DNA from: Conexibacter sp. CPCC 205762
GTDB taxonomy: Bacteria; Actinomycetota; Thermoleophilia; Solirubrobacterales; Solirubrobacteraceae
Direction: 5' to 3'
Length of the DNA stretch: 64,000 bases
NCBI RefSeq assembly: GCF_030646155.1
Contig: NZ_JAUTDN010000023.1
Location: forward strand, 1 to 64,000
In this document: piece by piece, positions 1 through 64,000 of the stretch
Layout of the letters: each line of letters begins with the position of its first letter
Position numbering within the stretch: position 1 is the first letter of the stretch
Translations under genes and position numbers: made by a program
The notes under the pieces: generated by a model
Told to the model about the DNA's origin: nothing
The model's database searches: none
What the model saw: the letters and a program-made list of their open reading frames with translations, nothing else

Positions 1-160
1 GCCCGGCGGTCCCGGCGGCGGTCGCGGTCCCGGTGGCGGCGGGCGCGGTCCGGGCGGTCCCGGCGGCGGCGGACGCGGTCCCGGTGGCGGCGGCGGTGGC
101 GGGCGTGGCCCGGCCGGCGGCGGCGCAGGTGGCAATCGCGGTGCCGGAGGTCAGGGCTGA
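1..160 (+). CDS. rpsC: 30S ribosomal protein S3 (uS3), C-terminal tail only
   Basis: The frame that ends in TGA at 158-160 is open from the left edge and encodes 52 residues, 35 of them glycine, with regularly spaced Arg and Pro (RGPGGGG-like units). Only the tail is in the window, so the identity rests on position: rpsC precedes rplP in S10 operons, and the TGATG overlap with rplP at 158-162 shows coupled genes. Normal uS3 tails are short and mixed in composition, so this Gly/Arg tail is an add-on. It is probably disordered, and RGG-like tails often bind RNA; that role is inference. Confidence 0.7.
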
Positions 161-573
161 TGCTCTCCCCTAAGCGTGTGAAGTTCCGCAAGCAGCACCG
201 CGGCCGTCGCCGCGGGCTCTCGCGCGGACAGGTCAGAGTCCAGTTCGGCGAGTTCGGCCTGAAGGCGATCGAAGAGGGCTGGCTGACCAACCGTCAGATC
301 GAGGCCGCGCGTATCGCGATGACCCGCAAGATCAGACGTGGCGGCAAGGTCTGGATCAACGTCTACCCGGACAAGCCCTACACGAAGAAGCCGGCCGAGA
401 CCCGCATGGGCTCCGGCAAGGGCTCTCCGGAGGGCTGGGTCGCCGTGGTCAAGCCCGGCCGCGTGATGTTCGAGCTCGGCGGCATCCCTGAGCCGCTGGC
501 GCGCGAGGCGATGCGCCTCGCCGGGCACAAGCTGCCCGTGAAGACGAGATTCGTGATGCGAGAGGACGGCTGA
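160..573 (+). CDS. rplP: 50S ribosomal protein L16 (uL16)
   Basis: uL16 sits at the base of the central protuberance and contacts A- and P-site tRNA. The 137-residue product has the usual length and opens with the conserved [16 protein letters not shown]. The loop [18 protein letters not shown] lies near residues 82-100. The ATG overlaps the rpsC stop, and rpmC begins one base after this stop, so translation is probably coupled along the operon. Nothing is odd about this gene. Confidence 0.98.
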
Positions 574-574
574 C

Positions 575-793
575 ATGACCGACGCCACTGAGCTGCGGGA
601 CATGGATGACGCCGCGCTGACCGAGCACCTGCAGACCGCCCGGCGAGAGCTGTTCGGCCTGCGCTTCCAGCACGCGACCGGCGAGCTGGAGAACACCGCC
701 CGCCTGCGCCTCGCCAAGCGCGAGGTCGCGCGTGCGCTCACCCTCATCCGTGAGCGCGGACTGGAAGCTGACAACAAGGAACTGAGTCGCTAG
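575..793 (+). CDS. rpmC: 50S ribosomal protein L29 (uL29)
   Basis: uL29 is a small two-helix protein near the peptide exit tunnel, where it helps dock trigger factor and SRP. The 72-residue product carries the family core ELFGLRFQHATGELENTARL around residues 27-46 and the basic, helical C-terminal half. It lies one base after rplP and two bases before rpsQ, the canonical L16-L29-S17 order. Confidence 0.97.
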   Translation: MTDATELRDMDDAALTEHLQTARRELFGLRFQHATGELENTARLRLAKREVARALTLIRERGLEADNKELSR

Positions 794-795
794 CG

Positions 796-1365
796 ATGGC
801 CGACGAAGAGAACAGAACCGTCGAGGAGACCACCCCGGCGCCCGAGGCCAGCGCGGCCGCGGACACCGCGGCGCCCAGCGCGCCGGCGGGTGAGCCCGTG
901 CCGCAGCTCGCGCCGAAGGAGCGTCGCCAGCAGGCGCGCACCGCCAAGGCCGCCAAGATCGGTACGCGCCCCGCGCAGACGATCGAGGAGCGCCAGGCCG
1001 AGCGTGCCGCCAAGCGGGCGAAGAACGCCGCCAGACGCCGGAACCTCCGCGCGAAGGCGCGCGAGGCCGCGAAGGCGACCCCCAACGGGGAGCCGACGCC
1101 GCCGCGCGAGCATGGCGAGGGCCGTCAGAAGACGCGCCAGGGGATCGTCACCTCCGACAAGGCTGACAAGACCATCACCGTGCGGATCGACGTCGCTCGT
1201 CGTCACCGTCGCTACGAGAAGATCGTCCGCAGCTCGACGACCTTCCACGCGCATGACGAGAAGAACGACGCGAACATCGGTGACACGGTGATCATTCGCG
1301 AGTCCCGCCCGCTGTCGCGTCTGAAGCGCTGGCGCCTCGTCGAGGTTGTGGAGCGTGCCAAGTGA
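796..1365 (+). CDS. rpsQ: 30S ribosomal protein S17 (uS17) with long N-terminal extension
   Basis: uS17 binds 16S rRNA early in 30S assembly. The family domain occupies only the last ~75 residues ([18 protein letters not shown] from about residue 115, then [16 protein letters not shown]). In front lie ~110 extra residues: an acidic Ala/Pro-rich stretch (1-45), then a strongly basic Ala/Arg/Lys stretch (about 46-100) with many [12 protein letters not shown]-like runs. Bacterial S17 is usually 80-90 residues; this one is 189. The upstream ATG at 796 fits the two-base spacing after rpmC, and no better internal start was seen, so the extension is probably real. It is low in complexity and likely disordered or helical. 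Confidence 0.93.
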
Positions 1366-1730
1366 TTCAGAACGAGACTCGTCTCAAGGTCGCCGACAAC
1401 ACTGGCGCTCGTGAGATCCTCTGCATTCGCGTGCGCGGCGGCTCCCGCCGCAAGTACGCGGGCGTCGGCGACACGATCGTCGCGACCGTCAAGCAGGCCA
1501 GCCCGCAGGGCTCGGTCAAGAAGGGCGAGGTCGTGACCGCCGTGGTCGTCCGCACGAAGAAGACGTACGGCCGTGAAGACGGCACGTACATCGGCTTCGA
1601 CGAGAACGCCGCAGTGATCATCGACGCGCAGAACAACCCGCGCGGCACGCGCATCTTCGGCCCGGTCGCGCGCGAGCTGCGCGAGCGGAACTTCATGAAG
1701 ATCGTCTCGCTCGCGCCGGAGGTCCTCTGA
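1362..1730 (+). CDS. rplN: 50S ribosomal protein L14 (uL14)
   Basis: uL14 lies at the subunit interface, contacts 16S helix 14 (bridge B8) and is the docking site of the silencing factor RsfS. The 122-residue product has the family length and starts [20 protein letters not shown]. The internal motif [14 protein letters not shown] is near residues 95-108. The start is GTG and overlaps the rpsQ stop (GTGA), which indicates coupled translation. Confidence 0.98.
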
Positions 1731-2050
1731 TGCCCGCGCGTATCCGCAAGGACGACCAGGTCGTCGTCATCACCGGCAAGGACAAGGGCAAGACGGGCAG
1801 AGTGCTGCGCGTCGACCCCGAGGACGACCGCGTGTACGTCGAAGGCCTGAACATCATCAAGCGCCATCAGCGCCCGACGCCGGGTCGTCCTGACTCCGTC
1901 GCCGGCGTGATCGAGCGCGAGGGCGGCATCCACGTCTCGAACGTGGCGCTGCTCGACCCGAAGGACAACAAGCCGACTCGCGTCGGCATCGAGATCCACG
2001 AGGGCAGACGCTTCCGCGTCGCCCGCCGCTCCGGCACCCGCATCGACTGA
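1730..2050 (+). CDS. rplX: 50S ribosomal protein L24 (uL24)
   Basis: uL24 is an assembly initiator of the 50S subunit and sits near the exit tunnel. The 106-residue product has the KOW motif early ([18 protein letters not shown], residues ~11-28) and the conserved [10 protein letters not shown] that follows. The ATG overlaps the rplN stop. Length and position are as expected. Confidence 0.97.
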
Positions 2051-2057
2051 GCCCATC

Positions 2058-2639
2058 ATGCCCGCACGACTCAAAGAACGCTACGTTTCAGAGATCCGCC
2101 CCAGACTGGTGGAGCAGTTCGGCTACTCGACTCCGATGCAGGCGCCGAAGATCACCAAGATCACGCTCAACATGGGCGTTGGTGAGGCGAAGCAGGACAG
2201 CAAGCAGCTGGAGCAGGCGGAGCAGCAGCTCGCCGCGATCGCCGGCCAGAAGCCGTCGATCCGCAGAGCTCGCAAGTCGATCGCCGCCTTCAAGCTCCGT
2301 GAGGGGATGACGGTCGGGCTCAGCGTCACGCTGCGCGACGACCGCGCCTACGAGTTCCTCGACCGTCTGCTGTCGGTCGCGATCCCGCGTATCCGCGACT
2401 TCCGCGGTCTGAACCCGAGATCGTTCGACGGCCGCGGCAACTACTCGATGGGTGTCCGCGAGCAGGTCATCTTCCCCGAGATCGATTACGACAAGGTCGA
2501 TCAGGTCCGCGGTCTGGACATCACGTTCACGACCACCGCGGAAACCGACGACGAAGCCTTCGCATTGCTGACTTCGTTCGGCATGCCGTTCGCGAAGGAC
2601 GGGCGCCCTGGCGGGGCGGCCGTGACGACAGGGAGCTAA
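2058..2639 (+). CDS. rplE: 50S ribosomal protein L5 (uL5)
   Basis: uL5 binds 5S rRNA in the central protuberance and contacts P-site tRNA and S13. The 193-residue product shows the family signatures [15 protein letters not shown] (residues ~30-44), [13 protein letters not shown] and [19 protein letters not shown]. It is slightly longer than the usual ~180 residues, with a short Gly-rich C terminus. The gene lies seven bases after rplX. Confidence 0.98.
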
Positions 2640-2643
2640 CTCC

Positions 2644-2829
2644 ATGGCGAAGACCTCACAGCGTGTCCGCCAGCTGCGGACTCCGAAGTACAGAACGCGC
2701 GCGTACACGCGCTGCCGCCGCTGCGGCCGCCCGCGCGCGGTGTACCGCAAGTTCGGCATGTGCCGTATCTGCCTGCGCGAGCTGGCACACAACGGCTACA
2801 TCCCCGGCATGACGAAGAGCTCCTGGTAA
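2644..2829 (+). CDS. rpsN: 30S ribosomal protein S14, zinc-binding type (uS14 type Z)
   Basis: uS14 belongs to the head of the 30S subunit, close to S3 and S10. The 61-residue product is the short, zinc-containing paralogue type: a Cys4 ribbon is formed by CRRC (residues 24-27) and CRIC (40-43), and it ends MTKSSW. Actinobacteria often keep a second zinc-free S14 for zinc starvation; none is in this window. It lies four bases after rplE. Confidence 0.98.
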
Positions 2830-2842
2830 GGGTGGCTGTCGA

Positions 2843-3250
2843 ATGTCGATGACAGACCCCATCGCCGACTTCCTCACGCGTGTGCGCAACGGCGCGCGGG
2901 CTTCGCACGAGACCGTGCTGATCCCGTCGTCGAAGCTCAAGCGCGAGCTGGCCCGCATCCTCAAGGAGCAGGGCTACATCGAGGGCTACGAGATCGTCGC
3001 TCCCGGCGCGCACAGCCCGGCTGAGCAGATCCAGATCAAGCTGAAGTACACGGGCAACCGTCGTCCCGTCATCCAGGGCATCCAGCGGGTGTCGCGTCCG
3101 GGCCAGCGCACGTACGTCGGCCATGGCGAGATCCCGAAGATCCAGGGTGGACTCGGTACGGCGATCATCTCGACGTCCCAGGGCGTCATGACCGGTCACG
3201 AGGCGCGCAGCAAGGGCGTCGGTGGCGAGGTCGTGGCGAAGGTGTGGTGA
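2843..3250 (+). CDS. rpsH: 30S ribosomal protein S8 (uS8)
   Basis: uS8 binds the central domain of 16S rRNA and, in many bacteria, its own operon mRNA as translational repressor. The 135-residue product starts [18 protein letters not shown] and ends with the conserved [19 protein letters not shown]. Either ATG, at 2843 or two codons later at 2849, could be used; a GGGTGG stretch about 8 bases upstream favours 2843. No S8-binding stem was worked out in the mRNA. Confidence 0.97.
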
Positions 3251-3257
3251 GGCTGGC

Positions 3258-3791
3258 ATGAGTCGTATCGGCCGCAAGCCCATCCCCGTCCCCGCCGGCG
3301 TCCAGGTCGCGATCGAGCCCGAGCGGGTCACGGTCAACGGTCCCAAGGGCGAGCTGTTCGAGCGCATCCACCGCGACATCACGGTGGAGCAGGTCGACGG
3401 CGAGCTGATCGTCACGCGCCCGACCAACCGCGGCGAGCACCGTGCGCTGCACGGCCTCACCCGTTCGCTCGTCGCGAACATGGTCGAGGGCGTCACGAAT
3501 GGCTTCGAGAAGAGACTCGAGATCCAGGGCGTCGGTTACCGCGCCCAGCTCAAGGGCAGAGACCTCGAGCTCGCCCTCGGCTACTCGCATCCGGTGCCGA
3601 TCAAGGCGCCCGACGGCATCGAGTTCGAGGTTCCGGTCCCGACCAGAATCACGGTCAGAGGCATCTCGAAGCAGCTCGTCGGCGAGGTTGCCGCGAACAT
3701 CCGCAAGCAGCGCAAGCCGGAGCCCTACAAGGGCAAGGGCATTCGCTATGAGGGCGAGTACGTCGCCCGGAAGGTTGGCAAGCGCGCATGA
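3258..3791 (+). CDS. rplF: 50S ribosomal protein L6 (uL6)
   Basis: uL6 lies near the sarcin-ricin loop and the factor-binding site. From the ATG at 3258 the product has 177 residues, the family length, and begins with the conserved [15 protein letters not shown]. The C-terminal signature [22 protein letters not shown] is split across residues ~153-175. The frame is open further upstream to 3222, but that part overlaps rpsH and has no family similarity, so 3258 is chosen. Confidence 0.97.
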
Positions 3792-4141
3792 CCGTTCTCA
3801 GCAAGCCTGCGAAGCGCCTCAAGCGCCGTCGCCGTGTCCGCGCGAAGGTCGTGGGCACGGCCGAGCGGCCGCGCATCTCGGTGTTTCGCTCGAACAAGGG
3901 CATCAGCGCCCAGCTCATCGACGACGATCGCGGCCACACGGTCGCGGCCGTCAACTGGATCGAAGCCGACGTGCGCGACCTGCGCGCGACCGAGCAGGCT
4001 CGCCGTGTCGGCGAGCTGCTCGCCGAGCGCGCGAAGGCCGCCGGCGTCGAGACCGCGGTCTTCGACCGCGGCGGATACCAGTACCACGGCCGCGTGAAGG
4101 CTCTCGCGGAGGGCGCCCGGGAGGGCGGCCTCGCCTTCTAA
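3788..4141 (+). CDS. rplR: 50S ribosomal protein L18 (uL18)
   Basis: uL18 binds 5S rRNA together with L5. The 117-residue product has the basic N terminus ([15 protein letters not shown]), the [19 protein letters not shown] core and the C-terminal [19 protein letters not shown]. The ATG overlaps the rplF stop (ATGA). Length and order are standard. Confidence 0.97.
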
Positions 4142-4180
4142 GTGGCGCCCGACCCGACTCACCAGCTACCTTAGGACCCC

Positions 4181-4771
<591 letters not shown>

Positions 4772-4775
4772 TTCC

Positions 4776-4958
4776 ATGAGCACCCTGAAGATCACCCAGA
4801 TCAAGTCGAGAAACGGCTCGAACCAGAGACAGCTCGACACGCTCCGCTCGATCGGCCTGCGCAAGATCGGCCAGACGGTGGAGCAGCAGGACTCCCCGCA
4901 AATGCGCGGGATGGTCCATGCCGTCCGTCATCTCGTAAAGGTCGAGGAAGCCGCATGA
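4776..4958 (+). CDS. rpmD: 50S ribosomal protein L30 (uL30)
   Basis: uL30 is a small ferredoxin-fold protein on the 50S surface. The 60-residue product begins MSTLKITQIKSRNGSNQRQ and contains LRSIGLRKIGQTV, the family core. It lies four bases after rpsE, and the next gene, rplO, overlaps its stop codon (ATGA). Confidence 0.96.
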   Translation: MSTLKITQIKSRNGSNQRQLDTLRSIGLRKIGQTVEQQDSPQMRGMVHAVRHLVKVEEAA

Positions 4959-5467
4959 CCCCGCTGAAGGACGAGGCCGAGCGCGAGGAGCGCATCGGCC
5001 TCCACAACCTGAGACCCGCTCCGGGTCACCGCAAGCCGCGCAAGCGCGTCGGCCGCGGCGAGGGCTCGGGGCTCGGCAAGACCTCTGGTCGCGGCCAGAA
5101 GGGCTACGGCTCGCGCTCCGGCGCGAAGGACCGTGCGCGCTTCGAGGGCGGCCAGATGCCGATCCACATGCGGATGCGCAAGCTGCGCGGCCCGCACATG
5201 AAGAAGTCGATGCCGTTCGAGCCGTTCCGGACGCACACCCAGCCGGTCAACCTGACCGACCTGGATGAGCGTTTCGAGTCCGGCGCGGAGGTCACCCTGG
5301 ACGCGATGCGCGCCAAGGGCCTGGCCACCCGCAAGGGCATCCCGGTGAAGGTGCTCGCCAAGGGCGAGATCACCAAGCCCCTTACCGTCTCCGCCCACGC
5401 CTTCAGTGCAGCTGCGCGCGAGCGCATCGAGGCTGCCGGCGGGTCGGTTCAGACGCTCGACGCCTGA
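4955..5467 (+). CDS. rplO: 50S ribosomal protein L15 (uL15)
   Basis: uL15 is a late-assembly 50S protein with a long extension into 23S rRNA. The 170-residue product carries the signature HNLRPAPGHRKPRKRVGRG and GSGLGKTSGRGQKG near residues 17-50. About 15 acidic residues precede the usual start, so it is longer than the typical ~147. The ATG overlaps the rpmD stop. Confidence 0.97.
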   Translation: MTPLKDEAEREERIGLHNLRPAPGHRKPRKRVGRGEGSGLGKTSGRGQKGYGSRSGAKDRARFEGGQMPIHMRMRKLRGPHMKKSMPFEPFRTHTQPVNLTDLDERFESGAEVTLDAMRAKGLATRKGIPVKVLAKGEITKPLTVSAHAFSAAARERIEAAGGSVQTLDA

Positions 5468-5482
5468 TCGTCGAGGCGAGCC

Positions 5483-6754
5483 GTGCTGTCGACGATTCTG
5501 AGCGCCTTCACGGTCGGTGAGATCCGCAAGAAGCTCGCGTTCACCGCGTTGCTTCTTGCGCTCTACCGACTCGGCTCGCACATCCCCGCCCCGGGGATCA
5601 ACTCGAGAGCCGTCGAGGAGATCCAGCAGAACTTCTCCAACGGCGGCATCCTCAACTTCCTCAACCTCTTCTCCGGCGGCGGCCTCTCCCGCATCGCGCT
5701 CTTCGCGCTCGGGATCATGCCGTACGTCACCGCGTCGATCATCCTGCAGCTCCTGACGGTCGTCGTGCCGTCGCTGGAGAGACTGCAGAGAGAGGGCGAG
5801 GTCGGTCAGCAGCGGATCACGCAGTACACGCGCTACCTGACCGTCGGGCTCGCGTTCGCGCAGTCCATAGCGTATGTCTTCCTGTTCCGCTCGTTCCAGA
5901 ACGAGGCGGGCACCTCGGTGATCGACAACTTCTCGCTCGCCAAGGTGATGCTGATCGCGATCTGCCTCACGGCAGGCTGCATGCTCGTCATGTGGATGGG
6001 CGAGCTGATCACCCAGCGCGGCATCGGCAACGGCATCTCGCTGATGATCCTCGCGTCGATCGTCGCCCGGCTGCCGCAGGGCATCCAGGCGTGGTGGACG
6101 AGCCCGGACCCGGTCTTCAAGGTGATGATGCCGTTCCTCGCGCTCGGCGTGATCGCGGCGATCGTCTTCGTGCAGGAGGGTCAGCGGCGGATCCCGGTGC
6201 AGTACGCGCGCCGCGTGATCGGTCAGCGGATGACGCAGGGCGGCCAGACGTACCTGCCGCTGCGCGTCAACATGGCCGGCGTCATCCCGGTCATCTTCGC
6301 CGCGTCGATCATGGCCTTCCCGCCGACGATCGGCCAGCTGATCAACAAGCCGTGGGCGACCGACCTGGCGAACTTCTTCGACCCGTCGGACTGGGCCTAT
6401 CTGGTCGGCGAGTCGTTGTTCATCATCATATTCACGTACATGTACACCGCGATCACGTTCAATCCGGTGGAACAGGCGGACAACCTCAAACGCTACGGCG
6501 GCTTCATCCCCGGCGTGCGACCAGGGCGACCGACGGCCGAGTTCCTCGACCGCATCCTCGCCCGCCTGACGTTCCCGGGCGCGATCTTCCTTGCGCTCGT
6601 GGCGCTGCTCCCGACGATCCTGATCAACCAGACGAACGCCAACTTCTTCTTCGGCGGCACGTCGATCCTGATCGTCATCGGCGTCGCGCTCGACACGATG
6701 AAACAGCTCGAAGCGCAGCTGATGATGCGCAACTACGAGGGCTTTTTGAGATGA
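5483..6754 (+). CDS. secY: Protein translocase subunit SecY
   Basis: SecY is the channel of the SecYEG translocon, which exports unfolded proteins and inserts membrane proteins. The 423-residue product has about ten hydrophobic segments and the family signatures FALGIMPYVTASIILQLL (TM2 plug region), GIGNGISLMI and the cytosolic loop RRIPVQYARR. It ends QLEAQLMMRNYEGFL. The start is GTG at 5483, fifteen bases after rplO. It sits at the usual place at the end of the spc cluster, before adk. Confidence 0.98.
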   Translation: MLSTILSAFTVGEIRKKLAFTALLLALYRLGSHIPAPGINSRAVEEIQQNFSNGGILNFLNLFSGGGLSRIALFALGIMPYVTASIILQLLTVVVPSLERLQREGEVGQQRITQYTRYLTVGLAFAQSIAYVFLFRSFQNEAGTSVIDNFSLAKVMLIAICLTAGCMLVMWMGELITQRGIGNGISLMILASIVARLPQGIQAWWTSPDPVFKVMMPFLALGVIAAIVFVQEGQRRIPVQYARRVIGQRMTQGGQTYLPLRVNMAGVIPVIFAASIMAFPPTIGQLINKPWATDLANFFDPSDWAYLVGESLFIIIFTYMYTAITFNPVEQADNLKRYGGFIPGVRPGRPTAEFLDRILARLTFPGAIFLALVALLPTILINQTNANFFFGGTSILIVIGVALDTMKQLEAQLMMRNYEGFLR

Positions 6755-6756
6755 CC

Positions 6757-6809
6757 CACGGGCCCTTCGGGGCCCGTGAGCGTTCCGGCGCCTGGGGGAG
6801 GGCGCCGGA
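6757..6809 (+). terminator. Two tandem perfect hairpins between secY and adk
   Basis: Hairpin 1 (6757-6778) has a 9-bp perfect stem CACGGGCCC/GGGCCCGTG closed by a TTCG tetraloop. Hairpin 2 (6784-6809) has a 9-bp perfect stem TCCGGCGCC/GGCGCCGGA with an 8-base loop. No T-run follows either. They may reduce read-through, act as an mRNA processing or stabilising point, or attenuate adk; the sequence alone does not decide. Confidence 0.55.
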
Positions 6810-6840
6810 TTGCGTTCACATCCTGTAAGTTCCGCTCCTC

Positions 6841-7515
6841 GTGCGTGAGCTGAACCTCATCCTCTTCGGCCCTCCGGGGGCCGGCAAGGGCACCCAAGCG
6901 GCCCGTCTTCAGGACGACTTCCGCCTGCCCTACGTCGCCACAGGCGACATCCTCCGTGCCGCCGTCAAGGACGGCACCGAGCTCGGCAGAGCCGCCAAGG
7001 CGTACATGGACGCCGGCGATCTCGTGCCCGACGACCTCGTGATCGATCTGATCGTCGAGCGTGTCAGCGCCGACGACTGCCTCGACGGCTTCATCCTCGA
7101 CGGCTTCCCGCGCAACCGGCCGCAGGCCGATGCGCTGTCGGCCGCCTTCGAGAAGCTCGACCGGCGGATCACGGCGGTGCTGTTGATCGACGTGCCTGAC
7201 GAGGATCTCGTCAGACGGATCACCGGTCGGCGCGTGAGCGCGAAGACCGGTCGGCCGTACCACGTCGAGACGGACCCGCCGAAGCATGAGGGCCGTTGCG
7301 ACATCGACGGCTCGCGGCTGATCCAGCGGGACGACGACAAGCCGGAGGTCGTCACGAAGCGGCTCGAGGTCTACCACCGTGAGACCGAGCCGCTGATCTC
7401 CTACTTCGACGAGAAGGGGCTGCTGCGCCGCGTCGACGGCACCCGCAGCCCGACCGAGGTCCACGACCACATCCGCGCCGTGCTCGCGACGCTGCGGCTC
7501 GAAGAAGACCTGTGA
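6841..7515 (+). CDS. adk: Adenylate kinase
   Basis: Adenylate kinase catalyses ATP + AMP to 2 ADP in the cytosol. The 224-residue product has the P-loop GPPGAGKGT at residues 10-18, the AMP-site motif TGDILR and DGFPRN in the middle, and a long-type LID domain (about 130-170, GRPYHVETDPPK). Only one cysteine is seen in the LID, so it lacks the Cys4 zinc site of some Gram-positive enzymes. The start is GTG at 6841, and the stop overlaps the GTG of map. Confidence 0.97.
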   Translation: MRELNLILFGPPGAGKGTQAARLQDDFRLPYVATGDILRAAVKDGTELGRAAKAYMDAGDLVPDDLVIDLIVERVSADDCLDGFILDGFPRNRPQADALSAAFEKLDRRITAVLLIDVPDEDLVRRITGRRVSAKTGRPYHVETDPPKHEGRCDIDGSRLIQRDDDKPEVVTKRLEVYHRETEPLISYFDEKGLLRRVDGTRSPTEVHDHIRAVLATLRLEEDL

Positions 7516-8285
7516 TCGTCAAGAAGACACCGGAGCAGATCGACAAGATGGCCGCGGCGGGGGACATCCTCGTCCGCACGCTCAACCTGCTGCAGGGCAA
7601 GATCCGCCCCGGTGTCACGACGCTGGAGCTCGACGCGGCGGCGGAGACGTTCATCCGCTCGCAGGGCGCGACACCGGCGTTCAAGGGTTACCGGGGCTTC
7701 CCGGGCTCGATCTGCGCCTCGCCGAACGACATGGTCGTCCACGGCATCCCGGGTCCGTACAAGCTCGAGCGCGGCGACGTCATCTCGGTCGACGTCGGCG
7801 TCGTCTACGACGGCTGGGTGGCGGACGCCGCCCGCACCTTCCCGGTCGGCTCGATCTCCGCGATGGCGCAGAAGCTGCTCGACGTGACCGAAGGCTCGCT
7901 CTTCCACTGCGTCCCGTTCGTCAGAGCGGGCAACCGCCTCGGCGACGTCTCGCACGCGATTCAGACCTTCGTCGAGGCCGAGGGCTTCTCGATCGTCCGC
8001 TCGCTCGTCGGTCACGGCATCGGCCGCGAGATGCACGAGGATCCCCAGATCCCCAACTACGGACCGCCCGGCAGGGGTCCGCTGCTGGAGGAGGGGATGG
8101 TGCTCGCGATCGAGCCGATGGTCAACGCCGGCAAGCACCAGGTGCGGATGGCCGACGACCACTGGTCGATCTTCTCGCAGGACGGCTCGCTCGCCGCCCA
8201 CTTCGAGTTCACCATCGCCGTCACCAGAGACGGCCCGCGCGTGCTGACGCCCTGGCACGAGAGCGGCCGGCAGGCCGCTGCCTGA
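7512..8285 (+). CDS. map: Methionine aminopeptidase, type I
   Basis: This enzyme removes the initiator methionine from nascent proteins. The 257-residue product shows the pita-bread metal site: VDVGVVYDGWVADAARTF (two Asp), GHGIGREMHE (His), AIEPMV (Glu) and FEFTIAVT (Glu); VVHGIPG supplies the substrate-site His. The start is GTG and overlaps the adk stop (GTGA). In many actinobacteria infA follows; here rpmJ comes next. Confidence 0.97.
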   Translation: MIVKKTPEQIDKMAAAGDILVRTLNLLQGKIRPGVTTLELDAAAETFIRSQGATPAFKGYRGFPGSICASPNDMVVHGIPGPYKLERGDVISVDVGVVYDGWVADAARTFPVGSISAMAQKLLDVTEGSLFHCVPFVRAGNRLGDVSHAIQTFVEAEGFSIVRSLVGHGIGREMHEDPQIPNYGPPGRGPLLEEGMVLAIEPMVNAGKHQVRMADDHWSIFSQDGSLAAHFEFTIAVTRDGPRVLTPWHESGRQAAA

Positions 8286-8382
8286 GCTGCGACGTGCCAG
8301 TCGGGGCGAGCCCCGCGGCACCGCCGCGTGAGCGCCCCGGCGCCCTCGACGTCACGGCGCGAGGTCCTTCCGCAAGGTTTGG

Positions 8383-8388
8383 TACTAT
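8383..8388 (+). promoter_or_regulatory. Possible -10 box before the rpmJ-rpsM-rpsK-rpoA genes
   Basis: The 219-base gap between map and rpmJ contains TACTAT at 8383-8388, which fits an actinobacterial -10 (TAnnnT). No convincing -35 hexamer is found at 16-19 bases upstream. A promoter here would be sensible because the gap is the first long one since secY-adk, but this is a weak call. Confidence 0.3.
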
Positions 8389-8504
8389 CCACCGTCGCGC
8401 TCGGCACCGTGACCCGGTTGGCGTGCGTGCTTCGTCCTCGATGCGGTAGCGGCGGCCGACACGGCAGCCAGAGCCGAGTCGATTGGAATCAGCCGAAAGG
8501 GATC

Positions 8505-8618
8505 ATGAAGGTACGACCGTCGGTCAAGCCGATGTGCGAAAAGTGCAAGATCATTCGCCGCCACGGCCGCGTGCTGGTCATCTGCTCTAACCCGCGCCAC
8601 AAGCAGCGTCAGGGCTGA
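8505..8618 (+). CDS. rpmJ: 50S ribosomal protein L36 (bL36), zinc type
   Basis: bL36 is a 37-residue zinc-ribbon protein of the 50S subunit. The product [20 protein letters not shown] has Cys11 and Cys14, then Cys27 and His32 complete the C4/C3H site. A GAAAGGGATC stretch immediately precedes the ATG as ribosome-binding site. An in-frame upstream extension exists but shows no similarity to the family. It lies two bases before rpsM. Confidence 0.97.
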
Positions 8619-8620
8619 CC

Positions 8621-9001
8621 ATGGCTCGTATTGCAGGCATCAACATCCCGCTCAACAAGCGCGTTGAGATCGGGCTGACCTACATCTACGGGATCGGCCG
8701 CTCGAGATCGAACGAGCTCCTCGCGAGACTCGGCATCTCGCCCGATACGTACGTTCGCGACCTGACCGAGGACGAGGTCGGCAAGCTCCGCGACGAGATC
8801 GACGGCATCACGGTCGAGGGCGATCTCCGGCGCGAGCGTTCGCAGAACATCAAGCGTCTGATGGAGATCGGCTGCTACCGCGGCCTCCGTCACCGTCGCG
8901 GCCTGCCCGTGCGCGGCCAGAAGACCAAGACCAACGCGCGTACGCGCAAGGGCCCGAAGCGGATGTCCGTGGCCGGCAAGAAGAAGGCGGGGAAGAAGTA
9001 A
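8621..9001 (+). CDS. rpsM: 30S ribosomal protein S13 (uS13)
   Basis: uS13 lies in the 30S head, contacts P-site tRNA and forms bridges B1a/B1b with the 50S. The 126-residue product has [20 protein letters not shown] at the start, the helix-two-turn-helix core and the C-terminal [14 protein letters not shown] plus a Lys-rich tail. Length and position are standard. Confidence 0.98.
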
Positions 9002-9002
9002 C

Positions 9003-9401
9003 GTGAGTCCAGCTCCGAAGCGTCCGCAGCGCGGCCGGCGCAGAGTTCGCAAGAACATCCCGGTCGGCCAGGCCCACATCAAGACGAGCTTCAACAACAC
9101 GATCGTCTCGCTGACTGACCGCGAGGGGAACGTGATCGCGTGGGAGTCGGCCGGTGGTGCCGGCTTCAAGGGCTCCCGCAAGTCGACGCCGTTCGCTGCG
9201 CAGGTGACCGCCGACGCGGCTGCGCGCAAGGGCATCGAGCACGGCCTCCAGAAGGTCGAGGTCTTCGTGAAGGGCCCCGGTTCCGGCCGCGAGACCGCGA
9301 TCCGCTCGCTCCAGGCCGCCGGCCTCGAGGTCACGGGCGTCAAGGACGTCACGCCCCAGGCGCACAACGGCTGCCGGCCGCGGAAGCGGCGGCGGGTCTG
9401 A
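9003..9401 (+). CDS. rpsK: 30S ribosomal protein S11 (uS11)
   Basis: uS11 lines the mRNA exit on the 30S platform. The 132-residue product contains [19 protein letters not shown] (residues ~24-42), [18 protein letters not shown] and the C-terminal [18 protein letters not shown]. The start is GTG at 9003, one base after rpsM. Normally rpsD follows; here there is a 192-base gap and then rpoA. Confidence 0.98.
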
Positions 9402-9503
9402 GGTCAGAGGGAGCGGGCGTGTCCGCTGTCGCCGGCGCCGATTCTCCGCGGCTGCCGGCGCCGCACGCCCAGCACCCCTCGAAATAAGTCTTGCTCCGTC
9501 GCC

Positions 9504-9523
9504 GGGCCGGCGCCCTCCGGCCC
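9504..9523. other. GC-rich hairpin in the rpsK-rpoA gap
   Basis: The 192-base gap 9402-9593 holds no gene. It contains a 7-bp perfect stem GGGCCGG/CCGGCCC with a six-base loop, and repeated GCCGGCGCC palindromes nearby. No T-run follows, so it is not a classic terminator. It marks the place where rpsD is usually found. Confidence 0.4.
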
Positions 9524-9593
9524 GCGCGACGCCCGGAAGACCGCCCCGCGGCGGGCGGCGCTCACGACACGACACGATTGGAACCGAACCCGA

Positions 9594-10589
9594 ATGCTTG
9601 ACTTCCAAGTCCCCCGTATCACCTCAGAGACCGTCGAGGAGAACCGCGGCTCCTTCACGATCGAGCCGCTCGATCGCGGGTTCGGCTACACGTTCGGCAA
9701 CTCTCTTCGCCGCGTCCTGCTCTCCTCGCTCGCCGGCGCCGCGGTCACGAGCGTGCGGATCGAGGGCGTCGCGCACGAGTTCTCCACGATCGCAGGCGTG
9801 AAGGAGGACGTGACCGACATCGTCCTCAACCTCAAGGGCATCGTCTGCCGCATGCACTCCGACGCGACGGAGATCGAGGCGCCGCTGGTCGTCACCGGCC
9901 CCGGCGAGATCACCGCCAAGGACATCGACCTGCCCTCCGGCGTCGAGATCCTCAACCCGGACGCGCACATCGCGACGCTCGAGAAGAAGACGAAGCTCGA
10001 GGTCTACCTGACGATCGGCCGCGGCCGCGGCTACCGTCCGGCCGAGGAGAACAAGTCGCCCGACCAGCCGATCGGCGTCATCCCGATCGACTCGATCTTC
10101 TCGCCCGTGCGTCGTGTCGCGTACGCGGTCGAGCAGGCGCGCGTCGGCCAGAAGACGGACTTCGACAAGCTCACGCTCGACATCGAGACCGACGGCTCGA
10201 TCGACCCGCAGGCCGCGCTCCGCGAGGCCGCCGAGATCCTGATCTCGCAGCTGGCGATCTTCACCGACGCGGACCGCGTCATCGAGCTGCGCGACACGGG
10301 CGGCCTCGGCGCGCTCGAGCCGGGCCTCGCCGGCGGTGTCGGCGGCGTGGGCGCGGCCGGCGGCCCGGGTGGCCGTCCCGCGAACGCGATGGACGACATC
10401 CTCATCGAGGAGCTGGAGCTCGGCGTCCGTTCGTACAACTGCCTCAAGCGCGCGGGCATCCAGACGGTCGGGGACCTGATCTCCAAGACCGAGAACGAGC
10501 TCAACGCGATTCCGAACTTCGGCAAGAAGTCGATCGACGAAGTCATCGAGACGCTGGAGGCCCGTGGCCTCCACCTGCGTCAGGACTAA
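9594..10589 (+). CDS. rpoA: DNA-directed RNA polymerase alpha subunit
   Basis: The alpha dimer nucleates RNA polymerase assembly; its C-terminal domain contacts UP elements and activators. The 331-residue product has the assembly domain (SFTIEPLDRGFGYTFGNSLR from ~residue 20; RRVLLSSLAGAAV) and the C-terminal domain (ELELGVRSYNCLKRAGI ... LNAIPNFGKKSIDEVIE, ~260-320). They are joined by a Gly/Ala/Pro-rich linker (~240-265). The ATG at 9594 has no strong Shine-Dalgarno sequence. Confidence 0.98.
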   Translation: MLDFQVPRITSETVEENRGSFTIEPLDRGFGYTFGNSLRRVLLSSLAGAAVTSVRIEGVAHEFSTIAGVKEDVTDIVLNLKGIVCRMHSDATEIEAPLVVTGPGEITAKDIDLPSGVEILNPDAHIATLEKKTKLEVYLTIGRGRGYRPAEENKSPDQPIGVIPIDSIFSPVRRVAYAVEQARVGQKTDFDKLTLDIETDGSIDPQAALREAAEILISQLAIFTDADRVIELRDTGGLGALEPGLAGGVGGVGAAGGPGGRPANAMDDILIEELELGVRSYNCLKRAGIQTVGDLISKTENELNAIPNFGKKSIDEVIETLEARGLHLRQD

Positions 10590-10613
10590 CGACCAGGTAC
10601 CCTTACCGATCCC

Positions 10614-10967
10614 ATGCGTCACCAGCGAAACCGCTATCAGCTCAGCCGCTCCTCCGCCCATCGGAAGGCGCTGCTCGCGAACCTCTGCAAGGAGGTCATC
10701 GCGCACGAGCGCATCAGAACCACCGAGACGAAGGCGAAGGCGGTCAAGCCGGAGCTGGAGAAGCTGATCACGCTCGCCAAGCGCGGCGATCTGCACTCCC
10801 GCCGCCAGGCGCTCTCCGCGCTCGGCCAGGACAAGTACTCGGTCTACAAGCTGTTCGAGGAGATCGCGCCCCGTTACACGGAGCGCCCGGGTGGCTACAC
10901 CCGCATCCTCAAGCTCGGCCCGCGTCGTTCCGACGCGACCGAGATGGTCTTCCTCGAGCTGGTCTGA
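10614..10967 (+). CDS. rplQ: 50S ribosomal protein L17 (bL17)
   Basis: bL17 is a 50S protein near the exit tunnel. The 117-residue product starts MRHQRNRYQLSRSSAHRKAL, the family signature, and contains RIRTTETKAKAVKPELEKLI. It ends with GGYTRILKLGPRRSDATEM, also conserved. It is 24 bases after rpoA, the typical end of the alpha cluster. Confidence 0.98.
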   Translation: MRHQRNRYQLSRSSAHRKALLANLCKEVIAHERIRTTETKAKAVKPELEKLITLAKRGDLHSRRQALSALGQDKYSVYKLFEEIAPRYTERPGGYTRILKLGPRRSDATEMVFLELV

Positions 10968-11010
10968 TCCAGCCCGGGGGCTTGCCTCCGACGAGCGTCA
11001 CGGTGGCGTG

Positions 11011-11820
11011 GTGAGCACTGCCCACGTCACCCGGCTGACGCTCGAATACGACGGCACCGGCTTCGCCGGTTGGGCGCGACAGCCCGGCCGGCGGACCGTC
11101 CAGCAGGAGCTGGAGCGGGCGCTCGCCGTCGTCCTCCGCCGCGAGCTCGCGGTCACCGTCGCCGGTCGCACCGACACCGGCGTCCACGCGCTCGCGCAGG
11201 TCGTCTCCTACGAGGGGGCGCTGGTCGCGCCGCACAAGCTCAACGCGCTGCTGCCCGACGACGTCGCGGTGCTCGACGCGTGCACGGCGCCGCCCGGCTT
11301 CAGCGCCCGCCACGACGCCACCAGCCGCGCGTATCGCTATCGCGTGCTGGCGCGCCGCAGCCGCAGCGCCCACCTGCGCGGCCGCGCGCTGCACTGGCCC
11401 CACCAGCTCGACCTCGACGCGCTCGACGGCTGCGCGGCCGCGCTCGTCGGCCTGCACGACTTCACCGCCTTCACGCCGACCGAGACCCACCACACGCGCT
11501 TCGAGCGCGAGGTGAGGACGGCGCGCTGGGAGCGCCGCGGCGAGCTGCTGGAGTTCGCGATCGAGGCCGACTCCTTCATGCGCAACATGAACCGGGTGCT
11601 GGTCGGGACGATGCTGGAGGTCGCCGGCGGCCGCGGGACGGTCGCGCAGTTCGCGGCGCTGCTTGACGGCGCGCCGCGCTCGGCCGCCGGCAAGACGGCG
11701 CCGCCGCACGGCCTCTACCTCGCCGGCGTCGGCTACGACGGCCGCCCGGTGCTCGCGCTCGCGGCGGCGCAGGCGGGCGTGGGACGCGGCGCGGCGGACG
11801 CGGCCAATACGATGGACTGA
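11011..11820 (+). CDS. truA: tRNA pseudouridine(38-40) synthase TruA
   Basis: TruA makes pseudouridine at positions 38-40 of tRNA anticodon arms. The ~269-residue product has EYDGTGFAGWARQPG near the start, the catalytic motif GRTDTGVHA (the first Asp is the nucleophile) around residue 50, and SFMRNMNRVLVGTMLEV near the C-terminal third. Two adjacent GTG codons (11008, 11011) could start it; both are close to the first conserved residue. It follows rplQ by ~40 bases, a common actinobacterial arrangement. Confidence 0.93.
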   Translation: MSTAHVTRLTLEYDGTGFAGWARQPGRRTVQQELERALAVVLRRELAVTVAGRTDTGVHALAQVVSYEGALVAPHKLNALLPDDVAVLDACTAPPGFSARHDATSRAYRYRVLARRSRSAHLRGRALHWPHQLDLDALDGCAAALVGLHDFTAFTPTETHHTRFEREVRTARWERRGELLEFAIEADSFMRNMNRVLVGTMLEVAGGRGTVAQFAALLDGAPRSAAGKTAPPHGLYLAGVGYDGRPVLALAAAQAGVGRGAADAANTMD

Positions 11821-11822
11821 CG

Positions 11823-12641
11823 ATGAAGATCCTCCTCACCAACGACGACGGCATCCACGCCGAGGGCATCAACGCGCTGCGCAGAGCGCTGGCGGCGCTG
11901 CCGGGCGTCGAGCTGCAGGTCGTCGCGCCCGACGGCAACCGCTCGGCGACCGCCCGCTCGATCACGACGCGGCGGCCGCTGTGGGTCGAGGAGGTCGACT
12001 TCGAGGACGGCACGGTCGGGCACGCGACCGACGGCACGCCGGTCGACTGCGTGCGGCTGACGATGCTCGGGATCGTCGACGGCTTCACGCCCGACCTCGT
12101 CGTCTCCGGCATCAACCACGGCCTCAACATCGGCGACGACGTGACCTACTCGGGCACCGTCGCGGCAGCCTTCGAGGCGCTGTTGATGAGAATGCCGGGG
12201 ATCGCCGTCTCGCAGCAGTCGACCGCGCGCGAGACCGACTTCCGCCAGGGCGTCGTGTTCGACTTCGACGCCGTCGCGCGCTTCACCGCGCGGCTCGTGC
12301 AGGAGCTGGATTCCGTCCCGCTGGAGCCGGGAACGCTCCTCAACGTGAACGCTCCCGGCAGCCATCCGACCGGCGTCGAGGTGACGCGGCTCGGCAAGCG
12401 CTTCTACCGCGACGCGCTCGAGCTGGCCGACGAGGAGCATCCGCGCCGCCGCCTCTTCCGCATCTACGGCGACGCCGCGGAGCTCCTCGACGACGAGGGC
12501 ACCGACATCGCCGCCGTCGCCGCCGGCAAGATCGCCGTCACGCCGATCCACTTCGACCTCACCAGCCATGACGGGCTCGAGCCGCTGCGCGGCGCCGAGC
12601 TGGAGCGGCTGATCGCGCCGGCGGCCCACGACGTCGAATGA
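11823..12641 (+). CDS. surE: 5'/3'-nucleotidase SurE
   Basis: SurE is a metal-dependent nucleoside monophosphatase tied to survival under stress. The 272-residue product starts MKILLTNDDGIHAEGI, with the metal-binding Asp-Asp pair, and has VVAPDGNRSATARSIT and SGINHGLNIGDDVTYSGTV as further family signatures. It begins two bases after truA and overlaps ligA at its stop (ATGA), so truA-surE-ligA look co-transcribed. Confidence 0.95.
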   Translation: MKILLTNDDGIHAEGINALRRALAALPGVELQVVAPDGNRSATARSITTRRPLWVEEVDFEDGTVGHATDGTPVDCVRLTMLGIVDGFTPDLVVSGINHGLNIGDDVTYSGTVAAAFEALLMRMPGIAVSQQSTARETDFRQGVVFDFDAVARFTARLVQELDSVPLEPGTLLNVNAPGSHPTGVEVTRLGKRFYRDALELADEEHPRRRLFRIYGDAAELLDDEGTDIAAVAAGKIAVTPIHFDLTSHDGLEPLRGAELERLIAPAAHDVE

Positions 12642-14686
12642 GCGACGGCGCGGCTCAGGAACCGGCGGCCCGTGCCGCTGAGCTGCGCAGACTGCTGGAG
12701 TACCACGGCCGCCGCTACTACGAGCTCGACGACCCCGAGATCGGCGACGACGCGTACGACGCGCTGCTGGACGAGCTGCGCGCGCTCGAACGCGACCAGC
12801 CCGAGCTGCTGACGCCGGACTCGCCGACGCAGCGGGTCGGCGGCCAGGTCGTCTCGGAGCTGAGCAAGGTCAGACACAGACGGCGGATGCTGTCGCTCGC
12901 CAACGCGCGCAGCGAGGAGGAGCTGCTGGCGTGGGTCGAGCGGATGCGCTCCCACCTCGCGCGCGAGGGGATCGCCGACCCGAGCTTCGACTACGTCGTC
13001 GAGCCGAAGGTCGACGGGCTGGCGATGTCGCTGCACTACAGAGACGGCGTGCTGGAGCGCGGCGTCACGCGCGGCGACGGCGAGACCGGCGAGGACGTGA
13101 CGCACAACATCCGCACGATCGAGGCGATCCCGAAGCGGATCGACGACGCGCCCAGATGGATCGAGGTGCGCGGCGAGGTCTACATGTCGCTGGCCGACTT
13201 CGAGGCGCTCAACACGCGCCGTGCCGAGGCCGGGCTGTCGACCTTCATGAACCCGCGCAACTCGGCGGCCGGCACGATCCGCCAGCTCGACGCGCGGCTG
13301 GCCGCCGAGCGGCCGCTGTCGATGTGGTGCTACCAGGTCGGCGAGACCGACGGGATCTCCTTCTCCAGCCACCACGAGGCGCTCGACTGGCTGAGCGCGC
13401 GCGGCTTCCCCGTCAACCCCGACATCAGACGCGTCAGAACCGCGGCGGCGGTCGTCAGACGCTGCCTGCAGTGGCAGGAGCGGCGCGGGGCGCTGCCGTT
13501 CGAGATCGACGGCGTCGTCGTCAAGGTCGACGACACCGAGCTGCAGCGGCGCCTGGGCGTCGTCGGGCGCGACCCGCGCTGGGCGATCGCCTGGAAGTTC
13601 CCGCCGACGACCGCCGTCACGAGACTGCTCGGCGTGATGTGGAACGTCGGCAAGTTCGGCACGCTGCATCCGTTCGCGAGACTGGAGCCGGTCCACGTCG
13701 GCGGCGTCACCGTCAAGCTCGCGACGCTGCACAACGAGGAGGACCTCGCGCGCAAGGACGTCCGCCCCGGCGACGACGTGATCGTGCTGCGCGCGGGGGA
13801 CGTGATCCCGCAGGTGATCTCGCCGGCGCCGCACGTCGCCGAGCGCAGCGACCGCGCGCCGGCGCCGAGACCGCCGGCCAGATGCCCGATCTGCGACACG
13901 CCGACGGTGAAGGACTCGGGCGTCTTCACGAAGTGCCCCAACCGCGCCTGCCCCGGGCGCCGCTGGCAGCAGCTGCAGACGTTCGTCGGCCGCGCCGGCA
14001 TGGACGTCGACGGGATCGGCGAGAAGCAGGTCTCGGCGCTGATGGAGGCCGGACTGGTCAGCAGACCGGGCGACTTCTACCGCCTCGACGCCGAGCAGCT
14101 GACGAGACTGGAGCGGTTCGGCGAGACGTCGGCCGCCAACGCCGTCGCGGCGATCGCGGCGACGAGGGAACGGCCGTTCGGGAGAGTCCTGTTCGCGCTC
14201 GTGATCGAGGGCGTCGGCAGCGTCACCGGCCGCAGCCTCGCGCAGCGCTTCCGCACGATCGAGGCGCTGCGCAGAGCGGATGCCGAGGAGATCAGCGCAA
14301 CCCCCGGGATCGGGCCGATCGTCGGCGCGCTGATCCACGACCAGCTGCAGGACGAGCGGCTGACCGAGGTGATCGACGACCTGCTCGCGCTCGGCGTGCG
14401 GATGGAGGAGCAGGGGCCGGCGCCGGGGGAGGGACCGCTCGCCGGCAAGGCGGTCGTGCTGACCGGCACGCTGCCCACCCTCACCCGCGAGCAGGCGACC
14501 GAGCTGGTGCTGGCGGCCGGCGGCCGCGTCACCTCGTCGGTGTCGAGAAGAACCGACTGGGTCGTCGCCGGCGACAGCCCCGGCACGAAGCTGGAGAAGG
14601 CCGAGCGGCTGAGAGTGCCGGTGCTCGACGAGGACGGCCTGCAGGCGCTGCTGCGCGGCGAGGGGACCGAAGATCGAAACAACTGA
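12638..14686 (+). CDS. ligA: NAD-dependent DNA ligase LigA
   Basis: LigA seals nicks in replication and repair using NAD. The 682-residue product has the domain order of the family: NAD-binding Ia region (YYELDDPEIGDDAYDALLDEL), adenylation domain with the nucleophile Lys124 in VEPKVDGLAMSL, OB fold, Cys4 zinc finger (CPIC ... CPNRAC, ~residues 415-430), helix-hairpin-helix region and a C-terminal BRCT domain (~600-675, GKAVVLTGTLPTLTREQA). It is complete and overlaps surE. Confidence 0.98.
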   Translation: MSDGAAQEPAARAAELRRLLEYHGRRYYELDDPEIGDDAYDALLDELRALERDQPELLTPDSPTQRVGGQVVSELSKVRHRRRMLSLANARSEEELLAWVERMRSHLAREGIADPSFDYVVEPKVDGLAMSLHYRDGVLERGVTRGDGETGEDVTHNIRTIEAIPKRIDDAPRWIEVRGEVYMSLADFEALNTRRAEAGLSTFMNPRNSAAGTIRQLDARLAAERPLSMWCYQVGETDGISFSSHHEALDWLSARGFPVNPDIRRVRTAAAVVRRCLQWQERRGALPFEIDGVVVKVDDTELQRRLGVVGRDPRWAIAWKFPPTTAVTRLLGVMWNVGKFGTLHPFARLEPVHVGGVTVKLATLHNEEDLARKDVRPGDDVIVLRAGDVIPQVISPAPHVAERSDRAPAPRPPARCPICDTPTVKDSGVFTKCPNRACPGRRWQQLQTFVGRAGMDVDGIGEKQVSALMEAGLVSRPGDFYRLDAEQLTRLERFGETSAANAVAAIAATRERPFGRVLFALVIEGVGSVTGRSLAQRFRTIEALRRADAEEISATPGIGPIVGALIHDQLQDERLTEVIDDLLALGVRMEEQGPAPGEGPLAGKAVVLTGTLPTLTREQATELVLAAGGRVTSSVSRRTDWVVAGDSPGTKLEKAERLRVPVLDEDGLQALLRGEGTEDRNN

Positions 14687-14710
14687 GCATCGGTACCGTT
14701 TGGACTCGGC

Positions 14711-16072
14711 ATGGGAACCGGGCTGATGCAGGGGACGGCCGCCGCGCGCTGGCAGCGCGCGCCGGCGAGATGGCAGATCGCGGGGCTGCTGGCGCTGCCG
14801 TACCTGCTGACGGTCGCCGTGCTGCGCGGGCTGACGGTCACGATGCCGACCTACCACGGCGGCGACGAGCTCACCTACCACCTGCCGACGATCGATCAGT
14901 TCCACGATCAGCTGCCGGGGGTGGACCTGGTCGACTACCCGGCCGCGCAGACACCGCTCTACCACCTGCTGACGGCGCTGTGGGGCTCGCTCGTCGGGAT
15001 GGAGCTGTGGCGGCTGCGGATCGTCGGCGTCGTCGCCTCCTACGTCGCCGTGCTGGTGCTCTACCGACTGCTGCGCCGCCACGCCGCGCTCGACGCCTGG
15101 CCGGCGGCCGGGCTGGCGCTCGTCTTCGCGCTCTCGCCGTACGTCTTCGGGCAGTCGTTCATCCTCGTCACCGACAACCTCGGGCTGCTGTTCTGCCTGC
15201 TGGCGATCGAGCGCTTCCTCGCCTTCTCGCGCGGCGACGGGCTGCCGCTGACGCCGTTCGCGCTCGCCTGCCTGTGGCTCTGCCTCGCGCTGCTGACGCG
15301 CCAGTCGTACGTCTGGCTGGGGCTGTTCGGCGGCGTCTGGCTGCTGAGCCGGCCGGGGATCGACCGCCGCCGGATCGCGCAGGGGATCGGGCTGCTGGCG
15401 CTCGCGGCGGTCCCCTTCGCGGCGCTCGTGATCGCCTGGAGAGGGATCGTGCCGGTCGGCGGCGACCCGGCCTCGTGCGGCCTCTGCGCGCCCGAGCAGG
15501 GGCGGCTCGGCTGGCGTGACGCCTCGCCGCTGCGGGCGCCGCTGTTCACGCTCGCGGTGCTGGCGATCTACGGCCCGCTGCTGTTCTGGCGGCCGGCATG
15601 GGACGCGCTGCGCGCTGCCGACCGCGCGACGCTGCGCTCCTGGGCGCGGACGGCGCTGATCGGCTTCGGCCTCGCACTGCTCGTGCTGCTGATCGTGCCG
15701 CTCTCCTACGGCAAGGGCGACGAGGGCTTCCTCTGGCGCGTCTCGCGCAGCGGGCCGCTGCTGCTGGACAGCTCGTGGCTGTTCTGGCTGCTGGTGCCGC
15801 TCGGCAGCGCCGTCGCCGCGCTCGGCCTTCGCCGCGCCGGCTGGCGCTCGCTGCCGGCGGTCCTGTTCGTCACCTTCCTCGTCGCGCAGCTGGCGACGCG
15901 GCTGCCGTACCAGAAGTACTTCGACCCGTTCGTGCTGCTCGTCTGCCTGCTGGCGCTGCGCCGCAGCGACCTGCGCTCGTGGCGTGACGCGCTCGGGCCG
16001 GTCGCGATCGTCGCGCTGTCGCTGCTGTACGTCGGCGCCTTCGCCGCCGGGCTGATCCTGGTCGAGTCGTAG
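14711..16072 (+). CDS. Polytopic membrane protein, possible GT-C glycosyltransferase (ALG10/DIE2-like)
   Basis: The 453-residue product has about ten hydrophobic helices. After the first helix comes an extracytoplasmic loop with HGGDELTYHLPTIDQF (Asp-Glu pair at about residues 48-52) and then YPAAQTPLYHLL, which recall the DE and TTPPGLY motifs of ALG10-type alpha-glucosyltransferases. GT-C enzymes use a polyprenyl-phosphate sugar and carry acidic residues in this first loop. The fold call is reasonable; donor, acceptor and exact family are inference. It stands alone 24 bases after ligA, convergent with a LysR gene. Confidence 0.6.
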   Translation: MGTGLMQGTAAARWQRAPARWQIAGLLALPYLLTVAVLRGLTVTMPTYHGGDELTYHLPTIDQFHDQLPGVDLVDYPAAQTPLYHLLTALWGSLVGMELWRLRIVGVVASYVAVLVLYRLLRRHAALDAWPAAGLALVFALSPYVFGQSFILVTDNLGLLFCLLAIERFLAFSRGDGLPLTPFALACLWLCLALLTRQSYVWLGLFGGVWLLSRPGIDRRRIAQGIGLLALAAVPFAALVIAWRGIVPVGGDPASCGLCAPEQGRLGWRDASPLRAPLFTLAVLAIYGPLLFWRPAWDALRAADRATLRSWARTALIGFGLALLVLLIVPLSYGKGDEGFLWRVSRSGPLLLDSSWLFWLLVPLGSAVAALGLRRAGWRSLPAVLFVTFLVAQLATRLPYQKYFDPFVLLVCLLALRRSDLRSWRDALGPVAIVALSLLYVGAFAAGLILVES

Positions 16073-16089
16073 GCCGCGGGGCCGCGCCG

Positions 16090-17004
16090 TCAGCTGGCGC
16101 CGGCGGCGGCGATCGCGCCGCCCTCGGCGACGACGAAGGCGCGAAACGCCTCGACCGCCGGCGCGCGCCAGCGGGTTCTGTCCCAGGCGAGCCCGAGCTG
16201 CCGCGCGGCGCCTCTGTCGGCGACCTGCAGGTGCGGCGTCGCCGGGTGCAGCTGCTCGGTGCCGCCGGCGTGCGGCGGCGGCAGCAGGCCGACGCCGAGG
16301 CCGGCCTCGACGAGGCCGCGGAGCGTCGCGACGTCGTCGCCCTCGAAGGCGATCTGCGGCGCGAAGCCGGCGGCGGCGCAGATCTCGTCGGTCACGCCGC
16401 GGATGCCGTACGCCGGCTTCATCGCGACGAACCGCTCCTGCGCGACCTCGGCGAGGCGCACGCGTCTGCGGGCGGCGAGGCGGTGGCCGGGCGGGACCGC
16501 CAGCCGCAGCGGCTCGCTCGTCAGCACGTGCCAGGCGATCGACGGGTCGTCGGGGCGCGGGCTGGTGACGACGAGATCGGCGCTGCCGTCGCGCAGCGCG
16601 GTCAGGATCGCGCTGGCGGAGTCCTGCGCCAGCTCCAGCGTCACCTGCGGGTGGACAGCGGCGAAGGCGCGCAGCAGGGCCGGCACGAGCCAGGTGCCGA
16701 AGGTGTGCAGGAAGGCGAGCGCGACGGTCCCGCTGCCGCTGGCGCCGGTCTCCTGCTCCAGCTCGGCGCGGCCGGCGTCGAGCTGGGCGAGCGCGCGGCG
16801 GGCGTGCTCGAGGTAGAGGCGGCCGTAGCGGTTGAGCCGCAGGCGGCGGCCGTCGCGGTCGAACAGCGGCACGCCGACGTCGGCCTGCACCCGCGCGAGC
16901 GCGCGCGACAGCGCCGACTGGCTGACGTGCAGTCTCGTCGCGGCGGCGGTGACGTGCTCGCACTCGGCGACGACGACGAACCAGTGCAGCTCCTCGAAGG
17001 TCAT
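16090..17004 (-). CDS. LysR-family transcriptional regulator
   Basis: The 304-residue product has an N-terminal winged HTH (FEELHWFVVVAECEHVTAAA ... LHVSQSALSRALARVQ, residues ~3-45) and a C-terminal two-lobed effector-binding domain. It is divergent from an MFS exporter gene with a 95-base gap. E. coli ynfL/ynfM shows the same LysR/MFS arrangement, so it probably controls that transporter and itself. The effector is unknown. Confidence 0.93.
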   Translation of the reverse strand: MTFEELHWFVVVAECEHVTAAATRLHVSQSALSRALARVQADVGVPLFDRDGRRLRLNRYGRLYLEHARRALAQLDAGRAELEQETGASGSGTVALAFLHTFGTWLVPALLRAFAAVHPQVTLELAQDSASAILTALRDGSADLVVTSPRPDDPSIAWHVLTSEPLRLAVPPGHRLAARRRVRLAEVAQERFVAMKPAYGIRGVTDEICAAAGFAPQIAFEGDDVATLRGLVEAGLGVGLLPPPHAGGTEQLHPATPHLQVADRGAARQLGLAWDRTRWRAPAVEAFRAFVVAEGGAIAAAGAS

Positions 17005-17099
17005 CGCCGCGGAGTCATCTCACAGATGCTGCTCACGCATCGGATTGTATTGAATCATGCATTGGACGAATCCTTCGTGCGGGCCTATCGTCGCCTGCC
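17005..17099. promoter_or_regulatory. Divergent LysR/MFS control region
   Basis: On the + strand, TTGGAC (17062-17067) and TATCGT (17086-17091), 18 bases apart, form a plausible promoter. Its start would fall one or two bases before the ATG at 17100, suggesting a leaderless MFS mRNA. On the - strand TACAAT (RC of about 17045-17050) is a candidate -10 for the LysR gene. The AT-richer stretch between them is a likely LysR binding site, but no clear T-N11-A box was fixed. Confidence 0.45.
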
Positions 17100-18341
17100 A
17101 TGAGTGAACCGCCCCGTCATCGCGCCGGCGAGCCCGGCTTCCGGCGCGCCGCGGTCGCCCTCTTCGCCGCCGGCCTCGCGACCTTCGCGCTGCTGTACTC
17201 GCCGCAGGGGCTGCTGCCGCTGCTGTCGGAGCGGTTCGACGTGACGCCGGCCGCCGCCGCGCTCGTGCTGGCGGTGACGACGGCCGCGCTCGGGCTCTCG
17301 CTCGTGCCGGCCGGCTGGCTCGCCGACACCTACGGCCGCACGCGCGTGATGGGCTGGTCGCTGCTCGTCTCGGCGCTGCTCGGGGTCGCCTGCGCCGCCG
17401 CGCCGAGCTTCGCCACGCTGCTGCTGTTGCGGACGCTGCAGGGAATCGCGCTGGCAGGGTTGCCGGCGGTCGCGATGGCCTATCTGGCGGAGGAGATCCA
17501 CGGCTCCTCGCTCGGCCTCTCGATCGGGCTCTACATCGGCGGCAACGCGATCGGCGGCATGTCCGGCCGGGTCCTCTCCGGCGTCTTCGCCGACACGGGC
17601 GGCTGGCGGCTCGCGTTCGCCGGCGTCGGTGCGCTCGCGCTCGTGTGCGCGTTCGTCTCGATCAAGCTGCTGCCGGCCTCCCGCCACTTCCATTCGCGGC
17701 CGTTCAAGCCGGCGCGGCTGGTGCGCGGGATGCGCGTCCACCTGACCGAGCCCGGCCTGCTGCGGCTCGACGCCGTCGGCGCGCTGCTGATGGCGACCTT
17801 CGCCGCCGTCTACAACGGCCTCACCTTCCGCCTCGAGGACGCGCCCTACGGCTTGAGCCACGCGGCCGTCGCGGCGATCTTCCTCGTCTACCCGATCGGC
17901 TCGTTCAGCTCCGCCTGGGCCGGCCGCCTCGCCGACCGGATCGGCCGTCGCCCGGTGCTGCCGCTGGCGATCGCGCTCGCCGGCGTCGGCCTCGCGCTGA
18001 CCGGCGCCTCCTCGCTGCCGCTGATCGTGCTCGGCGTCGCGACGCTGACCGCCGGCTTCTTCGCCGGTCACTCGGTCGCCTCCTCGTGGGTCGGCCGCCG
18101 CGGCAGCCGCTCCGCCGGCTCGGCCGCGCAGGCGTCGGCGTTCTACCTGTTCGCCTACTACGCCGGCTCCTCGCTCGGCGGCGTCGCCGCCGGGGCCGCC
18201 TGGAGCGGCGGCCACTGGACGGCGGTGATGGGCGTCGGCGCGGTCCTGCTGACCGGCGCGCTGCTGATGTCGCTGCGCCTGCGCCGCACGCCGCCGCTGG
18301 CCGAGCCGGCGGCGGCGCCCGCGGTCGCTGTCGCGGCCTGA
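17100..18341 (+). CDS. MFS transporter, YnfM-like
   Basis: The 413-residue product has about twelve transmembrane helices in two halves, the MFS loop motif GWLADTYGRTRVMG between TM2 and TM3 and its repeat GRLADRIGRRPVLP in the second half. GLYIGGNAIGGMSGR in TM5 resembles the YnfM/NepI-type exporters. A substrate cannot be read from the sequence. It is divergent from a LysR regulator and ends four bases before the convergent mscL stop. Confidence 0.9.
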   Translation: MSEPPRHRAGEPGFRRAAVALFAAGLATFALLYSPQGLLPLLSERFDVTPAAAALVLAVTTAALGLSLVPAGWLADTYGRTRVMGWSLLVSALLGVACAAAPSFATLLLLRTLQGIALAGLPAVAMAYLAEEIHGSSLGLSIGLYIGGNAIGGMSGRVLSGVFADTGGWRLAFAGVGALALVCAFVSIKLLPASRHFHSRPFKPARLVRGMRVHLTEPGLLRLDAVGALLMATFAAVYNGLTFRLEDAPYGLSHAAVAAIFLVYPIGSFSSAWAGRLADRIGRRPVLPLAIALAGVGLALTGASSLPLIVLGVATLTAGFFAGHSVASSWVGRRGSRSAGSAAQASAFYLFAYYAGSSLGGVAAGAAWSGGHWTAVMGVGAVLLTGALLMSLRLRRTPPLAEPAAAPAVAVAA

Positions 18342-18345
18342 GCCG

Positions 18346-18771
18346 CTACGCCTGGACGGGCGCCGGCGGCGTCGCCGGGCCGATCACCGACGTGCAGTAC
18401 ATGCAGCGGTTCGCGTCGGTCGGGATCAGCGAGAGGCACTCGGGGCAGGCGCGCACGTTCGTGTCGCCCTCGGCCTCCGGCTTCTTCAGCAGCCGCTCCA
18501 GCGGCAGCACGACGAGGAGGTAGATCGCGGCCGCGAGGATCAGGAACGAGATCACCGCGTTGATGAAGTGGCCGTAGGCGAACTTGCTGTCGTTGATCGT
18601 GAAGCTGAGGTCGCCGAAGTCCGGCTGGCCGCCGATCGCGGCGATGATCGGGGTGATGAAGTCGGACACGAGCGCGGTCACGACCGCCCCGAACGCGGCG
18701 CCCATCACGACCGCCACCGCGAGGTCGATGACGTTGCCGCGCGATATGAACTCCTTGAAGCCCTTCAGCAC
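18346..18771 (-). CDS. mscL: Large-conductance mechanosensitive channel MscL with C-terminal zinc ribbon
   Basis: MscL opens under membrane tension and releases solutes on osmotic downshock. The start is GTG at 18771: GGGAGG lies six bases upstream, and the protein then begins VLKGFKEFISRGNVIDLAV, the family N terminus. The frame is open further upstream but without similarity, and would overlap dacB. Two transmembrane helices follow (VAVVMGAAFGAVV; ISFLILAAAIYLL). After the usual helical end it has CPECLSLIPTDANRCMYC, a CxxC-x11-CxxC zinc ribbon absent from E. coli and M. tuberculosis MscL. Product ~141 residues. Confidence 0.95.
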   Translation of the reverse strand: MLKGFKEFISRGNVIDLAVAVVMGAAFGAVVTALVSDFITPIIAAIGGQPDFGDLSFTINDSKFAYGHFINAVISFLILAAAIYLLVVLPLERLLKKPEAEGDTNVRACPECLSLIPTDANRCMYCTSVIGPATPPAPVQA

Positions 18772-18808
18772 TGCGTGCCTCCCGTCTGGAACTGGACGGG
18801 GGACGAAG

Positions 18809-20146
18809 CTAGCGCTCGACGCGGACTGCACCGGCGACCGAGCCGCTCGGCGCGCCGGTCGTCGTTCTGCCCGGGCTCGTCGCGGGCGCTCTGGCGGCCG
18901 GCTTGGAGGCGCGGATCGCGCCGCCCGGCTTCTGCCGCGCGAGCAGCTGCACGATGCGGTCCTCGGCGGCCTTCGCGTAGTAGGTGCTGACGCTGTTGAA
19001 CATCAGCGAGAACGCGATCGTGTGGCCGTTGCTCGTCGTGCAGTAGCCGGCCAGGCCCGAGACGTTGGAGAGCGTGCCGGTCTTCGCCTGGCAGCGGTCC
19101 TGCGCGACCGTGCCGCGCATCCGCTTCGCGAGCGTGCCGCTGCGGCCGGCGACCGGCATCCCGGAGCGGAAGCCCTGCTGCTCGCGGAGGCCGTCGAGCA
19201 GTGTCACGACCTGCCGCGGCGAGGTCGCGTCGGCGCGTGAGAGCCCGGAGCCGTCGGCGATCCGCGGGCTGATGTCGAAGCGCTGCAGCGTCTGCCTGAC
19301 GACGCTCGTGCCGGCGGTCGTCGAGCCGCTGCCGCCGGACTGGGCGCCGACGACCTTCAGCAGCTGCTCGGCGAAGAGGTTGTCGGACGGGACGAGCGTC
19401 AGCTTCACCAGCCGCGACAGCGGCGGCGAGGCGACGTAGGCCAGCTCCTCGGCGGCCTCCGGCGCGGTCCCGAGCGCGGCCGCTCTGGCGACCGGCACGC
19501 CCGCTCTCTTCAGCGCCGCCGTCAGCTGCTGGGCGGCGAACTGCGCCGGCTGCCTGGCGAGCGCGCTGCCGTTCTCCTTCGCCAGCCCGCGGTTGTAGAG
19601 CAGGGCGGACAGCGGGCCGCCGATCCAGACGTCGAAGCCCCAGTTGGTCGAAGGGCCGCCGCGGCGCAGGTCGAACCTCGACTCGTCGCCGTAGACGCGG
19701 CCGGTGACGCGCGTGATGCCGGCGTCGGCGACCGCCTGCGCGAGCGCGTCGACGCTCGTGCCCTTGGCGCCGTCGTACTGGGTGAAGGTCGAGCTGCCGA
19801 AGGTCGGGTCGCCGCTGCCGCGCAGGTAGAGGTCGCCTCTCCAGACGCCGCCGCCGGTCAGCGTGCCGCGGCCGAGCACCTGCGTGTCGAGCGTCGCGTC
19901 GGCGCCGAGCTGCAGCAGCGCGGTCGCGCTCGTGTAGAGCTTTTCGACCGAGGCCGGTATGCGTGGCGTGTCGGCGCGCACCGACGCGAGCACGCGGCCG
20001 GTCGAGACGTCCATCACGTAGGCGCCGTTGGCACCGCCTCCACGCGCCAGCTCGCGCGAGATCGATCCGTCCAGCGGGGCGGCGCCGGCAGACGCGGCGG
20101 GGACGGCGAGACCGAGGGCGGTGGCGAGCAGAGCGAGACGGCGCAT
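18809..20146 (-). CDS. dacB: D-alanyl-D-alanine carboxypeptidase/endopeptidase (PBP4/DacB, peptidase S13)
   Basis: This exported enzyme trims or cleaves peptidoglycan cross-bridges. The 445-residue product has a signal peptide (residues 1-~22, ending AASAGA), the active-site motif Ser66-x-x-Lys69 (PASVEKLYTSA), the S13 motif SDN in LVPSDNLFAEQLL and the KTG motif in QAKTGTLSNVSGLAGY. A C-terminal Ala/Pro/Thr-rich tail of ~30 residues follows the domain. The gene is upstream of mscL on the same strand and divergent from a patatin gene. Confidence 0.95.
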   Translation of the reverse strand: MRRLALLATALGLAVPAASAGAAPLDGSISRELARGGGANGAYVMDVSTGRVLASVRADTPRIPASVEKLYTSATALLQLGADATLDTQVLGRGTLTGGGVWRGDLYLRGSGDPTFGSSTFTQYDGAKGTSVDALAQAVADAGITRVTGRVYGDESRFDLRRGGPSTNWGFDVWIGGPLSALLYNRGLAKENGSALARQPAQFAAQQLTAALKRAGVPVARAAALGTAPEAAEELAYVASPPLSRLVKLTLVPSDNLFAEQLLKVVGAQSGGSGSTTAGTSVVRQTLQRFDISPRIADGSGLSRADATSPRQVVTLLDGLREQQGFRSGMPVAGRSGTLAKRMRGTVAQDRCQAKTGTLSNVSGLAGYCTTSNGHTIAFSLMFNSVSTYYAKAAEDRIVQLLARQKPGGAIRASKPAARAPATSPGRTTTGAPSGSVAGAVRVER

Positions 20147-20242
20147 GACTTCTCAGAACAGGCTTCGCGGGGGAAAGTCGCGCTCCTGCGCGGACGCGAC
20201 CGGTTTCGCCTGCGGAACGTCGCCGTACACTATGGGACAGAT

Positions 20243-21472
20243 ATGGGCAGCGTGGTCAGACTGGAAACAGCCAGAGCGGCGAGAACGACGCGCAGACGGC
20301 CGGCGAGGCCGTCGAAGACGGCGCTGGTGCTGGGCGGCGGCGGCTTCACCGGCGCCGTCTACGAGATCGGCGCGCTGCGCGCGCTCGATCTGCTGTCGGT
20401 CAACAGGTCGGTGACCGACTTCGACGTCTACGTCGGCACCAGCGCCGGCTCCTTCGTCGCCGCGATGACGGCGAACGGGATCACGCCCGAGGAGATGATG
20501 CGCGTCGTCAACAGACAGGTGCCGACGCCGTTTCCCGACATCGACCTCAGAACGGTCCTGTCGCTGAACGCGCGCGAGCTGCTGTCCGCCGCCGTCGCCT
20601 TCCCGTTCCGCGCCGCCCGGCTGACCGCGCGGACGCTCGGCCAGCTCGGCCAGGTCTCCGCGCTCGACGTCGTGCTCGGGCTGGCCGAGGGGATGCCGTC
20701 CGGCCTCTACTCCGGCGGCGGGATCGAGGGCTACGTCCGCAGGGTGCTCGACGACGCCGACCGCAGCGACGACTTCCGCGCGCTCGCGCACGAGCTGTAT
20801 CTGACCGCGACCGACCTCGACACCGCCGAGCGGGTCGTCTTCGGCCGCGACGGCTTCGACGACGTGCCGATCTCGACCGCCGTGCGCGCCTCGACGGCGC
20901 TGCCGATGGTCTACAAGCCGGTCAAGGTCGGCGGCCGCGAGCTGGTCGACGGCGGGATCGTCTCGACCACCAACCTCGACATCGCGGTCGAGGCCGGCGC
21001 GAGATTCCTCGTCGTCGTCAACCCGCTCGTGCCGTACGTGCGCTCCTCCGACGACGAGCCGCGGATCTCCGAGATGGGCTTCCCGCAGGTCGGCTACCAG
21101 ACCTTCAAGCTGATCGCCCACAACCGCCTGCACGAGATGAAGCGGCAGTGGGAGCAGCGCTACCCGGGCGTCGACATCATCCTGATCGAGCCCGACGCGG
21201 GCGACGAGCTGATGTTCCGCACGAGCGTGATGGACTACCGCTCGCGCGTCGCGATCGCCCGCCACGGCTTCCGCTCGGTGACGGTGAAGCTGTCGGAGGA
21301 CTACGGCAGGCTGCGCCGCGTCGCCGCCCGCCACGGGATCCAGATCTCGGCGACGCGCGTCAACAAGGTCGTCAAGCACTTCGCCGCCTCCGAGGCCGAC
21401 GAGCCGGCCCGCTGGCGCGCGATCCTCGAGCAGACCAGAAGCACGCTGCTGCGGCAGTCGGCCGGCGACTAG
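20243..21472 (+). CDS. Patatin-like phospholipase
   Basis: Patatin-family enzymes are Ser-Asp dyad lipid acyl hydrolases. In the 409-residue product the glycine-rich oxyanion loop LGGGGFTGAVYEIG is at residues 30-43, the nucleophile Ser67 is in GTSAGS, and the dyad Asp236 is in VDGGIVS. There is no signal peptide, so it probably acts at the inner membrane face. A TACACT -10-like box at 20226-20231 sits just upstream of the ATG. It ends convergently with an aminotransferase gene, the two stops sharing CTAG. Confidence 0.9.
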   Translation: MGSVVRLETARAARTTRRRPARPSKTALVLGGGGFTGAVYEIGALRALDLLSVNRSVTDFDVYVGTSAGSFVAAMTANGITPEEMMRVVNRQVPTPFPDIDLRTVLSLNARELLSAAVAFPFRAARLTARTLGQLGQVSALDVVLGLAEGMPSGLYSGGGIEGYVRRVLDDADRSDDFRALAHELYLTATDLDTAERVVFGRDGFDDVPISTAVRASTALPMVYKPVKVGGRELVDGGIVSTTNLDIAVEAGARFLVVVNPLVPYVRSSDDEPRISEMGFPQVGYQTFKLIAHNRLHEMKRQWEQRYPGVDIILIEPDAGDELMFRTSVMDYRSRVAIARHGFRSVTVKLSEDYGRLRRVAARHGIQISATRVNKVVKHFAASEADEPARWRAILEQTRSTLLRQSAGD

Positions 21473-22575
21473 AAGGCGGTCCGCGCCGCCTGCACGAGGC
21501 GGTCGAGGTGGGCGCTGGACTGGATCGTCGCGCGCACGTGCTCGTCGTCGCCGACGCTGGAGCCCGGCATCACGATCGCGCCGCCGCGGCGCAGGCGGGC
21601 GGTGAGCTCCTGGTCGCTGAGGCCGGGGGAGCGCAGCCAGAAGAAGTTCGTCTCGGTCGGCGGCGCGTCGAGCGGCAGCTCGTGCAGCGCCTCCTCCATC
21701 CGCGTCCGCTCGGTCAGGACCGCTGTGCGCCGCTGCAGCAGCTGCGGGTCGCAGACGCGGATCGCCTCCAGCACGCCCGCCTGCACCGGCACGCCGACGC
21801 CCAGCTCGGGCGCCAGCTGCGCGACCAGCTGCTCGGAGCCGGCGCCGCCGAAGACGTAGCCGCAGCGGAGGCCGCCGAGGCCGTAGATCTTCGAGAAGGA
21901 GCGGAACACGAGCAGTCGCGGATGATCGTCCAGCAGCGCCAGCGAGGCGGCGGCGGCGCGCTCGTCGGCGACGAAGTCGACCAGCGCCTCGTCGAGCAGC
22001 AGCGAGACGTGCTCCGGCAGCGCGTCGAGCAGCTCCCGCAGCCGCTGCGGCGGGATGTAGGCGCCGGTCGGGTCGTTCGGGTTGCAGAGCGCGATCGCGC
22101 GCGTTCGCGGCGTGATCGCGGCCAGCAGCCGCTCCGGGTCATGCCCGCCCGGCACCGGCACCGCCTGCGCGCCGGCGCGCTGCGCCATCAGCGGGTAGAG
22201 GCCGTAGGAGGGCCACGGGATCAGCAGCTCCTCGCCCGGCTTGACGAGCGCACGGGTCGCGGAGGAGAGCAGCTGCGCGGCGCCGTTGCCGACCGCGATC
22301 CGCGCCGACTCGATGCCGTTGCGGCGGCTGAGCGCGCGGCGGACCTCCTCGGCGGTCGGGTCGGGCGCGAGGTTGAGCGTGCCGCGCGAGGCGAAGGTGA
22401 CGGCGGCGACGACGTCGGGATGCGGCAGCTCGTGCCAGGTCGTCTGCGACAGGTCGACCGCCTCGACCTTCGCAAGCGCCTTGCGGCGCGCCTCCGCCGA
22501 GCGCTCCTTCAGCTCCTCGGTGACCTCTTCGTCGGTCATCCCGGCGAACTGCTTGTAGTACCCCCGCAGGCCCAT
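21469..22575 (-). CDS. Class I/II aminotransferase, histidinol-phosphate aminotransferase-like
   Basis: This PLP enzyme is of fold type I. The 368-residue product shows GNGAAQLLSSATRALVKPGE, NPNDPTGAYIPP (carboxylate-site Asn), a Tyr/Asp pair region LLLDEALVDF and the Schiff-base Lys in SFSKIYGLGGLRCGY. The overall pattern is that of HisC and CobD-like enzymes, but no histidine genes are nearby and the substrate is open. It is the last gene of a - strand group behind a membrane protein and an acyl-CoA ligase. Confidence 0.85.
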   Translation of the reverse strand: MGLRGYYKQFAGMTDEEVTEELKERSAEARRKALAKVEAVDLSQTTWHELPHPDVVAAVTFASRGTLNLAPDPTAEEVRRALSRRNGIESARIAVGNGAAQLLSSATRALVKPGEELLIPWPSYGLYPLMAQRAGAQAVPVPGGHDPERLLAAITPRTRAIALCNPNDPTGAYIPPQRLRELLDALPEHVSLLLDEALVDFVADERAAAASLALLDDHPRLLVFRSFSKIYGLGGLRCGYVFGGAGSEQLVAQLAPELGVGVPVQAGVLEAIRVCDPQLLQRRTAVLTERTRMEEALHELPLDAPPTETNFFWLRSPGLSDQELTARLRRGGAIVMPGSSVGDDEHVRATIQSSAHLDRLVQAARTAF

Positions 22576-22588
22576 CGCGGCGATCCGG

Positions 22589-23068
22589 TCAGAAGCCCAT
22601 GTTGCCGGCGCCGGACAGCTGCGCGCCGCTGAAGCCGAACAGCCAGACGAAGAAGATCGGCGCGCCGATCGCGCAGCAGATCATGAAGATCCTGCCGATC
22701 ACGCCCTGGCGCTGGTCCTTGCCGGCGGCGCGGCGGACGAGGATCCATGCCAGGTCGAGCCGCTTGAGCGCCATCAGGCCGAGCAGCAGGCCGCCGATCA
22801 GCGTGCCGAAGGAGGCGAACAGGCCGACGCCGATGCTGTCGGTCAGATGCTGCAGGCGGCCGCCGACGAACAGGCACAGCAGCGGCAGCGGACCCCAGAA
22901 GCAGAGGTTGATCAGCACCATCAGGAACAGCAGGAAGGCGGCGAAGGCACCGTCGGCGCGGCGGCGCGCCTCGCCGGCCGTCTCCGGCAGCTCTCTGTAC
23001 TTGGTGGGTCTCGTCCCGGGGCGGCGTGTGATGAACAGGCCGCCGGTATCGCTCGGATCCGTGCGCAT
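22589..23068 (-). CDS. Unrecognised small membrane protein
   Basis: The 159-residue product is not recognised. It has a charged N terminus of about 40 residues and then four hydrophobic helices (AAFLLFLMVLINLCFWG; LPLLCLFVGG; GVGLFASFGTLIGGLLLG; IFMICCAIGAPIFFVWLFG). It lies between an acyl-CoA ligase gene (23 bases) and an aminotransferase gene (13 bases) on the same strand, so it is probably co-transcribed. No catalytic motif is visible. Confidence 0.7.
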   Translation of the reverse strand: MRTDPSDTGGLFITRRPGTRPTKYRELPETAGEARRRADGAFAAFLLFLMVLINLCFWGPLPLLCLFVGGRLQHLTDSIGVGLFASFGTLIGGLLLGLMALKRLDLAWILVRRAAGKDQRQGVIGRIFMICCAIGAPIFFVWLFGFSGAQLSGAGNMGF

Positions 23069-23091
23069 CTCTCTCAGATGAGGTTACGCGT

Positions 23092-24912
23092 TCATTCGTC
23101 GTAGAGCGAATCGAACTGCGCCCGGTACTTCTCGTTGACGACCGCGCGCTTGACCTTCAGGGTCGGCGTCAGCTCGCCGGTCTCCTGCGACAGGTCGTGC
23201 GGGAGGACGAGGAACTTCTTCACCTGCTCGACCTGCGCGTACTTCGCGTTGGCGGCGTCGAGGTCGGCCTGGATCAGCTCCAGCACGCGCGGTTCGCGCG
23301 CCAGCTCCGCGATGTCGTGCGGCAGGCCCTCCTGCTGCTGCGCCCACGGCACGACGACCTCGGCGTCGAGCGTCAGCAGCAGCACGGGGAAGGGGCGCCG
23401 GTCGCCGTGCATGACCGCCTGCGAGATCCAGCGCGACTGCTTCATGTCGTTCTCGATGTTCGCGGGCGTCAGGTTCTTGCCGCCGGCCGTGATGATGATG
23501 TCCTTCTTGCGGCCGGTGATCGAGAGGAAGCCGTCGGCGTCGAGCGAGCCGAGGTCGCCGGTGTGGAGCCAGCCGCCCTCGACGACGCCGAAGGCCGCGT
23601 CGTCGCGCTTGTGGTAGCCGGCGAAGATGTTGGCGCCCTTGACGAGGATCTCGCCGTCCTCGGCGATTCTCAGCTCGACGCCCGGGAACGGCTTGCCGAC
23701 GGTGCCGAACTTGTGCTCCTCGGCCGACTGGAAGGTCGCCGCCGTCGAGGTCTCGGTCATGCCGTAGCCCTCGAACACCGGCACGCCGCAGGCGTAGAAG
23801 AACTCGAGGATCTCTCTCGCGATCGGCGCCGCGCCGGAGACCGCTTGGCGGACGCGGCCGCCGAAGGCGCCGCGGACCTTGCTGAACAGCTCCTCCTCGG
23901 CTCTGTCGAACGCCTGCTGGAGGTCGGGCGGGACCTCCTGGCCGCTCAGCTGGAGGTGACGGACGGTGACGCCGACGCTCGACGCGGCGGCGATCTGCTC
24001 CTTCGGGTAGTTGCCCGTCACGAGCGTGTAGATCTTCTCGAAGATGCGCGGGACCGACGGCAGGTTGGTCGGGTGGACCTCGTTCAGCTCGACGACGATC
24101 TGGAGCGGGTCGTTGGACCAGTACGCGATCGCCGCGCCGACGTCGAACGACAGCAGCTGGATCAGCAGCGCGTAGGAGTGCGCGAGCGGCAGGTAGAGGT
24201 AGGTCAGCTCCTCCTCGAGCATGCCGTTGCCCTGCTCGACCATGCTCAGCATCGCGCGGTAGTTGCCGTGTGTGAGGACGCATCCCTTCGGCGGGCCGGT
24301 CGTGCCGGAGGTGTAGATGAAGGTGTACGGGTCCGCGGGGCTGACCTGTGCGTAGCGCTGGGCCAGCTCGTCGCGGTCGCGCGCCGCGCCGCGGGCGCGC
24401 AGGTCGTCGAGCGTGAGGGTGCCGCCGGCGGCGTCGAGGCGGCCCGGGTCGACGTCGGCCGGGTCGAGCACGATCACGTGGCGCAGGTGCGGCAGTCTGT
24501 CGCGGATCTGCTCGATCTTCGCCAGCTCGCCCGCGTTCTCGGCGAAGACCGCGACGGCGTCGGAGTCGGACAGGACCCACTCGCACTCCTGCGGCGAGTT
24601 GGTCTGATAGATCGGCACGACGACGGTCCCGGCCTGGGTCGCGCCGAAGTCGGCGTAGGTCCACTCCGGGCGCGTCCGCGCGAGGATCGAGACGCGCTCG
24701 CCGGGCTCGATCCCGAGGTCGATCAGGCCGAGCCCGATCTCGTCGGCGATCGTGCCGACCTCGGCGAAGGTGACGTCGGTCCAGGCGCCGTCGCGCTTGA
24801 CCTTGACGGCGACGCGGTCGCCGTAGCGCGCGACCGCGAGCGACAGCAGGTCGGCGATCGTCTGCGAGCCGGTCGATGCCTCGGCGGCGCTGTGCGTGGC
24901 GCTGGCCTCCAT
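23092..24912 (-). CDS. Long-chain acyl-CoA synthetase (AMP-forming), FadD15-like
   Basis: This enzyme activates fatty acids to acyl-CoA through an acyl-adenylate. The 606-residue product has the AMP-binding motif YTSGTTGPPKGCVLTHGN (residues ~190-207), YGMTETS near the middle, the hinge TGDLGSLDADGFL and the C-terminal catalytic region around ITGRKKDIIITAGGKN. Family length and the WISQAVMHGDRRPF stretch fit the long-chain FadD15/FAA type. AGGAGGAGAGG lies just before the ATG. It heads an apparent operon with the membrane protein and aminotransferase genes. Confidence 0.92.
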   Translation of the reverse strand: MEASATHSAAEASTGSQTIADLLSLAVARYGDRVAVKVKRDGAWTDVTFAEVGTIADEIGLGLIDLGIEPGERVSILARTRPEWTYADFGATQAGTVVVPIYQTNSPQECEWVLSDSDAVAVFAENAGELAKIEQIRDRLPHLRHVIVLDPADVDPGRLDAAGGTLTLDDLRARGAARDRDELAQRYAQVSPADPYTFIYTSGTTGPPKGCVLTHGNYRAMLSMVEQGNGMLEEELTYLYLPLAHSYALLIQLLSFDVGAAIAYWSNDPLQIVVELNEVHPTNLPSVPRIFEKIYTLVTGNYPKEQIAAASSVGVTVRHLQLSGQEVPPDLQQAFDRAEEELFSKVRGAFGGRVRQAVSGAAPIAREILEFFYACGVPVFEGYGMTETSTAATFQSAEEHKFGTVGKPFPGVELRIAEDGEILVKGANIFAGYHKRDDAAFGVVEGGWLHTGDLGSLDADGFLSITGRKKDIIITAGGKNLTPANIENDMKQSRWISQAVMHGDRRPFPVLLLTLDAEVVVPWAQQQEGLPHDIAELAREPRVLELIQADLDAANAKYAQVEQVKKFLVLPHDLSQETGELTPTLKVKRAVVNEKYRAQFDSLYDE

Positions 24913-25069
24913 CGGTCCTCTCCTCCTGCCGGTTCTGGTGCGGAACTGGGGCGAGGACGATTCTATGCCGGTGTTCTGAGCCGCGCGCGGGTTCCTGGCC
25001 GTGTGGCCAATCCCGGCCGTGCGGGCGGCGCGCGGCGATGGCGCGCCGAGCCGCCGGCGGGTGTGCGAC

Positions 25070-25258
25070 CTATCCGGTCGCCAGCGGTGTGGGCGAGGCG
25101 GTGACTTGGTACTGCTCGTCGAGGCTGGCGGAGAAGAGCGTTCTGTCGATGCGCCCGTTGTAGATGGGGACGCCCATCTCCAGGCACTTCATGATCACGT
25201 CCCGCCGGTCCAGGCCGGCTTCGCGTGCGAGCTCCGTGGGCGTCAGATGATTTGCCAT
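25070..25258 (-). CDS. Small HTH-like protein resembling the IF2 N-terminal domain
   Basis: From the ATG at 25258 the product has 62 residues. LTPTELAREAGLDRRDVIMK is followed by CLEMGVPIYNGRIDRTLF, a pattern close to the IF2_N helical module (A/LSELAKELGV ... LLKELGV). A good promoter lies directly upstream, so the gene is probably expressed alone. A frame extension to 25354 crosses that promoter and is not counted. Function is unknown; nucleic-acid binding is inference from the module. Confidence 0.7.
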   Translation of the reverse strand: MANHLTPTELAREAGLDRRDVIMKCLEMGVPIYNGRIDRTLFSASLDEQYQVTASPTPLATG

Positions 25259-25294
25259 CGGTCCGAGGACCTCCCGTGTGGATGCCGTTGCTCG

Positions 25295-25323
25295 GTTATA
25301 CCTCCGCCGGGGGACGGCACCAA
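25295..25323 (-). promoter_or_regulatory. Promoter of the small IF2_N-like gene
   Basis: Read on the - strand, TTGGTG (25318-25323) and TATAAC (25295-25300) are separated by exactly 17 bases. Predicted transcription start is near 25288, giving a ~30-base leader with GGGAGG before the ATG at 25258. Confidence 0.6.
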
Positions 25324-25354
25324 ACCTGCGTGTCCGAACGGCCGAGGTTGGCAC

Positions 25355-26128
25355 CTAGACGGGGTTTGGCAGGTCGACGAAGCGGTGATCCACGCCGAAT
25401 CGCTCCGCGACGAGCTCGCCGATCCGCCGGATTCCGAACGTCTCGGTCGCGTAGTGGCCGGCCGCGATGAAGTGGATGTAGTTCTCGCGCGCCTGCGCCA
25501 TCACGTGCTCCTTCGGCTCGCCGGTCAGGAACGCGTCGAGGCCCAGGTCGATCGCCTCGTTGAGGTCGTTGGCCGCCGAGCCGGAGACGATCCCCAGCTT
25601 GCGCACGTAGGCGGGGCCGGCGTCGAAGACGAGCGGGTCGCGGTCGGTCAGCGTCGCGACGCGCGCGAACAGCTCCGCGGCCGCGATGCCGTCGGCGCCG
25701 TGGTCGTCGAAGTGGGCGATCGTGCCGATCATCGCGCCCCTGTGGCTGAACGCCGGCTCGATCACGTCGGCGCCGAGGCCGGCCGCGATCAGCGCGTTGT
25801 TGCCGACCTCGGGATGGCCGTCGAGCGGCAGGTGGTAGGCGGCGAGGCCGATGTCGTTGCCGAGCAGCGTTCTCAGCCGCTTCGCGTGCGCCGCGCCGAT
25901 CCGCCGCGGCTCGAAGCCCCACAGGATCCCGTGGTGGGCGATCACCAGCTGCGCCTCCTCGGCGAGCGCGCGCTCGAACAGCTCGAGCTGCGCGGAGACG
26001 CCGGTGACGATCTTCGAGACGTTGATCGCGCCGGGGACCTGCAGCCCGTTCGGGCCCATGTCGCGGTAGCGGTCGATCTGGAGCAGGTCGTCGAGGTAGG
26101 CGACGATCTCGGCAGCGGGGGCGGACAT
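25355..26128 (-). CDS. NIF3-family dinuclear metal protein (GTP cyclohydrolase I type 2 homologue)
   Basis: NIF3/YbgI proteins hold two metals in a toroid; their biochemical role is poorly settled. The 257-residue product has the metal motifs IAHHGILWG (~residues 60-70), HLPLDGHPEVGNN, and AAGHYATETFG near the C terminus. The ATG at 26128 is chosen because the family begins about there; the upstream frame runs towards tRNA-Pro. It is divergent from tRNA-Pro. The ATG lacks a clear Shine-Dalgarno sequence. Confidence 0.9.
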   Translation of the reverse strand: MSAPAAEIVAYLDDLLQIDRYRDMGPNGLQVPGAINVSKIVTGVSAQLELFERALAEEAQLVIAHHGILWGFEPRRIGAAHAKRLRTLLGNDIGLAAYHLPLDGHPEVGNNALIAAGLGADVIEPAFSHRGAMIGTIAHFDDHGADGIAAAELFARVATLTDRDPLVFDAGPAYVRKLGIVSGSAANDLNEAIDLGLDAFLTGEPKEHVMAQARENYIHFIAAGHYATETFGIRRIGELVAERFGVDHRFVDLPNPV

Positions 26129-26245
26129 GGGGGGGAACGTAGCGCGCGCCGCGGGCGCGCGCGAGGCGGCTCTCGGTCCCGGGCGGGCGGTGGGGTCGGC
26201 GAGCGCTCGCGGGCGCCGCTGTGGAATACTCCCTTGGGTAGTCAT

Positions 26246-26319
26246 CGGGGCGTGGCGCAGCCTGGTAGCGCGCTCCGTTCGGGTCGGAGAGGTCCCGAGT
26301 TCAAATCTCGGCGCCCCGA
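26246..26319 (+). tRNA. tRNA-Pro (anticodon CGG)
   Basis: A 74-base cloverleaf is visible. The acceptor stem CGGGGCG/CGCCCCG is perfect, the D loop contains AGCCTGGTAGC, and the anticodon arm CTCCG-TTCGGGT-CGGAG gives anticodon CGG, reading CCG (Pro). The T arm is CGAG/CTCG around GTTCAAAT. Discriminator base is A; CCA is not encoded. A strong terminator follows within seven bases. Confidence 0.95.
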
Positions 26320-26957
26320 TTACAGAAAAGCCCCGCGAGAGCGGGGCTTTTCGCGTTTTCGGGGAGTGCAGGCGCCATATTGGTCCTGCGGAGCTTGCGC
26401 TGGGGCGGCTCAGGAGGTGCCTGCTGGCGGAGGGCTCGATGCCAGATGTCGACCGCCATGTTCAGGTGGGGGTTGAAGACTGGCCCCTCGATCGTCATTC
26501 CGACCTTCGCGGCGACGCGTTGTGACCGCTCGTTGTCCGGATGGATGATCGAGATGAGATCGTCGAACCCCAGTCGAGTCGCGGCATCGTCTCGTGCAGC
26601 GACGGCTGCTTCGGTCGCATAGCCAGCGCCCCATGACTCGCGGGCGAGTCGCCATCCGAGCTCGGGTCGTTGGGCCAGCTCGGGCAGGAACGTCGGATAT
26701 GCGACGCCGACGAAGCCGACGAACCTTCCCGCGAGCGGTCCCACGCGGGGCTCTATGGCCCAGAACCCGAAGCCGTGCTGATCCCAGTGCGCGGTGACCG
26801 TGGCGAAGAACCCGTTCACTGCATCTGGGTCGACGGGGCGGTTCAGATGCCGGACGACCTCGGGGTCGCGGTTGATCGTCGCCATCGGCTTTTCGTCGCC
26901 TGCCTGCCACTCGCGGAGGAGCAGACGCGAGGTGGTGAGAGTCCCGATGCGTTCCAC
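26301..26957 (-). CDS. GNAT acetyltransferase, RimJ/RimL type
   Basis: The product has TTSRLLLREWQAGDEKPMA, NRPVDPDAVNGFF, LGWRLARESWGAGYATEAA (acetyl-CoA P-loop region) and IHPDNERSQRVAAKVGM, the pattern of RimJ/RimL-type GNAT enzymes. The start is uncertain: GTG at 26957 or two codons upstream. The domain ends near VDIWHRAL; a further ~40 residues are encoded by the antisense of the terminator and the 3' part of tRNA-Pro, with the stop at 26301-26303 inside the tRNA. Base composition is visibly less GC-rich than the neighbours. Target unknown. Confidence 0.85.
   Translation of the reverse strand: MERIGTLTTSRLLLREWQAGDEKPMATINRDPEVVRHLNRPVDPDAVNGFFATVTAHWDQHGFGFWAIEPRVGPLAGRFVGFVGVAYPTFLPELAQRPELGWRLARESWGAGYATEAAVAARDDAATRLGFDDLISIIHPDNERSQRVAAKVGMTIEGPVFNPHLNMAVDIWHRALRQQAPPEPPQRKLRRTNMAPALPENAKSPALAGLFCNRGAEI
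26326..26351 (+). terminator. Rho-independent terminator of tRNA-Pro (probably bidirectional)
   Basis: An 11-bp perfect stem AAAAGCCCCGC/GCGGGGCTTTT with a GAGA loop lies seven bases after the tRNA. It has T residues on the + strand side and, by symmetry, T residues on the - strand too, so it can end transcription from both sides. The facing acetyltransferase reading frame runs through it. Confidence 0.9.
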
Positions 26958-27051
26958 GCCCACAAAGGTAATGCGTTGGCGGTGTCGCTTGTGCGTGAAC
27001 GGGCTGCGCGCGGGCGTTGATCGAATGAGGATGTTTGTGCGCGAACAGCGG

Positions 27052-27082
27052 TTGAATACGTCGCAACGGTTCAAGGTAGAAT
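27052..27082 (+). promoter_or_regulatory. Candidate promoter of the secreted triad
   Basis: TTGAAT (27052-27057) and TAGAAT (27077-27082) are 19 bases apart, slightly longer than ideal, in the AT-richest part of the window. The predicted start near 27089 leaves a leader of ~80 bases to the ATG at 27172. The 26958-27171 gap holds nothing else that was recognised. Confidence 0.45.
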
Positions 27083-27171
27083 GAAATACAGAATTGCATT
27101 TGAACGTCACGGTACGTCAGTTTGTGTGTCGACGTGACGGACAATTGATCTCGAGTCTCAGGGGGATTTCA

Positions 27172-27516
27172 ATGTCGGGCGTTGAGAAGCGTTTGCGCGC
27201 TGCTCTGCTTGCGCTGCTGCTGGCGGCAGCGGTTGCCTGCGCGCTGTTCGTCACCGCTCCGAAGGCGTCGGCCGATCGAGCCGACTGCCCTGGGCATGCG
27301 GTCTGCATCTGGTCGGGGCCGACCTTCGGCGGCCAGTTGTCGTGGTTCTCCGAGAACGACATAGGCTGCCACCCGCATCCGGACAACACGCCCATACGGT
27401 CGGCGTTCAATCGCTCGACGTGGGACGTGCGCATCGGTGGCTGGGGCTACCTGCAGGAGAGCAACTTCAAGGACAACCTCCCCAACATCACCGGAGAGGT
27501 CTGCTGGGGGATCTGA
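27172..27516 (+). CDS. Small secreted protein, peptidase-inhibitor-I36/crystallin-like (copy 1)
   Basis: From the ATG at 27172 (AGGGGG eight bases upstream) the product has 114 residues. A signal peptide (~1-34, ending PKASA) is followed by an ~80-residue mature domain with four Cys: CPGHAVCIWSG, a GGQLSWF turn, GCHPHPDNTPI, STWDVRIGG and a C-terminal VCWGI. The AVCIW opening and crystallin-like pattern recall inhibitor family I36 and related secreted beta proteins. It is paralogous to the protein at 29555-29905 and lies 16 bases before the RTX gene. Inhibitor activity is not shown by sequence. Confidence 0.8.
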   Translation: MSGVEKRLRAALLALLLAAAVACALFVTAPKASADRADCPGHAVCIWSGPTFGGQLSWFSENDIGCHPHPDNTPIRSAFNRSTWDVRIGGWGYLQESNFKDNLPNITGEVCWGI

Positions 27517-27532
27517 CAGGGGAGGCGGTCGT

Positions 27533-29506
27533 ATGGCTTCGATTGGGTCGTTGGTCAAGCTGGTGTTCGGTCTTGCGGTGGCGATCGGCGCGGCCGTCGT
27601 GCTGGCGGCGCCGGCCGCGGCGGTCGGCGCCGGCGACACCTGCCCCACGCCGGACCCGAACAAGAACCTGATCAACAGCGACGCCGCCGTGATCTACGGA
27701 ACGGCGAGAAGTGACTTCATCTGCGGCGGACCGAGCGCCAACTTGATCATCGGCGGGGAGCTTGACGACGACATATACGGCGCTGGTGGCAACGACATAA
27801 TCATCGGCGGCCACGGCACCGACCTGATGGACGGCGGCAGCGGCAACGACTGGCTGCGCGGCGGCACCAACCGTGACTGCTACATCGGCGGTGACGGCAA
27901 CGACACGGCGAGCTTCGCCGACATGACGCCGGAGTTCGGCGCCTCCAACGTCGGCATCACCGCCGACCTGTCCGCCGCCGACGGCACCGTCAACGGCGTC
28001 GCGCCCTCCTGCGACGGGCTGCCCGGGCCGGGCCGCGCCGACGGCCAGGGCGCCAACGAGGAGCTGGCCGACGTCGAGAACGTCGTCGGCTCGGCGTTCG
28101 ACGACACGATCACCGGATCGGCGACCGGCGCCAGCCACCTCTCCGGCGGCTGGGGCGACGACGTGCTCAACGGCCGCAGCACGGGCACGCAGGACGACCC
28201 GATCGACGGTGACGAGGGCAACGACAGCTGCCTCAACAACGGCGCCGCCGTCTCCTGCGGCGCGGGCGGGCAGACGCATCGCCCGTCGGAGGCGTTCGCC
28301 GCGGTCGACTCGCACAGTCCCGACGCGGGCGTGATCGCGCTCGGCGCGGAGGGCACGCACACCGACAGCCTCACGCTGACGCGTACCGGCTCGTCGCAGA
28401 TCACGCTGACCTCCGGCGACCTGCTGGGCGGCACCGCGACCTGCCCGGCCGCCTCGGGACCGCCCTCGACGGTGCTGAACTGCAGCATCGCGGCGCCGCG
28501 TTTCATCGTCCTGTGGGGTGGTGACGGCGACGACACGCTGACGCTCGGCAGCAGCTTCCCGGCGGACGAGAGCTTCGATCTCAACGGCGGCCCCGGCAAC
28601 GACCACATGATCGGCTCCGCGACTGGCGAGGTGCTCTACAGCGGCGCCGGCGGCGGCAACGACACGCTCGACGGCAACGGCGGCGACGACGCGCTGATCA
28701 GCGAGGGCGACCCGATCGGCTCGGGCGGCGACACGCTCAACGCCGGCGGCGGCGACGACCAGATCGTCGTCGACAACGCCTGCTCCGGCCACACGCTGTG
28801 GGGCGGCCCGGGCAACGACATCATCGGCTTCGCGCGCCAGACGACGCTCGGCGTCGCCGGCGGCACGCCGCGCGGCGTCAACGCCAGACTCGGCGACGCC
28901 AGCGGCAACGGGCCGGCGTACGCGATCGACGCTGTCGGCGTCGAGGTCGCGGGCTGTCTCGCCTCGTCGATCGTGGCCGGCGGCGAGACGCTCGAGGGCA
29001 CCCAGCAGAACGACATCCTCTCCGGCAACAACGCCGGCAACACGATCTGGGCGCGCGCGGGCGACGACACCGTCTTCGGCAACGGCGGCGACGACCTGCT
29101 CAAGGGCCAGAACGGCGACGACACGATCCACGGCGGCGACGGCGCGGACAACATCGTCGCCGGCCCCGGCGACGACACGCTCACCGGTGACATCGGCGCC
29201 GACACGATCGACGGCGAGGGCAACAACGACACGATCTACGGCGACGCCGGCGACGACATGCTGTTCGGCCTCGACGGCGACGACACGATCAACGGCGACG
29301 ACGGCAACGACACGCTCAACGGCAACGCGGGCAACGACACGCTCACCGGCGACGCCGGCGTCGACTCGCTGTTCGGCGGCGACAACGCCGACAGACTCCA
29401 CGCCGCCGACGGCACCAGAGACAGAGAGATCAACTGCGGCGGTAACAGCGATCCCGGCGCCGAGCGCGACAGCCTCGACCCGCTCGCGGTCGGCTGCAAC
29501 GACTGA
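27533..29506 (+). CDS. Secreted RTX-type calcium-binding repeat protein
   Basis: From the ATG at 27533 (GGGGAGG upstream) the product has 657 residues: a signal sequence (1-~31), a first block of RTX nonapeptides (~60-125, for example GGNDIIIGGHGTD and GGSGNDWLRGG), a middle region with fewer repeats and several Cys, and a dense C-terminal block (~510-625) of GGDGxD-type units. RTX units bind calcium in a parallel beta roll outside the cell. No protease, lipase or adhesin domain was recognised. A Sec-type signal replaces the usual type I export signal. It is flanked by two paralogous small secreted genes. Confidence 0.88.
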   Translation: MASIGSLVKLVFGLAVAIGAAVVLAAPAAAVGAGDTCPTPDPNKNLINSDAAVIYGTARSDFICGGPSANLIIGGELDDDIYGAGGNDIIIGGHGTDLMDGGSGNDWLRGGTNRDCYIGGDGNDTASFADMTPEFGASNVGITADLSAADGTVNGVAPSCDGLPGPGRADGQGANEELADVENVVGSAFDDTITGSATGASHLSGGWGDDVLNGRSTGTQDDPIDGDEGNDSCLNNGAAVSCGAGGQTHRPSEAFAAVDSHSPDAGVIALGAEGTHTDSLTLTRTGSSQITLTSGDLLGGTATCPAASGPPSTVLNCSIAAPRFIVLWGGDGDDTLTLGSSFPADESFDLNGGPGNDHMIGSATGEVLYSGAGGGNDTLDGNGGDDALISEGDPIGSGGDTLNAGGGDDQIVVDNACSGHTLWGGPGNDIIGFARQTTLGVAGGTPRGVNARLGDASGNGPAYAIDAVGVEVAGCLASSIVAGGETLEGTQQNDILSGNNAGNTIWARAGDDTVFGNGGDDLLKGQNGDDTIHGGDGADNIVAGPGDDTLTGDIGADTIDGEGNNDTIYGDAGDDMLFGLDGDDTINGDDGNDTLNGNAGNDTLTGDAGVDSLFGGDNADRLHAADGTRDREINCGGNSDPGAERDSLDPLAVGCND

Positions 29507-29554
29507 ACTCACCACCCACCTTCTTGCCACATCCCCAACAGAAGGGTTGCTGCA

Positions 29555-29905
29555 ATGCGCAACGCACCCGCTGTACGAAAGCTGTTCATGAGCGCGCTGG
29601 CGGCAGCGGCGCTGCTCGCAGGCGCTCTGGCGATGACGGCCCCGACGGCCTCGGCCGCGCTAAGCGACTGCCCGAGAAACGCCGTCTGCATCTGGTCGGG
29701 AACGCTTGGCGGAGGCCAGATGTCGTGGTTCGGCGAGGGCGACACGGGCTGTCACCCGCACCCCAACAACACGCCGATATGGTCCGCGTACAACAGAACG
29801 AGATGGGACGTCCGCCTCGGTGACAAGGGCTTCGTCCACGAGGGCCAGTACGTGCCCGAGACGCCCGGCGGCGTCTACGGCGACATATGTTTCGGCGTCG
29901 GCTAG
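29555..29905 (+). CDS. Small secreted protein, peptidase-inhibitor-I36/crystallin-like (copy 2)
   Basis: The 116-residue product has a signal peptide (~1-34, ending PTASA) and a mature domain closely similar to copy 1: CPRNAVCIWSG, GGGQMSWF, GCHPHPNNTPIWSAYNR, RWDVRLG and the final ICFGVG. The four mature cysteines align. GAAGGG lies about eight bases before the ATG. It follows the RTX gene by 48 bases, so the three genes probably form one transcription unit. Confidence 0.8.
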   Translation: MRNAPAVRKLFMSALAAAALLAGALAMTAPTASAALSDCPRNAVCIWSGTLGGGQMSWFGEGDTGCHPHPNNTPIWSAYNRTRWDVRLGDKGFVHEGQYVPETPGGVYGDICFGVG

Positions 29906-29944
29906 CCGGCCGCTGACGGGCGAGCGCGAGAGCGTCATCGCCCG

Positions 29945-30790
29945 TCACGTGCGCAGCGCGGCGACGGTGCGCGAGGCGGCCAGCAGCGCCACTCCGCCCG
30001 CGACGAGCGCCAGCCCGAGCCATACGAGCGGCGCGCGGCTGCCCCACTGCTCGCCGCCGCTGATGCGGCCGGCGAGCACCGGCACGACGACCTGCAGCAC
30101 GAGCACCGGCGGTCCGATCCGCGTCGCCGGCAGCCGTCGCAGCGCCGACATCTCCGCGAGGAAGCCGGCGGCGGCTGCTGCGGCGGCGGCCAGCGCCCAC
30201 AGCGCGGCGAGCGCGAGCGCGTCGTCGAGCAGCCGCGCCGCCACCAGCGCCGCCGCGATCGCGGCGAAGGCGTCGCCGGCGCCGGCCGCGACCACGAGCG
30301 ACCACGGCGCCACCGCGCGGCGCAGCGCCTGCTGCACCCACGGCGCCGCGACCGCCGCCACCAGCGCCGCCGCGAGCAGCAGCAGCGCGGCGCCGTGCAT
30401 CGGCTGGTCGGATCGCTGCGGTGCGGCGATCGCGATCGCTGCGACGCCCGCGACGATCAGGCCCGTCGCGACGACCTCGCGCCGGCCGACCGCCTCGTGC
30501 AGGTAGAGGCGCCCGAAGGCGAGCAGCAGCAGCAGGCCGAGCGCGAGCACCGGCTGCACGAGCGCCAGCGGCGCCAGCGTCAGCGCCGCGACCTGGAGCG
30601 GGTAGCCGGCGAGCGACAGCGCGGTGCCGGCGAGCCAGCGCCGTCTGCGCGCGAGCTGGCCGGCGAGCGACAGCCTCAGCGCGTGGTGGCGCTCGACGGC
30701 GCGCGCCTCGATCGCCTGCAGCGCGTAGCCGCCCTCGTAGCAGCAGGCCGCGACGCTCGCGAGCGCCATCCCGAGCAGCTCCTGACCCAT
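29945..30790 (-). CDS. DMT-superfamily (EamA-like) membrane transporter
   Basis: The 281-residue product starts at the ATG at 30790 (MGQELLGMALASVAACCYEG) and has nine to ten hydrophobic helices with the internal duplication of DMT transporters. LVQPVLALGLLLLLAFGRL and a second-half GFLAEMSALRRLPATRIGPP are typical. Upstream in-frame sequence belongs to the divergent gene's antisense. Only 19 bases separate it from a divergent deacetylase gene. Substrate unknown; NIPA-like magnesium carriers are one alternative. Confidence 0.8.
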   Translation of the reverse strand: MGQELLGMALASVAACCYEGGYALQAIEARAVERHHALRLSLAGQLARRRRWLAGTALSLAGYPLQVAALTLAPLALVQPVLALGLLLLLAFGRLYLHEAVGRREVVATGLIVAGVAAIAIAAPQRSDQPMHGAALLLLAAALVAAVAAPWVQQALRRAVAPWSLVVAAGAGDAFAAIAAALVAARLLDDALALAALWALAAAAAAAAGFLAEMSALRRLPATRIGPPVLVLQVVVPVLAGRISGGEQWGSRAPLVWLGLALVAGGVALLAASRTVAALRT

Positions 30791-30809
30791 CGCCTGAGAC
30801 GATACGGCG

Positions 30810-31532
30810 ATGACGTCCGCGCGAACAGCCGGAAATGGGATCGGGTGCGCCGCGCTGGCCGCGGCGGCGTGGTCGGCGCCGGCCCTGGCGCCGGTCGTCC
30901 CCGCCGTCGCGCGTGGGCTGCGGCTGCCGCGCCGCGGCGCCGCGGGCGGGGTCGCGCTGACGTTCGACGACGGACCGCACCCGCTCGGCACGCCGGCGGT
31001 GCTGGAGCAGCTCGCGGCCGGCGGCGCGCGCGCGACCTTCTTCGTCGTCGGCGAGCAGGTCGAGCGCCACCCCGAGCTGGCGCGGCGGATCGTCGCGGAG
31101 GGCCATGCGCTCGCGCTGCACGGCCACCGCCACCGCAACCAGCTGCGGCTCGCGCCCGCGGTCGTCGCGCGCGACGCGCTGCGCGGCCGTGACGCGGTCG
31201 AGCGCGCGACCGGCATCCGCTGCGACGTCTACCGCCCCGCCTACGGGATCGTCTCGGCCGGCAGCCTGCCGGCGCTGCGCCGTGCGGGCCTGCGCGTGCT
31301 GCTGTGGTCCCGCTGGGGGCGCGACTGGCGCCGCTCGACCGGCCCCGAGCGGATCGCCGCGCTGACCGCCGCGGCGGCGACCGCCGGTGACGTGCTGCTG
31401 CTGCACGACTCCGACGCGTACTCGGAGCCGGGCAGCTGGCGCGACACCGCCGCCGCGCTGCCGCAGCTGCTCGCGCTGCTGGCGGCGAGCGGGCTGCGCG
31501 CCGACACGACCGTCGGCGCGCAGCGCGCCTGA
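30810..31532 (+). CDS. Polysaccharide deacetylase (carbohydrate esterase 4)
   Basis: CE4 enzymes remove N- or O-acetyl groups from cell-wall glycans. The 240-residue product has a hydrophobic N terminus (~1-35) that anchors or exports it, motif 1 LTFDDGPHP (catalytic and metal Asp), motif 2 HGHRHRN (two metal His), motif 3 YRPAYGI and motif 5 LLLHDSD. It is divergent from a DMT transporter gene with 19 bases between starts. Confidence 0.92.
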   Translation: MTSARTAGNGIGCAALAAAAWSAPALAPVVPAVARGLRLPRRGAAGGVALTFDDGPHPLGTPAVLEQLAAGGARATFFVVGEQVERHPELARRIVAEGHALALHGHRHRNQLRLAPAVVARDALRGRDAVERATGIRCDVYRPAYGIVSAGSLPALRRAGLRVLLWSRWGRDWRRSTGPERIAALTAAAATAGDVLLLHDSDAYSEPGSWRDTAAALPQLLALLAASGLRADTTVGAQRA

Positions 31533-31544
31533 GCCCGGCCGCGC

Positions 31545-32222
31545 TCAGGCGCCGTGCACGAGCCCGCGCGCGATCAGGAACGCGCCGAACGTCGCACTGA
31601 CCCCGATCGCCAGCTCGCGCCCATGGGCCGACAGCCACCCGTTGCCGCGCTCGACCAGCTCGCGTGTCCGCGCCGGCGCGATCAGCAGGCCGGCCAGCGG
31701 CACCTCGGCGAGCAGGAACATGATCAGGTTGAAGACGACGATCAACGCGATCTCGGTCGCGAGCGAGTGGTCCGCGGCGGCGATGTCCTTGAGCGCGATC
31801 AGGTATGCCGCGCCCGGCAGGTTGATCGCCATCGCCGCGAGGAAGACCAGCGGCGTCGAGCCGCGCGCGAGCAGTCGCTGCGACCACGGCTCGCGCCGTC
31901 CCGCGTCAGGCGGCGGCGCGCTGTGGCGGCGGGCGCGGACGCGCTCGTCGGCATGGGCCGCCAACGCCACCGCCGCCATCACCGCCAGCGCGCCGATCGT
32001 CAGGTCGGCGGCGACCGACAGCCCCGATCGGCTCGACGCGAGCGCGCTGCTGCCGCCGAGGCCGGCGACGATCGCGATGCCGAGCGCGACGCTGATCGTC
32101 AGCCCGCCCGCCAGGTACGCGGCCAGCAGGCGGACGGGCCGGTCGAGCGTCAGCAGCAGCACGACCACAGCCAGCAGCGTCGGGTAGAGCGCCGCCTCCA
32201 GCGCGAGCAGGAGCAATGACAT
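31545..32222 (-). CDS. GAP/Sap-family membrane protein
   Basis: The 225-residue product has six hydrophobic helices, with MSLLLLALEAALYPTLLAVV at the start, a polar loop with Arg/His in the middle and AGGLTISVALGIAIV. This matches the GAP (Sap, sulfolipid-1-addressing) family, whose mycobacterial members help move glycolipids. The ATG at 32222 is chosen because the helix begins there. It is divergent from a glycosyltransferase of the glycolipid-synthase type, which supports a lipid-related role. Confidence 0.75.
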   Translation of the reverse strand: MSLLLLALEAALYPTLLAVVVLLLTLDRPVRLLAAYLAGGLTISVALGIAIVAGLGGSSALASSRSGLSVAADLTIGALAVMAAVALAAHADERVRARRHSAPPPDAGRREPWSQRLLARGSTPLVFLAAMAINLPGAAYLIALKDIAAADHSLATEIALIVVFNLIMFLLAEVPLAGLLIAPARTRELVERGNGWLSAHGRELAIGVSATFGAFLIARGLVHGA

Positions 32223-32317
32223 CGTGTCCACCGTTGCACGCGCGCCGCGGCACGGCAAGGCGGCGCACCTGCATCCGGGGCGACGCGCGCTGCGCGCGGG
32301 CGCGATACTGAGGACCG

Positions 32318-33400
32318 ATGAGCGAGCCGCGCGTGCTGATCCTCACGGCGTCGGTCGGCAGCGGGCACGACCTGCCGGCGGAGCGGCTGCGGGCCGCCCT
32401 CGCCGACCGCGGCGCGAGCGCGGAGGTGGTCGACGCGCTGCGCGCGGTCGGCGGCCCGTTCGAGCGGCTCGTCATCGGCGGCTCGCGCTTCCACACGACC
32501 GCGGGCAACGTCGCCTTCGACGTCGAGTACGCGTTCGCCGCGCAGCTGCCGCCGACACGGGCGTTCGCGCAGGCCGCGACCGCGCGGATGGCGGGCCCGG
32601 GCCTGCTGCGGCTGATCGCGCAGCGGCGGCCGCAGGTCGTCGTCTCGACCTACCCGGGCGTCAGCGAGGTGCTCGGCCGGCTGCGCCGGCGCGGACGGAT
32701 CGGGCAGCCGGTCTGCTCGGCGATCACCGACCTCGCGGCGCTGCGCTGGTGGGCGCATCCGGCGATCGACCTGCACCTCTGCATCCACCCCGAGTCGCGC
32801 GGCGAGATCGCGCGGATCGCGCCGCGCTCGCGGATCGTCGCGGTGCGCGGCTTCTCGGCGCCGGCCTTCTCCGACCCGCCCGACCGCGCGACGGCGCGGG
32901 CGGCGCTGGCGCTGCCGGCCGACGGCCCGGTCGTCGTCGTCTCCGGCGGCGGCTGGGGCGTCGGGGACCTCGGCGGCGCGGTCGCCGAGGCGCGCGCGGC
33001 GGGGGCGTTCGCGATCGTCGTCTGCGGTCACGCGGAGGCGGTCCGCGCCGCGCTCACAGACCGCTTCGCCGCCGATCCCGGCGTGCGCGTGCTGGGCTTC
33101 AGCGAGCGGCTGCCGGAGCTGTTCGCCGCCGCCGACGCGCTCGTCCACACGACCGCCGGGCTGACGATCCTGGAGGCGATCATGTGCGGCTGCGCGCCGA
33201 TCTCCTACGGCTGGGGCCGCGCGCACCTGCGTGCCAACGACCGCGCCTACCGCCGCCACGGCCTCGCCCGCGTCGCGCGCGACCGGTCCGCGCTGCGGGC
33301 CCAGCTGCGCGCCGCGCTGGCGGCGCCGCCGCCCGCCCGCGACGCGCTCGCCGCGCTGCCGCAGGCCGCTGACGAGCTGCTCGCGCTCGCCGGTCGCTAG
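32318..33400 (+). CDS. Glycosyltransferase, MGDG-synthase/GT28-like
   Basis: The 360-residue product has the N-terminal MGDG_synth pattern (VLILTASVGSGHDLPAERL; later VVSTYPGVSEVLGRL) and a GT28-type C-terminal donor half (VVVVSGGGWGVGDLGGA ... HTTAGLTILEAIMCGCAPI). Such enzymes add a sugar from a UDP donor to diacylglycerol. Glycolipid synthesis is the best guess; donor and lipid are inference. It is divergent from a Sap-like gene, and its stop shares CTAG with the convergent epimerase stop. Confidence 0.85.
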   Translation: MSEPRVLILTASVGSGHDLPAERLRAALADRGASAEVVDALRAVGGPFERLVIGGSRFHTTAGNVAFDVEYAFAAQLPPTRAFAQAATARMAGPGLLRLIAQRRPQVVVSTYPGVSEVLGRLRRRGRIGQPVCSAITDLAALRWWAHPAIDLHLCIHPESRGEIARIAPRSRIVAVRGFSAPAFSDPPDRATARAALALPADGPVVVVSGGGWGVGDLGGAVAEARAAGAFAIVVCGHAEAVRAALTDRFAADPGVRVLGFSERLPELFAAADALVHTTAGLTILEAIMCGCAPISYGWGRAHLRANDRAYRRHGLARVARDRSALRAQLRAALAAPPPARDALAALPQAADELLALAGR

Positions 33401-34749
33401 TCGCCCGGCGCGGCCGCCGGCGCCGCCGCCCGGCGGTGCCTGACGCCCTGCACGAGCGCGGTCAACGCGACCGCGAGCGCCGCGCCGGAGAGGCCGACGA
33501 GGACGGTCAGCGCGTCACCGCGGCTGATGCCGAAGCGGTGCCGCGTCCACGGCAGCGCCAGCGACAGCAGGTAGGTGGCGGCGACGATCCAGAGCCCGTG
33601 CAGCAGCACGCCGCGCAGGCGCCGGCCGGTCTCCAGCGTGAGCGCGCCGGCGAGCGTCAGCACGGCGGCGATCGTCAGCACGCTGGCCCCCGGCTCGAGG
33701 TCGACGTCGACCGTCCCGACGACCAGCAGGTAGGCCACCAGCGTGCCGAGCAGCGCCGTCATCAGCAGCAGCGGCACCGCCAGCCTGACCGTCGCCGACA
33801 GCAGCCGCGCACCCAGTCGCGCCGGCGCGAGGGCGGGCTCCTCCTGCTGCTGCTCCAGCCGCCAGGCGACGTAGCGCCGCACACCCTCCTCGAAGCTCGT
33901 CTGCGGCCGCCAGCCGAGCTCGTCCGCGGCCCGTTCGCCGGAGACCGCGACGCCGCCGAAGTCCGCGGCGCGCGCCGGCACGTAGGTGATCTCGCCGTCC
34001 CCGACGACCTCGCAGACGGTCTCGGCGACGGCGCGGATCGAGACGTCGCGGTCGCCGACGAGGTTGTAGACGCGGCAGCCGTCGCCGGGCCGTTCGAGCG
34101 CGCGCACGACGCCGTCGGCGAGGTCCTCGACGTAGACGAAGCGGCGCGACTGGGCGCCGTCCCCGGCGATCGTCAGCGGCTCGCCGCCGAGCGCCCGCTC
34201 GACCATCGACGGCACCACCGCGGCGGCGCGCGCACGTGGGCCGTAGGGGATCCCGAAGCGGAGGATCGTCGTGCGCAGGCCGTACAGCTCAGCGTAGGAG
34301 CGGCAGTACATCTCGCCGGCGAGCTTCGTCGCCGTGTAGAGGTGGCCGGGCAGCCCGAGCTGCTCGCGCTCGTCGACCTGCTCGGCAGCGCAGTCGGAGT
34401 AGACCCAGATCGTCGAGGCGTAGACGACGTGGGCGACGCCGGCGGCGCGCGCCGCCTCCAGCACGCACAAGGTCCCGCTGGCGTTGAGCCGCTCGGCGGC
34501 GGCCGGCTCGCGCACGACCGCTCCGACGTCGGCGGAGGCCGCCAGGTGGACGACCGCGTCGCAGCCCTCCATCGCGGCCCGCAGCTGCGCCGGGTCGAGC
34601 AGGTCGCCGAGCACCGTCTCGATCTCTCCGGGCGGGTGGAACGGCGACGCACGGCGGTCGAAGCAGCACGGCGTCAAGCCGGCCGCGGCGGCGCTGTCGA
34701 GCACGTGCGAGCCGATGAATCCGGCACCGCCGGTCACGAGCACTCTCAT
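33397..34749 (-). CDS. NAD-dependent epimerase/dehydratase fused to a C-terminal membrane domain
   Basis: Residues 1-~315 are an extended SDR: MRVLVTGGAGFIGSHVL (dinucleotide loop), VVHLAASADV, active-site YTATKLAGE (YxxxK) and GVRRYVAWRLEQ near the end. The remaining ~115 residues form four hydrophobic helices (LLLMTALLGTLVAYLL; LTIAAVLTLAGAL; LHGLWIVAATYLLSLAL; LVGLSGAALAVALTAL), unusual for this soluble family. The 450-residue product starts four bases inside the DegT aminotransferase gene (ATGA overlap). Likely role: a nucleotide sugar made at the membrane. Confidence 0.88.
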   Translation of the reverse strand: MRVLVTGGAGFIGSHVLDSAAAAGLTPCCFDRRASPFHPPGEIETVLGDLLDPAQLRAAMEGCDAVVHLAASADVGAVVREPAAAERLNASGTLCVLEAARAAGVAHVVYASTIWVYSDCAAEQVDEREQLGLPGHLYTATKLAGEMYCRSYAELYGLRTTILRFGIPYGPRARAAAVVPSMVERALGGEPLTIAGDGAQSRRFVYVEDLADGVVRALERPGDGCRVYNLVGDRDVSIRAVAETVCEVVGDGEITYVPARAADFGGVAVSGERAADELGWRPQTSFEEGVRRYVAWRLEQQQEEPALAPARLGARLLSATVRLAVPLLLMTALLGTLVAYLLVVGTVDVDLEPGASVLTIAAVLTLAGALTLETGRRLRGVLLHGLWIVAATYLLSLALPWTRHRFGISRGDALTVLVGLSGAALAVALTALVQGVRHRRAAAPAAAPGD

Positions 34750-35804
34750 CCCGTCTCCTCGGGCTCTGCTGCGGGGCGGTAGTAGAGCGGCGCGCACCAG
34801 TGGTTGGCCGCGACCCAGTCGCTCGTCGGCAGGTCGACCGGATCGCCCAGCAGGCGATGGCAGGGCTGGTCGTAGACCTTCCCGGTCGAGCGCTCGAGGC
34901 GGTCGAAGACGACGTACTTGTAGTAGCCGGACTCCATCCCGTCGGGCAGTCGCAGCCGGCCGGGGTGGAGCGGGTCCAGCAGCTCGCGGGCGACGCGGCG
35001 CTTCCAGGCGACGATCTGCTCCATCCGCTCGGTCTGGACGACGCCGAGCGCGGCGGTGAACTCGCTGAGGCGGAAGTTCAGCCCTGCGACGACGTGGTCG
35101 GGCTTGCCGTAGTTGCGGAAGGCGCGCGCGAACGCGCGCAGGTCGGCGTCGCGCGTGACGAGCATGCCGCCCTCCCCGGTCGAGACCGTCTTGGTGGCGT
35201 AGAACGACCACGCGCCGGCGTCGCCGAAGCTGCCGGCGCGGCGGCCGCCGAAGGTCGCGCCGTGGGCGTGCGCGCAGTCCTCCAGCAGGAAGATGCCGTG
35301 CGCGCGGCAGTAGCCGGCGATCTGCTCGACCTCGAAGGCGATGTGACCGCCGATGTGGACGAGCACGGCGGCGCGCGGTCTGGTCGCGGCGGCCTTGCGC
35401 TCGAAGTCGGCGAACGACATGCAGAGGTCGTCGCGGTTGCAGTCGACGAAGACGACCTCGCCGCCGGAGGCGCGGATCGCGGCCGGCGTCGCCATGAACG
35501 TGTTCGAGGGGCAGAGCACGCGCTCGCCGCGGACCCCGGCGTAGGCGAGCGCGGCCAGCGCCGCGCCGCTCCAGCTCGCGAAGGCGACCGCCGGCAGGCC
35601 GTTCGACGCCGCCCAGGCGGCCTCGAACCGCTCGGTCATCGAGCCCTCGGTCCACTGCTGCGAGTCGATCACCTCGTCCCACAACGCGTGCAGCCGCTCG
35701 CGGTCGCGATGGTCGAAGCCGATCGCGAAACGAGCGTGGTCGCCGACGGGGGCCTCGTCCTCCACGCGCCGAACGTACCAAGCGTCTGCTTTCCGGTCTC
35801 CCAT
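34746..35804 (-). CDS. DegT/DnrJ/EryC1-type sugar aminotransferase
   Basis: These PLP enzymes aminate keto sugars bound to nucleotides. The product (352 residues from the ATG at 35804) has CPSNTFMATPAAIRASGGE, LLEDCAHAHGATFGGRRAG (Asp for the PLP nitrogen) and the Schiff-base Lys in SFYATKTVSTGEGGM. The start is uncertain: an ATG at 35852 and a GTG further in are alternatives, none with a clear Shine-Dalgarno site. It overlaps the epimerase gene, suggesting one pathway to an amino sugar. Confidence 0.88.
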   Translation of the reverse strand: MGDRKADAWYVRRVEDEAPVGDHARFAIGFDHRDRERLHALWDEVIDSQQWTEGSMTERFEAAWAASNGLPAVAFASWSGAALAALAYAGVRGERVLCPSNTFMATPAAIRASGGEVVFVDCNRDDLCMSFADFERKAAATRPRAAVLVHIGGHIAFEVEQIAGYCRAHGIFLLEDCAHAHGATFGGRRAGSFGDAGAWSFYATKTVSTGEGGMLVTRDADLRAFARAFRNYGKPDHVVAGLNFRLSEFTAALGVVQTERMEQIVAWKRRVARELLDPLHPGRLRLPDGMESGYYKYVVFDRLERSTGKVYDQPCHRLLGDPVDLPTSDWVAANHWCAPLYYRPAAEPEETG

Positions 35805-35893
35805 GCTTGGCGCGTCGCCGTCATCCAACTGCTCCAACGGCGGCGCGCCCATCGGAGCTGGCGCGTCTGCGCGCTACTGCAGAGCGGCGCCGG

Positions 35894-36382
35894 TCACCGC
35901 GCGCCGCGGCGGAAGGCGACCTCGACGCGGCGGCTGGCGAAGCGCCAGCCGTCGTGAGTGCGGCGGAAGCGGTCGTGGCATTCGCCGACGTACTTCGGCA
36001 GGTCGGCGGGGAGCGGCGGGGCGGGGTCGCCGTCGCGGCGGTCGCGGCGGTAGTTGACCATGTAGCTGAGCGCGCGGGCGGTGTCCGGGCCGTCGGCTCC
36101 GACGTCGACGGCGACGTTGGTGAAGACGTGGCGGGAGAGGCGTCGCGCGAGCTGCTCGCGTCTGGTGAACCAGGTGCGGATCTGCTCGCGCCCCTCCAGC
36201 AGCAGCTCGGTGCCCTCCCAGCGCCCGTCCGGGGTGAAGAGGTCGGCGATCTCGCTCGCGCGGCCGAAGTCGACGAGCTGGGCGTAGACGACGATCAGCC
36301 GCTCGCAGGCGCGCTCGTCCAACAGCCGCCCCAGCTCGTCGCCGCGCTCGTCCGCAGGCGGCAGCGGTCGCGGCGCCGTCAT
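35894..36382 (-). CDS. SnoaL-like (NTF2-fold) protein
   Basis: The 162-residue product has the cone-shaped NTF2 fold pattern of the SnoaL_4 group: RLIVVYAQLVDFGRASEIAD, LFTPDGRWEG and the late RTHDGWRFASRRVEVAF. Members include polyketide cyclases, dehydratases and ring-hydroxylating dioxygenase beta-like proteins, so no activity is assigned. Its ATG overlaps the stop of the histidine phosphatase gene upstream. Confidence 0.78.
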   Translation of the reverse strand: MTAPRPLPPADERGDELGRLLDERACERLIVVYAQLVDFGRASEIADLFTPDGRWEGTELLLEGREQIRTWFTRREQLARRLSRHVFTNVAVDVGADGPDTARALSYMVNYRRDRRDGDPAPPLPADLPKYVGECHDRFRRTHDGWRFASRRVEVAFRRGAR

Positions 36383-37059
36383 CCCGCGCGTCCCGCGGCG
36401 AGGTGGGGGACGCCGGCGAGGTGGGCCACGTCGTTGAAGCCGCGCAGCGCCCAGCGCCCGCTGGCGAGTCGCAGCAGGCGCGTGATCGAGCCGTTCTCGG
36501 CGTAGAGGAAGGCGAACGGCTCGCTGCCGGTCGCCTGCCGGCAGGCCTCGGCGATCACGCCGCCGTGGACGACGGCGACCGCGGCCGCGTCCGGCCCGGT
36601 CTCGCGCGCGACGTGCTCGAGGCCGTCGCGCACGCGCGCACGGAAGCGGTCGTCCGGCTCGGCGTGCGGGATCACGTCCCAGCGCTGGGCCGCGAACAGC
36701 TCGCGGACCAGCGCGTCGCGCGCGGCCAGCCGGTCCGCGAACGCCCCCTCCCAGCTGCCGAGGTGGACCTCGCGCAGCTGCGGGACGACCGTCGGCGCGA
36801 CGGCCAGCCGCGCCGCCAGCGGCGCCGCCGTCTCCGCCGTCCGCCGCATCGGCGTGACGAACAGGCGCGCGGGGGACTCGGCCGCCAGCCGCGCGCAGAC
36901 GGCCTCCGCCTGCGCGCGGCCGTCGAGCGTCAGCGACGGGTCGGCGTGGCCGTCGAGCGGCGCTCCGGCCTCCGCGGCGGCGGCGGAGCCGTGCCGCACG
37001 AGCAGGACCTCGACGGCCCCGGCAGGGCGCGCGAACGGGCGTTGGAAGTCACGTGCCAT
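36379..37059 (-). CDS. Histidine phosphatase family protein
   Basis: The 226-residue product has the catalytic RHG motif (VEVLLVRHGSAAAAE, residues ~17-31), DPSLTLDGRAQAEA, RRTAETAAPLA, the acid-loop Glu in REVHLGSWEG and the second His in VAVVHGGVIAEA. It is a complete phosphoglycerate-mutase-like phosphatase. The substrate is unknown. It is co-transcribed with the SnoaL-like gene and divergent from the ABC importer operon. Confidence 0.9.
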   Translation of the reverse strand: MARDFQRPFARPAGAVEVLLVRHGSAAAAEAGAPLDGHADPSLTLDGRAQAEAVCARLAAESPARLFVTPMRRTAETAAPLAARLAVAPTVVPQLREVHLGSWEGAFADRLAARDALVRELFAAQRWDVIPHAEPDDRFRARVRDGLEHVARETGPDAAAVAVVHGGVIAEACRQATGSEPFAFLYAENGSITRLLRLASGRWALRGFNDVAHLAGVPHLAAGRAG

Positions 37060-37104
37060 CGTGCGACGACTCTACGGCCGCGGCCCCGCCGGCCCGATTA
37101 GCGG

Positions 37105-37112
37105 TAGCGCTA
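37105..37112. promoter_or_regulatory. Palindrome TAGCGCTA, possible LacI/GntR-type operator
   Basis: A perfect 8-bp palindrome centred on GCGC lies 100 bases before the ABC permease start, within imperfectly symmetrical AGCGGTAGCGCTAGTAGCT. LacI-family operators for sugar importers usually have such a central CG. No LacI or GntR gene is in the window, so this is tentative. Confidence 0.35.
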
Positions 37113-37213
37113 GTAGCTGCGGACAGGCCCCGTGGAGAAGATGGTGCGGACCTTGAGAGGAGAGGGAGCGTGATGGGATCGCACGCAGGTGCGCCGCACG
37201 GGAGGGATGACGC

Positions 37214-38284
37214 ATGTCCGAGCATCTGACGGCCTCGGCCCAGTCCGCCGCCGTCGACGGTTCGGTGCAGACGGGCGGGACGGGCGGGCAGCCCGACCCG
37301 GCCCCTGCCGGCCGCGCCACCGCCGCGAGCTCGCCCGTGCGCGATGCGGCGGCCGCGTTCGCGGCCCGCTACGGCCTGCTCGTCGCCTTCCTGGCGACCG
37401 TCGTCGTCTTCAGCGCGGTGCGCTCGTCGACCTTCCCCACCTGGCGCAACGCGGAGTCGATCCTGACGCTCGCGGCGCCGTCGCTGATCATCGCCGTCGG
37501 CCTGACGGTCGTGCTCGTGATGCAGGACTTCGACCTCTCCTTCGGCGGCATGATCGGCCTCGCCGGCGGCGCCGCGACCGCCTTCATGGTCAACCACGGC
37601 TGGGCCTGGCAGCTCGCGGTCGTCGTCGTGATCGGGCTCGGCGTCCTCGTCGGCGTGCTGAACGGCTTCATGGTCGCCTACCTCGGCGGCAACTCGTTCA
37701 TCATCACGCTCGCGATGGGGACGGTGCTCGCCGGCGTCGAGTTCGGCCTCACCGACCAGGCGACCGTCTACGACGGCATCCCCGCCGGCTACGTCCAGAT
37801 CGCCAGCGGCGAGCTGCTCGGGCTCAGCAACCAGATCTGGATCGCGGCCGTGCTGGCGATCGTCGTCTGGGTGCTGCTGGAGCGCAGCGAGATCGGCCGC
37901 TTCATGTACGCGATCGGCGGCAACCCGGAGGCCGCGCGGCTCTCCGGCGTGCGCGTGCTGCGGCTGCGGCTGCTCGGCTTCGTCGTCGTCGGCGTCGCTG
38001 CGGCCGTCGTCGGGATCCTGCTGACGTCGCAGAGCGCCTCCTACGCGCCCAACGGCGGCACCGCCTACCTGCTGCCGGCCTTCGCCGCCGTCTTCCTCGG
38101 CGCCGCCGTCTTCCGGCCCGGCGAGTTCAACGTGCTCGGGACGATCGTCGGCGTGCTGTTCCTCGGCGTGATCCAGACCGGCCTGACGATGCTCGACCTC
38201 GAGACCTGGGTGATCAACCTCGTGCAGGGCGGCATCCTCATCACCGCGGTGCTCGTCAGCCGCATGGGGATGGCGCGACGATGA
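37214..38284 (+). CDS. ABC transporter permease, ribose/sugar (RbsC) type
   Basis: The 356-residue product has a ~45-residue polar N terminus and then about eight to ten hydrophobic helices with the BPD_transp_2 pattern (VLVMQDFDLSFGGMIGLAGG; GNSFIITLAMGTVLAG; GGNPEAARLSGVRVLRLR). It forms the membrane channel for the ATPase at 38281 and the lipoprotein at 39814. GGGAGGGATG precedes the ATG. It heads an apparent nine-gene operon reaching 46342. Confidence 0.92.
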   Translation: MSEHLTASAQSAAVDGSVQTGGTGGQPDPAPAGRATAASSPVRDAAAAFAARYGLLVAFLATVVVFSAVRSSTFPTWRNAESILTLAAPSLIIAVGLTVVLVMQDFDLSFGGMIGLAGGAATAFMVNHGWAWQLAVVVVIGLGVLVGVLNGFMVAYLGGNSFIITLAMGTVLAGVEFGLTDQATVYDGIPAGYVQIASGELLGLSNQIWIAAVLAIVVWVLLERSEIGRFMYAIGGNPEAARLSGVRVLRLRLLGFVVVGVAAAVVGILLTSQSASYAPNGGTAYLLPAFAAVFLGAAVFRPGEFNVLGTIVGVLFLGVIQTGLTMLDLETWVINLVQGGILITAVLVSRMGMARR

Positions 38285-39786
38285 GAGCGCTGGAGCGCGT
38301 CGAGGCGCGCGGGATCGTCAAGACCTACCCGGGCGTCGTCGCGCTCGACGGCGCGAACGTGGCCGTCGAGGGCGGCTCGATCCTCGGTCTGCTGGGCAAG
38401 AACGGCGCCGGCAAGAGCACGCTGATCAAGCTGCTCGCGGGCGTGATCGCGCCCGACGCCGGCGAGCTGCTGCTCGACGGCGCGCCGATCGAGCTGCACG
38501 ACCCGCACGCCGCGACCGCGCACGGCTTCGCCTTCGTCCATCAGGAGCTGGCCGACGTGCCGAACCTGACCGTCGCCGAGAACGTCGGCCTCGGCCTCGG
38601 CTACCCGACCCGCGGCGGGCTGGTGCGGCGCCGCGCGCTGCGCGCGCAGGCCGCCGCGGTGCTGGCGCGGCTGGAGGCCGAGATCGACCCGGAGACGCCG
38701 CTGGCGCGGCTCAGCATCGCGCAGCGGCGGCTGGTGATGATCGCGCACGGGCTCGCCGCCGACGCGCGCCTGTTCGTGCTCGACGAGCCGACCGCGTCGC
38801 TGACCGACGACGAGATCGCCCACCTCCACAGAGTCCTGCGCACGCTGCGCGCCGACGGCGTGGCGATCGTCTACGTCAGCCACCGGCTCGACGAGGTCTT
38901 CGCCGTCACCGACCGCGTCACCGTGATGCGCGACGGCAGAGACGTCTTCCACGGCGCGACCGCCGACGTCGACAAGCCGCGCCTGATCGAGCAGATCACC
39001 GGCACCCGCGGAGCGGTCGAGGCGCGCCCGCGGCGCGTCGCGCCGGCCGGCGGCGAGGAGCTGCTGCGGGTCGAGCGGCTGACGCTGCCCGGGATCGTCG
39101 AGGGCGCCGACCTGCGGCTGCACGCCGGCGAGGTGCTCGGCATCGCCGGCCTCGTCGGCGCCGGCCGCAGCGAGCTGGTGCGGCTGATCTGCGGCGCCGA
39201 CCGCGCCGCGTCGGGCCGCATCGTCGTGCGCGGCAGCGAGCGGCGCATCCGCTCCCCGCGCGACGGGATGGAGGCCGGGATCGTGCTGCTGCCCGAGGAC
39301 CGCAAGACGCAGGGCGCGGTGCTCGGCTTCTCGGTCCGCAAGAACATCACGCTGCCCGCGATGGAGCGGTTCCGGCTCGCGAAGCCGCTGCCGCTGCCCA
39401 GCCAGCGGCGCGAGCGGGCGGCGGCCGGCGACCTCGTGACGCGCCTGCGGATCAAGGTCGCCGACGTCGAGCAGCCGGCGCTGCACCTGTCCGGCGGCAA
39501 CCAGCAGAAGGTCGTGCTGGCGAAGTGGCTCGACTCCGATGCCGACGTCTTCGTCTTCGACGAGCCCACGCACGGCATCGACGTCGAGGGCAAGGAGGAG
39601 GTCTACGACCTCATGGCCGAGTTGGCCGACCAGGGACGGGGAGTGATCTTCATCTCGTCCGAGTTCACCGAGCTGGTGAGCAGCTGCAACCGCGTCGTCG
39701 TGATGCGGGACGGACGGCTGGTGGAGGAGTTCGAAGGAGAGGCGATCAGCGACGCCGCGCTCGTGGCGTCCTGTTACAGCCACTAA
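38281..39786 (+). CDS. Sugar-type ABC transporter ATPase with two nucleotide-binding domains (RbsA/MglA type)
   Basis: The 501-residue product has two ABC modules. Module 1 has Walker A GKNGAGKSTL, a degenerate signature LSIAQRR and Walker B LFVLDEPTAS. Module 2 has a modified P-loop GLVGAGRSELVR, signature LSGGNQQKVVLAKWL and FVFDEPTHGIDVEG. This degenerate/complete pairing is normal for the CUT2 family. The ATG overlaps the permease stop (ATGA). Confidence 0.95.
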   Translation: MRALERVEARGIVKTYPGVVALDGANVAVEGGSILGLLGKNGAGKSTLIKLLAGVIAPDAGELLLDGAPIELHDPHAATAHGFAFVHQELADVPNLTVAENVGLGLGYPTRGGLVRRRALRAQAAAVLARLEAEIDPETPLARLSIAQRRLVMIAHGLAADARLFVLDEPTASLTDDEIAHLHRVLRTLRADGVAIVYVSHRLDEVFAVTDRVTVMRDGRDVFHGATADVDKPRLIEQITGTRGAVEARPRRVAPAGGEELLRVERLTLPGIVEGADLRLHAGEVLGIAGLVGAGRSELVRLICGADRAASGRIVVRGSERRIRSPRDGMEAGIVLLPEDRKTQGAVLGFSVRKNITLPAMERFRLAKPLPLPSQRRERAAAGDLVTRLRIKVADVEQPALHLSGGNQQKVVLAKWLDSDADVFVFDEPTHGIDVEGKEEVYDLMAELADQGRGVIFISSEFTELVSSCNRVVVMRDGRLVEEFEGEAISDAALVASCYSH

Positions 39787-39813
39787 GTCGCTCAGGCGAC
39801 GGAGGAGAGGACG

Positions 39814-41016
39814 ATGAGAGGACTCGCGCATTGGCGCCGCGGGCTGCTGCTCGCGGTGGCGGCGCTCTGCGCCGTGACGCTGCTGGCGGCATGCGGCAGC
39901 AGCAGCGACGACGGTGACGGTGGAGGGTCGGGCGGCAGCTCGACGCAGACGAAGGGCGAGGGCATCCGCGCCGGCTCCGGCAGCGCCGCCGACAGAGCGG
40001 CCGAGGCCGGCGCGCAGGCGGCGAGAGAGACCGGCGAGCCGGTCGAGCTGCCGCAGAAGACGATCGGCATCGTGAACTTCCTGAACGGCATCGAGTCCTC
40101 CGACCGGCTCGTCTCGACCAACGAGCTGGCGGCCAGAATGCTCGGCTGGAGAACGCTCACCTGCGACGGCAGAGGCACGCCGACGCAGTTCGTCGCGTGC
40201 GGCAACCAGATGCTCGACCGCGGCGTCGACGGGATCGTGATGATCGCGATCGAGCCCGGCCAGGTGCAGCAGGTGCTGACGAAGGCGAGAGCGGCCGGCG
40301 TGCCGGTGATCCAGACCGGCGGCGGCGCCGTCCCGGACGGCTACGACGGCAACTACGGCCCGGACGAGTACAAGGCCGGCGAGGTGCTGACCGAGGCGCT
40401 GCTGCCGAGACTGGACGCGCTGCCCGGCGACGAGGTCCCGATCGCCGTGCACGACTTCCCGGCCGGCTGGGCGAGAACCCGCACCGACGCGCTGCGCGAC
40501 GCGCTCAGATCGCAGAGCAAGGTGAAGATCACCGCCGACACCGTCACCGACGGCGCCAACCTCGTGCCGTTCACGCGCAAGACGGTCGCGGACCAGATCA
40601 CGCAGAACCCCGACCTGAAGACCTTCTGGGTCTCGTTCGACACCGCCGGCCAGGTCACCGGCCAGGTCGTCACGTCGAGATACAAGGGCAGAGCGTTCCC
40701 CGACCGTCCGCTGGTCGTCACCTTCCACGCCGACCTCGGCACGATCGAGCTGATGCGCAAGGGCGACATCGACATGACCTCGGAGGTCAACTACGACGCC
40801 GGCGTCTGGATCGGCGCCGACAACCTCGCCGAGTTCTTCGCCCGCAGAACGCCGATGATGCAGGAGAACCAGCCGACCTACCCGGTGATCGGCGACCCCT
40901 TCACGTACAGAGTCGTGACGAAGGACGAGCTGCCGCCGAGAGGCGAGTACGTCGCGCCGGCCTGGGACATCCCGGCCTACTTCGAAGCGAAGTGGAGAGC
41001 GGAGTTCGGGCTCTAG
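39814..41016 (+). CDS. ABC transporter substrate-binding lipoprotein (CUT2/periplasmic-binding type 1)
   Basis: The 400-residue product has a lipoprotein signal with lipobox LLAAC at about residue 28, then a Gly/Ser/Asp linker. The ligand-binding fold follows (TIGIVNFLNGIESSDR; ARAAGVPVIQTGGGAV; TDGANLVPFTRK). GGAGGAGAGG precedes the ATG. It sits 27 bases after the ATPase. Given the CoA-catabolic genes downstream, the ligand may not be a sugar. Arg codon AGA is strikingly frequent in this gene. Confidence 0.92.
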   Translation: MRGLAHWRRGLLLAVAALCAVTLLAACGSSSDDGDGGGSGGSSTQTKGEGIRAGSGSAADRAAEAGAQAARETGEPVELPQKTIGIVNFLNGIESSDRLVSTNELAARMLGWRTLTCDGRGTPTQFVACGNQMLDRGVDGIVMIAIEPGQVQQVLTKARAAGVPVIQTGGGAVPDGYDGNYGPDEYKAGEVLTEALLPRLDALPGDEVPIAVHDFPAGWARTRTDALRDALRSQSKVKITADTVTDGANLVPFTRKTVADQITQNPDLKTFWVSFDTAGQVTGQVVTSRYKGRAFPDRPLVVTFHADLGTIELMRKGDIDMTSEVNYDAGVWIGADNLAEFFARRTPMMQENQPTYPVIGDPFTYRVVTKDELPPRGEYVAPAWDIPAYFEAKWRAEFGL

Positions 41017-41034
41017 CCCGTCACTGGTGATCCG

Positions 41035-42084
41035 GTGCTCGCGCTCGTCTACAGCGGAGCGGGGGCGCTCGCCGTCGAGACGACGGCGGCGCCCCTCCCG
41101 GATCCCGGCGAGGTGCGCGTGCGCGTCCACTCGTGCGGGATCTGCATGTCCGACGTCTACGGCGTCGCCGGCGTCAACGAGCGGCGCGACGCGGTCCTCG
41201 GCGCCGGCGAGACGCTCGTGATGGGCCACGAGGTCGTCGGCGTCGTCGACGACCTCGGCGCCGGCGTCGCGGGGGTCGCGCGCGGCGCGCTCGTCGCGGT
41301 CGACCCGATCTGCGGCTGCGGGCGCTGCGCCCGCTGCGCCGCCGGCGAGGAGAACGCCTGTGCGCGGCGGACGATCCGCGGCTGCGTGCCGGCCGCTCCC
41401 GGCGGCTACGCCGAGGCGCTCGCCGTGCCGGCGCGCAAGCTGCATCCGCTGCCGCCCGGCACCGCGCCGGAGCTGGGGGCGCTCGCCGAGCCGCTCGCGG
41501 TCGGCGCCCACGGCGTCGCGCTCGCCGACCCGCCGGCCGGCGGAGCGGCGCTGGTGATCGGCGGCGGGATCGTCGGGATCGGCGCGGCGCTGGCCGCGCG
41601 CCGCCGGCTCGGCGCCGGCGCCGAGATCGTCGTCGCCGAGCCGCGCGCGCACCGGCGCGCGCTCTGCGAGCAGCTCGGCCTCGTCGCCGCGACGCCGCAG
41701 CAGGCGCTCGCGCACGAGCAGCGCTTCGAGCTCGTGCTCGACTGCGTCGCGCGCCCGGAGACCTTCGCGGGCGCGGTCCGCGCCGCCCGCCGCGGCGGCG
41801 AGATCGTGCTCGTCGGGATCTGGCAGGACGAGATCCCGCTGCCGGTCAGCGAGGTCGTCGCGCGCGAGAGCCGGATCCGCGGCTCGTTCGGCTACACGCA
41901 CGCCGACTTCGCCGGCGTCGTCGCCTGGCTCGGCGACGGCGGCGGCCGCGACGAGCTGCTGGCGCTCGTCGAGCACCGCGTCGGCTTCGACGGCCTGATC
42001 GCCGCCCTGCGCGGCCACGCCGACGGCTCGCTGACGGCCGTGCGGACGCTCTTCCACCCCGACCTCGACCTGGAGCGCACGTGA
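41035..42084 (+). CDS. Zinc-dependent alcohol dehydrogenase (MDR family)
   Basis: This enzyme oxidises an alcohol with NAD(P). The 349-residue product has catalytic zinc ligands in CGICMSDVYG and GHEVVGVVDD, the four-Cys structural zinc loop CGCGRCARCAAGEENAC (~residues 83-99) and a GGGIVGIGAALAA Rossmann loop. GTG start at 41035, eighteen bases after the lipoprotein gene; the acyl-CoA dehydrogenase gene overlaps its stop. It would make the aldehyde or ketone that the SDRs and acyl-CoA ligase then use. Confidence 0.9.
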   Translation: MLALVYSGAGALAVETTAAPLPDPGEVRVRVHSCGICMSDVYGVAGVNERRDAVLGAGETLVMGHEVVGVVDDLGAGVAGVARGALVAVDPICGCGRCARCAAGEENACARRTIRGCVPAAPGGYAEALAVPARKLHPLPPGTAPELGALAEPLAVGAHGVALADPPAGGAALVIGGGIVGIGAALAARRRLGAGAEIVVAEPRAHRRALCEQLGLVAATPQQALAHEQRFELVLDCVARPETFAGAVRAARRGGEIVLVGIWQDEIPLPVSEVVARESRIRGSFGYTHADFAGVVAWLGDGGGRDELLALVEHRVGFDGLIAALRGHADGSLTAVRTLFHPDLDLERT

Positions 42085-43238
42085 ACTTCGACCTTCCCGA
42101 CGACGTCAGACAGCTCGTCGCCGTCGCGCGCGACTTCCGCGTGCAGGTGCTCGACCCGCTCGAGCCGGCCTTCCTCGCCGACGGCAACGTGCCGTGGCCG
42201 CTGCGGCCGAGACTGCAGCAGCAGGCGCGCGAGCGCGGCCTGTGGGCGATCGACGTGCCGCGCGAGCACGGCGGCCTCGGGTTCGGGCAGCTGGCCGTCT
42301 GCGCCGTCCACGAGGAGCTGAACAAGCACCCGATGATGTTCGAGGCCGGCGGCGCGCCCGAGCCGGTCCTCTACCACTGCGGCCCGCACCAGTGGGAGCG
42401 CTACTTCGCCGCGGTCGTCGCGGGCGAGCGGCGCAGCGCCTACGCCTTCACCGAGCCCGGCACCGGCTCCGACCTCGGCGCGATCGAGACGCGCGCGGTG
42501 CGCGACGGCGACGAGTGGGTGATCGACGGCAGCAAGCTGTTCATCGGCCTCGCCGAGCGGGTCGAGTTCCTGATCCTGTTCGCCGCGACCGACCCTGCCA
42601 GAGGCGCCCACGGCATCACCGTCTTCCTCGTCGACTCCGGCACGCCCGGCTACGAGGTCGTGCGCACGATCCCGACGATGGGCGACGCGTGGGAGCCGTG
42701 CGAGCTGCGCTTCGAGCAGTGCCGGATCCCCGACGCGCAGCGCCTGGGCCCGGTCGACGAGGGCTTCGCGACCGCCGACGAGCAGCTCAGCCACGGCCGC
42801 CTCAAGATCGCCTCCTACCAGCTCGGGATCGCGCAGCGCTGCCTCGACGAGGCGGTCGCGTGGGCGCGGCAGCGGACGACCTGGGGGCGGCCGATCGCCA
42901 GCCGCCAGGCGATCCAGTTCATGCTCGCCGACAGCGCCGTCGAGCTGGACGCGGCGCGGCTGCTGGTCTACCGCGCCGCCTGGCGCGCCGACCGCGGCGA
43001 GGACGTCCGCGTCGACGCCTTCAAGGCGAAGCTGTACGCGACCGAGATGGCGCAGCGCGTCAGCGACCGCTGCCTGCAGGTGCTCGGCGGGCGCGGCTAC
43101 GCGAGAGACTCGCCGCTGCAGAGCTTCTTCCGCCAGACGCGGCTGTGGCGGATCGGCCACGGCACCGCCGAGATCCACCGCTGGATGATCGCCCGCGACC
43201 TGCTCGGCGCGGCCGCCTCCGAAGGCGGCTCGCGATGA
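42081..43238 (+). CDS. Acyl-CoA dehydrogenase family protein, canonical catalytic Glu not found
   Basis: The 385-residue product has the FAD/substrate motifs AYAFTEPGTGSDLGAIETRA and the C-terminal helices of the family. At the MCAD catalytic site (YEGT) it reads GHGT, and at the isovaleryl-CoA dehydrogenase site (REAFG) it reads RTTWG, so the usual Glu base appears absent at both places. It may use another acid, accept an unusual substrate or do different flavin chemistry. GTG start overlapping the alcohol dehydrogenase stop. Its counterpart in the atu pathway is AtuD. Confidence 0.85.
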   Translation: MNFDLPDDVRQLVAVARDFRVQVLDPLEPAFLADGNVPWPLRPRLQQQARERGLWAIDVPREHGGLGFGQLAVCAVHEELNKHPMMFEAGGAPEPVLYHCGPHQWERYFAAVVAGERRSAYAFTEPGTGSDLGAIETRAVRDGDEWVIDGSKLFIGLAERVEFLILFAATDPARGAHGITVFLVDSGTPGYEVVRTIPTMGDAWEPCELRFEQCRIPDAQRLGPVDEGFATADEQLSHGRLKIASYQLGIAQRCLDEAVAWARQRTTWGRPIASRQAIQFMLADSAVELDAARLLVYRAAWRADRGEDVRVDAFKAKLYATEMAQRVSDRCLQVLGGRGYARDSPLQSFFRQTRLWRIGHGTAEIHRWMIARDLLGAAASEGGSR

Positions 43239-43990
43239 GCGCGGAGGGCGTGCTGGCGGGCAGAGCGGGCGTCGTCACCGGCGGCGCGCGCGGGCTCGGC
43301 CGCGCGATCGCGGAGGCGTTCGCCGCCGCCGGCGCGCGCGTCGCGATCGTCGACGTCGCGGGCGCGCAGGAGGCGGCCGCCGAGATCGGCGCCGGCGCGC
43401 TCGGGCTGACCGGCGACGTGACCGACCCCGACGGCGTCCGCGCCGCCTTCGCCGAGGTCGCGGAGCGGACCGGCCGCTTCGACTTCCTCGTCAACAACGC
43501 CGGCGTGCGCGTGCAGGCGCCGTTCCGCGACCATCCGCTCGACGCCTGGCGGCGGACGCTCGACGTCAACCTCACCGGCAGCTTCGTCTGCGCGCAGGCG
43601 GCGGTCGCGCTGATGCTCGCGCGGGGCGGCGGCCAGATCGTCAACCTCGCCTCGATCGCCGGCGCGATCTCGCTGCGCGACCGCGTCGCCTACAACGCCT
43701 CCAAGGGCGGCGTGATCGCGCTGACGCAGTCGATCGCCGCCGAGCTGTCCGCGCAGGGGATCCGCTGCAACGCGATCGCGCCGGGGATCGTCGAGACGCC
43801 GCTGAGCGCGCCCTACTTCCGCGACGCGCGGATGGTCGGCGCGATCACGTCGAACACGCCGCTGGGACGCTGGGGCCAGCCGCACGAGATCGCCGGGCCG
43901 GCGGTCTTCCTCTGCAGCCCGGCCGCCGCGTTCGTCCACGGGCAGACGCTGTTCGTCGACGGCGGCTGGACGGCGCACAAGGGCTACTGA
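43235..43990 (+). CDS. Short-chain dehydrogenase/reductase
   Basis: Classical SDR of 251 residues with TGGARGLGRAIAEAFA (residues 15-30), FLVNNAGVRV, catalytic Ser in LASIAGAIS and YNASKGG (YxxxK), and the C-terminal FLCSPAAAFVHGQTLFVDGG. The Asp in VAIVDVAG after beta-2 suggests NAD rather than NADP. The ATG overlaps the acyl-CoA dehydrogenase stop. It may oxidise a hydroxyacyl or terpenol-type intermediate. Confidence 0.9.
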   Translation: MSAEGVLAGRAGVVTGGARGLGRAIAEAFAAAGARVAIVDVAGAQEAAAEIGAGALGLTGDVTDPDGVRAAFAEVAERTGRFDFLVNNAGVRVQAPFRDHPLDAWRRTLDVNLTGSFVCAQAAVALMLARGGGQIVNLASIAGAISLRDRVAYNASKGGVIALTQSIAAELSAQGIRCNAIAPGIVETPLSAPYFRDARMVGAITSNTPLGRWGQPHEIAGPAVFLCSPAAAFVHGQTLFVDGGWTAHKGY

Positions 43991-44009
43991 GCAGGGACGG
44001 GAGAGAGCG

Positions 44010-44747
44010 ATGTTGGAGAGCGGATTGGGCGGGCGCGTCTGCCTCGTCACCGGCGCGGCGAACGGGATCGGCCGCGCCTGCGCGGAGCTGCTGGCCGGCG
44101 AGGGGGCGCGGCTGGCGCTGTGCGACCTCGACGGCGAGCGGCTGGAGGAGGTCGGCGGCGACGCGGCACTGCGGGTCGCGGCCGACCTCTCCAGACGGGC
44201 GCAGGTGACGCGGCTGCTGGCGGCGACGCGCGAGCGCTTCGGCCGCCTCGACGTGCTGATCCACTGCGCCGGGATCTACCGCGTCACGCCGCTGCCGCAG
44301 GTGACCGACGCCGAGTGGGACCAGCTGCTCGACGTCAACCTGCGCAGCGCCTTCCTGCTGGCGCAGGGGGCGGTCGAGCTGATGCGCGAGGGCGGCGACG
44401 GCCGGATCGTGCTGGTCGGCTCGTTCGCCGCCCGCACCGGCGGCCTGCGCGCGAGCGCGCCGTACGCGGCCTCGAAGGCCGGCGTCGAGGGGCTGACGCG
44501 CCACCTGGCGCAGTACGCCGGGCCGCTCGGCGTGCGCGTCAACTGCCTCCATCCCGGCTTCACCGAGACGCCGATGACGTCGATCCTCGGCGAGGAGGCG
44601 CGTGAGGAGGCGCTGCGGCGGACGCCGCTGCGGCGCCACTGCGGCCCGGCCGAGCAGGCGAGCATGGCGGTCGTGCTCGCCTCCGACCTCGCCGCCTTCG
44701 TCCACGGCGCGACGCTGGACGTCAACGGCGGGATGTACATGGCATGA
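44010..44747 (+). CDS. Short-chain dehydrogenase/reductase (second copy in the operon)
   Basis: The 245-residue SDR has VTGAANGIGRACAELLA, VLIHCAGIYRV, a catalytic region GSFAARTGGLRASAPYAASKAG and FVHGATLDVNGGMYMA. LCDLDGE after beta-2 indicates NAD preference. GGGACGGGAGAGAGCG precedes the ATG. It is only distantly similar to the SDR just upstream, so the two probably act on different steps. The ligase gene overlaps its stop. Confidence 0.9.
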   Translation: MLESGLGGRVCLVTGAANGIGRACAELLAGEGARLALCDLDGERLEEVGGDAALRVAADLSRRAQVTRLLAATRERFGRLDVLIHCAGIYRVTPLPQVTDAEWDQLLDVNLRSAFLLAQGAVELMREGGDGRIVLVGSFAARTGGLRASAPYAASKAGVEGLTRHLAQYAGPLGVRVNCLHPGFTETPMTSILGEEAREEALRRTPLRRHCGPAEQASMAVVLASDLAAFVHGATLDVNGGMYMA

Positions 44748-46342
44748 GCCGAGGAGACGAGGACGCGATGCTGCACCCGACCGGCGACCGCACGCTGACC
44801 GACCTGCTGCGCGAGCGCGCCGAGGCCGAGCCGGCGCGCACCTTCCTGACGTTCGAGAGCGCCGCCGGCGAGCTGGAGGAGCTGACCTACGCCGCCTTCG
44901 CCGCGCAGGTCGAGCGCTGCGCGCGCGGCTTCGCCGACCGCGGGATCGGCCACGGCGACGCCGTCGTCGTGCATCTGCGCAACTGCCCGCAGGTGCTGAT
45001 CGCGTGGTTCGCGCTGGCGCGGCTGGGCGCGGTCTTCGTGCCGGCCAACGTCGCCTCGACGGTCGCGGAGCTGGAGCACGTGCTGTCGTTCGCGCAGGCG
45101 CGGCTGGCGATCACCGAGCCCGGCCTGCTGGAGACCGCGGCCGGCGCGATCGCCGCCGGCGGCCGTCCGCTGCCGCTGCTGGTCGCGCGCGGGGAGGTCG
45201 CCGGGCAGGAGCGCTTCGAGGCGCTGCTGGAGGCGGCCGGGCCGCCGCCGGAGCCGGCGGCGCGGGCTGCCGACGTCGCCGAGCTGATCTTCACCTCCGG
45301 GACGACGCGCAAGCCGAAGGCGGTGATGCTGACGCACGCCAACTGCCTGCGCGCCGGCCTCGACGCCGTCCACTGCCTGTGGCTGCAGCCGGGCGAGCGC
45401 TGCCTGACCGCGCTGCCGCTGTTCCACGTCAACGGCCAGGCGATGTCGGTGCTGGCGGCGCTCACGACCGGCGGCACGCTGGTGCTGCTGGAGGAGTACC
45501 GCGCCTCGCGCTTCTGGGCGCAGGTGCGCGCCCACCGCGCGACGCAGACCTGCGTCGTCGCGATGCAGCTGCGGACGCTGCTGGCGCAGCCGCCGGACCC
45601 CGCCGACCGCGACCACGAGCTGCGGCGGCTGTTCTACGCGATCAACGTCGCCGACGAGGAGAAGGCCGCCTTCGAGCGCCGCTTCGGCGTCGAGCTGATC
45701 AACGGCTACGGCCTCTCGGAGGCGATGACGCTGCTGGCGGTCGCGCCGATCGCCGGCCCCCGCCGCTGGCCGTCGATCGGGCTGGCGTCGCCGGGCCGGC
45801 GGCTGCTGCTGCTCGACCCGCAGGGCGAGCCGGTCGCGCCCGGGGAGGTCGGCGAGATCGTCGCCGAGGGCACGCCCGGCCGCGACCTGATGCTCGGCTA
45901 CTACCGCGACCCGCAGGCGACCGCGGCCGCGCTGCGCGGCAACCGGCTGCACACCGGCGACAACGCCTGGGCCGACGAGGCCGGCTACCTGCACTTCTTC
46001 GACCGCAAGAAGGACATGATCAAGCGCGCCGGCGAGAACGTCTCGGCAATCGAGGTCGAGGGCGCGCTGGCGGCCCATCCCGGCGTCGCCGAGGCGGCCG
46101 TCGTCGGCGTGCCGGACGCGATCCGCGACGAGGCGGTCGCGGCGGTCGTCGTGCCGGTGGCGGGCAGCGGGCTGACGGCCGAGGAGGTCGTCGCGCACTG
46201 CCGCGAGCGGCTCTCGCGCTTCAAGGTGCCGACGGTCGTCGTCTTCGCGCAGGAGCTGCCGAAGACCTCGATCGGCAAGGTCCGCAAGGACGCGCTGCGC
46301 AGATCGCTGGCGGGCGATGGGGCCGGCGAGGCGGCGCGCTGA
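44744..46342 (+). CDS. AMP-dependent acyl-CoA ligase (CaiC-like)
   Basis: The 532-residue product activates a carboxylic acid to its CoA thioester. It has FTSGTTRKPKAVMLTHAN, YGLSEAMTLLAVAPI, the hinge TGDNAWADEAGYLHFFDRKK and the catalytic Lys region ELPKTSIGKVRKDALR. The sequence is nearest to crotonobetaine/carnitine-CoA ligase types. It ends the operon that begins at 37214 and is convergent with a TetR gene, 16 bases apart. Its atu counterpart would be AtuH. Confidence 0.9.
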   Translation: MSRGDEDAMLHPTGDRTLTDLLRERAEAEPARTFLTFESAAGELEELTYAAFAAQVERCARGFADRGIGHGDAVVVHLRNCPQVLIAWFALARLGAVFVPANVASTVAELEHVLSFAQARLAITEPGLLETAAGAIAAGGRPLPLLVARGEVAGQERFEALLEAAGPPPEPAARAADVAELIFTSGTTRKPKAVMLTHANCLRAGLDAVHCLWLQPGERCLTALPLFHVNGQAMSVLAALTTGGTLVLLEEYRASRFWAQVRAHRATQTCVVAMQLRTLLAQPPDPADRDHELRRLFYAINVADEEKAAFERRFGVELINGYGLSEAMTLLAVAPIAGPRRWPSIGLASPGRRLLLLDPQGEPVAPGEVGEIVAEGTPGRDLMLGYYRDPQATAAALRGNRLHTGDNAWADEAGYLHFFDRKKDMIKRAGENVSAIEVEGALAAHPGVAEAAVVGVPDAIRDEAVAAVVVPVAGSGLTAEEVVAHCRERLSRFKVPTVVVFAQELPKTSIGKVRKDALRRSLAGDGAGEAAR

Positions 46343-46358
46343 CGGCGGGCCGCGCGCC

Positions 46359-46970
46359 TCAGCGCACTTCGAGGCCGCGCAGCGCGACCGTCGCGAAGGT
46401 GTCGGCGACCGCGTCGGCGCTGAGCGGCCCGTCCGGCTGGAACCAGGTGTAGCCCCAGTTGGCCATCGCCAGCACCGCCTTCGTCGCGATCGCCGGGTCG
46501 ACCGCGACGAAGTCGCCGGCGGCGCTGCCCTCGGCGACGATCCGCGTGACCATCTGCTCGTAGAAGTCGCGCTTGACGACGAGCGCGTTCCAGCGCTCGC
46601 CGCTGACGGCGCTGCGCTCCTGCAGGAAGACGGTGACGCCGTCGCGGTGGCGCGCGACGAAGCCGAGCGCGACGCGCAGCGCGCCGCGCAGCTTGTCGGC
46701 CGGCCGCTCGGAGGTCGAGACGACCGCCAGCGTCTCCTCGATCAGCTCGTCGATCAGCTGCTCGTGGATCGCGAAGAGGAGGTCCTCCTTCTTGCGCACG
46801 TGGTGGTAGAGGCTCGGCTTGCGCATCCCGAGCGCGTCGGCGATCTCGCTCATCGAGGCGGCGTGGTAGCCGCGCTCGCTGAAGATCCGCGTCGCCGCTT
46901 CGATGATGTCCGGGCGGACTCTCGGCGGCGCGCTCTCGGATGGCGGCGGGGTCGGGGCGGTGCGGGACAC
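46359..46970 (-). CDS. TetR-family regulator controlling the E1/lipoyl operon
   Basis: The product has an N-terminal HTH (DIIEAATRIFSERGYHAASM then SEIADALGMRKPSLYHHVRK) and an all-helical ligand domain. The start is taken at GTG 46970, giving 203 residues. Two near-identical 14-bp operators lie just upstream, flanking the promoter of the divergent operon, so it probably represses both itself and that operon until an acyl-CoA or acid ligand binds. Confidence 0.9.
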   Translation of the reverse strand: MSRTAPTPPPSESAPPRVRPDIIEAATRIFSERGYHAASMSEIADALGMRKPSLYHHVRKKEDLLFAIHEQLIDELIEETLAVVSTSERPADKLRGALRVALGFVARHRDGVTVFLQERSAVSGERWNALVVKRDFYEQMVTRIVAEGSAAGDFVAVDPAIATKAVLAMANWGYTWFQPDGPLSADAVADTFATVALRGLEVR

Positions 46971-46999
46971 GTCGGCAAGCCTATCGCCTCCCGGCAGAT

Positions 47000-47013
47000 C
47001 GACCGGTCGGTAG
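47000..47013. promoter_or_regulatory. TetR operator 1
   Basis: CGACCGGTCGGTAG here is the reverse complement of operator 2 at 13 of 14 positions. It lies six bases upstream of the -35 box of the E1-alpha promoter and 30 bases before the TetR start. Confidence 0.7.
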
Positions 47014-47018
47014 GGAGC

Positions 47019-47047
47019 TTGCCTTGTGATGGCGTTAAGGCTAGGCT
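47019..47047 (+). promoter_or_regulatory. Promoter of the E1-alpha/E1-beta/lipoyl operon
   Basis: TTGCCT (47019-47024) and TAGGCT (47042-47047) are 17 bases apart. The predicted start is near 47054, inside operator 2, which suits repression by the divergent TetR protein. Confidence 0.55.
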
Positions 47048-47050
47048 GGC

Positions 47051-47064
47051 CTACCGACCGGTAG
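47051..47064. promoter_or_regulatory. TetR operator 2
   Basis: CTACCGACCGGTAG is an imperfect palindrome (CTACCG-N2-CGGTAG) covering the predicted transcription start of the E1-alpha operon. It matches operator 1 in inverted orientation, 51 bases apart start to start. Confidence 0.7.
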
Positions 47065-47099
47065 GACGGTTGGTTCGCTGTCGGAGAGAGAGGAAACGG

Positions 47100-48077
47100 A
47101 TGCCGGAGGTCCACGTCCCAGTGGCCCGCGGGGACGGCGCGCTGCGCACCGCCGCCGGGCGCTACCGCCTGATGCGGCTGAGCCGCCGCTTCGAGGAGAC
47201 GGTCCATGACCAGCACGGGGAGGGCCAGGTGCCCGGCCCGCTGCACCTGTCGATCGGCCAGGAGGCGGTCGCGGTCGGCGCCTGCGCCGAGCTGCGCCGC
47301 AGCGACGCCGTGCTGTCGACCCACCGCGGCCACCACCACTGCCTCGCCAAGGGCGCGCGCGCCGATCGGCTGATGGCCGAGCTGCTCGGGCGCGAGAGCG
47401 GCTACTCGCGCGGCCGCGGCGGCTCGATGCACGTCGCGATCCCGTCGATCGGCCTGCTCGGCACGAACGGGATCGTCGGCGCCGGCCTGCCGATCGCGAC
47501 CGGCGCCGCCTACGCGATGCAGGCGCAGGACCGCGACGACGTGACCGTCGCCTTCTTCGGCGAGGGCGCGACCGGGACCGGCGCCTTCGGCGAGGCCGTC
47601 AACATCGCGGCGCTGTGGGCGCTGCCGCTCGTCTTCGTCTGCGAGAACAACCAGTACGTCGAGCTGACGCCGCAGGACGTCCACGTCGCCGGTGAGATCT
47701 GGCGCCGCGGCGAGTCGCACGGGATCCCCGGCGTGCGCGTCGACGGCAACGACGTCGAGGCCGTCCGCGAGGCCGCCGCGACCGCGATCGCGCGGGCGCG
47801 CGGCGGCGGCGGGCCGACGCTGATCGAGGCCGTCACCTACCGCTGGTTCGGTCACTACGCGGGCGACCGCGCCGCCTACCGCGACTCGCGCGAGGTCGAC
47901 AGCTGGCGCGCCCGCGACCCGCTCGTCGCCGCGCGCGCCGCGCTCGACGACGCCGAGGCCGATGCGCTCGACGCCGAGGTCGAGCGCGAGATCGCCGATG
48001 CGCTCGCGTTCGCGCAGCGCAGCGCCGTCACCGGCCCCGGCGCGCTCGCGATCGACCACCTGAAGGAGACGGCATGA
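47100..48077 (+). CDS. 2-oxoacid dehydrogenase E1 component, alpha subunit
   Basis: E1 uses thiamine diphosphate to decarboxylate a 2-oxoacid (or split acetoin) and loads the acyl group on a lipoyl domain. The 325-residue product has HLSIGQEAVAVGACAEL, GRGGSMHV and the ThDP motif GEGATGTGAFGEAVNIAALW ending VCENNQY (GDG read as GEG, then NN). The phosphorylation-loop region RWFGHYAGD is present. GAGAGAGAGGAAACGG precedes the ATG. The type resembles AcoA/PdhA; substrate open. Confidence 0.92.
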   Translation: MPEVHVPVARGDGALRTAAGRYRLMRLSRRFEETVHDQHGEGQVPGPLHLSIGQEAVAVGACAELRRSDAVLSTHRGHHHCLAKGARADRLMAELLGRESGYSRGRGGSMHVAIPSIGLLGTNGIVGAGLPIATGAAYAMQAQDRDDVTVAFFGEGATGTGAFGEAVNIAALWALPLVFVCENNQYVELTPQDVHVAGEIWRRGESHGIPGVRVDGNDVEAVREAAATAIARARGGGGPTLIEAVTYRWFGHYAGDRAAYRDSREVDSWRARDPLVAARAALDDAEADALDAEVEREIADALAFAQRSAVTGPGALAIDHLKETA

Positions 48078-49072
48078 GCACGACCGCGACCGAGACGAAG
48101 CCGCTGAAGATGTGGCAGGGGATCAACCAGGCGCTGGTCGAGGAGATGGAGCGCGACGAGCGCGTCGTGCTCGTCGGCGAGGACGTCGGCCGGCCCGGCG
48201 GGCCCTACGGCGTCACGCGCGGGCTGCAGGAGCGCTTCGGCGAGCTGCGCGTGCGCGACACGCCGATCAGCGAGCAGGTGCTGGTCGGGCTCGGCGTCGG
48301 CGCGGGCGCCGTCGGCCTGCGGCCGGTGGTCGAGCTGATGTTCTTCGACTTCGCGCTGATCGCGATGGACCAGATCGTCAACCAGGCGGCGAAGTTCCGC
48401 TACTTCTCGGGCGAGTCGCTGCCGCTCGTGATCCGCACGATGTGCGGCGCCGGCGGCCCCAACGGCGCGCAGCACTCGCAGAACTTCGAGGCGTGGTACT
48501 GCGCCGTGCCCGGCCTGAAGGTCGTGATGCCCTCCAACGCCGCCGACGCGAAGGGGCTGCTGAAGGCCGCGATCCGCGATGACGACCCGGTCCTCTTCAT
48601 CGAGACGCTGGGGCTGCTGACGGCGCGCCGCGAGGTGCCGCAGGGCGAGGAGTTCCTGCTGCCGATCGGCGTCGCCGAGACGCGCCGCGCCGGCGACGAC
48701 GTCACCGTCGTGGCGATCGGGCGGCTGGTCGACCGCGCGCTGGAGGCCGCCGAGACGCTCGCGCAGGAGGGGATCTCGGTCGAGGTGATCGACCCGCGCA
48801 CGCTCGCGCCGCTCGACGCCGAGACGATCGTCGCCTCGATCGCGCGCACCGGCCGCCTCGTCGTCGCGCAGGAGGCGACGGCGCCGTTCTCGTTCGCCTC
48901 CGAGGTCTGCACGCTCGCCGCCGAGCGCTGCCTGCCGCAGCTGAAGGCGCCGCCGGTGCGCGTCGCCTCGCCGTTCGTCAACGTGCCGACGCCGGTGCCG
49001 CTGGCGGAGTCGCGCGCGCCGGGCGCCGACGCGGTCGTCGCCGGCATCCGCCGCGCGCTGGAAGGGGCGTGA
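48074..49072 (+). CDS. 2-oxoacid dehydrogenase E1 component, beta subunit
   Basis: The 332-residue product pairs with the alpha subunit to form the E1 heterotetramer. It has GEDVGRPGGPYGVTRGL, DTPISEQVLVGLGVGAGAVG, IVNQAAKFRYFSG and the C-terminal transketolase half (VEVIDPRTLAPLDAETIVAS). ATG overlaps the alpha stop (ATGA). Similar in type to AcoB and PdhB. Confidence 0.93.
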   Translation: MSTTATETKPLKMWQGINQALVEEMERDERVVLVGEDVGRPGGPYGVTRGLQERFGELRVRDTPISEQVLVGLGVGAGAVGLRPVVELMFFDFALIAMDQIVNQAAKFRYFSGESLPLVIRTMCGAGGPNGAQHSQNFEAWYCAVPGLKVVMPSNAADAKGLLKAAIRDDDPVLFIETLGLLTARREVPQGEEFLLPIGVAETRRAGDDVTVVAIGRLVDRALEAAETLAQEGISVEVIDPRTLAPLDAETIVASIARTGRLVVAQEATAPFSFASEVCTLAAERCLPQLKAPPVRVASPFVNVPTPVPLAESRAPGADAVVAGIRRALEGA

Positions 49073-49311
49073 GCGCGATGGCGATCGAGGTCGTCGTCCC
49101 CGATCCGGGCGACCACGAGGAGTTCGACGTCGTCGAGATCATGGTCGAGGTCGGCGAGCGGGTCGAGGCCGGCGACGCGCTGCTGGAGATCTCGACCGAC
49201 AAGGCGAACATGGACGTCGAGGCGCCGGCCGCCGGGACCGTCGCGGAGGTGCGCGTCAGCGAGGGCGACACCGTCCCCGTGACGACCGTCCTGATGGTGC
49301 TCGAGCCATGA
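49069..49311 (+). CDS. Free-standing lipoyl-domain protein
   Basis: The 80-residue product is one lipoyl domain: VVVPDPGDHEEFDVVEIMVE, the lipoylated Lys45 in STDKANMDVEAPA (numbered from the GTG at 49069) and a symmetrical second half ending VLMVLEP. There is no peripheral-subunit-binding or acyltransferase domain and no E3 gene nearby, so it is not a normal E2. It could carry the acyl group from this E1 to an enzyme encoded elsewhere. ATG at 49078 is an alternative start. It overlaps E1-beta (GTGA) and MmgE/PrpD (ATGA). Confidence 0.9.
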   Translation: MSAMAIEVVVPDPGDHEEFDVVEIMVEVGERVEAGDALLEISTDKANMDVEAPAAGTVAEVRVSEGDTVPVTTVLMVLEP

Positions 49312-50705
49312 CCGCGGGCGCCGCGCTCGGGCGCTTGGTGGCCGCGCTGGGCCGTCCGGGCGCGGAGCTGCCCGAGCCGCTGCTGGAGCGGCTGCGCTGC
49401 GGCCTGCTGCACGACCTGACGGTCGCGCTCGCCGCCCATCCCGTCGGCGGCGCGATCTGGCCGCTGGTGCGCGACCGCGGGCCGGCGGAGGCGACGCTGC
49501 TGGTCGACGGCGGCCGCGTCGCGGCCGAGGCGGCGGCGTTCGCGAACGCGCAGCTGATGCACGCGCGGGCGCAGGACGACACGCACTTCGCGGCCAAGAC
49601 GCACGTCGGCGCGGCGGTGATCCCGGCGGCGCTCGCGCTCGCGGAGCGGGAGGGCGCCGACGGCGGGCGCCTCGCCGCCGCGGTGATTGCCGGCTGCGAG
49701 GTCGCGGCGGCGGTCGGCGAGCGCCACGCGGCGGCCGCGACGGCGCGCGGCTTCCGCGCCTCGCCGGTCTTCGGCACGCTCGGCGCGGCGGCGGCCTGCG
49801 CGGTCGTGCTGGGGCTCGACGAGGAGCGCGCCGCGCACGCGCTCGCGATCGCCTCCAGCTGCTCCGGCGGCCTCAACCAGACGTGGGTCGACGGCTCCTC
49901 CGAGTACCGCCTCCAGCTCGGCTTCGCCGCGCGCGACGGCCTGCTGGCGGCGCGCCTGGCGGCGGCCGGCGAGCGCGGCGCGCGGCACTGGTACGAGGGC
50001 GAGGCCGGCTTCGCGCGGGCCTTCGGCGGCGGCGCGCCCGGCGGCGGTCCGTCCGGCGGCGAGCCGCTCGGCGGCGAGGCGTTCGGCGCGGGCGAGGCCT
50101 GTTGCGACGACGACTGGCAGCTCGGCGTCCGCTGGCGGCTGCTCGATGTCACCTACAAGCCGCATCCCGTCTGCGCGATCCTGCAGAGCGCGGTGACCGT
50201 CGCGGCGGGGCTCGCGCGCGAGCACGACCTCGACGCGAGCGCGGTCACGGCCGTGCGCGTCGCGCTCGACCCGCGCGACCGCGCCTACCCCGGCACGCTC
50301 GACCCGGGGCCGTGGGACCACGTCGCCGCGACGCTGATGAGCGCGCAGTTCTGCACCGCGCTCGCGCTGCGCGACCGCGGCGCCTCGCTGGCGGGGCTGC
50401 ACGACTTCGACGACCCGCTGCTGGCGCGGCTGGCGGCGGCGACGACGGTGCTCGCCGACGAGCGGATCCCGCCGCTGGGCGCGCGCGTCGAGGTCGACAC
50501 CGCCGCCGGCGCGACCGTCGCCGCCGAGCTGCTGCCGGACGCGCGCACGTATGGCTGGGACTGGGAGGGCGTGCGCGGCAACGCGCTGCGGATGCTGCCC
50601 GAGCTGCCCGTCGACGCGGCCCGGCTGGAGCGGCTCGCCGCCGTCGTGCGCGAGCTGACGGCGCTGCCGACGCTCGCCCCGCTGCTGCGGGAGTGCGTCG
50701 CATGA
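49308..50705 (+). CDS. MmgE/PrpD-family protein
   Basis: Members include 2-methylcitrate dehydratase, cis-aconitate decarboxylase and iminodisuccinate epimerase. The 465-residue product has AAFANAQLMHARAQDDTHFA (residues ~76-95), VIPAALALAERE, YKPHPVCAILQSAV and the late hot-dog-like half. Residues ~240-265 form a Gly/Glu/Pro-rich insert (GGGAPGGGPSGGEPLGGEAF) not typical of the family. The exact reaction is not assigned. ATG overlaps the lipoyl gene; the next gene overlaps its stop. Confidence 0.85.
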   Translation: MTAGAALGRLVAALGRPGAELPEPLLERLRCGLLHDLTVALAAHPVGGAIWPLVRDRGPAEATLLVDGGRVAAEAAAFANAQLMHARAQDDTHFAAKTHVGAAVIPAALALAEREGADGGRLAAAVIAGCEVAAAVGERHAAAATARGFRASPVFGTLGAAAACAVVLGLDEERAAHALAIASSCSGGLNQTWVDGSSEYRLQLGFAARDGLLAARLAAAGERGARHWYEGEAGFARAFGGGAPGGGPSGGEPLGGEAFGAGEACCDDDWQLGVRWRLLDVTYKPHPVCAILQSAVTVAAGLAREHDLDASAVTAVRVALDPRDRAYPGTLDPGPWDHVAATLMSAQFCTALALRDRGASLAGLHDFDDPLLARLAAATTVLADERIPPLGARVEVDTAAGATVAAELLPDARTYGWDWEGVRGNALRMLPELPVDAARLERLAAVVRELTALPTLAPLLRECVA

Positions 50706-51685
50706 GCCCGCTCGATCCGCGCGAGGACGGCGTTCACCGCCCCGATCCCGCGCGTGAGCGCTGGCGCGAGTCGTGGTACTTCAAGTGGTGGGACTTCGCG
50801 CACGCGATCGGCGGCGACACGACGATCGGCTACCGCCCCGCGCGCGGTCACTCGGGCGCCTTGAACGTGCTGTGGGGCGACGCGCTGCCGACGCTGGTCG
50901 CGGCCGAGCTGGACCACGCGCCCGACCATGCGCGGCCGCATCCGGTCGCGGGCCTGGCGTACGAGCAGGAGGAGCCGTTCGGCGTCTGGCGGATCCGCTT
51001 CGACGGCCGCCTCAACGACGGCGGCGCGCTCGCCGCCTGCGACCCGGCGGCGGTCGTCGCGGCCGGCGACGCGGCCGTGCCGGTCTCCTACGACCTCCGC
51101 TTCACGCCCGACCGGCCGGCCTACCGCTACCGCGAGGACCCGGAGTGGGACGGCCTCTTCGACGGCCACGTCGACGAGGTCGGCCGCGTCACCGGCACGG
51201 TCACGATCGACGGCGCGACGCACGCGATCGACGGCCGCGGCTGCAAGGACCACTCGTGGGGCGTGCGCGACTGGGCCCGCCCGCACGGCTGGCGCTGGGT
51301 CGACATGCTGTTCGGCGACGGCGGGCCGGAGCTGTCGCTGTGGCGGGCGACCTTCGACGGCGAGCGCTGGCGCCAGGACGGCGCGATCTACGCCGGCACG
51401 GGCGCGGCGGCCGTCGCCGAGCCGATCGTCGCCTTCGAGGAGACGGTCAGCTGGGCGGAGCGCCCCGGCGCGCCGCGCCCGGCGCGCTGGGAGTTCGCGG
51501 CCGCCAGCGCCTCCCACCGCCTCGCGGGCAGCGCGGAGATCGTCTGCGCGGTCCCGCTGCGCTACCCGATCCGCGACGAGCACGGCCGTCGCACGACCGC
51601 CTGGATCGACCGCTGCCGTTACGAGGCGCTGCTCGACGACGGCCGCCGCGCCGTCGGCACGGTCGAGTTCCAGCGCCGCGTCTGA
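50702..51685 (+). CDS. CrtC/DUF7064-like beta-barrel protein
   Basis: The 327-residue product carries KDHSWGVRDW at residue ~182, followed by WRWVDMLFGDG. This motif is typical of the hydroxyneurosporene-synthase (CrtC)/AttH/DUF7064 group of lipocalin-like proteins that act on hydrophobic, often isoprenoid, molecules. No signal peptide is seen. ATG overlaps the MmgE/PrpD stop. A hydratase or isomerase role on a terpenoid-like substrate is inference. Confidence 0.65.
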   Translation: MSPLDPREDGVHRPDPARERWRESWYFKWWDFAHAIGGDTTIGYRPARGHSGALNVLWGDALPTLVAAELDHAPDHARPHPVAGLAYEQEEPFGVWRIRFDGRLNDGGALAACDPAAVVAAGDAAVPVSYDLRFTPDRPAYRYREDPEWDGLFDGHVDEVGRVTGTVTIDGATHAIDGRGCKDHSWGVRDWARPHGWRWVDMLFGDGGPELSLWRATFDGERWRQDGAIYAGTGAAAVAEPIVAFEETVSWAERPGAPRPARWEFAAASASHRLAGSAEIVCAVPLRYPIRDEHGRRTTAWIDRCRYEALLDDGRRAVGTVEFQRRV

Positions 51686-51696
51686 GTTGCCGGGCG

Positions 51697-52368
51697 CTAC
51701 GGCGTCGCGCCGCGCGGCGCGACGCCGGGCGCGACGATCCCGCCGCCGATCAGCGCCGTGACGTGGTCGCTGTAGGACTCGACCAGCTCCGCGTCCAGGG
51801 TCGCGCCGAAGCCGCGCTCCAGCAGCGGGCGGGCGGAGAAGAGGAACTCGCAGAGGCCGACGACGGAGAAGAAGAAGAGCGTCGGGTCGAGCTCGCGCCA
51901 GCCCTCCTCGGCGCGGCCCTCGGTGAGCAGCTCGGCGTACCAGTCGCGCGCCGGCAGCGCGAAGCTGCGCGCGATCGCCTCGACGGCGTCGGGCTCGGCG
52001 GCCAGCAGGCGCTCGCCCATCAGGCGGTTGACGTAGGGGTAGCGCAGGTAGTTGCGGACGATCCCGGCGACGTGGCGGCGCAGCTTCTCCGACGGCGGGA
52101 TCGCCAGCGCGGCGAGCCGCTCGATCTCGTCCGAGAGCCCTTCGAGCACGCGCTCCAGCAGCGCGTCGAGCAGGCCGTCCTTGGAGCCGAAGCAGTACTT
52201 CACCATCGCGACGTTGACCTCGGCGCGGGCGCAGATCTCGCTCACGGAGGCGATCTGCCCGGCGCGGTCGAGCAGCAGCTCGTGCGCCGCCTGCAGCAGC
52301 TTCTCGCCAGTCGCCTCTGCGCTGCCGCGGGGCATGCGCGGCATCTTCGCAGGTCGCTTCCTTGACAT
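51697..52368 (-). CDS. TetR-family regulator of the AtuA/carboxylase operon
   Basis: The 223-residue product has the HTH (EKLLQAAHELLLDRAGQIAS then VSEICARAEVNVAMVKYCFG) and a helical ligand domain with SFALPARDWYAELLTEGR. The ATG at 52368 overlaps the -35 region of the divergent promoter; a TTG one codon upstream is also in frame. Position and divergence match AtuR, the TetR repressor of the Pseudomonas atu genes, although direct homology was not tested. Confidence 0.9.
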   Translation of the reverse strand: MSRKRPAKMPRMPRGSAEATGEKLLQAAHELLLDRAGQIASVSEICARAEVNVAMVKYCFGSKDGLLDALLERVLEGLSDEIERLAALAIPPSEKLRRHVAGIVRNYLRYPYVNRLMGERLLAAEPDAVEAIARSFALPARDWYAELLTEGRAEEGWRELDPTLFFFSVVGLCEFLFSARPLLERGFGATLDAELVESYSDHVTALIGGGIVAPGVAPRGATP

Positions 52369-52390
52369 CAACTAAACGCTTATTTAGTGT
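52362..52390 (+). promoter_or_regulatory. Promoter of the AtuA/carboxylase operon
   Basis: TTGACA (52362-52367, perfect consensus) and TAGTGT (52385-52390) are exactly 17 bases apart. The predicted start (~52397) falls at the ATG at 52399, suggesting a leaderless mRNA. Confidence 0.75.
52371..52388. promoter_or_regulatory. Inverted repeat ACTAAA-N6-TTTAGT, likely TetR operator
   Basis: Perfect 6-bp arms separated by CGCTTA fill the spacer and -10 box of the divergent promoter and begin three bases from the TetR start codon. A dimer bound here would block both genes. Confidence 0.7.
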
Positions 52391-52398
52391 CGCTGGGC

Positions 52399-54231
52399 AT
52401 GAGAGAGACCGTCCGCCTCGGCTGCTGGGCAGCCTTCTGGGGCGATACCAGCGCTGCCGTCGACCAGCTGCTCGACGGCGCCGACGTCGACTATCTCGTC
52501 GCCGACTACCTGTCCGAGATCACGATGGCGCTGCTCGCCCGCGCCCGCGCGAAGGATCCCGAGGCCGGCTACGTGCCCGACGCGGTCCGCGTGCTGGCGC
52601 CGCGGCTGGCGGAGATCAAGGCGCGCGGCATCCGCATCGTCACCAACGCCGGCGCGCTCAACCCCAGCGCCTGCGCGCACGCCTTCCGCGAGGCGGCGGC
52701 CGCGGCCGGCGTCGAGCTGCGCGTCGCCGCCGTCGAGGGCGACGACCTCTCGCCGCGGGGCGAGGAGCTGCTCGCCGGCGCGGCGCGCGACATGTTCACC
52801 GGCGAGCCGCTGCCGGGCCGCCCGATGACGATCAACGCCTACCTCGGCGCGCGCCCGATCGCCGCCGCGCTCGACGCCGGCGCCGACGTCGTCGTGACCG
52901 GCCGCGCGGTCGACTCGGCGGTCGTGCTGGGCCCGCTGATGCACGAGTTCGGCTGGGCCGACGACGACTACGACCTGCTCTCGGCCGGCACGCTCGCCGG
53001 CCACGTCGTCGAGTGCGGGCCGCAGTGCACCGGCGGCAACTTCACCGACTGGGACGAGGTCCCCGGCTGGGACGAGATGGGCTTCCCGGTGATCGAGGTC
53101 CGCGCCGACGGCAGCGCCGTCGTCAGCAAGCCGGCCAACACCGGCGGGCTCGTCTCGCCCGCGACCGTCGGCGAGCAGATCGTCTACGAGATCGGCGACC
53201 CCGGCGCCTACGTGATGCCCGACGTCGTCTGCGACTGGCGCGAGGTGACGCTGGAGCAGGTCGGGATCGACCGCGTCCGCGTCGCCGGCGCGCGCGGCAG
53301 CAGACCGCCGGCGACGTACAAGGTCACAGCCACCCACGCCGACGGCTTCCGCGTGATGGCGACGGCGATGTTCAGCGGCCTCGACGCCGCCGGCAAGGCG
53401 CGCCGCGCCGGCCAGGCGCTCGTCGCGCGCACCGAGCGGCTGATCGCGGCGGCCGGCCACGGCCCGCTGACGGAGACGTCGGTCGAGGTGATCGGCGCCG
53501 GCGACACGCACGGGCCCGATCACCGCGACGACAGCGCGACCGAGGCGGTCGTGAAGATAGCCGCGCGCCACCCCGAGAAGGCGGCGCTGGAGCAGTTCGC
53601 GCTGGAGTACGCGCCGATGGCGCTGGTCGCGCAGGGGATGACCGGCTTCTTCGGCGGCCGCCCGCGCCCGGCGCCGGCGATCTCCGTCTACCACCTGCTG
53701 CTCGACAAGGCGAGCACGCCGGTGCGGGTCCAGCTCGACGACGACGAGCCGTTCGCGGTCGCGATCGCCGCGGGCGATCCGGAGCTGCAGATCGGCACGC
53801 CCGCATTGCGGGACGGCGACGCACGCCTCTCGCTGACCGACGGCGGCGTGACCGTCCCGCTGCGGCGGCTGGCGTGGGCGCGCAGCGGCGACAAGGGCGA
53901 CCAGGCGAACATCGGCGTGATCGCGCGCCGGCCCGAGTTCCTCGCGCCGATCCGCGAGCAGCTGACCTGCGCCCGCGTCGGCGACCGCTTCGCGCAGTAC
54001 CTGACCGGCGGCGTGCGGCGCTGGGAGCTGCCGGGCCTGCACGCGCTCAACTTCGTGCTCGACGGCGCGCTCGGCGGCAAGGGCGGGACCTCGACGCTGC
54101 GCTTCGACCCGCAGGGCAAGAGCTTCGCCGCGATGCTGCTGGAGCTGCCGATCGCCGTCCCGGCCGAGTGGGACCGCGACGGGCGCCTGACGCGCGGCGC
54201 CGCGGCGGCGCCGGCGCGAGCCGCGCGATGA
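52399..54231 (+). CDS. AtuA-like protein (DUF1446, acyclic terpene utilisation family)
   Basis: The 610-residue product has RLGCWAAFWGDTSAAVDQLL near the start, GIRIVTNAGALNPSACA, TGRAVDSAVVLGPLMHEFGW and a C-terminal ~100-residue AtuA-like domain (PLRRLAWARSGDKGDQANIG). AtuA is needed for citronellol/geraniol growth in Pseudomonas, but its reaction is not firmly known. The ATG at 52399 is chosen because the promoter places the transcript start there. It is followed, with an ATGA overlap, by carboxylase genes, as in atu clusters. Confidence 0.9.
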   Translation: MRETVRLGCWAAFWGDTSAAVDQLLDGADVDYLVADYLSEITMALLARARAKDPEAGYVPDAVRVLAPRLAEIKARGIRIVTNAGALNPSACAHAFREAAAAAGVELRVAAVEGDDLSPRGEELLAGAARDMFTGEPLPGRPMTINAYLGARPIAAALDAGADVVVTGRAVDSAVVLGPLMHEFGWADDDYDLLSAGTLAGHVVECGPQCTGGNFTDWDEVPGWDEMGFPVIEVRADGSAVVSKPANTGGLVSPATVGEQIVYEIGDPGAYVMPDVVCDWREVTLEQVGIDRVRVAGARGSRPPATYKVTATHADGFRVMATAMFSGLDAAGKARRAGQALVARTERLIAAAGHGPLTETSVEVIGAGDTHGPDHRDDSATEAVVKIAARHPEKAALEQFALEYAPMALVAQGMTGFFGGRPRPAPAISVYHLLLDKASTPVRVQLDDDEPFAVAIAAGDPELQIGTPALRDGDARLSLTDGGVTVPLRRLAWARSGDKGDQANIGVIARRPEFLAPIREQLTCARVGDRFAQYLTGGVRRWELPGLHALNFVLDGALGGKGGTSTLRFDPQGKSFAAMLLELPIAVPAEWDRDGRLTRGAAAAPARAAR

Positions 54232-55706
54232 GCCTCCCGCAGAAGGTGCTGGTCGCCAACCGCGGCGAGATCGCGGTGCGGATCGTCGCGACGCTGCGGC
54301 GGCTCGGGATCGCCAGCGTCGCCGTCTACCACGCCGAGGACGCCGGCGGGCGGGCGGTGCGCGAGGCCGACGAGGCGGTGCAGCTGTTCGGCGAGACGCC
54401 GGTCGGCGCCTACCTCGACGGCGCCGCGATCGTCGCCGCCTGCGAGGCGACCGGCGCGACCGCCGTCCATCCCGGCTTCGGCTTCCTGTCGGAGAACGCC
54501 GACTTCGCCGAGCGGCTGGCCGCGGCCGGGATCGTCTTCGTCGGCCCGCCGCCGGCGGCGATCCGCGCGATGGGCGACAAGATCGAGAGCAAGCGGATCG
54601 CGCAGGAGGCCGGCGTGCCGACGCTGCCGGGCTCCGACGGCGCCGTCGAGACGGCCGCGGAGGCGACCGCGATCGCCGCCGAGATCGGCTTCCCCGTGCT
54701 GCTGAAGGCGAGCGCCGGCGGCGGCGGGAAGGGGATGCGGATCGCGCGCGACGCGGCCGACTGCGCGGAGGCGTTCGAGCGCGCCTCCAGCGAGGCGCTC
54801 GCGAGCTTCGGCGACGGCCGCGTCTTCGTCGAGCGCTACATCGAGCGCCCGCGCCACATCGAGGTGCAGGTGCTGGCCGACGGCCACGGCGCCGTCGTCC
54901 ACCTCGGCGAGCGCGAGTGCTCGATCCAGCGCCGCTACCAGAAGGTCGTGGAGGAGTGCCCGTCGCCGTTCGTCGACGCCGCCACGCGCGCCGAGATGGG
55001 CCGCACGGCGATCGCGCTCGCGCGCGCCGTCGACTACCGCTCCGCCGGCACCGTCGAGCTGATCGTCGACGAGCAGCGGCGCTTCTACTTCCTCGAGATG
55101 AACACACGCCTGCAGGTCGAGCATCCCGTCACCGAGCTGGTGACCGGGATCGACATCGTCGAGCAGCAGCTGCGCGTCGCCGCCGGCGAGCCGCTCGCGT
55201 TCGACCAGCAGCAGGTCCGCTTCGACGGCCACGCGATCGAGTGCCGCGTCTACGCCGAGGACGCCGACGCCGGCTTCGTGCCGGCGACCGGACCGCTGGC
55301 GCTCGTGCGCTTCCCGGCCGGCGAGGGGATCCGCGTCGACCACGGCGTCGTCGAGGGGCAGGAGGTCAGCTCCGCGTTCGATCCGATGATCGCCAAGCTC
55401 GCCGTCCACGCGCCGACGCGCGCGGAGGCGATCGCGCGCGGCCGCGCGGCGCTGCGCGAGACGGTCCTGCTCGGCACGATCACCAACACCGCCTTCCTCG
55501 AACGGGTGCTGGCGCAGCCGGCGTTCGCCGCGGGGGAGACCCACACCGGCTTCATCGACGAGCACGCCGCGGCGCTGCGGTCGCCCGCGCCGAGCGCCGA
55601 GCAGGAGCGCTGCCTGGCGGCCGCGGCGGCGCTCGCGAGCCCGCGCTTCGACCGCCGCCACGCCGTCCCCGAGCCGCTCGCGGCGATCGGCGCGTGGAGC
55701 AGCTGA
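54228..55706 (+). CDS. Biotin carboxylase subunit of an acyl-CoA carboxylase
   Basis: This subunit carboxylates biotin using ATP and bicarbonate. The 492-residue product has VLVANRGEIAVRIV, GFGFLSENADFAERL, the ATP-grasp loop KASAGGGGKGMRIA, IEVQVLADGHGAVVHLGERE and EMNTRLQVEHPVTE (catalytic Glu, Asn, Arg). It ends after the BC domain, so, unlike AtuF and AccA3 types, the carrier domain is on the next gene. ATG overlaps the AtuA-like stop. Confidence 0.93.
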   Translation: MSLPQKVLVANRGEIAVRIVATLRRLGIASVAVYHAEDAGGRAVREADEAVQLFGETPVGAYLDGAAIVAACEATGATAVHPGFGFLSENADFAERLAAAGIVFVGPPPAAIRAMGDKIESKRIAQEAGVPTLPGSDGAVETAAEATAIAAEIGFPVLLKASAGGGGKGMRIARDAADCAEAFERASSEALASFGDGRVFVERYIERPRHIEVQVLADGHGAVVHLGERECSIQRRYQKVVEECPSPFVDAATRAEMGRTAIALARAVDYRSAGTVELIVDEQRRFYFLEMNTRLQVEHPVTELVTGIDIVEQQLRVAAGEPLAFDQQQVRFDGHAIECRVYAEDADAGFVPATGPLALVRFPAGEGIRVDHGVVEGQEVSSAFDPMIAKLAVHAPTRAEAIARGRAALRETVLLGTITNTAFLERVLAQPAFAAGETHTGFIDEHAAALRSPAPSAEQERCLAAAAALASPRFDRRHAVPEPLAAIGAWSS

Positions 55707-56227
55707 TGGCGGCCTGCGAGATCGCGCTGGAGGGCGGCGGCACGCACACCGCGACGCTCGCGCAGCTCGGCGCGCGCACGGCGGTGCGGCTCGACGGCGT
55801 CGACCGCCCGGCCGCGCTGACGCGCGCCGGCGACGGGTACGAGCTGCGGCTGGAGGATCGCGTCGAGCGCGTCTGGGTCGCGGTCATCGGCGATGTCGTC
55901 CACGTCCACGCCTTCGGGCGCGCCTGGACGCTGACGGTGATCGACCCGGTCGAGCGCGCCCGCGGCGGCGGCCCCTCCGAGGAGCTGGCGACGGCGCCGA
56001 TGCCGGGCGCGGTGATCGCGGTCGCGGTCAGCGCCGGCGACGCCGTCGCGCAGGGCCAGCGGCTGCTGGTGATCGAGAGCATGAAGATGCAGAACGAGAT
56101 CGTCGCCGCGCGCGACGGCGTCGTCGAGCGGGTGCACGTCGAGGTCGGCGAGACCTTCGACCGCGGCGCCCCGCTCGTCGCGCTCGCGCCGCTCGCAGAC
56201 GACGACGGCGACGGAGACGAGGACTGA
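55706..56227 (+). CDS. Biotin carboxyl carrier protein of the acyl-CoA carboxylase
   Basis: The 173-residue product has a ~95-residue N-terminal part resembling the BC-CT linker (BT) domain, then a biotinyl domain (~102-163) with ATAPMPGAVIAVAV and the target Lys127 in ESMKMQNEI (SMKM instead of the usual AMKM). An acidic tail ends it. It begins inside the BC stop (TGATG), so it looks like the split-off C-terminal half of a normal alpha subunit. Confidence 0.9.
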   Translation: MAACEIALEGGGTHTATLAQLGARTAVRLDGVDRPAALTRAGDGYELRLEDRVERVWVAVIGDVVHVHAFGRAWTLTVIDPVERARGGGPSEELATAPMPGAVIAVAVSAGDAVAQGQRLLVIESMKMQNEIVAARDGVVERVHVEVGETFDRGAPLVALAPLADDDGDGDED

Positions 56228-57825
56228 TGCAGCGGCTGGAGACCCACGTCGACACGACCTCGCCGACGTACAAGGCCTATCGCGAGCACAACCTCGCGCT
56301 CGCCGCCGAGCTGCGCGAGACGCTGCACGCGGCCCGCCACGTCCGCCCCCAGCGGGCGCTCGACCGGCTCGCCGAGCAGCAGAAGCTGACCGTGCGCCAG
56401 CGGCTGGAGCTGCTGCTGGACCCCGGCGCGCCGTTCCTGGAGCTGATGTCGCTGGCCGCCAACCGCCACTACGACGGTGAGGCGCCGCAGGCGCTGCTGG
56501 TGACCGGCATCGGCGTCGTCAACGGCCGCGAGGTCGTCGTGATCGCCAACGACTCGTCGCTGAAGGGCGGCGCCTGGTACCCGATCACGACGCGCAAGAT
56601 CGTGCGCGCGCTGACGGTCGCGCGCGAGAACCGCCTGCCGGTCGTGCACATGCTCGACAGCGGCGGCGCCAACCTCCACCTGCAGGACGAGATCTACGCG
56701 ACCGCCGGGCACATCTTCAAGCAGCAGTGCCAGCTCAGCGCCGCCGGGATCCCGCAGCTGGCGGTCGTCTTCGGCTACTGCACCGCCGGCGCGGCCTACA
56801 CGCCGACGCTCTGCGACCAGACGATCATGGTGCGCGAACGGGGCGCGATCTTCCTCGCCGGCCCGCCGCTGGTGAAGGCCGCGACCGGCGAGGAGGTCAG
56901 CACGGAGGAGCTGGGCGGCGCCGACATGCACACGCAGGTCTCCGGCGTCGCCGACTACGCCGTCGACAGCGAGGCCGAGGCGCTCGCGCTCGCGCGCGAC
57001 ATCGTCGGCGTGTGGGCGCGGCGCGAGAAGGCCGACAGCGACCGCCGCGCGCCCGAGCCGCCGTTCCACGACCCGGCCGAGCTGTACGGGATCGTCCCCG
57101 ACGACGTCAAGAAGCAGTTCGAGATGCGCGAGGTGATCGGGCGGATCGTCGACGGCAGCCGCTTCCACGAGTTCAAGCCGCACTACGGCGAGACGCTCGT
57201 GACCGGCTGGGCGTTCATCTGGGGCTTCAAGGTCGGGATCCTCGCCAACGACGGCGTGATCTTCAGCGAGGCCGCCAACAAGGCGACGCAGTTCATGCAG
57301 CTGTGCGACCGCGACGGCATCCCGCTGCTGTTCCTGCACAACGTCACCGGCTTCATGGTCGGGCGCGACTACGAGCGCGGCGGGATCACCAAGCACGGCG
57401 CGAAGATGCTGATGGTCCAGGCGAACGTGACCGTCCCGAAGCTGTCGGTCCTCTGCCATGCCTCCCAAGGCGCCGGCAACTACGCGATGGCAGGCCGCAC
57501 GTGGGACCCGCGCTTCGTCTACGCGTGGCCCAACTCGCGCTCCTCGATCATGGGCCCCGAGCAGGCCGCCGACACGCTCACGCAGGTGCGCGTCGCCGGC
57601 CTCAGACGCCGCGGCGAGGAGCCCTCGCCCGACGAGATCAACGCGATCAAGCGCGACGTCACCGCCTACTTCGAGCAGACCTACCACTCGTACTACCTCA
57701 CCTCCGACCTGCGCGACGACGGCCTGATCGACCCGACCGACACGCGCAACGTGCTCGGCATGTCGCTGTCGGCGGCGCTCAACGCCCCGATCGTGCGCGC
57801 GCCCGGCGGCGTGCTGCGGATCTGA
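56227..57825 (+). CDS. Acyl-CoA carboxylase carboxyltransferase subunit (AtuC/MccB-like)
   Basis: The 532-residue product transfers CO2 from biotin to an acyl-CoA. It has VHMLDSGGANLHLQDE, GYCTAGAAYTPTLCDQ (oxyanion and CoA site), RGAIFLAGPPLVKAATGEEV and GRTWDPRFVYAWPNSRSSIM. The pattern is that of methylcrotonyl-CoA and geranyl-CoA carboxylase beta subunits rather than propionyl-CoA carboxylase. Which acyl-CoA is used cannot be decided by eye. ATG overlaps the carrier stop. Confidence 0.92.
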   Translation: MQRLETHVDTTSPTYKAYREHNLALAAELRETLHAARHVRPQRALDRLAEQQKLTVRQRLELLLDPGAPFLELMSLAANRHYDGEAPQALLVTGIGVVNGREVVVIANDSSLKGGAWYPITTRKIVRALTVARENRLPVVHMLDSGGANLHLQDEIYATAGHIFKQQCQLSAAGIPQLAVVFGYCTAGAAYTPTLCDQTIMVRERGAIFLAGPPLVKAATGEEVSTEELGGADMHTQVSGVADYAVDSEAEALALARDIVGVWARREKADSDRRAPEPPFHDPAELYGIVPDDVKKQFEMREVIGRIVDGSRFHEFKPHYGETLVTGWAFIWGFKVGILANDGVIFSEAANKATQFMQLCDRDGIPLLFLHNVTGFMVGRDYERGGITKHGAKMLMVQANVTVPKLSVLCHASQGAGNYAMAGRTWDPRFVYAWPNSRSSIMGPEQAADTLTQVRVAGLRRRGEEPSPDEINAIKRDVTAYFEQTYHSYYLTSDLRDDGLIDPTDTRNVLGMSLSAALNAPIVRAPGGVLRI

Positions 57826-57850
57826 CCCTCTCTCGACGAAGGAGAACGCT

Positions 57851-58618
57851 GTGAACGACGTGGTGACCTACGAGGTCTCCGACGACGCGGTCGCCTGGCT
57901 GACGATCGACCGCGAGGAGGCCCGCAACGCGCTCTCGCAGGCCGTCCGCGACGGCCTCTGGGCCGGCTTCCGCCGCTTCGCCGCCGACGACGACGCGGCC
58001 GTGCTGGTGCTGACCGGCGCGGGCGAGAAGGCCTTCTGCGCCGGCGGCGACCTGAAGGAGATGTCGCAGAACGCGATGCAGGTGCCGCCGCCCGACTTCC
58101 TGCCGTACCTGCAGCGGACCGTCAGAACCGACAAGCCGGTGATCGCCGCCGTCAACGGCGTCGCCTTCGCCGGCGGCTTCCTGCTCGCGCAGATGTGCGA
58201 CCTCGTGATCGCCGCCGAGCACGCGACGTTCGGCATCACCGAGGTCAGAGTCGGCCGCGGCTCGCCGTGGGCGGCGCCGCTGCCGTGGCTGGTCGGGCCG
58301 CGTGCGGCGATGGAGATCATGCTGACCGGCGCGCCGCTGAGCGCCGCGCGCGCCTACGAGCTGGGCCTCGTCAACCGCGTCGTCCCGGCGGCCGAGCTGC
58401 GCGCGCAGGCGCAGCAGCTCGCGGCCGGGATCGCCGCCAACGCGCCGCTGTCGGTGCGGGCGGCGAAGCAGCTCGTCTACCTCTCCGCCGAGCACGGCTG
58501 GTCGGCCGCGCTGGACGCGGCCGACGAGCTGTACGAGCCGGTCTACCTCAGCGACGACGCGCAGGAGGGACCGCGCGCCTTCAAGGAGAAGCGGGCTCCG
58601 CGCTGGACGGGGCGCTGA
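57851..58618 (+). CDS. Enoyl-CoA hydratase/isomerase family protein (AtuE-like position)
   Basis: The 255-residue crotonase has GEKAFCAGGDLKEM (oxyanion hole), AFAGGFLLAQMCDLVIA and FGITEVRVGRGSPWAAPLPW, where the acidic residue at the first catalytic position is kept (ITE). GTG start at 57851 with AAGGAGA upstream. It ends the AtuA/carboxylase operon and overlaps the convergent acyl-CoA synthetase gene by 38 bases. In atu clusters the hydratase follows the carboxylase step. Confidence 0.92.
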   Translation: MNDVVTYEVSDDAVAWLTIDREEARNALSQAVRDGLWAGFRRFAADDDAAVLVLTGAGEKAFCAGGDLKEMSQNAMQVPPPDFLPYLQRTVRTDKPVIAAVNGVAFAGGFLLAQMCDLVIAAEHATFGITEVRVGRGSPWAAPLPWLVGPRAAMEIMLTGAPLSAARAYELGLVNRVVPAAELRAQAQQLAAGIAANAPLSVRAAKQLVYLSAEHGWSAALDAADELYEPVYLSDDAQEGPRAFKEKRAPRWTGR

Positions 58619-60275
58619 GCGACGCGCGCAGCTCGCCGCGGCGGATCTTGCCGGAGACGGTCTTCGGCAGCTCCGTCGCGAAGCGGATCTCGCGTGGGTA
58701 CTTGTACGGCGCCGTCAGCCGCTTGGCGTGCTCCTGCAGCTCCCGCGCGAGCGCCTCGCTCGGCTCGTGGCCGGCGGCGAGCACGACGAAGGCGCAGACG
58801 ATCTGCGTCCGCTCCGGGTCGTCCTTGCCGACGACCGCGGCCTCGACGACGGCCGGGTGCTCGATCAGCGCCGACTCGACCTCGAACGGGCCGATGCGGT
58901 AGGCCGAGGAGGTGATCACGTCGTCGTCGCGGCCCTCGAACCAGAGGTAGCCGTCGCCGTCGCGCCAGGCCTTGTCGCCGGTGTAGTACCAGCCGTCGCG
59001 GAAGGCAGCGCGGTTGGCGTCCTCGTCGCCGAGGTAGCCCCCGAACAGCCCGACCGGGCGCTCCCGCGGGTCCTCGCCGACGCGCACGGCGATCGCGCCG
59101 ACCGTGTCGTCGGGCGCGGGGCTGCCGTCGTCGCCGAGCACCTCGACCGTCCAGCCCGGCACCGGCTTGCCCATCGAGCCGGGGCGCACCTCCAGCGAGC
59201 GGTAGTTGGCGACCAGCACCGTCGTCTCCGACTGGCCGTAGCCGTCGTAGACGGTGAGGCCGCCGGTGCCCTCGCGCCAGGCGCGGATCACCTCCGGGTT
59301 GAGCGGCTCGCCGGCGCTCGTGCAGTGGCGCAGGGCGGACAGGTCGTGGGCGCCGAGGTCGGCCTGCACGAGCAGGCGGTAGAGCGTCGGCGGGGCGCAG
59401 AAGGAGCTGATCCGCTGCTCGCTCAGCAGCCGCAGGATCGTGTCGGCGTCGGGCTTGCCGAGCGCGACCTGGACGACCGTCGCGCGCTCGTGGAACTGGC
59501 CGTAGAGGCCGCCCCAGGCGGCCTTCGCCCAGCCCGTGTCGGTGACCGTCCAGTGGCGGTCGCCGGGGCGCAGGTCGTGCCAGAAGCGCGCGGTCGCGAC
59601 GTGGCCGAGGCCGTAGCCCATCGTGTGCAGCACCATCTTCGGGTAGCTGACGGTGCCGCTGGTGAAGAAGAGGATCATCGGATCCTCGCGCGCGGTCGGC
59701 TGCTGCGGCAGGCCGTCCGGGTCGGCCTGCGCCAGCAGCGTGTCGAGATCGAGCCAGCCGGCCGCGCCGCCGCCGAGCGCGATCCGGTGGCGCAGGTCCG
59801 GCAGCGGCTCCTCGATCGCGTCGAGCTTCGCGACGCCGGCCGCGTCGGTGATCGCGGCGACCGCCTCGCCGGCACGGATGCGGTAGGAGATGTCGCGCGC
59901 GGTCAGCTGGTTGGTGCCCGGCATCGGCACCGCGCCGATGCGGATCGCGCCGAGCACGGCCGCGTACCAGGCGGGCACGCGCGGCAGCATCACGAAGACG
60001 CGGTCGCCGGGGCCGATCCCCAGCTCCAGCAGCGCCCGCGCCATCCGCCGCGCGGCCTCGGCGAGCTGCGCCGCGCTCTGCTCGGCGACCGTCTCGCCGG
60101 CGGGGCCGAGCGACAGCAGCGCCAGCGCGTCGGGCGCCTCGGCCGCCCACCGCTCGACGATGTCGACGGTCGGGTTGAAGCGCTCGGGCACCTGCGGCCG
60201 GTAGTCGGCGCGCGCCTGCTCGTAGGAGCTGAGGTTGGGCGGCGCCGAACGGCCGGGCAGCGGCGGCTGGGTCAT
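58581..60275 (-). CDS. Medium-chain-type acyl-CoA synthetase (AMP-forming)
   Basis: The 564-residue product has the motif FFTSGTVSYPKMVLHTMGY, YDGYGQSETTVLVANY, a GDKAWRDGDGYLWFEGRDDD hinge and the catalytic Lys near PKTVSGKIRRGELR, a pattern of the acetyl/butyryl-CoA ligase (MACS) subfamily. The start is ATG 60275 with GAGGAGA seven bases upstream. It overlaps the tail of the enoyl-CoA hydratase gene and is divergent from the CoA-transferase-like pair. Confidence 0.92.
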   Translation of the reverse strand: MTQPPLPGRSAPPNLSSYEQARADYRPQVPERFNPTVDIVERWAAEAPDALALLSLGPAGETVAEQSAAQLAEAARRMARALLELGIGPGDRVFVMLPRVPAWYAAVLGAIRIGAVPMPGTNQLTARDISYRIRAGEAVAAITDAAGVAKLDAIEEPLPDLRHRIALGGGAAGWLDLDTLLAQADPDGLPQQPTAREDPMILFFTSGTVSYPKMVLHTMGYGLGHVATARFWHDLRPGDRHWTVTDTGWAKAAWGGLYGQFHERATVVQVALGKPDADTILRLLSEQRISSFCAPPTLYRLLVQADLGAHDLSALRHCTSAGEPLNPEVIRAWREGTGGLTVYDGYGQSETTVLVANYRSLEVRPGSMGKPVPGWTVEVLGDDGSPAPDDTVGAIAVRVGEDPRERPVGLFGGYLGDEDANRAAFRDGWYYTGDKAWRDGDGYLWFEGRDDDVITSSAYRIGPFEVESALIEHPAVVEAAVVGKDDPERTQIVCAFVVLAAGHEPSEALARELQEHAKRLTAPYKYPREIRFATELPKTVSGKIRRGELRASLSAPSSAEPASP

Positions 60276-60386
60276 CGTGCGGTCTCCTCGCATCGCGTGA
60301 TCCCGCGACGGTAGCGCGCGCGTGCCAGGCCCGCATTGGCGGAATCGACAGTGGCCTTCGGCGCGCCGCTGGGATGGAGTGATCGC

Positions 60387-61298
60387 ATGAGCGAAGCGGG
60401 AGCGAGCGAGGGGCCGGCGCGCGACGCCGGCGGCGGGCGCCGGCCGGTCGTGACGACGGTCGAGGAGGCGGTCGCGACGATCGCCGACGGGGCGGTCGTG
60501 GGGATCGGCGGCGCCGTCACCGCCGACCATCCGATGGCGCTGGTGCGGGCGCTGGCGCGGCGCGCGCCGCGCGAGCTGACGGTCGTCGCGCCGACCGGCG
60601 GGATCGAGGTCGACCTGCTGATCGCCGCCGGCTGCGTGCGCACGGTCGTCGCCTCCTACGTCGGGATCGAGGGGCTCGCCGCCGTCGGGCCGGTCTTCCG
60701 GCGCGCCGTGCAGGAGGGCAGCGTCGAGGTCGTCGACCTCGACGAGGCGCACTGCGTCCAGGCGCTGCGGGCGGCGGCGCAGCGGCTGCCGTTCCTGCCG
60801 TGGCGCGGCGGGGTCGGGACCTCGTTCCCGCAGCTGAACCGCTCGCTGGTCGCGTTCGACGATCCCGTCAGGGGCGAGCCGCTGCTGGCGATCCCGGCGC
60901 TGGAGCTGGACGTCGCGCTGCTGTACGCGGCGGAGTCCGACGCATACGGCAACGCCCAGGTCGCCGGCACCGGCCACATGGACGCGCTGCTCGGCGCGGC
61001 CGCCAGACGGGTCGTGCTGCAGGTCGACCGGATCGTGACGAACGAGCGGATCCGGCAGGCGCCCGAGCGGACCTGGTTCTGGGGCGAGACGACGGTCGCC
61101 CGCGCGCCGTTCGGCACCCATCCCTACTCGAACGCGGCGCTGACCGCCGACGAGCAGCACCTGCGCGAGTTCGCGCGCGTCGCGCGCGCCGGCGGCGACG
61201 AGCTGAGCGACTACCTCGACCGCCACGTGCGCGAGGCCGACCACGACGACTACCTCGAGCAGGTCGGCATCCGCCGGCTCGTCTCGCTGCTGGTGTGA
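60387..61298 (+). CDS. CoA-transferase family I, subunit A-like
   Basis: The 303-residue product has GAVVGIGGAVTADHPMALVR (~50-69), VAPTGGIEVDLLIAAGCVRT and ESDAYGNAQVAGTGHMD, as in glutaconate CoA-transferase alpha and the steroid-ring hydrolase subunit IpdA. ATG 60387 is preferred over an upstream ATG because GGAG lies eight bases before it. It pairs with the subunit at 61301, two bases after its stop. Divergent gap 60276-60386 shows no convincing promoter. Confidence 0.85.
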   Translation: MSEAGASEGPARDAGGGRRPVVTTVEEAVATIADGAVVGIGGAVTADHPMALVRALARRAPRELTVVAPTGGIEVDLLIAAGCVRTVVASYVGIEGLAAVGPVFRRAVQEGSVEVVDLDEAHCVQALRAAAQRLPFLPWRGGVGTSFPQLNRSLVAFDDPVRGEPLLAIPALELDVALLYAAESDAYGNAQVAGTGHMDALLGAAARRVVLQVDRIVTNERIRQAPERTWFWGETTVARAPFGTHPYSNAALTADEQHLREFARVARAGGDELSDYLDRHVREADHDDYLEQVGIRRLVSLLV

Positions 61299-61300
61299 CC

Positions 61301-62086
61301 ATGACGACCGAACTCCACGCCGCGCCGCCGTCGACCGACGAGCTGTTCGCGATCCTGCTGGCGCGCGACCTGCGCCCCGAGGACCGCACGATCATGGTCG
61401 GCGCGAACATGCCGATGGCGCGCGCCGCCGCCGTGCTCGCCAACCTCACGACGCACCCCGACGCGCGCATCCTGATCGGGCTCGGCGTGCAGTCGCTCGG
61501 CGGCGGCGTCCCGCCGCCGGCCGTCCACCCGTTCGTCTTCGACCCGCGCACGCTCGCGGCCGAGGCGCTGATGTTCCAGGGGCGGATCTTCGACGACGTC
61601 AGCCGGCCGGACGTCTTCTTCGTCGGCGGCCTGCAGCTCGACCGGCGCGGCAACCTCAACCTCTTCGGGATCCCCGACGGCAACGGCGGCTGGAAGATGC
61701 GCGGGCCGGGCTCGATCGCGCTGGCGACGATGAGCACCAACTGCCGCGGCTACTACGTCGTGATGCCGAGCCACGACCCGCGCACGTTCGTGGAGAGAGT
61801 GGCGCTGATCTCGGCGCTCGGCGACCGGACCGAGCGGGCGCGGCTGAGACTGCCCGGCGGCGGGATCCGCCTCGTGCTCTCCCCGCTCGGCGTCTTCGCG
61901 TTGGACGAGGCGGGCGAGCTGCAGGTCCGCAGCCTCCACGCGGGCGTGACGCCGGAGCAGGTGCGCGCCGCGACCGGCTTCCCGCTGGAGGTCCCCGACG
62001 ACGTCCCGACGACGCCGCCGCCGACGGCGGCCGAGCTGGCGACGCTGCGCGAGCGGGTCGACGTCGACGGCACGCTGCGGGCGTGA
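61301..62086 (+). CDS. CoA-transferase family I, subunit B-like (IpdB-like)
   Basis: The 261-residue product has IMVGANMPMARAAAVLANL, DARILIGLGVQSLGGG and LNLFGIPDGNGGWKM. Around the place where true CoA-transferases have the catalytic Glu (YESG/SENG) it reads GVQS, so transferase chemistry is doubtful. IpdAB, which opens a ring by hydrolysis, also lacks this Glu. A hydrolytic or retro-aldol role is inference. It is followed by an overlapping carboxymuconolactone-decarboxylase-like gene. Confidence 0.82.
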   Translation: MTTELHAAPPSTDELFAILLARDLRPEDRTIMVGANMPMARAAAVLANLTTHPDARILIGLGVQSLGGGVPPPAVHPFVFDPRTLAAEALMFQGRIFDDVSRPDVFFVGGLQLDRRGNLNLFGIPDGNGGWKMRGPGSIALATMSTNCRGYYVVMPSHDPRTFVERVALISALGDRTERARLRLPGGGIRLVLSPLGVFALDEAGELQVRSLHAGVTPEQVRAATGFPLEVPDDVPTTPPPTAAELATLRERVDVDGTLRA

Positions 62087-62727
62087 GCGGCGCGCGGCGT
62101 CCCGTCGGCGAGGCGGCCGGCGCGCCCGGCGCGGCCGACGCGCCCGATGCGGCCGATGCGGCCGATGCGGCAGACGCGCCGACGCGCCGCCCCCGGATCG
62201 CGCCGGTCGCGGCGCCGGACGCGGAGCAGGCGGCGGCGCTGGCGAAGGCGCTGCCGCGCACCGACGGCAGCCCGCTGAACGTCTTCGCGACGCTCGCGCA
62301 CGCGCCGCGCCTGCTGAGACGGGTCAACGCGCTCGGCGGCTACTTCGCCGTCCACGGCCGCATCTCGCCGCGCGACCGCGAGCTGGTCGTGCTGCGCGTC
62401 GCCGGCCGCACCGGCAGCGCCTACGAGGCCGCCCACCACCGCGCGATCGGCGCCTCCGCCGGGCTCGTGCCGGCGGAGGTCGAGGCGGCGCTCGACGGCG
62501 ACAGCGCGCACCCGTGGGCGCCGGCCGACGCCGCGCTGCTGCACGCGACCGACGAGCTGGTCCTGCGGCGCACCGTCGGCGACGCGACCTGGACGCGGCT
62601 GCGCGCCACGCGCGACGAGCACGAGCTGCTGGAGCTGCTCGTGCTGGCCGGCTTCTACGCGCTGCTCGCCGGCGTCATCGACGCCGCCGGCATCGAGCTC
62701 GATCCGCTGCCGCCGCGCACGGGGTGA
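62083..62727 (+). CDS. Carboxymuconolactone decarboxylase/AhpD-like protein
   Basis: The 214-residue product has a low-complexity Ala/Asp N terminus (~10-35, DAADAADAAD) and then a CMD fold: ISPRDRELVVLRVAGRTGSA, YEAAHHRAIGASAGL and a C-terminal helical part. The AhpD redox CxxC pair is missing (TGSAYEAAHH), so peroxide reduction is unlikely; such Cys-free forms are often decarboxylase-like or unassigned. GTG start overlaps the subunit B stop. Confidence 0.82.
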   Translation: MSGARRPVGEAAGAPGAADAPDAADAADAADAPTRRPRIAPVAAPDAEQAAALAKALPRTDGSPLNVFATLAHAPRLLRRVNALGGYFAVHGRISPRDRELVVLRVAGRTGSAYEAAHHRAIGASAGLVPAEVEAALDGDSAHPWAPADAALLHATDELVLRRTVGDATWTRLRATRDEHELLELLVLAGFYALLAGVIDAAGIELDPLPPRTG

Positions 62728-62763
62728 GCGGCGGCGGGGCTCGGGTGCGCGCCGAGTCGTCGG

Positions 62764-63033
62764 TCAGGCTGGCGGCGGAAGCGGGATCTCCGGCGCCGGA
62801 GACGTGTGAGGACGGAGCACGATTCCGAACTCTGCTCTCAGCGCCTCGGCGACGGCCCAGAGCTGCCCGACGGTCGGGTTCGTGCGGCCTGCCTCGAGGT
62901 TCGAGATGTACGGCGCGGTGACCTGAAGCCGCTCGGCGAGCTGCGCTTGGGTCACGCCGGCGGCCACACGAGCGGCCCTGATCGCTTCTGCGGCGACCTG
63001 GCTCGCGGCGGCGCTGCTGCTCGTCCGCGGCAA
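62764..63033 (-). CDS. XRE-type HTH protein
   Basis: The ~89-residue product has one Cro/CI-type HTH: AAGVTQAQLAERLQVTAPYI then SNLEAGRTNPTVGQLWAVA. A Pro-rich tail ends it (PEIPLPPPA). A TTG at 63033, five bases after the upstream gene's stop, is the best start; the frame is open further but overlaps that gene. It is a possible antitoxin or autoregulator for the kinase module upstream. Confidence 0.75.
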   Translation of the reverse strand: MPRTSSSAAASQVAAEAIRAARVAAGVTQAQLAERLQVTAPYISNLEAGRTNPTVGQLWAVAEALRAEFGIVLRPHTSPAPEIPLPPPA

Positions 63034-63038
63034 CGCGA

Positions 63039-63410
63039 CTAGGCCGCCGACGTGGTGCTCGCGCCGCTGATCCTGGTGAAGGGCGGCGGGGCTGGGATGG
63101 AGGGACGAGCAGCCGTGGGCGTCGCGGGCGGCTGCTCGGCGGGATTCGTATCCGCGAGCACGTGCGCGACGAGGTCGCCCGCACGGAACGCGCCCGGCAG
63201 GTTGCGTGCCCACGCCTCAGCATCGTCGGCCAGGTGGATCTGGCGTCCGGTGACCGCGTCGACGACTGGCAGCTGGTGGTCGAGGACTCCGTGCTTGTCG
63301 ACGATCGAGACCGTGCGGCGTCCATCGGCGAAGACCATGGCGCACACCGCCCAGCCAGAGCGACCGGACTCTTCGTCGTACACGGGGGTTCGGATCTCGA
63401 CGACCACCAC
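63039..63410 (-). CDS. Unrecognised small protein in the kinase/HTH module
   Basis: The 123-residue product is not recognised. It starts with GTG 63410, with AAGGAGG nine bases upstream. Residues 1-~85 look globular (VVEIRTPVYDEESGRSGWAV; TVSIVDKHGVLDHQLPVVD; WARNLPGAFRAGDLVAHVL); the rest is Pro/Thr/Ala-rich. It lies between a kinase-like gene and an HTH gene on the same strand, five bases before the latter. Confidence 0.65.
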   Translation of the reverse strand: MVVVEIRTPVYDEESGRSGWAVCAMVFADGRRTVSIVDKHGVLDHQLPVVDAVTGRQIHLADDAEAWARNLPGAFRAGDLVAHVLADTNPAEQPPATPTAARPSIPAPPPFTRISGASTTSAA

Positions 63411-63482
63411 GCTCGGTGCCTCCTTCGGCTGTCCATCTGATCGGCGAGCTCCCCTCGTCGACCATTAGCTCTTGAGTAAACT

Positions 63483-63496
63483 ACCCGAAATCGGGT
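63483..63496. promoter_or_regulatory. 14-bp palindrome ACCCGA-N2-TCGGGT
   Basis: Perfect 6-bp arms around two central bases lie in the 101-base gap after the kinase gene and before the small-protein gene. It could be an operator of the XRE protein. As RNA it can also form a short hairpin, with TTT in the AGTTTACT that follows on the - strand, so a weak terminator is the alternative. Confidence 0.5.
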
Positions 63497-63511
63497 CTCA
63501 TCGTGCGCCGC

Positions 63512-64000
63512 TCAGAAGTCGCCGGGCAGCGGAAGTACGCGCTTGGACAGCATCTTGCGCGCTCGATCGCTGAACGCTGCGAACCGATCTGCCGCAAGGA
63601 AGTCCTTGAGTCCGTGGAACGCGTCGCCGTCGACGAGCGAGTCGAGCGTCATCTGCTCGCCTCTCGTGAGGCTTGTCTCATTGCAGCGGCGACGGTGCGC
63701 GAGGAACTCGGACGCGTTGGAACGGTCGTTCGGTCGTGCGAACGCGAACGCGTTGTCGATCAGCGCGAGCCGGCGTCGTCTCGGGTCGAAGCGAAGATTG
63801 GCGCGATGGCGGTCCTGCTGTCCGATGAGGGCGTCCCAGAACGCCGCGGCATGCGCCTGGTCCTTCGCCTCGATCGCCCCGGCCCAGTCGGGCCAGCCGT
63901 CGCGCCAGTTGACGAGGACGCCGCCACCGACGCCGGGGACGTCGCGCAGGACGGCTGTGGGCACCATGCGTTCCCAGCGATCGCCGAGCGCATAGGCGAG
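63512..64000 (-). CDS. HipA/PI3K-like protein kinase, C-terminal part (runs off the right edge)
   Basis: The frame is open to 64000, so the N terminus is outside; about 162 residues are visible. ALIGQQDRHRANLRF carries the catalytic Asp and Asn of HipA and PI3/4-kinase-like folds, and RLALIDNAFAFARPND the metal-binding Asp. Upstream VPTAVLRDVPGVGGGVLVNW resembles the same kinases. HipA-type kinases act as toxins by phosphorylating aminoacyl-tRNA synthetases; this is family knowledge, not shown here. The order (kinase first, HTH last) differs from hipBA. Confidence 0.72.
   Translation of the reverse strand, partial: LAYALGDRWERMVPTAVLRDVPGVGGGVLVNWRDGWPDWAGAIEAKDQAHAAAFWDALIGQQDRHRANLRFDPRRRRLALIDNAFAFARPNDRSNASEFLAHRRRCNETSLTRGEQMTLDSLVDGDAFHGLKDFLAADRFAAFSDRARKMLSKRVLPLPGDF

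Follow-up and report, generated by a model that had tools for sequence, protein, structure and literature searches.

A conserved, probably catabolic block of Conexibacter sp. CPCC 205762 combining an AtuA-family protein with a carboxyltransferase of a third gamma-carboxylase clade

Results

Extent and conservation of the block

Within the window, i.e. the whole analysed stretch of 64,000 nucleotides, a catabolic block of about 40 kb begins at 37,214 (37.2 kb) with a CUT2 importer and continues past the window end to about 79 kb of its contig (C35). Gene order is nearly identical over the whole block in one Conexibacter relative and two other genera; at protein identities of 51–92%, the order is kept, with some gaps, in four genomes (G004, G001, G062 and G053), with synteny from the importer to the response regulator in G004, G062 and G053, and it is also kept on short contigs in G081 and G061. 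Conexibacter sp. CPCC 206217, likewise a soil bacterium, is a named genome with the block. Given this conservation of order across relatives at such identities, the arrangement is not due to chance. An earlier note on this DNA had delimited an atu-like gene set at 41035–58618, spread over three operons with extra modules. All the components it named were recovered by Pfam and NCBIfam profile searches, but the set is only the middle of a wider unit, with the importer at the left and the second ligase onward at the right; gene orientation indicates at least five transcription units, one of them the AtuA-carboxylase set, and most of the extra modules belong to the block in relatives as well, except that the DUF7065 protein is absent from G053.

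Features below are on the plus strand unless stated. The importer (37214–41016) comprises a permease (37214–38284; PF02653; 65–82% identical in G004, G062 and G053), an ATPase with two ABC domains (38281–39786; two stretches of PF00005; AraG/RbsA-like below cut-off) and a substrate-binding protein (39814–41016; PF13407; remote PDB matches to sugar-type binding proteins). The usual cargo of CUT2 importers is sugars or polyols; such an importer is odd for an isoprenoid and counts against the pathway proposed below. It is followed by a Zn-dependent alcohol dehydrogenase that the earlier note had not named (41035–42084; PF08240, PF00107), an acyl-CoA dehydrogenase (42081–43238; PF00441/PF02770) with no NCBIfam model above its cut-off, two SDR oxidoreductases (43235–43990, within ORF 42194–43990, and 44010–44747; both PF13561) and acyl-CoA ligase 1 (44744–46342; PF00501; crotonobetaine/carnitine ligase-like in NCBIfam, below cut-off; PDB matches to acyl-CoA synthetases).

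A candidate palindromic operator, ATTAGCGGTAGCGCTAGTAGC, precedes the importer operon (37097–37117; no mismatches), and a second copy (60335–60355; one mismatch) lies in the stretch that separates ligase 2 from the CoA-transferase genes, in the same place as in six relatives. Two sites were observed in the window against 0.03 expected, for a pattern built from these and the relatives' sites. Allowing at most one mismatch, a scan of the 6.1-Mb genome found three copies, all inside the block, and none was found at this threshold in four genomes without the full block. Genome-wide pattern scans and a matrix scan showed the operator recurring at block promoters. Two points weigh against the proposal here: the sites used to build the pattern are those of the block itself, and a backward control matches more often than the pattern when two mismatches are allowed. 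Candidate operators of three kinds occur within the block, which is probably a single, jointly controlled unit.

The 2-oxoacid dehydrogenase and DUF7065 genes

TetR regulator 1 (about 46359–46970, minus strand; PF00440, PF17932; putative GTG start) is divergent from the E1 alpha gene, with a palindrome, CCTACCGACCGGTAGG, as its candidate operator (47050–47065) and similar dyads in G004, G001, G062 and G053. The single E1 protein of the earlier note proved to be an alpha/beta pair (47100–48077, PF00676, within ORF 46317–48077, PDB matches to PDH E1 alpha; and 48074–49072, PF02779/PF02780), and its one divergent TetR gene to be one of two, both on the minus strand. The pair is followed by an 80-aa lipoyl-domain protein with the motif TDKAN (49069–49311; PF00364) and, adjoining it without a gap, an MmgE/PrpD family protein (49308–50705; PF03972; PDB relatives cis-aconitate decarboxylase and IDS-epimerase). 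An E2 catalytic domain is present in G062, directly after the lipoyl protein, and in G053 (L055), L087 and L056; thus, the lipoyl protein, previously described as lone, is, on sequence comparison, the leftover of a split E2 that has lost its catalytic domain.

The protein described earlier as CrtC-like is indeed present (50702–51685), but it belongs to DUF7065 (PF23213) and its closest fold is that of a phospho-lyase. It scores 41 bits against NF053593, the NCBIfam Rv3169 family, under the cut-off of 150. With a structure prediction built on five sequences (pLDDT 78.7), the best five Foldseek matches were to 25-phosphosteroid lyase (E 5e-11 to 2.4e-10, TM about 0.6, rmsd about 7, 15–17% identity), followed by a hydratase and Diels-Alderases at 5e-9 and weaker. 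On this predicted fold, we propose that the DUF7065 protein is a phospho-lyase. In G062, a second pair of DUF7065 and APH genes directly precedes genes for ECH, MCC alpha, MCC beta, ECH and HMG-CoA lyase. Rv3168 is APH-like. Rv3168 and Rv3169 form an operon (available part of PMC5340868). No DUF7065 was found in the G053 genome (92% complete), though the block and two APH matches are present there. This absence, the hydratases and Diels-Alderases among the fold neighbours, and an insertion in the carboxyltransferase of L061 (see below) count against the proposed pathway.

AtuA and its divergent regulator

As in atu clusters, a TetR gene and atuA point away from each other across an inverted repeat: TetR regulator 2 (51697–52344, minus strand; PF00440, PF14514; putative start) and the dyad CTAAACGCTTATTTAG (52372–52387), which has its only exact match here and similar sequences in six compared relatives. 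AtuR sites are named in the title of a reference of PMC4847356. AtuA itself (52399–54231) has an AtuA domain (PF07287, E 3.9e-140) and an AtuA ferredoxin-like domain (PF23544). It matches citramalate lyase subunit A both in a profile comparison with PDB 9erq/9evf (E 6.5e-9; the AtuA consensus residue is present at 60 of 223 aligned positions) and in predicted fold (9evf, E 2.9e-23), which places it in the CmlA/AtuA lyase superfamily on both counts and suggests that it is probably an acetate-releasing lyase. The link to citramalate lyase is present in Protein Data Bank names and was not found in the literature searched; in its available part, PMC4847356 gives AtuA as an acetate lyase among enzymes 'characterized or tentatively identified'. 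Among 37 AtuA loci with flanks of up to 10 kb, there were no matches to three queries read as HMG-CoA-lyase-like.

The carboxylase module and the carboxyltransferase clade

AtuA is followed by a biotin carboxylase (BC; 54228–55706; PF02786, PF00289 and PF02785, within ORF 52362–55706; NCBIfam), a biotin carboxyl carrier protein (BCCP) with the motif ESMKM (55706–56227; PF00364), a carboxyltransferase (CT; 56227–57825; PF01039) and an enoyl-CoA hydratase (ECH; 57851–58618; PF00378). An atu-like carboxylation module, AtuA-BC-BCCP-CT-ECH, thus sits inside the wider set, as the earlier note had recognised. BC and BCCP are encoded by separate genes rather than as one fused alpha chain. AtuF is a single chain in which the two are fused. 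A Thauera protein listed at 705 aa fits a one-chain AtuF (available part of PMC4847356).

Compared with AtuC and LiuB, the CT belongs to neither: the tree places it in a third clade, which holds 13 of the 28 sequences (100/99), outside the GCC group (98/96), which contains 5ikl and Alcanivorax AtuC-like proteins. The CTs of the AtuA loci in G016 and G036 lie on the GCC side, a join that, the tree program warns, long branches may cause. The position said, in the available part of PMC4673880, to select bulky versus small acyl groups carries Ala160, where MCC has a blocking phenylalanine and GCC has Gly (position 162), i.e. a small residue that is not Gly; the 3-residue insertion of MCC is absent here and present in L061 despite its place inside the third clade. 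In overall identity, the CT is closer to P. aeruginosa MCC beta (50.6%) than to GCC (42.5%). An MCC-like CT with both Phe191 and the insertion is encoded on another contig, C42, adjoining an HMG-CoA lyase gene, and none of the ten HMGL-family places in the genome falls on C35. The outcome that the earlier note gave as fatal to an atu-like reading, namely a CT within the MCC clade linked to leucine-degradation partners, is therefore not what we find: the MCC-type carboxylase and HMG-CoA lyase are on C42. Other HMG-CoA-lyase-like genes elsewhere in the genome could act in trans, which counts against the proposed pathway.

The right part of the block

Acyl-CoA ligase 2 (58581–60275, minus strand; PF00501, with 58581–60272 used; putative start) is followed by the IpdA-like alpha subunit of a CoA-transferase-family pair (60387–61298; PF01144 and PDB matches 6con, 6co6 and 6coj, then 1poi and 5mzw, both from 60336–61298). 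Its closest solved relative is 6con_A (E 6.7e-33); 6con and 6co6, listed in the PDB as CoA-transferase alpha subunit, are presumably IpdA. A putative IpdB-like beta subunit (61301–62086), with no Pfam or NCBIfam match, is assigned by position and reading of its sequence as the conserved partner of the alpha gene, and a carboxymuconolactone-decarboxylase-family (CMD) protein (62083–62727; PF02627) comes next. To the right of 62727, more block genes lie beyond the window; an APH-type kinase and a two-component regulator are also among the block components.

Discussion

The enzyme set is related to, yet distinct from, known terpene and leucine pathways, and is probably a variant of atu-type catabolism. 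The chances seem to us evenly balanced that the genes work as a single catabolic block for the import and oxidation of a soluble isoprenoid-type acid with methyl branches. The substrate would enter through the CUT2 importer, be oxidised by the alcohol dehydrogenase and SDRs, and be activated with CoA; a hindered hydroxyl would then be phosphorylated by the APH kinase and the phosphate eliminated by the DUF7065 protein, giving a beta-methyl enoyl-CoA. BC-BCCP-CT would carboxylate its gamma-methyl, ECH would hydrate the product, and AtuA would cleave it to acetate and a 3-oxoacyl-CoA, so that HMG-CoA lyase would not be needed; remaining rings or chains would pass to the IpdAB-like pair, the acyl-CoA dehydrogenases and the 2-oxoacid dehydrogenase. 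We infer the reaction order, the tertiary nature of the hydroxyl and the substrate class; the conserved unit, the operator, the clade and pocket residue of the CT, and the relatives of AtuA and DUF7065 are features of the sequences themselves.

A plain citronellol/geraniol atu pathway in rearranged order appears decidedly unlikely. Counterparts are found for AtuA, the carboxylase, the hydratase, the acyl-CoA dehydrogenase, the SDRs and the ligase, but the CT lies outside the clade of 5ikl and the Alcanivorax AtuC-like proteins, whereas the AtuA loci of G016 and G036 have GCC-side CTs (subject to the long-branch warning), and for the greater part of the block no function in citronellol/geraniol breakdown is known. 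Because the CT is outside GCC, the alpha subunit is split, and the set belongs to a larger operator-marked block of at least five units, the description 'rearranged atu cluster' is unsupported. Leucine/isovalerate degradation of the Liu type would agree with the higher identity to MCC beta; exclusion from the MCC clade, the lack of Phe191, insertion and linked HMG-CoA lyase, and the location of that lyase beside the MCC-like CT on C42 already contradict it and leave it hardly any credence. The division of the block into several transcription units with three kinds of candidate operators would fit independent operons merely lying side by side, a very improbable reading given the near-same order in three genera and the operator common to distant promoters.

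Two further alternatives concern the chemistry. It is quite unlikely that the pathway degrades steroid-like or other polycyclic rings, with intermediates of the rings or side chain handled by the IpdAB-like pair and the phospho-lyase: in the PDB, the CoA-transferase alpha subunit is closest to chains of the IpdA type and the DUF7065 fold matches 25-phosphosteroid lyase, but the alpha subunit also matches glutaconate CoA-transferase-type chains, and no steroid ring-opening enzyme is named among the annotated proteins (general annotation only). Mce is the importer expected for a steroid-type pathway, and the one here is CUT2. The APH kinase and an acyl-CoA dehydrogenase might instead act on 4-hydroxyacyl-CoAs, as do LvaA/LvaC and ACAD10/11, with DUF7065 doing something else. 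Phosphate elimination by a kinase plus ACAD is described in the available part of PMC11342911, an acyl-CoA dehydrogenase lies near the APH kinase in the block, and G053 keeps the kinase without DUF7065; however, DUF7065 directly adjoins APH at the second G062 locus, and the Rv3168-Rv3169 operon (PMC5340868, as far as available), together with the below-cut-off Rv3169-family name of the DUF7065 relative, also speaks against this possibility, to which we give a minor but real chance.

Compared with known systems, the block shares with Pseudomonas atu (AtuA-H, AtuR) an AtuA, a biotin-dependent gamma-carboxylase, a crotonase, an acyl-CoA dehydrogenase, SDRs, a ligase and a TetR gene divergent from atuA, but its CT is of another clade, its alpha subunit is split, and it is far larger (importer, 2-oxoacid dehydrogenase, PrpD, DUF7065, CoA-transferase pair, kinase and two-component regulator). 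AtuA resembles CmlA in family profile and predicted fold and differs in its extra C-terminal ferredoxin-like domain and presumed CoA-ester substrate. The 25-hydroxysteroid kinase/25-phosphosteroid lyase of Sterolibacterium denitrificans has the lyase fold predicted for the DUF7065 protein and, here too, a phosphotransferase-type kinase is encoded in the same block, whereas lyase identity is only 15–17%, and host and substrate differ. IpdAB, the actinobacterial steroid ring hydrolase, and AibAB belong to the same CoA-transferase family by sequence, in a different context. LvaA-LvaC of the levulinate operon and ACAD10/11 likewise have an APH-type kinase near an acyl-CoA dehydrogenase; the Conexibacter block, however, offers DUF7065 as a candidate phosphate-eliminating partner.

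More tentatively, and with the odds against it, the block may encode a complete aerobic route, not described before, for tertiary-alcohol isoprenoid acids, with a kinase and phospho-lyase, a third gamma-carboxylase family, and AtuA, as a relative of citramalate lyase, taking over from HMG-CoA lyase by releasing acetate. The third clade, with a pocket unlike those of MCC and GCC, and the lyase role of AtuA are testable claims, as is the possibility that the kinase/phospho-lyase pair is a general means of stripping hindered hydroxyls before carboxylation. If the proposal is true, an ATP-driven kinase and a phospho-lyase would dehydrate a tertiary alcohol to a beta-methyl enoyl-CoA ahead of carboxylation.

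Gene content and extent of the block

Genes in the window, which corresponds to bases 1-64000 of contig C35 in a 6.1 Mb genome assembled in 116 contigs, were called from codon-position GC, open reading frames (ORFs) and Pfam/NCBIfam matches. The earlier note had described a rearranged atu-like isoprenoid catabolic set with extra modules at 41035-58618; every component that it named is present, and a Zn-alcohol dehydrogenase, a second TetR, E1 beta, a second ligase, a CoA-transferase-family pair and a CMD protein were added to the list. Conservation of starts among relatives suggests that AtuA begins at the ATG at 52399, not at the GTG at 52387. Two ORFs were rejected as genes: 46317-48077, a candidate fused E1, is split by the codon-position plot and Pfam into TetR1 (minus strand) and E1 alpha, and 50773-52365 is out of frame and without a Pfam match.

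Stretches of ten relatives, picked by their AtuA match, were searched with the proteins of the window. A common gene order was found in genomes G004 (placed in the same genus), G001, G062 and G053, namely, importer, Zn-alcohol dehydrogenase, acyl-CoA dehydrogenase (ACAD), SDRs, ligase 1, TetR1, E1 alpha, E1 beta, lipoyl protein, PrpD, (DUF7065, the 'CrtC-like' protein at 50702-51685), TetR2, AtuA, biotin carboxylase (BC), its carrier BCCP, carboxyltransferase (CT, 56227-57825), enoyl-CoA hydratase (ECH), ligase 2, CoA-transferase alpha and beta, and (CMD). Each genome has an exception to this order: the G001 stretch ends inside the Zn-alcohol dehydrogenase gene, hence the importer lies outside the view, and no SDR2 match is listed there; in G062, neither an ACAD nor an SDR1 match is listed at the respective place; in G053, DUF7065 is absent and a CMD match is not listed; and in G004, an insert of about 9 kb separates ECH from ligase 2. 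This insert (L033-L034, joined coordinates 23.9-33.4 kb) holds a second CUT2 importer, SDRs and what reads as an alcohol dehydrogenase. The short contigs of G081 and G061 carry as much of the order as fits, and in the same search the full block was absent from the stretches of G046, G036, G016 and G025.

Further downstream, G000, G004, G062 and G053 share ligase 3, a quinone-oxidoreductase-like gene, ACAD2, ECH, a luciferase-like gene, an APH-family kinase, ligase 4, HyuA, HyuB and a response regulator, the latter at 78768-79436 of contig C35 by protein search and Pfam. The ligase 3/quinone-oxidoreductase pair (C35 64303-67124; L050 4304-7125) is opposite to that of G004, G062 and G053 in both order and orientation. 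The HyuA/HyuB pair assigned by Pfam at the end of the block (C35 74278-78644; L050 14279-18645) is possibly a ketone carboxylase, HyuB having a weak match to acetone-carboxylase gamma (22.8 bits, cut-off 21). The atu-like gene set of the earlier note stands as an observation. By synteny with the relatives, the unit is bigger, and its right-hand limit is not fixed within C35, which ends at 84,320. Two MAG records titled Bifidobacterium breve (L055 and L060) hold Solirubrobacterales-like clusters, and these titles look wrong.

Elsewhere in the window, the lower GC of the left end (1-14.7 kb) made a prophage a candidate, which was rejected because Pfam identifies ribosomal, SecY, adenylate kinase, RNA polymerase (including alpha) and DNA ligase genes in this run (1-14700). 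An S17 domain there begins only at residue 116 of a 189-aa ORF, reflecting either a mis-set start or an N-terminal extension. At 27437-29506, a 689-aa protein carries ten RTX calcium-binding repeat stretches.

Carboxyltransferase and AtuA

In the available text of PMC4673880, the selectivity feature is Phe191 in methylcrotonyl-CoA carboxylase (MCC) beta vs. Gly162 in geranyl-CoA carboxylase (GCC) beta, with a three-residue insertion just before Phe191 in MCC. Placed against the human MCC and the GCC chains, the CT of the window has Ala160 at this position and lacks the insertion. A CT tree was built from 28 sequences (30 ORFs minus 6 duplicates and 2 distant paralogues, two further pieces being too short, plus five PDB chains and the second CT of G062). 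The CT of the window falls in a third clade (13 sequences, support 100/99), apart from MCC (7; 91/97) and GCC (6; 98/96); FastTree without the second CT of G062 agrees with this three-clade result. The CTs of G016 and G036 are on the GCC side, although, as the tree program warned, their joining to GCC may be a long-branch effect. Phe is absent from all 13 CTs of the third clade, and the insertion is present in one (L061).

Because the rows of the tree were drawn from AtuA loci, CT was searched separately and was found, at E up to 1e-180, in 12 of 151 relatives, 11 of which also have AtuA (on the same contig in 9); in the twelfth, G073, CT starts at base 7 of its contig. The distribution of AtuA is wider than that of CT (17 of 151 relatives at E up to 1e-50). 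The genome has its own MCC-like CT on contig C42, with both Phe and the insertion, next to BC, HMG-CoA lyase and ACAD. Clustering of the CT with MCC and linkage to HMG-CoA lyase, which the earlier note had named as evidence against its claim, would indicate leucine degradation; this reading was rejected, given that the CT lies outside the MCC clade, without Phe or insertion, and that HMG-CoA lyase accompanies the C42 copy.

For AtuA, a single-sequence search of the PDB gave no match, and a profile of 31 AtuA proteins matched one sequence (9erq/9evf, E 6.5e-9), named there AtuA family protein/citramalate lyase subunit A. In a fold search, the predicted AtuA model (pLDDT 89.3) hit the ADP- and pyruvate-containing citramalate lyase structure 9evf with E 2.9e-23 (TM 0.75 by target, 0.58 by query), the second-best fold match being at E 2e-3. 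The products of citramalate lyase, as given in part of PMC4682846, are pyruvate and acetate; this reaction severs a two-carbon acid from a tertiary carbinol, the same kind of step as that listed for AtuA in an excerpt of PMC4847356. Eight HMGL-family proteins of this genome served as queries against the stretches of eight relatives and 37 AtuA loci (flanks up to 10 kb): three that read as HMG-CoA lyases matched only C42 and C60 of this genome itself, and two that read as isopropylmalate-kind synthases matched L076, L077 and L079 at 22-27%. DUF1446 is an earlier name for the AtuA domain. A methylaspartate cluster holds a DUF1446 gene of unknown function, and the fate of citramalate there is unclear in the portion of PMC4682846 available; both fit a lyase role of AtuA.

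Kinase, DUF7065 and the lipoyl protein

A DUF7065 model built from 5 sequences (pLDDT 78.7) had 25-phosphosteroid lyase as all of its top five fold matches (E 5e-11 to 2.4e-10), followed by kievitone hydratase, Diels-Alderases and AttH. Sterolibacterium uses a kinase to phosphorylate a tertiary alcohol and then a lyase to take the phosphate off, the lyase gene being still unknown or putative in the available parts of the two sources (PMC8449060, PMC11061730). An APH-family kinase lies in the block (C35 71550-72608). In G062, a second DUF7065 adjoins a further APH gene within a run (L155 8541-16735) of ligase 4-like, small protein, DUF7065, APH, ECH, MCC alpha, MCC beta, ECH and HMG-CoA lyase genes, the CT of which is on the MCC side of the tree. 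Similar front ends would thus be joined to two different carboxylase/lyase back ends, and the gene order suggests that the G062 pair is an ATP-dependent entry to a leucine-type pathway. Counting against a front end of kinase and DUF7065, DUF7065 was not found in the G053 genome, which favors the alternative of kinase plus acyl-CoA dehydrogenase, a known route according to an excerpt of PMC11342911. At E up to 1e-15, DUF7065 occurs in at least 5 of 399 sampled genomes of the class, with up to five candidates scored per listed genome.

A separate E2 catalytic domain directly follows the lipoyl gene in G062, and such a domain is also found in G053 (L055), L087 and L056; the G004 and G001 stretches gave no match to it. 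Here, the PrpD gene starts before the lipoyl gene has ended, which leaves no space for an E2 domain. Other E2 proteins are encoded elsewhere in the genome, so the lone lipoyl protein may be a partner of one of these, or it may be on its way to being lost.

A shared operator

Comparison of promoters revealed the same dyad before the importer (37097) and in the gap separating ligase 2 from the CoA-transferase genes (60335). The sites used to build the operator pattern came from the window and from six relatives, so matches to them are not independent. The pattern has 2 matches in the window vs. 0.03 expected. Genome-wide, it matches 5 places when up to 2 mismatches are allowed, of which 3 have at most one (C35 37097, 60335 and 72615); the site at 72615 was not used for the pattern and is, therefore, independent. 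The pattern read backwards matched 58 places at up to 2 mismatches compared to 5 for the pattern in this genome, and exceeded the pattern in all ten relatives as well; two-mismatch places were accordingly not counted, and the evidence used was sites with at most one mismatch and a matrix scan. In the ten relatives, 15 places had at most one mismatch; they were confined to the six block-bearing genomes (11 on the same contig as the block, 4 on separate contigs in the fragmented assemblies G081 and G001), and the four relatives without the full block had none.

The matrix scan identified 7 sites within a 54-kb stretch around the block in this genome (0.45 expected; 3 of the 7 are training sites), 9 in 37 kb of G062 (0.1 expected), 4 in 37 kb of G046, which has the AtuA-to-ECH module only (0.45 expected), and zero in the stretches of G036, G016 and G025. 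Over eight genomes, 25 of the 40 matrix sites are non-training, i.e. independent, and 15 are training sites. Among the stretches compared, the response regulator is listed for G000, G004, G062 and G053 and, at 52%, for G046; it is not listed for G036, G016 and G025, nor for the cut-off contig of G001. A histidine-kinase gene follows it in this genome. The protein that binds the operator would most likely be this response regulator.

Conclusions

No description of this cluster was found in the open-access literature searched. The best label for the block is a variant of atu-type carboxylative catabolism, in which the proposed substrate, reaction order and function of the ring-type enzymes are all inferred.
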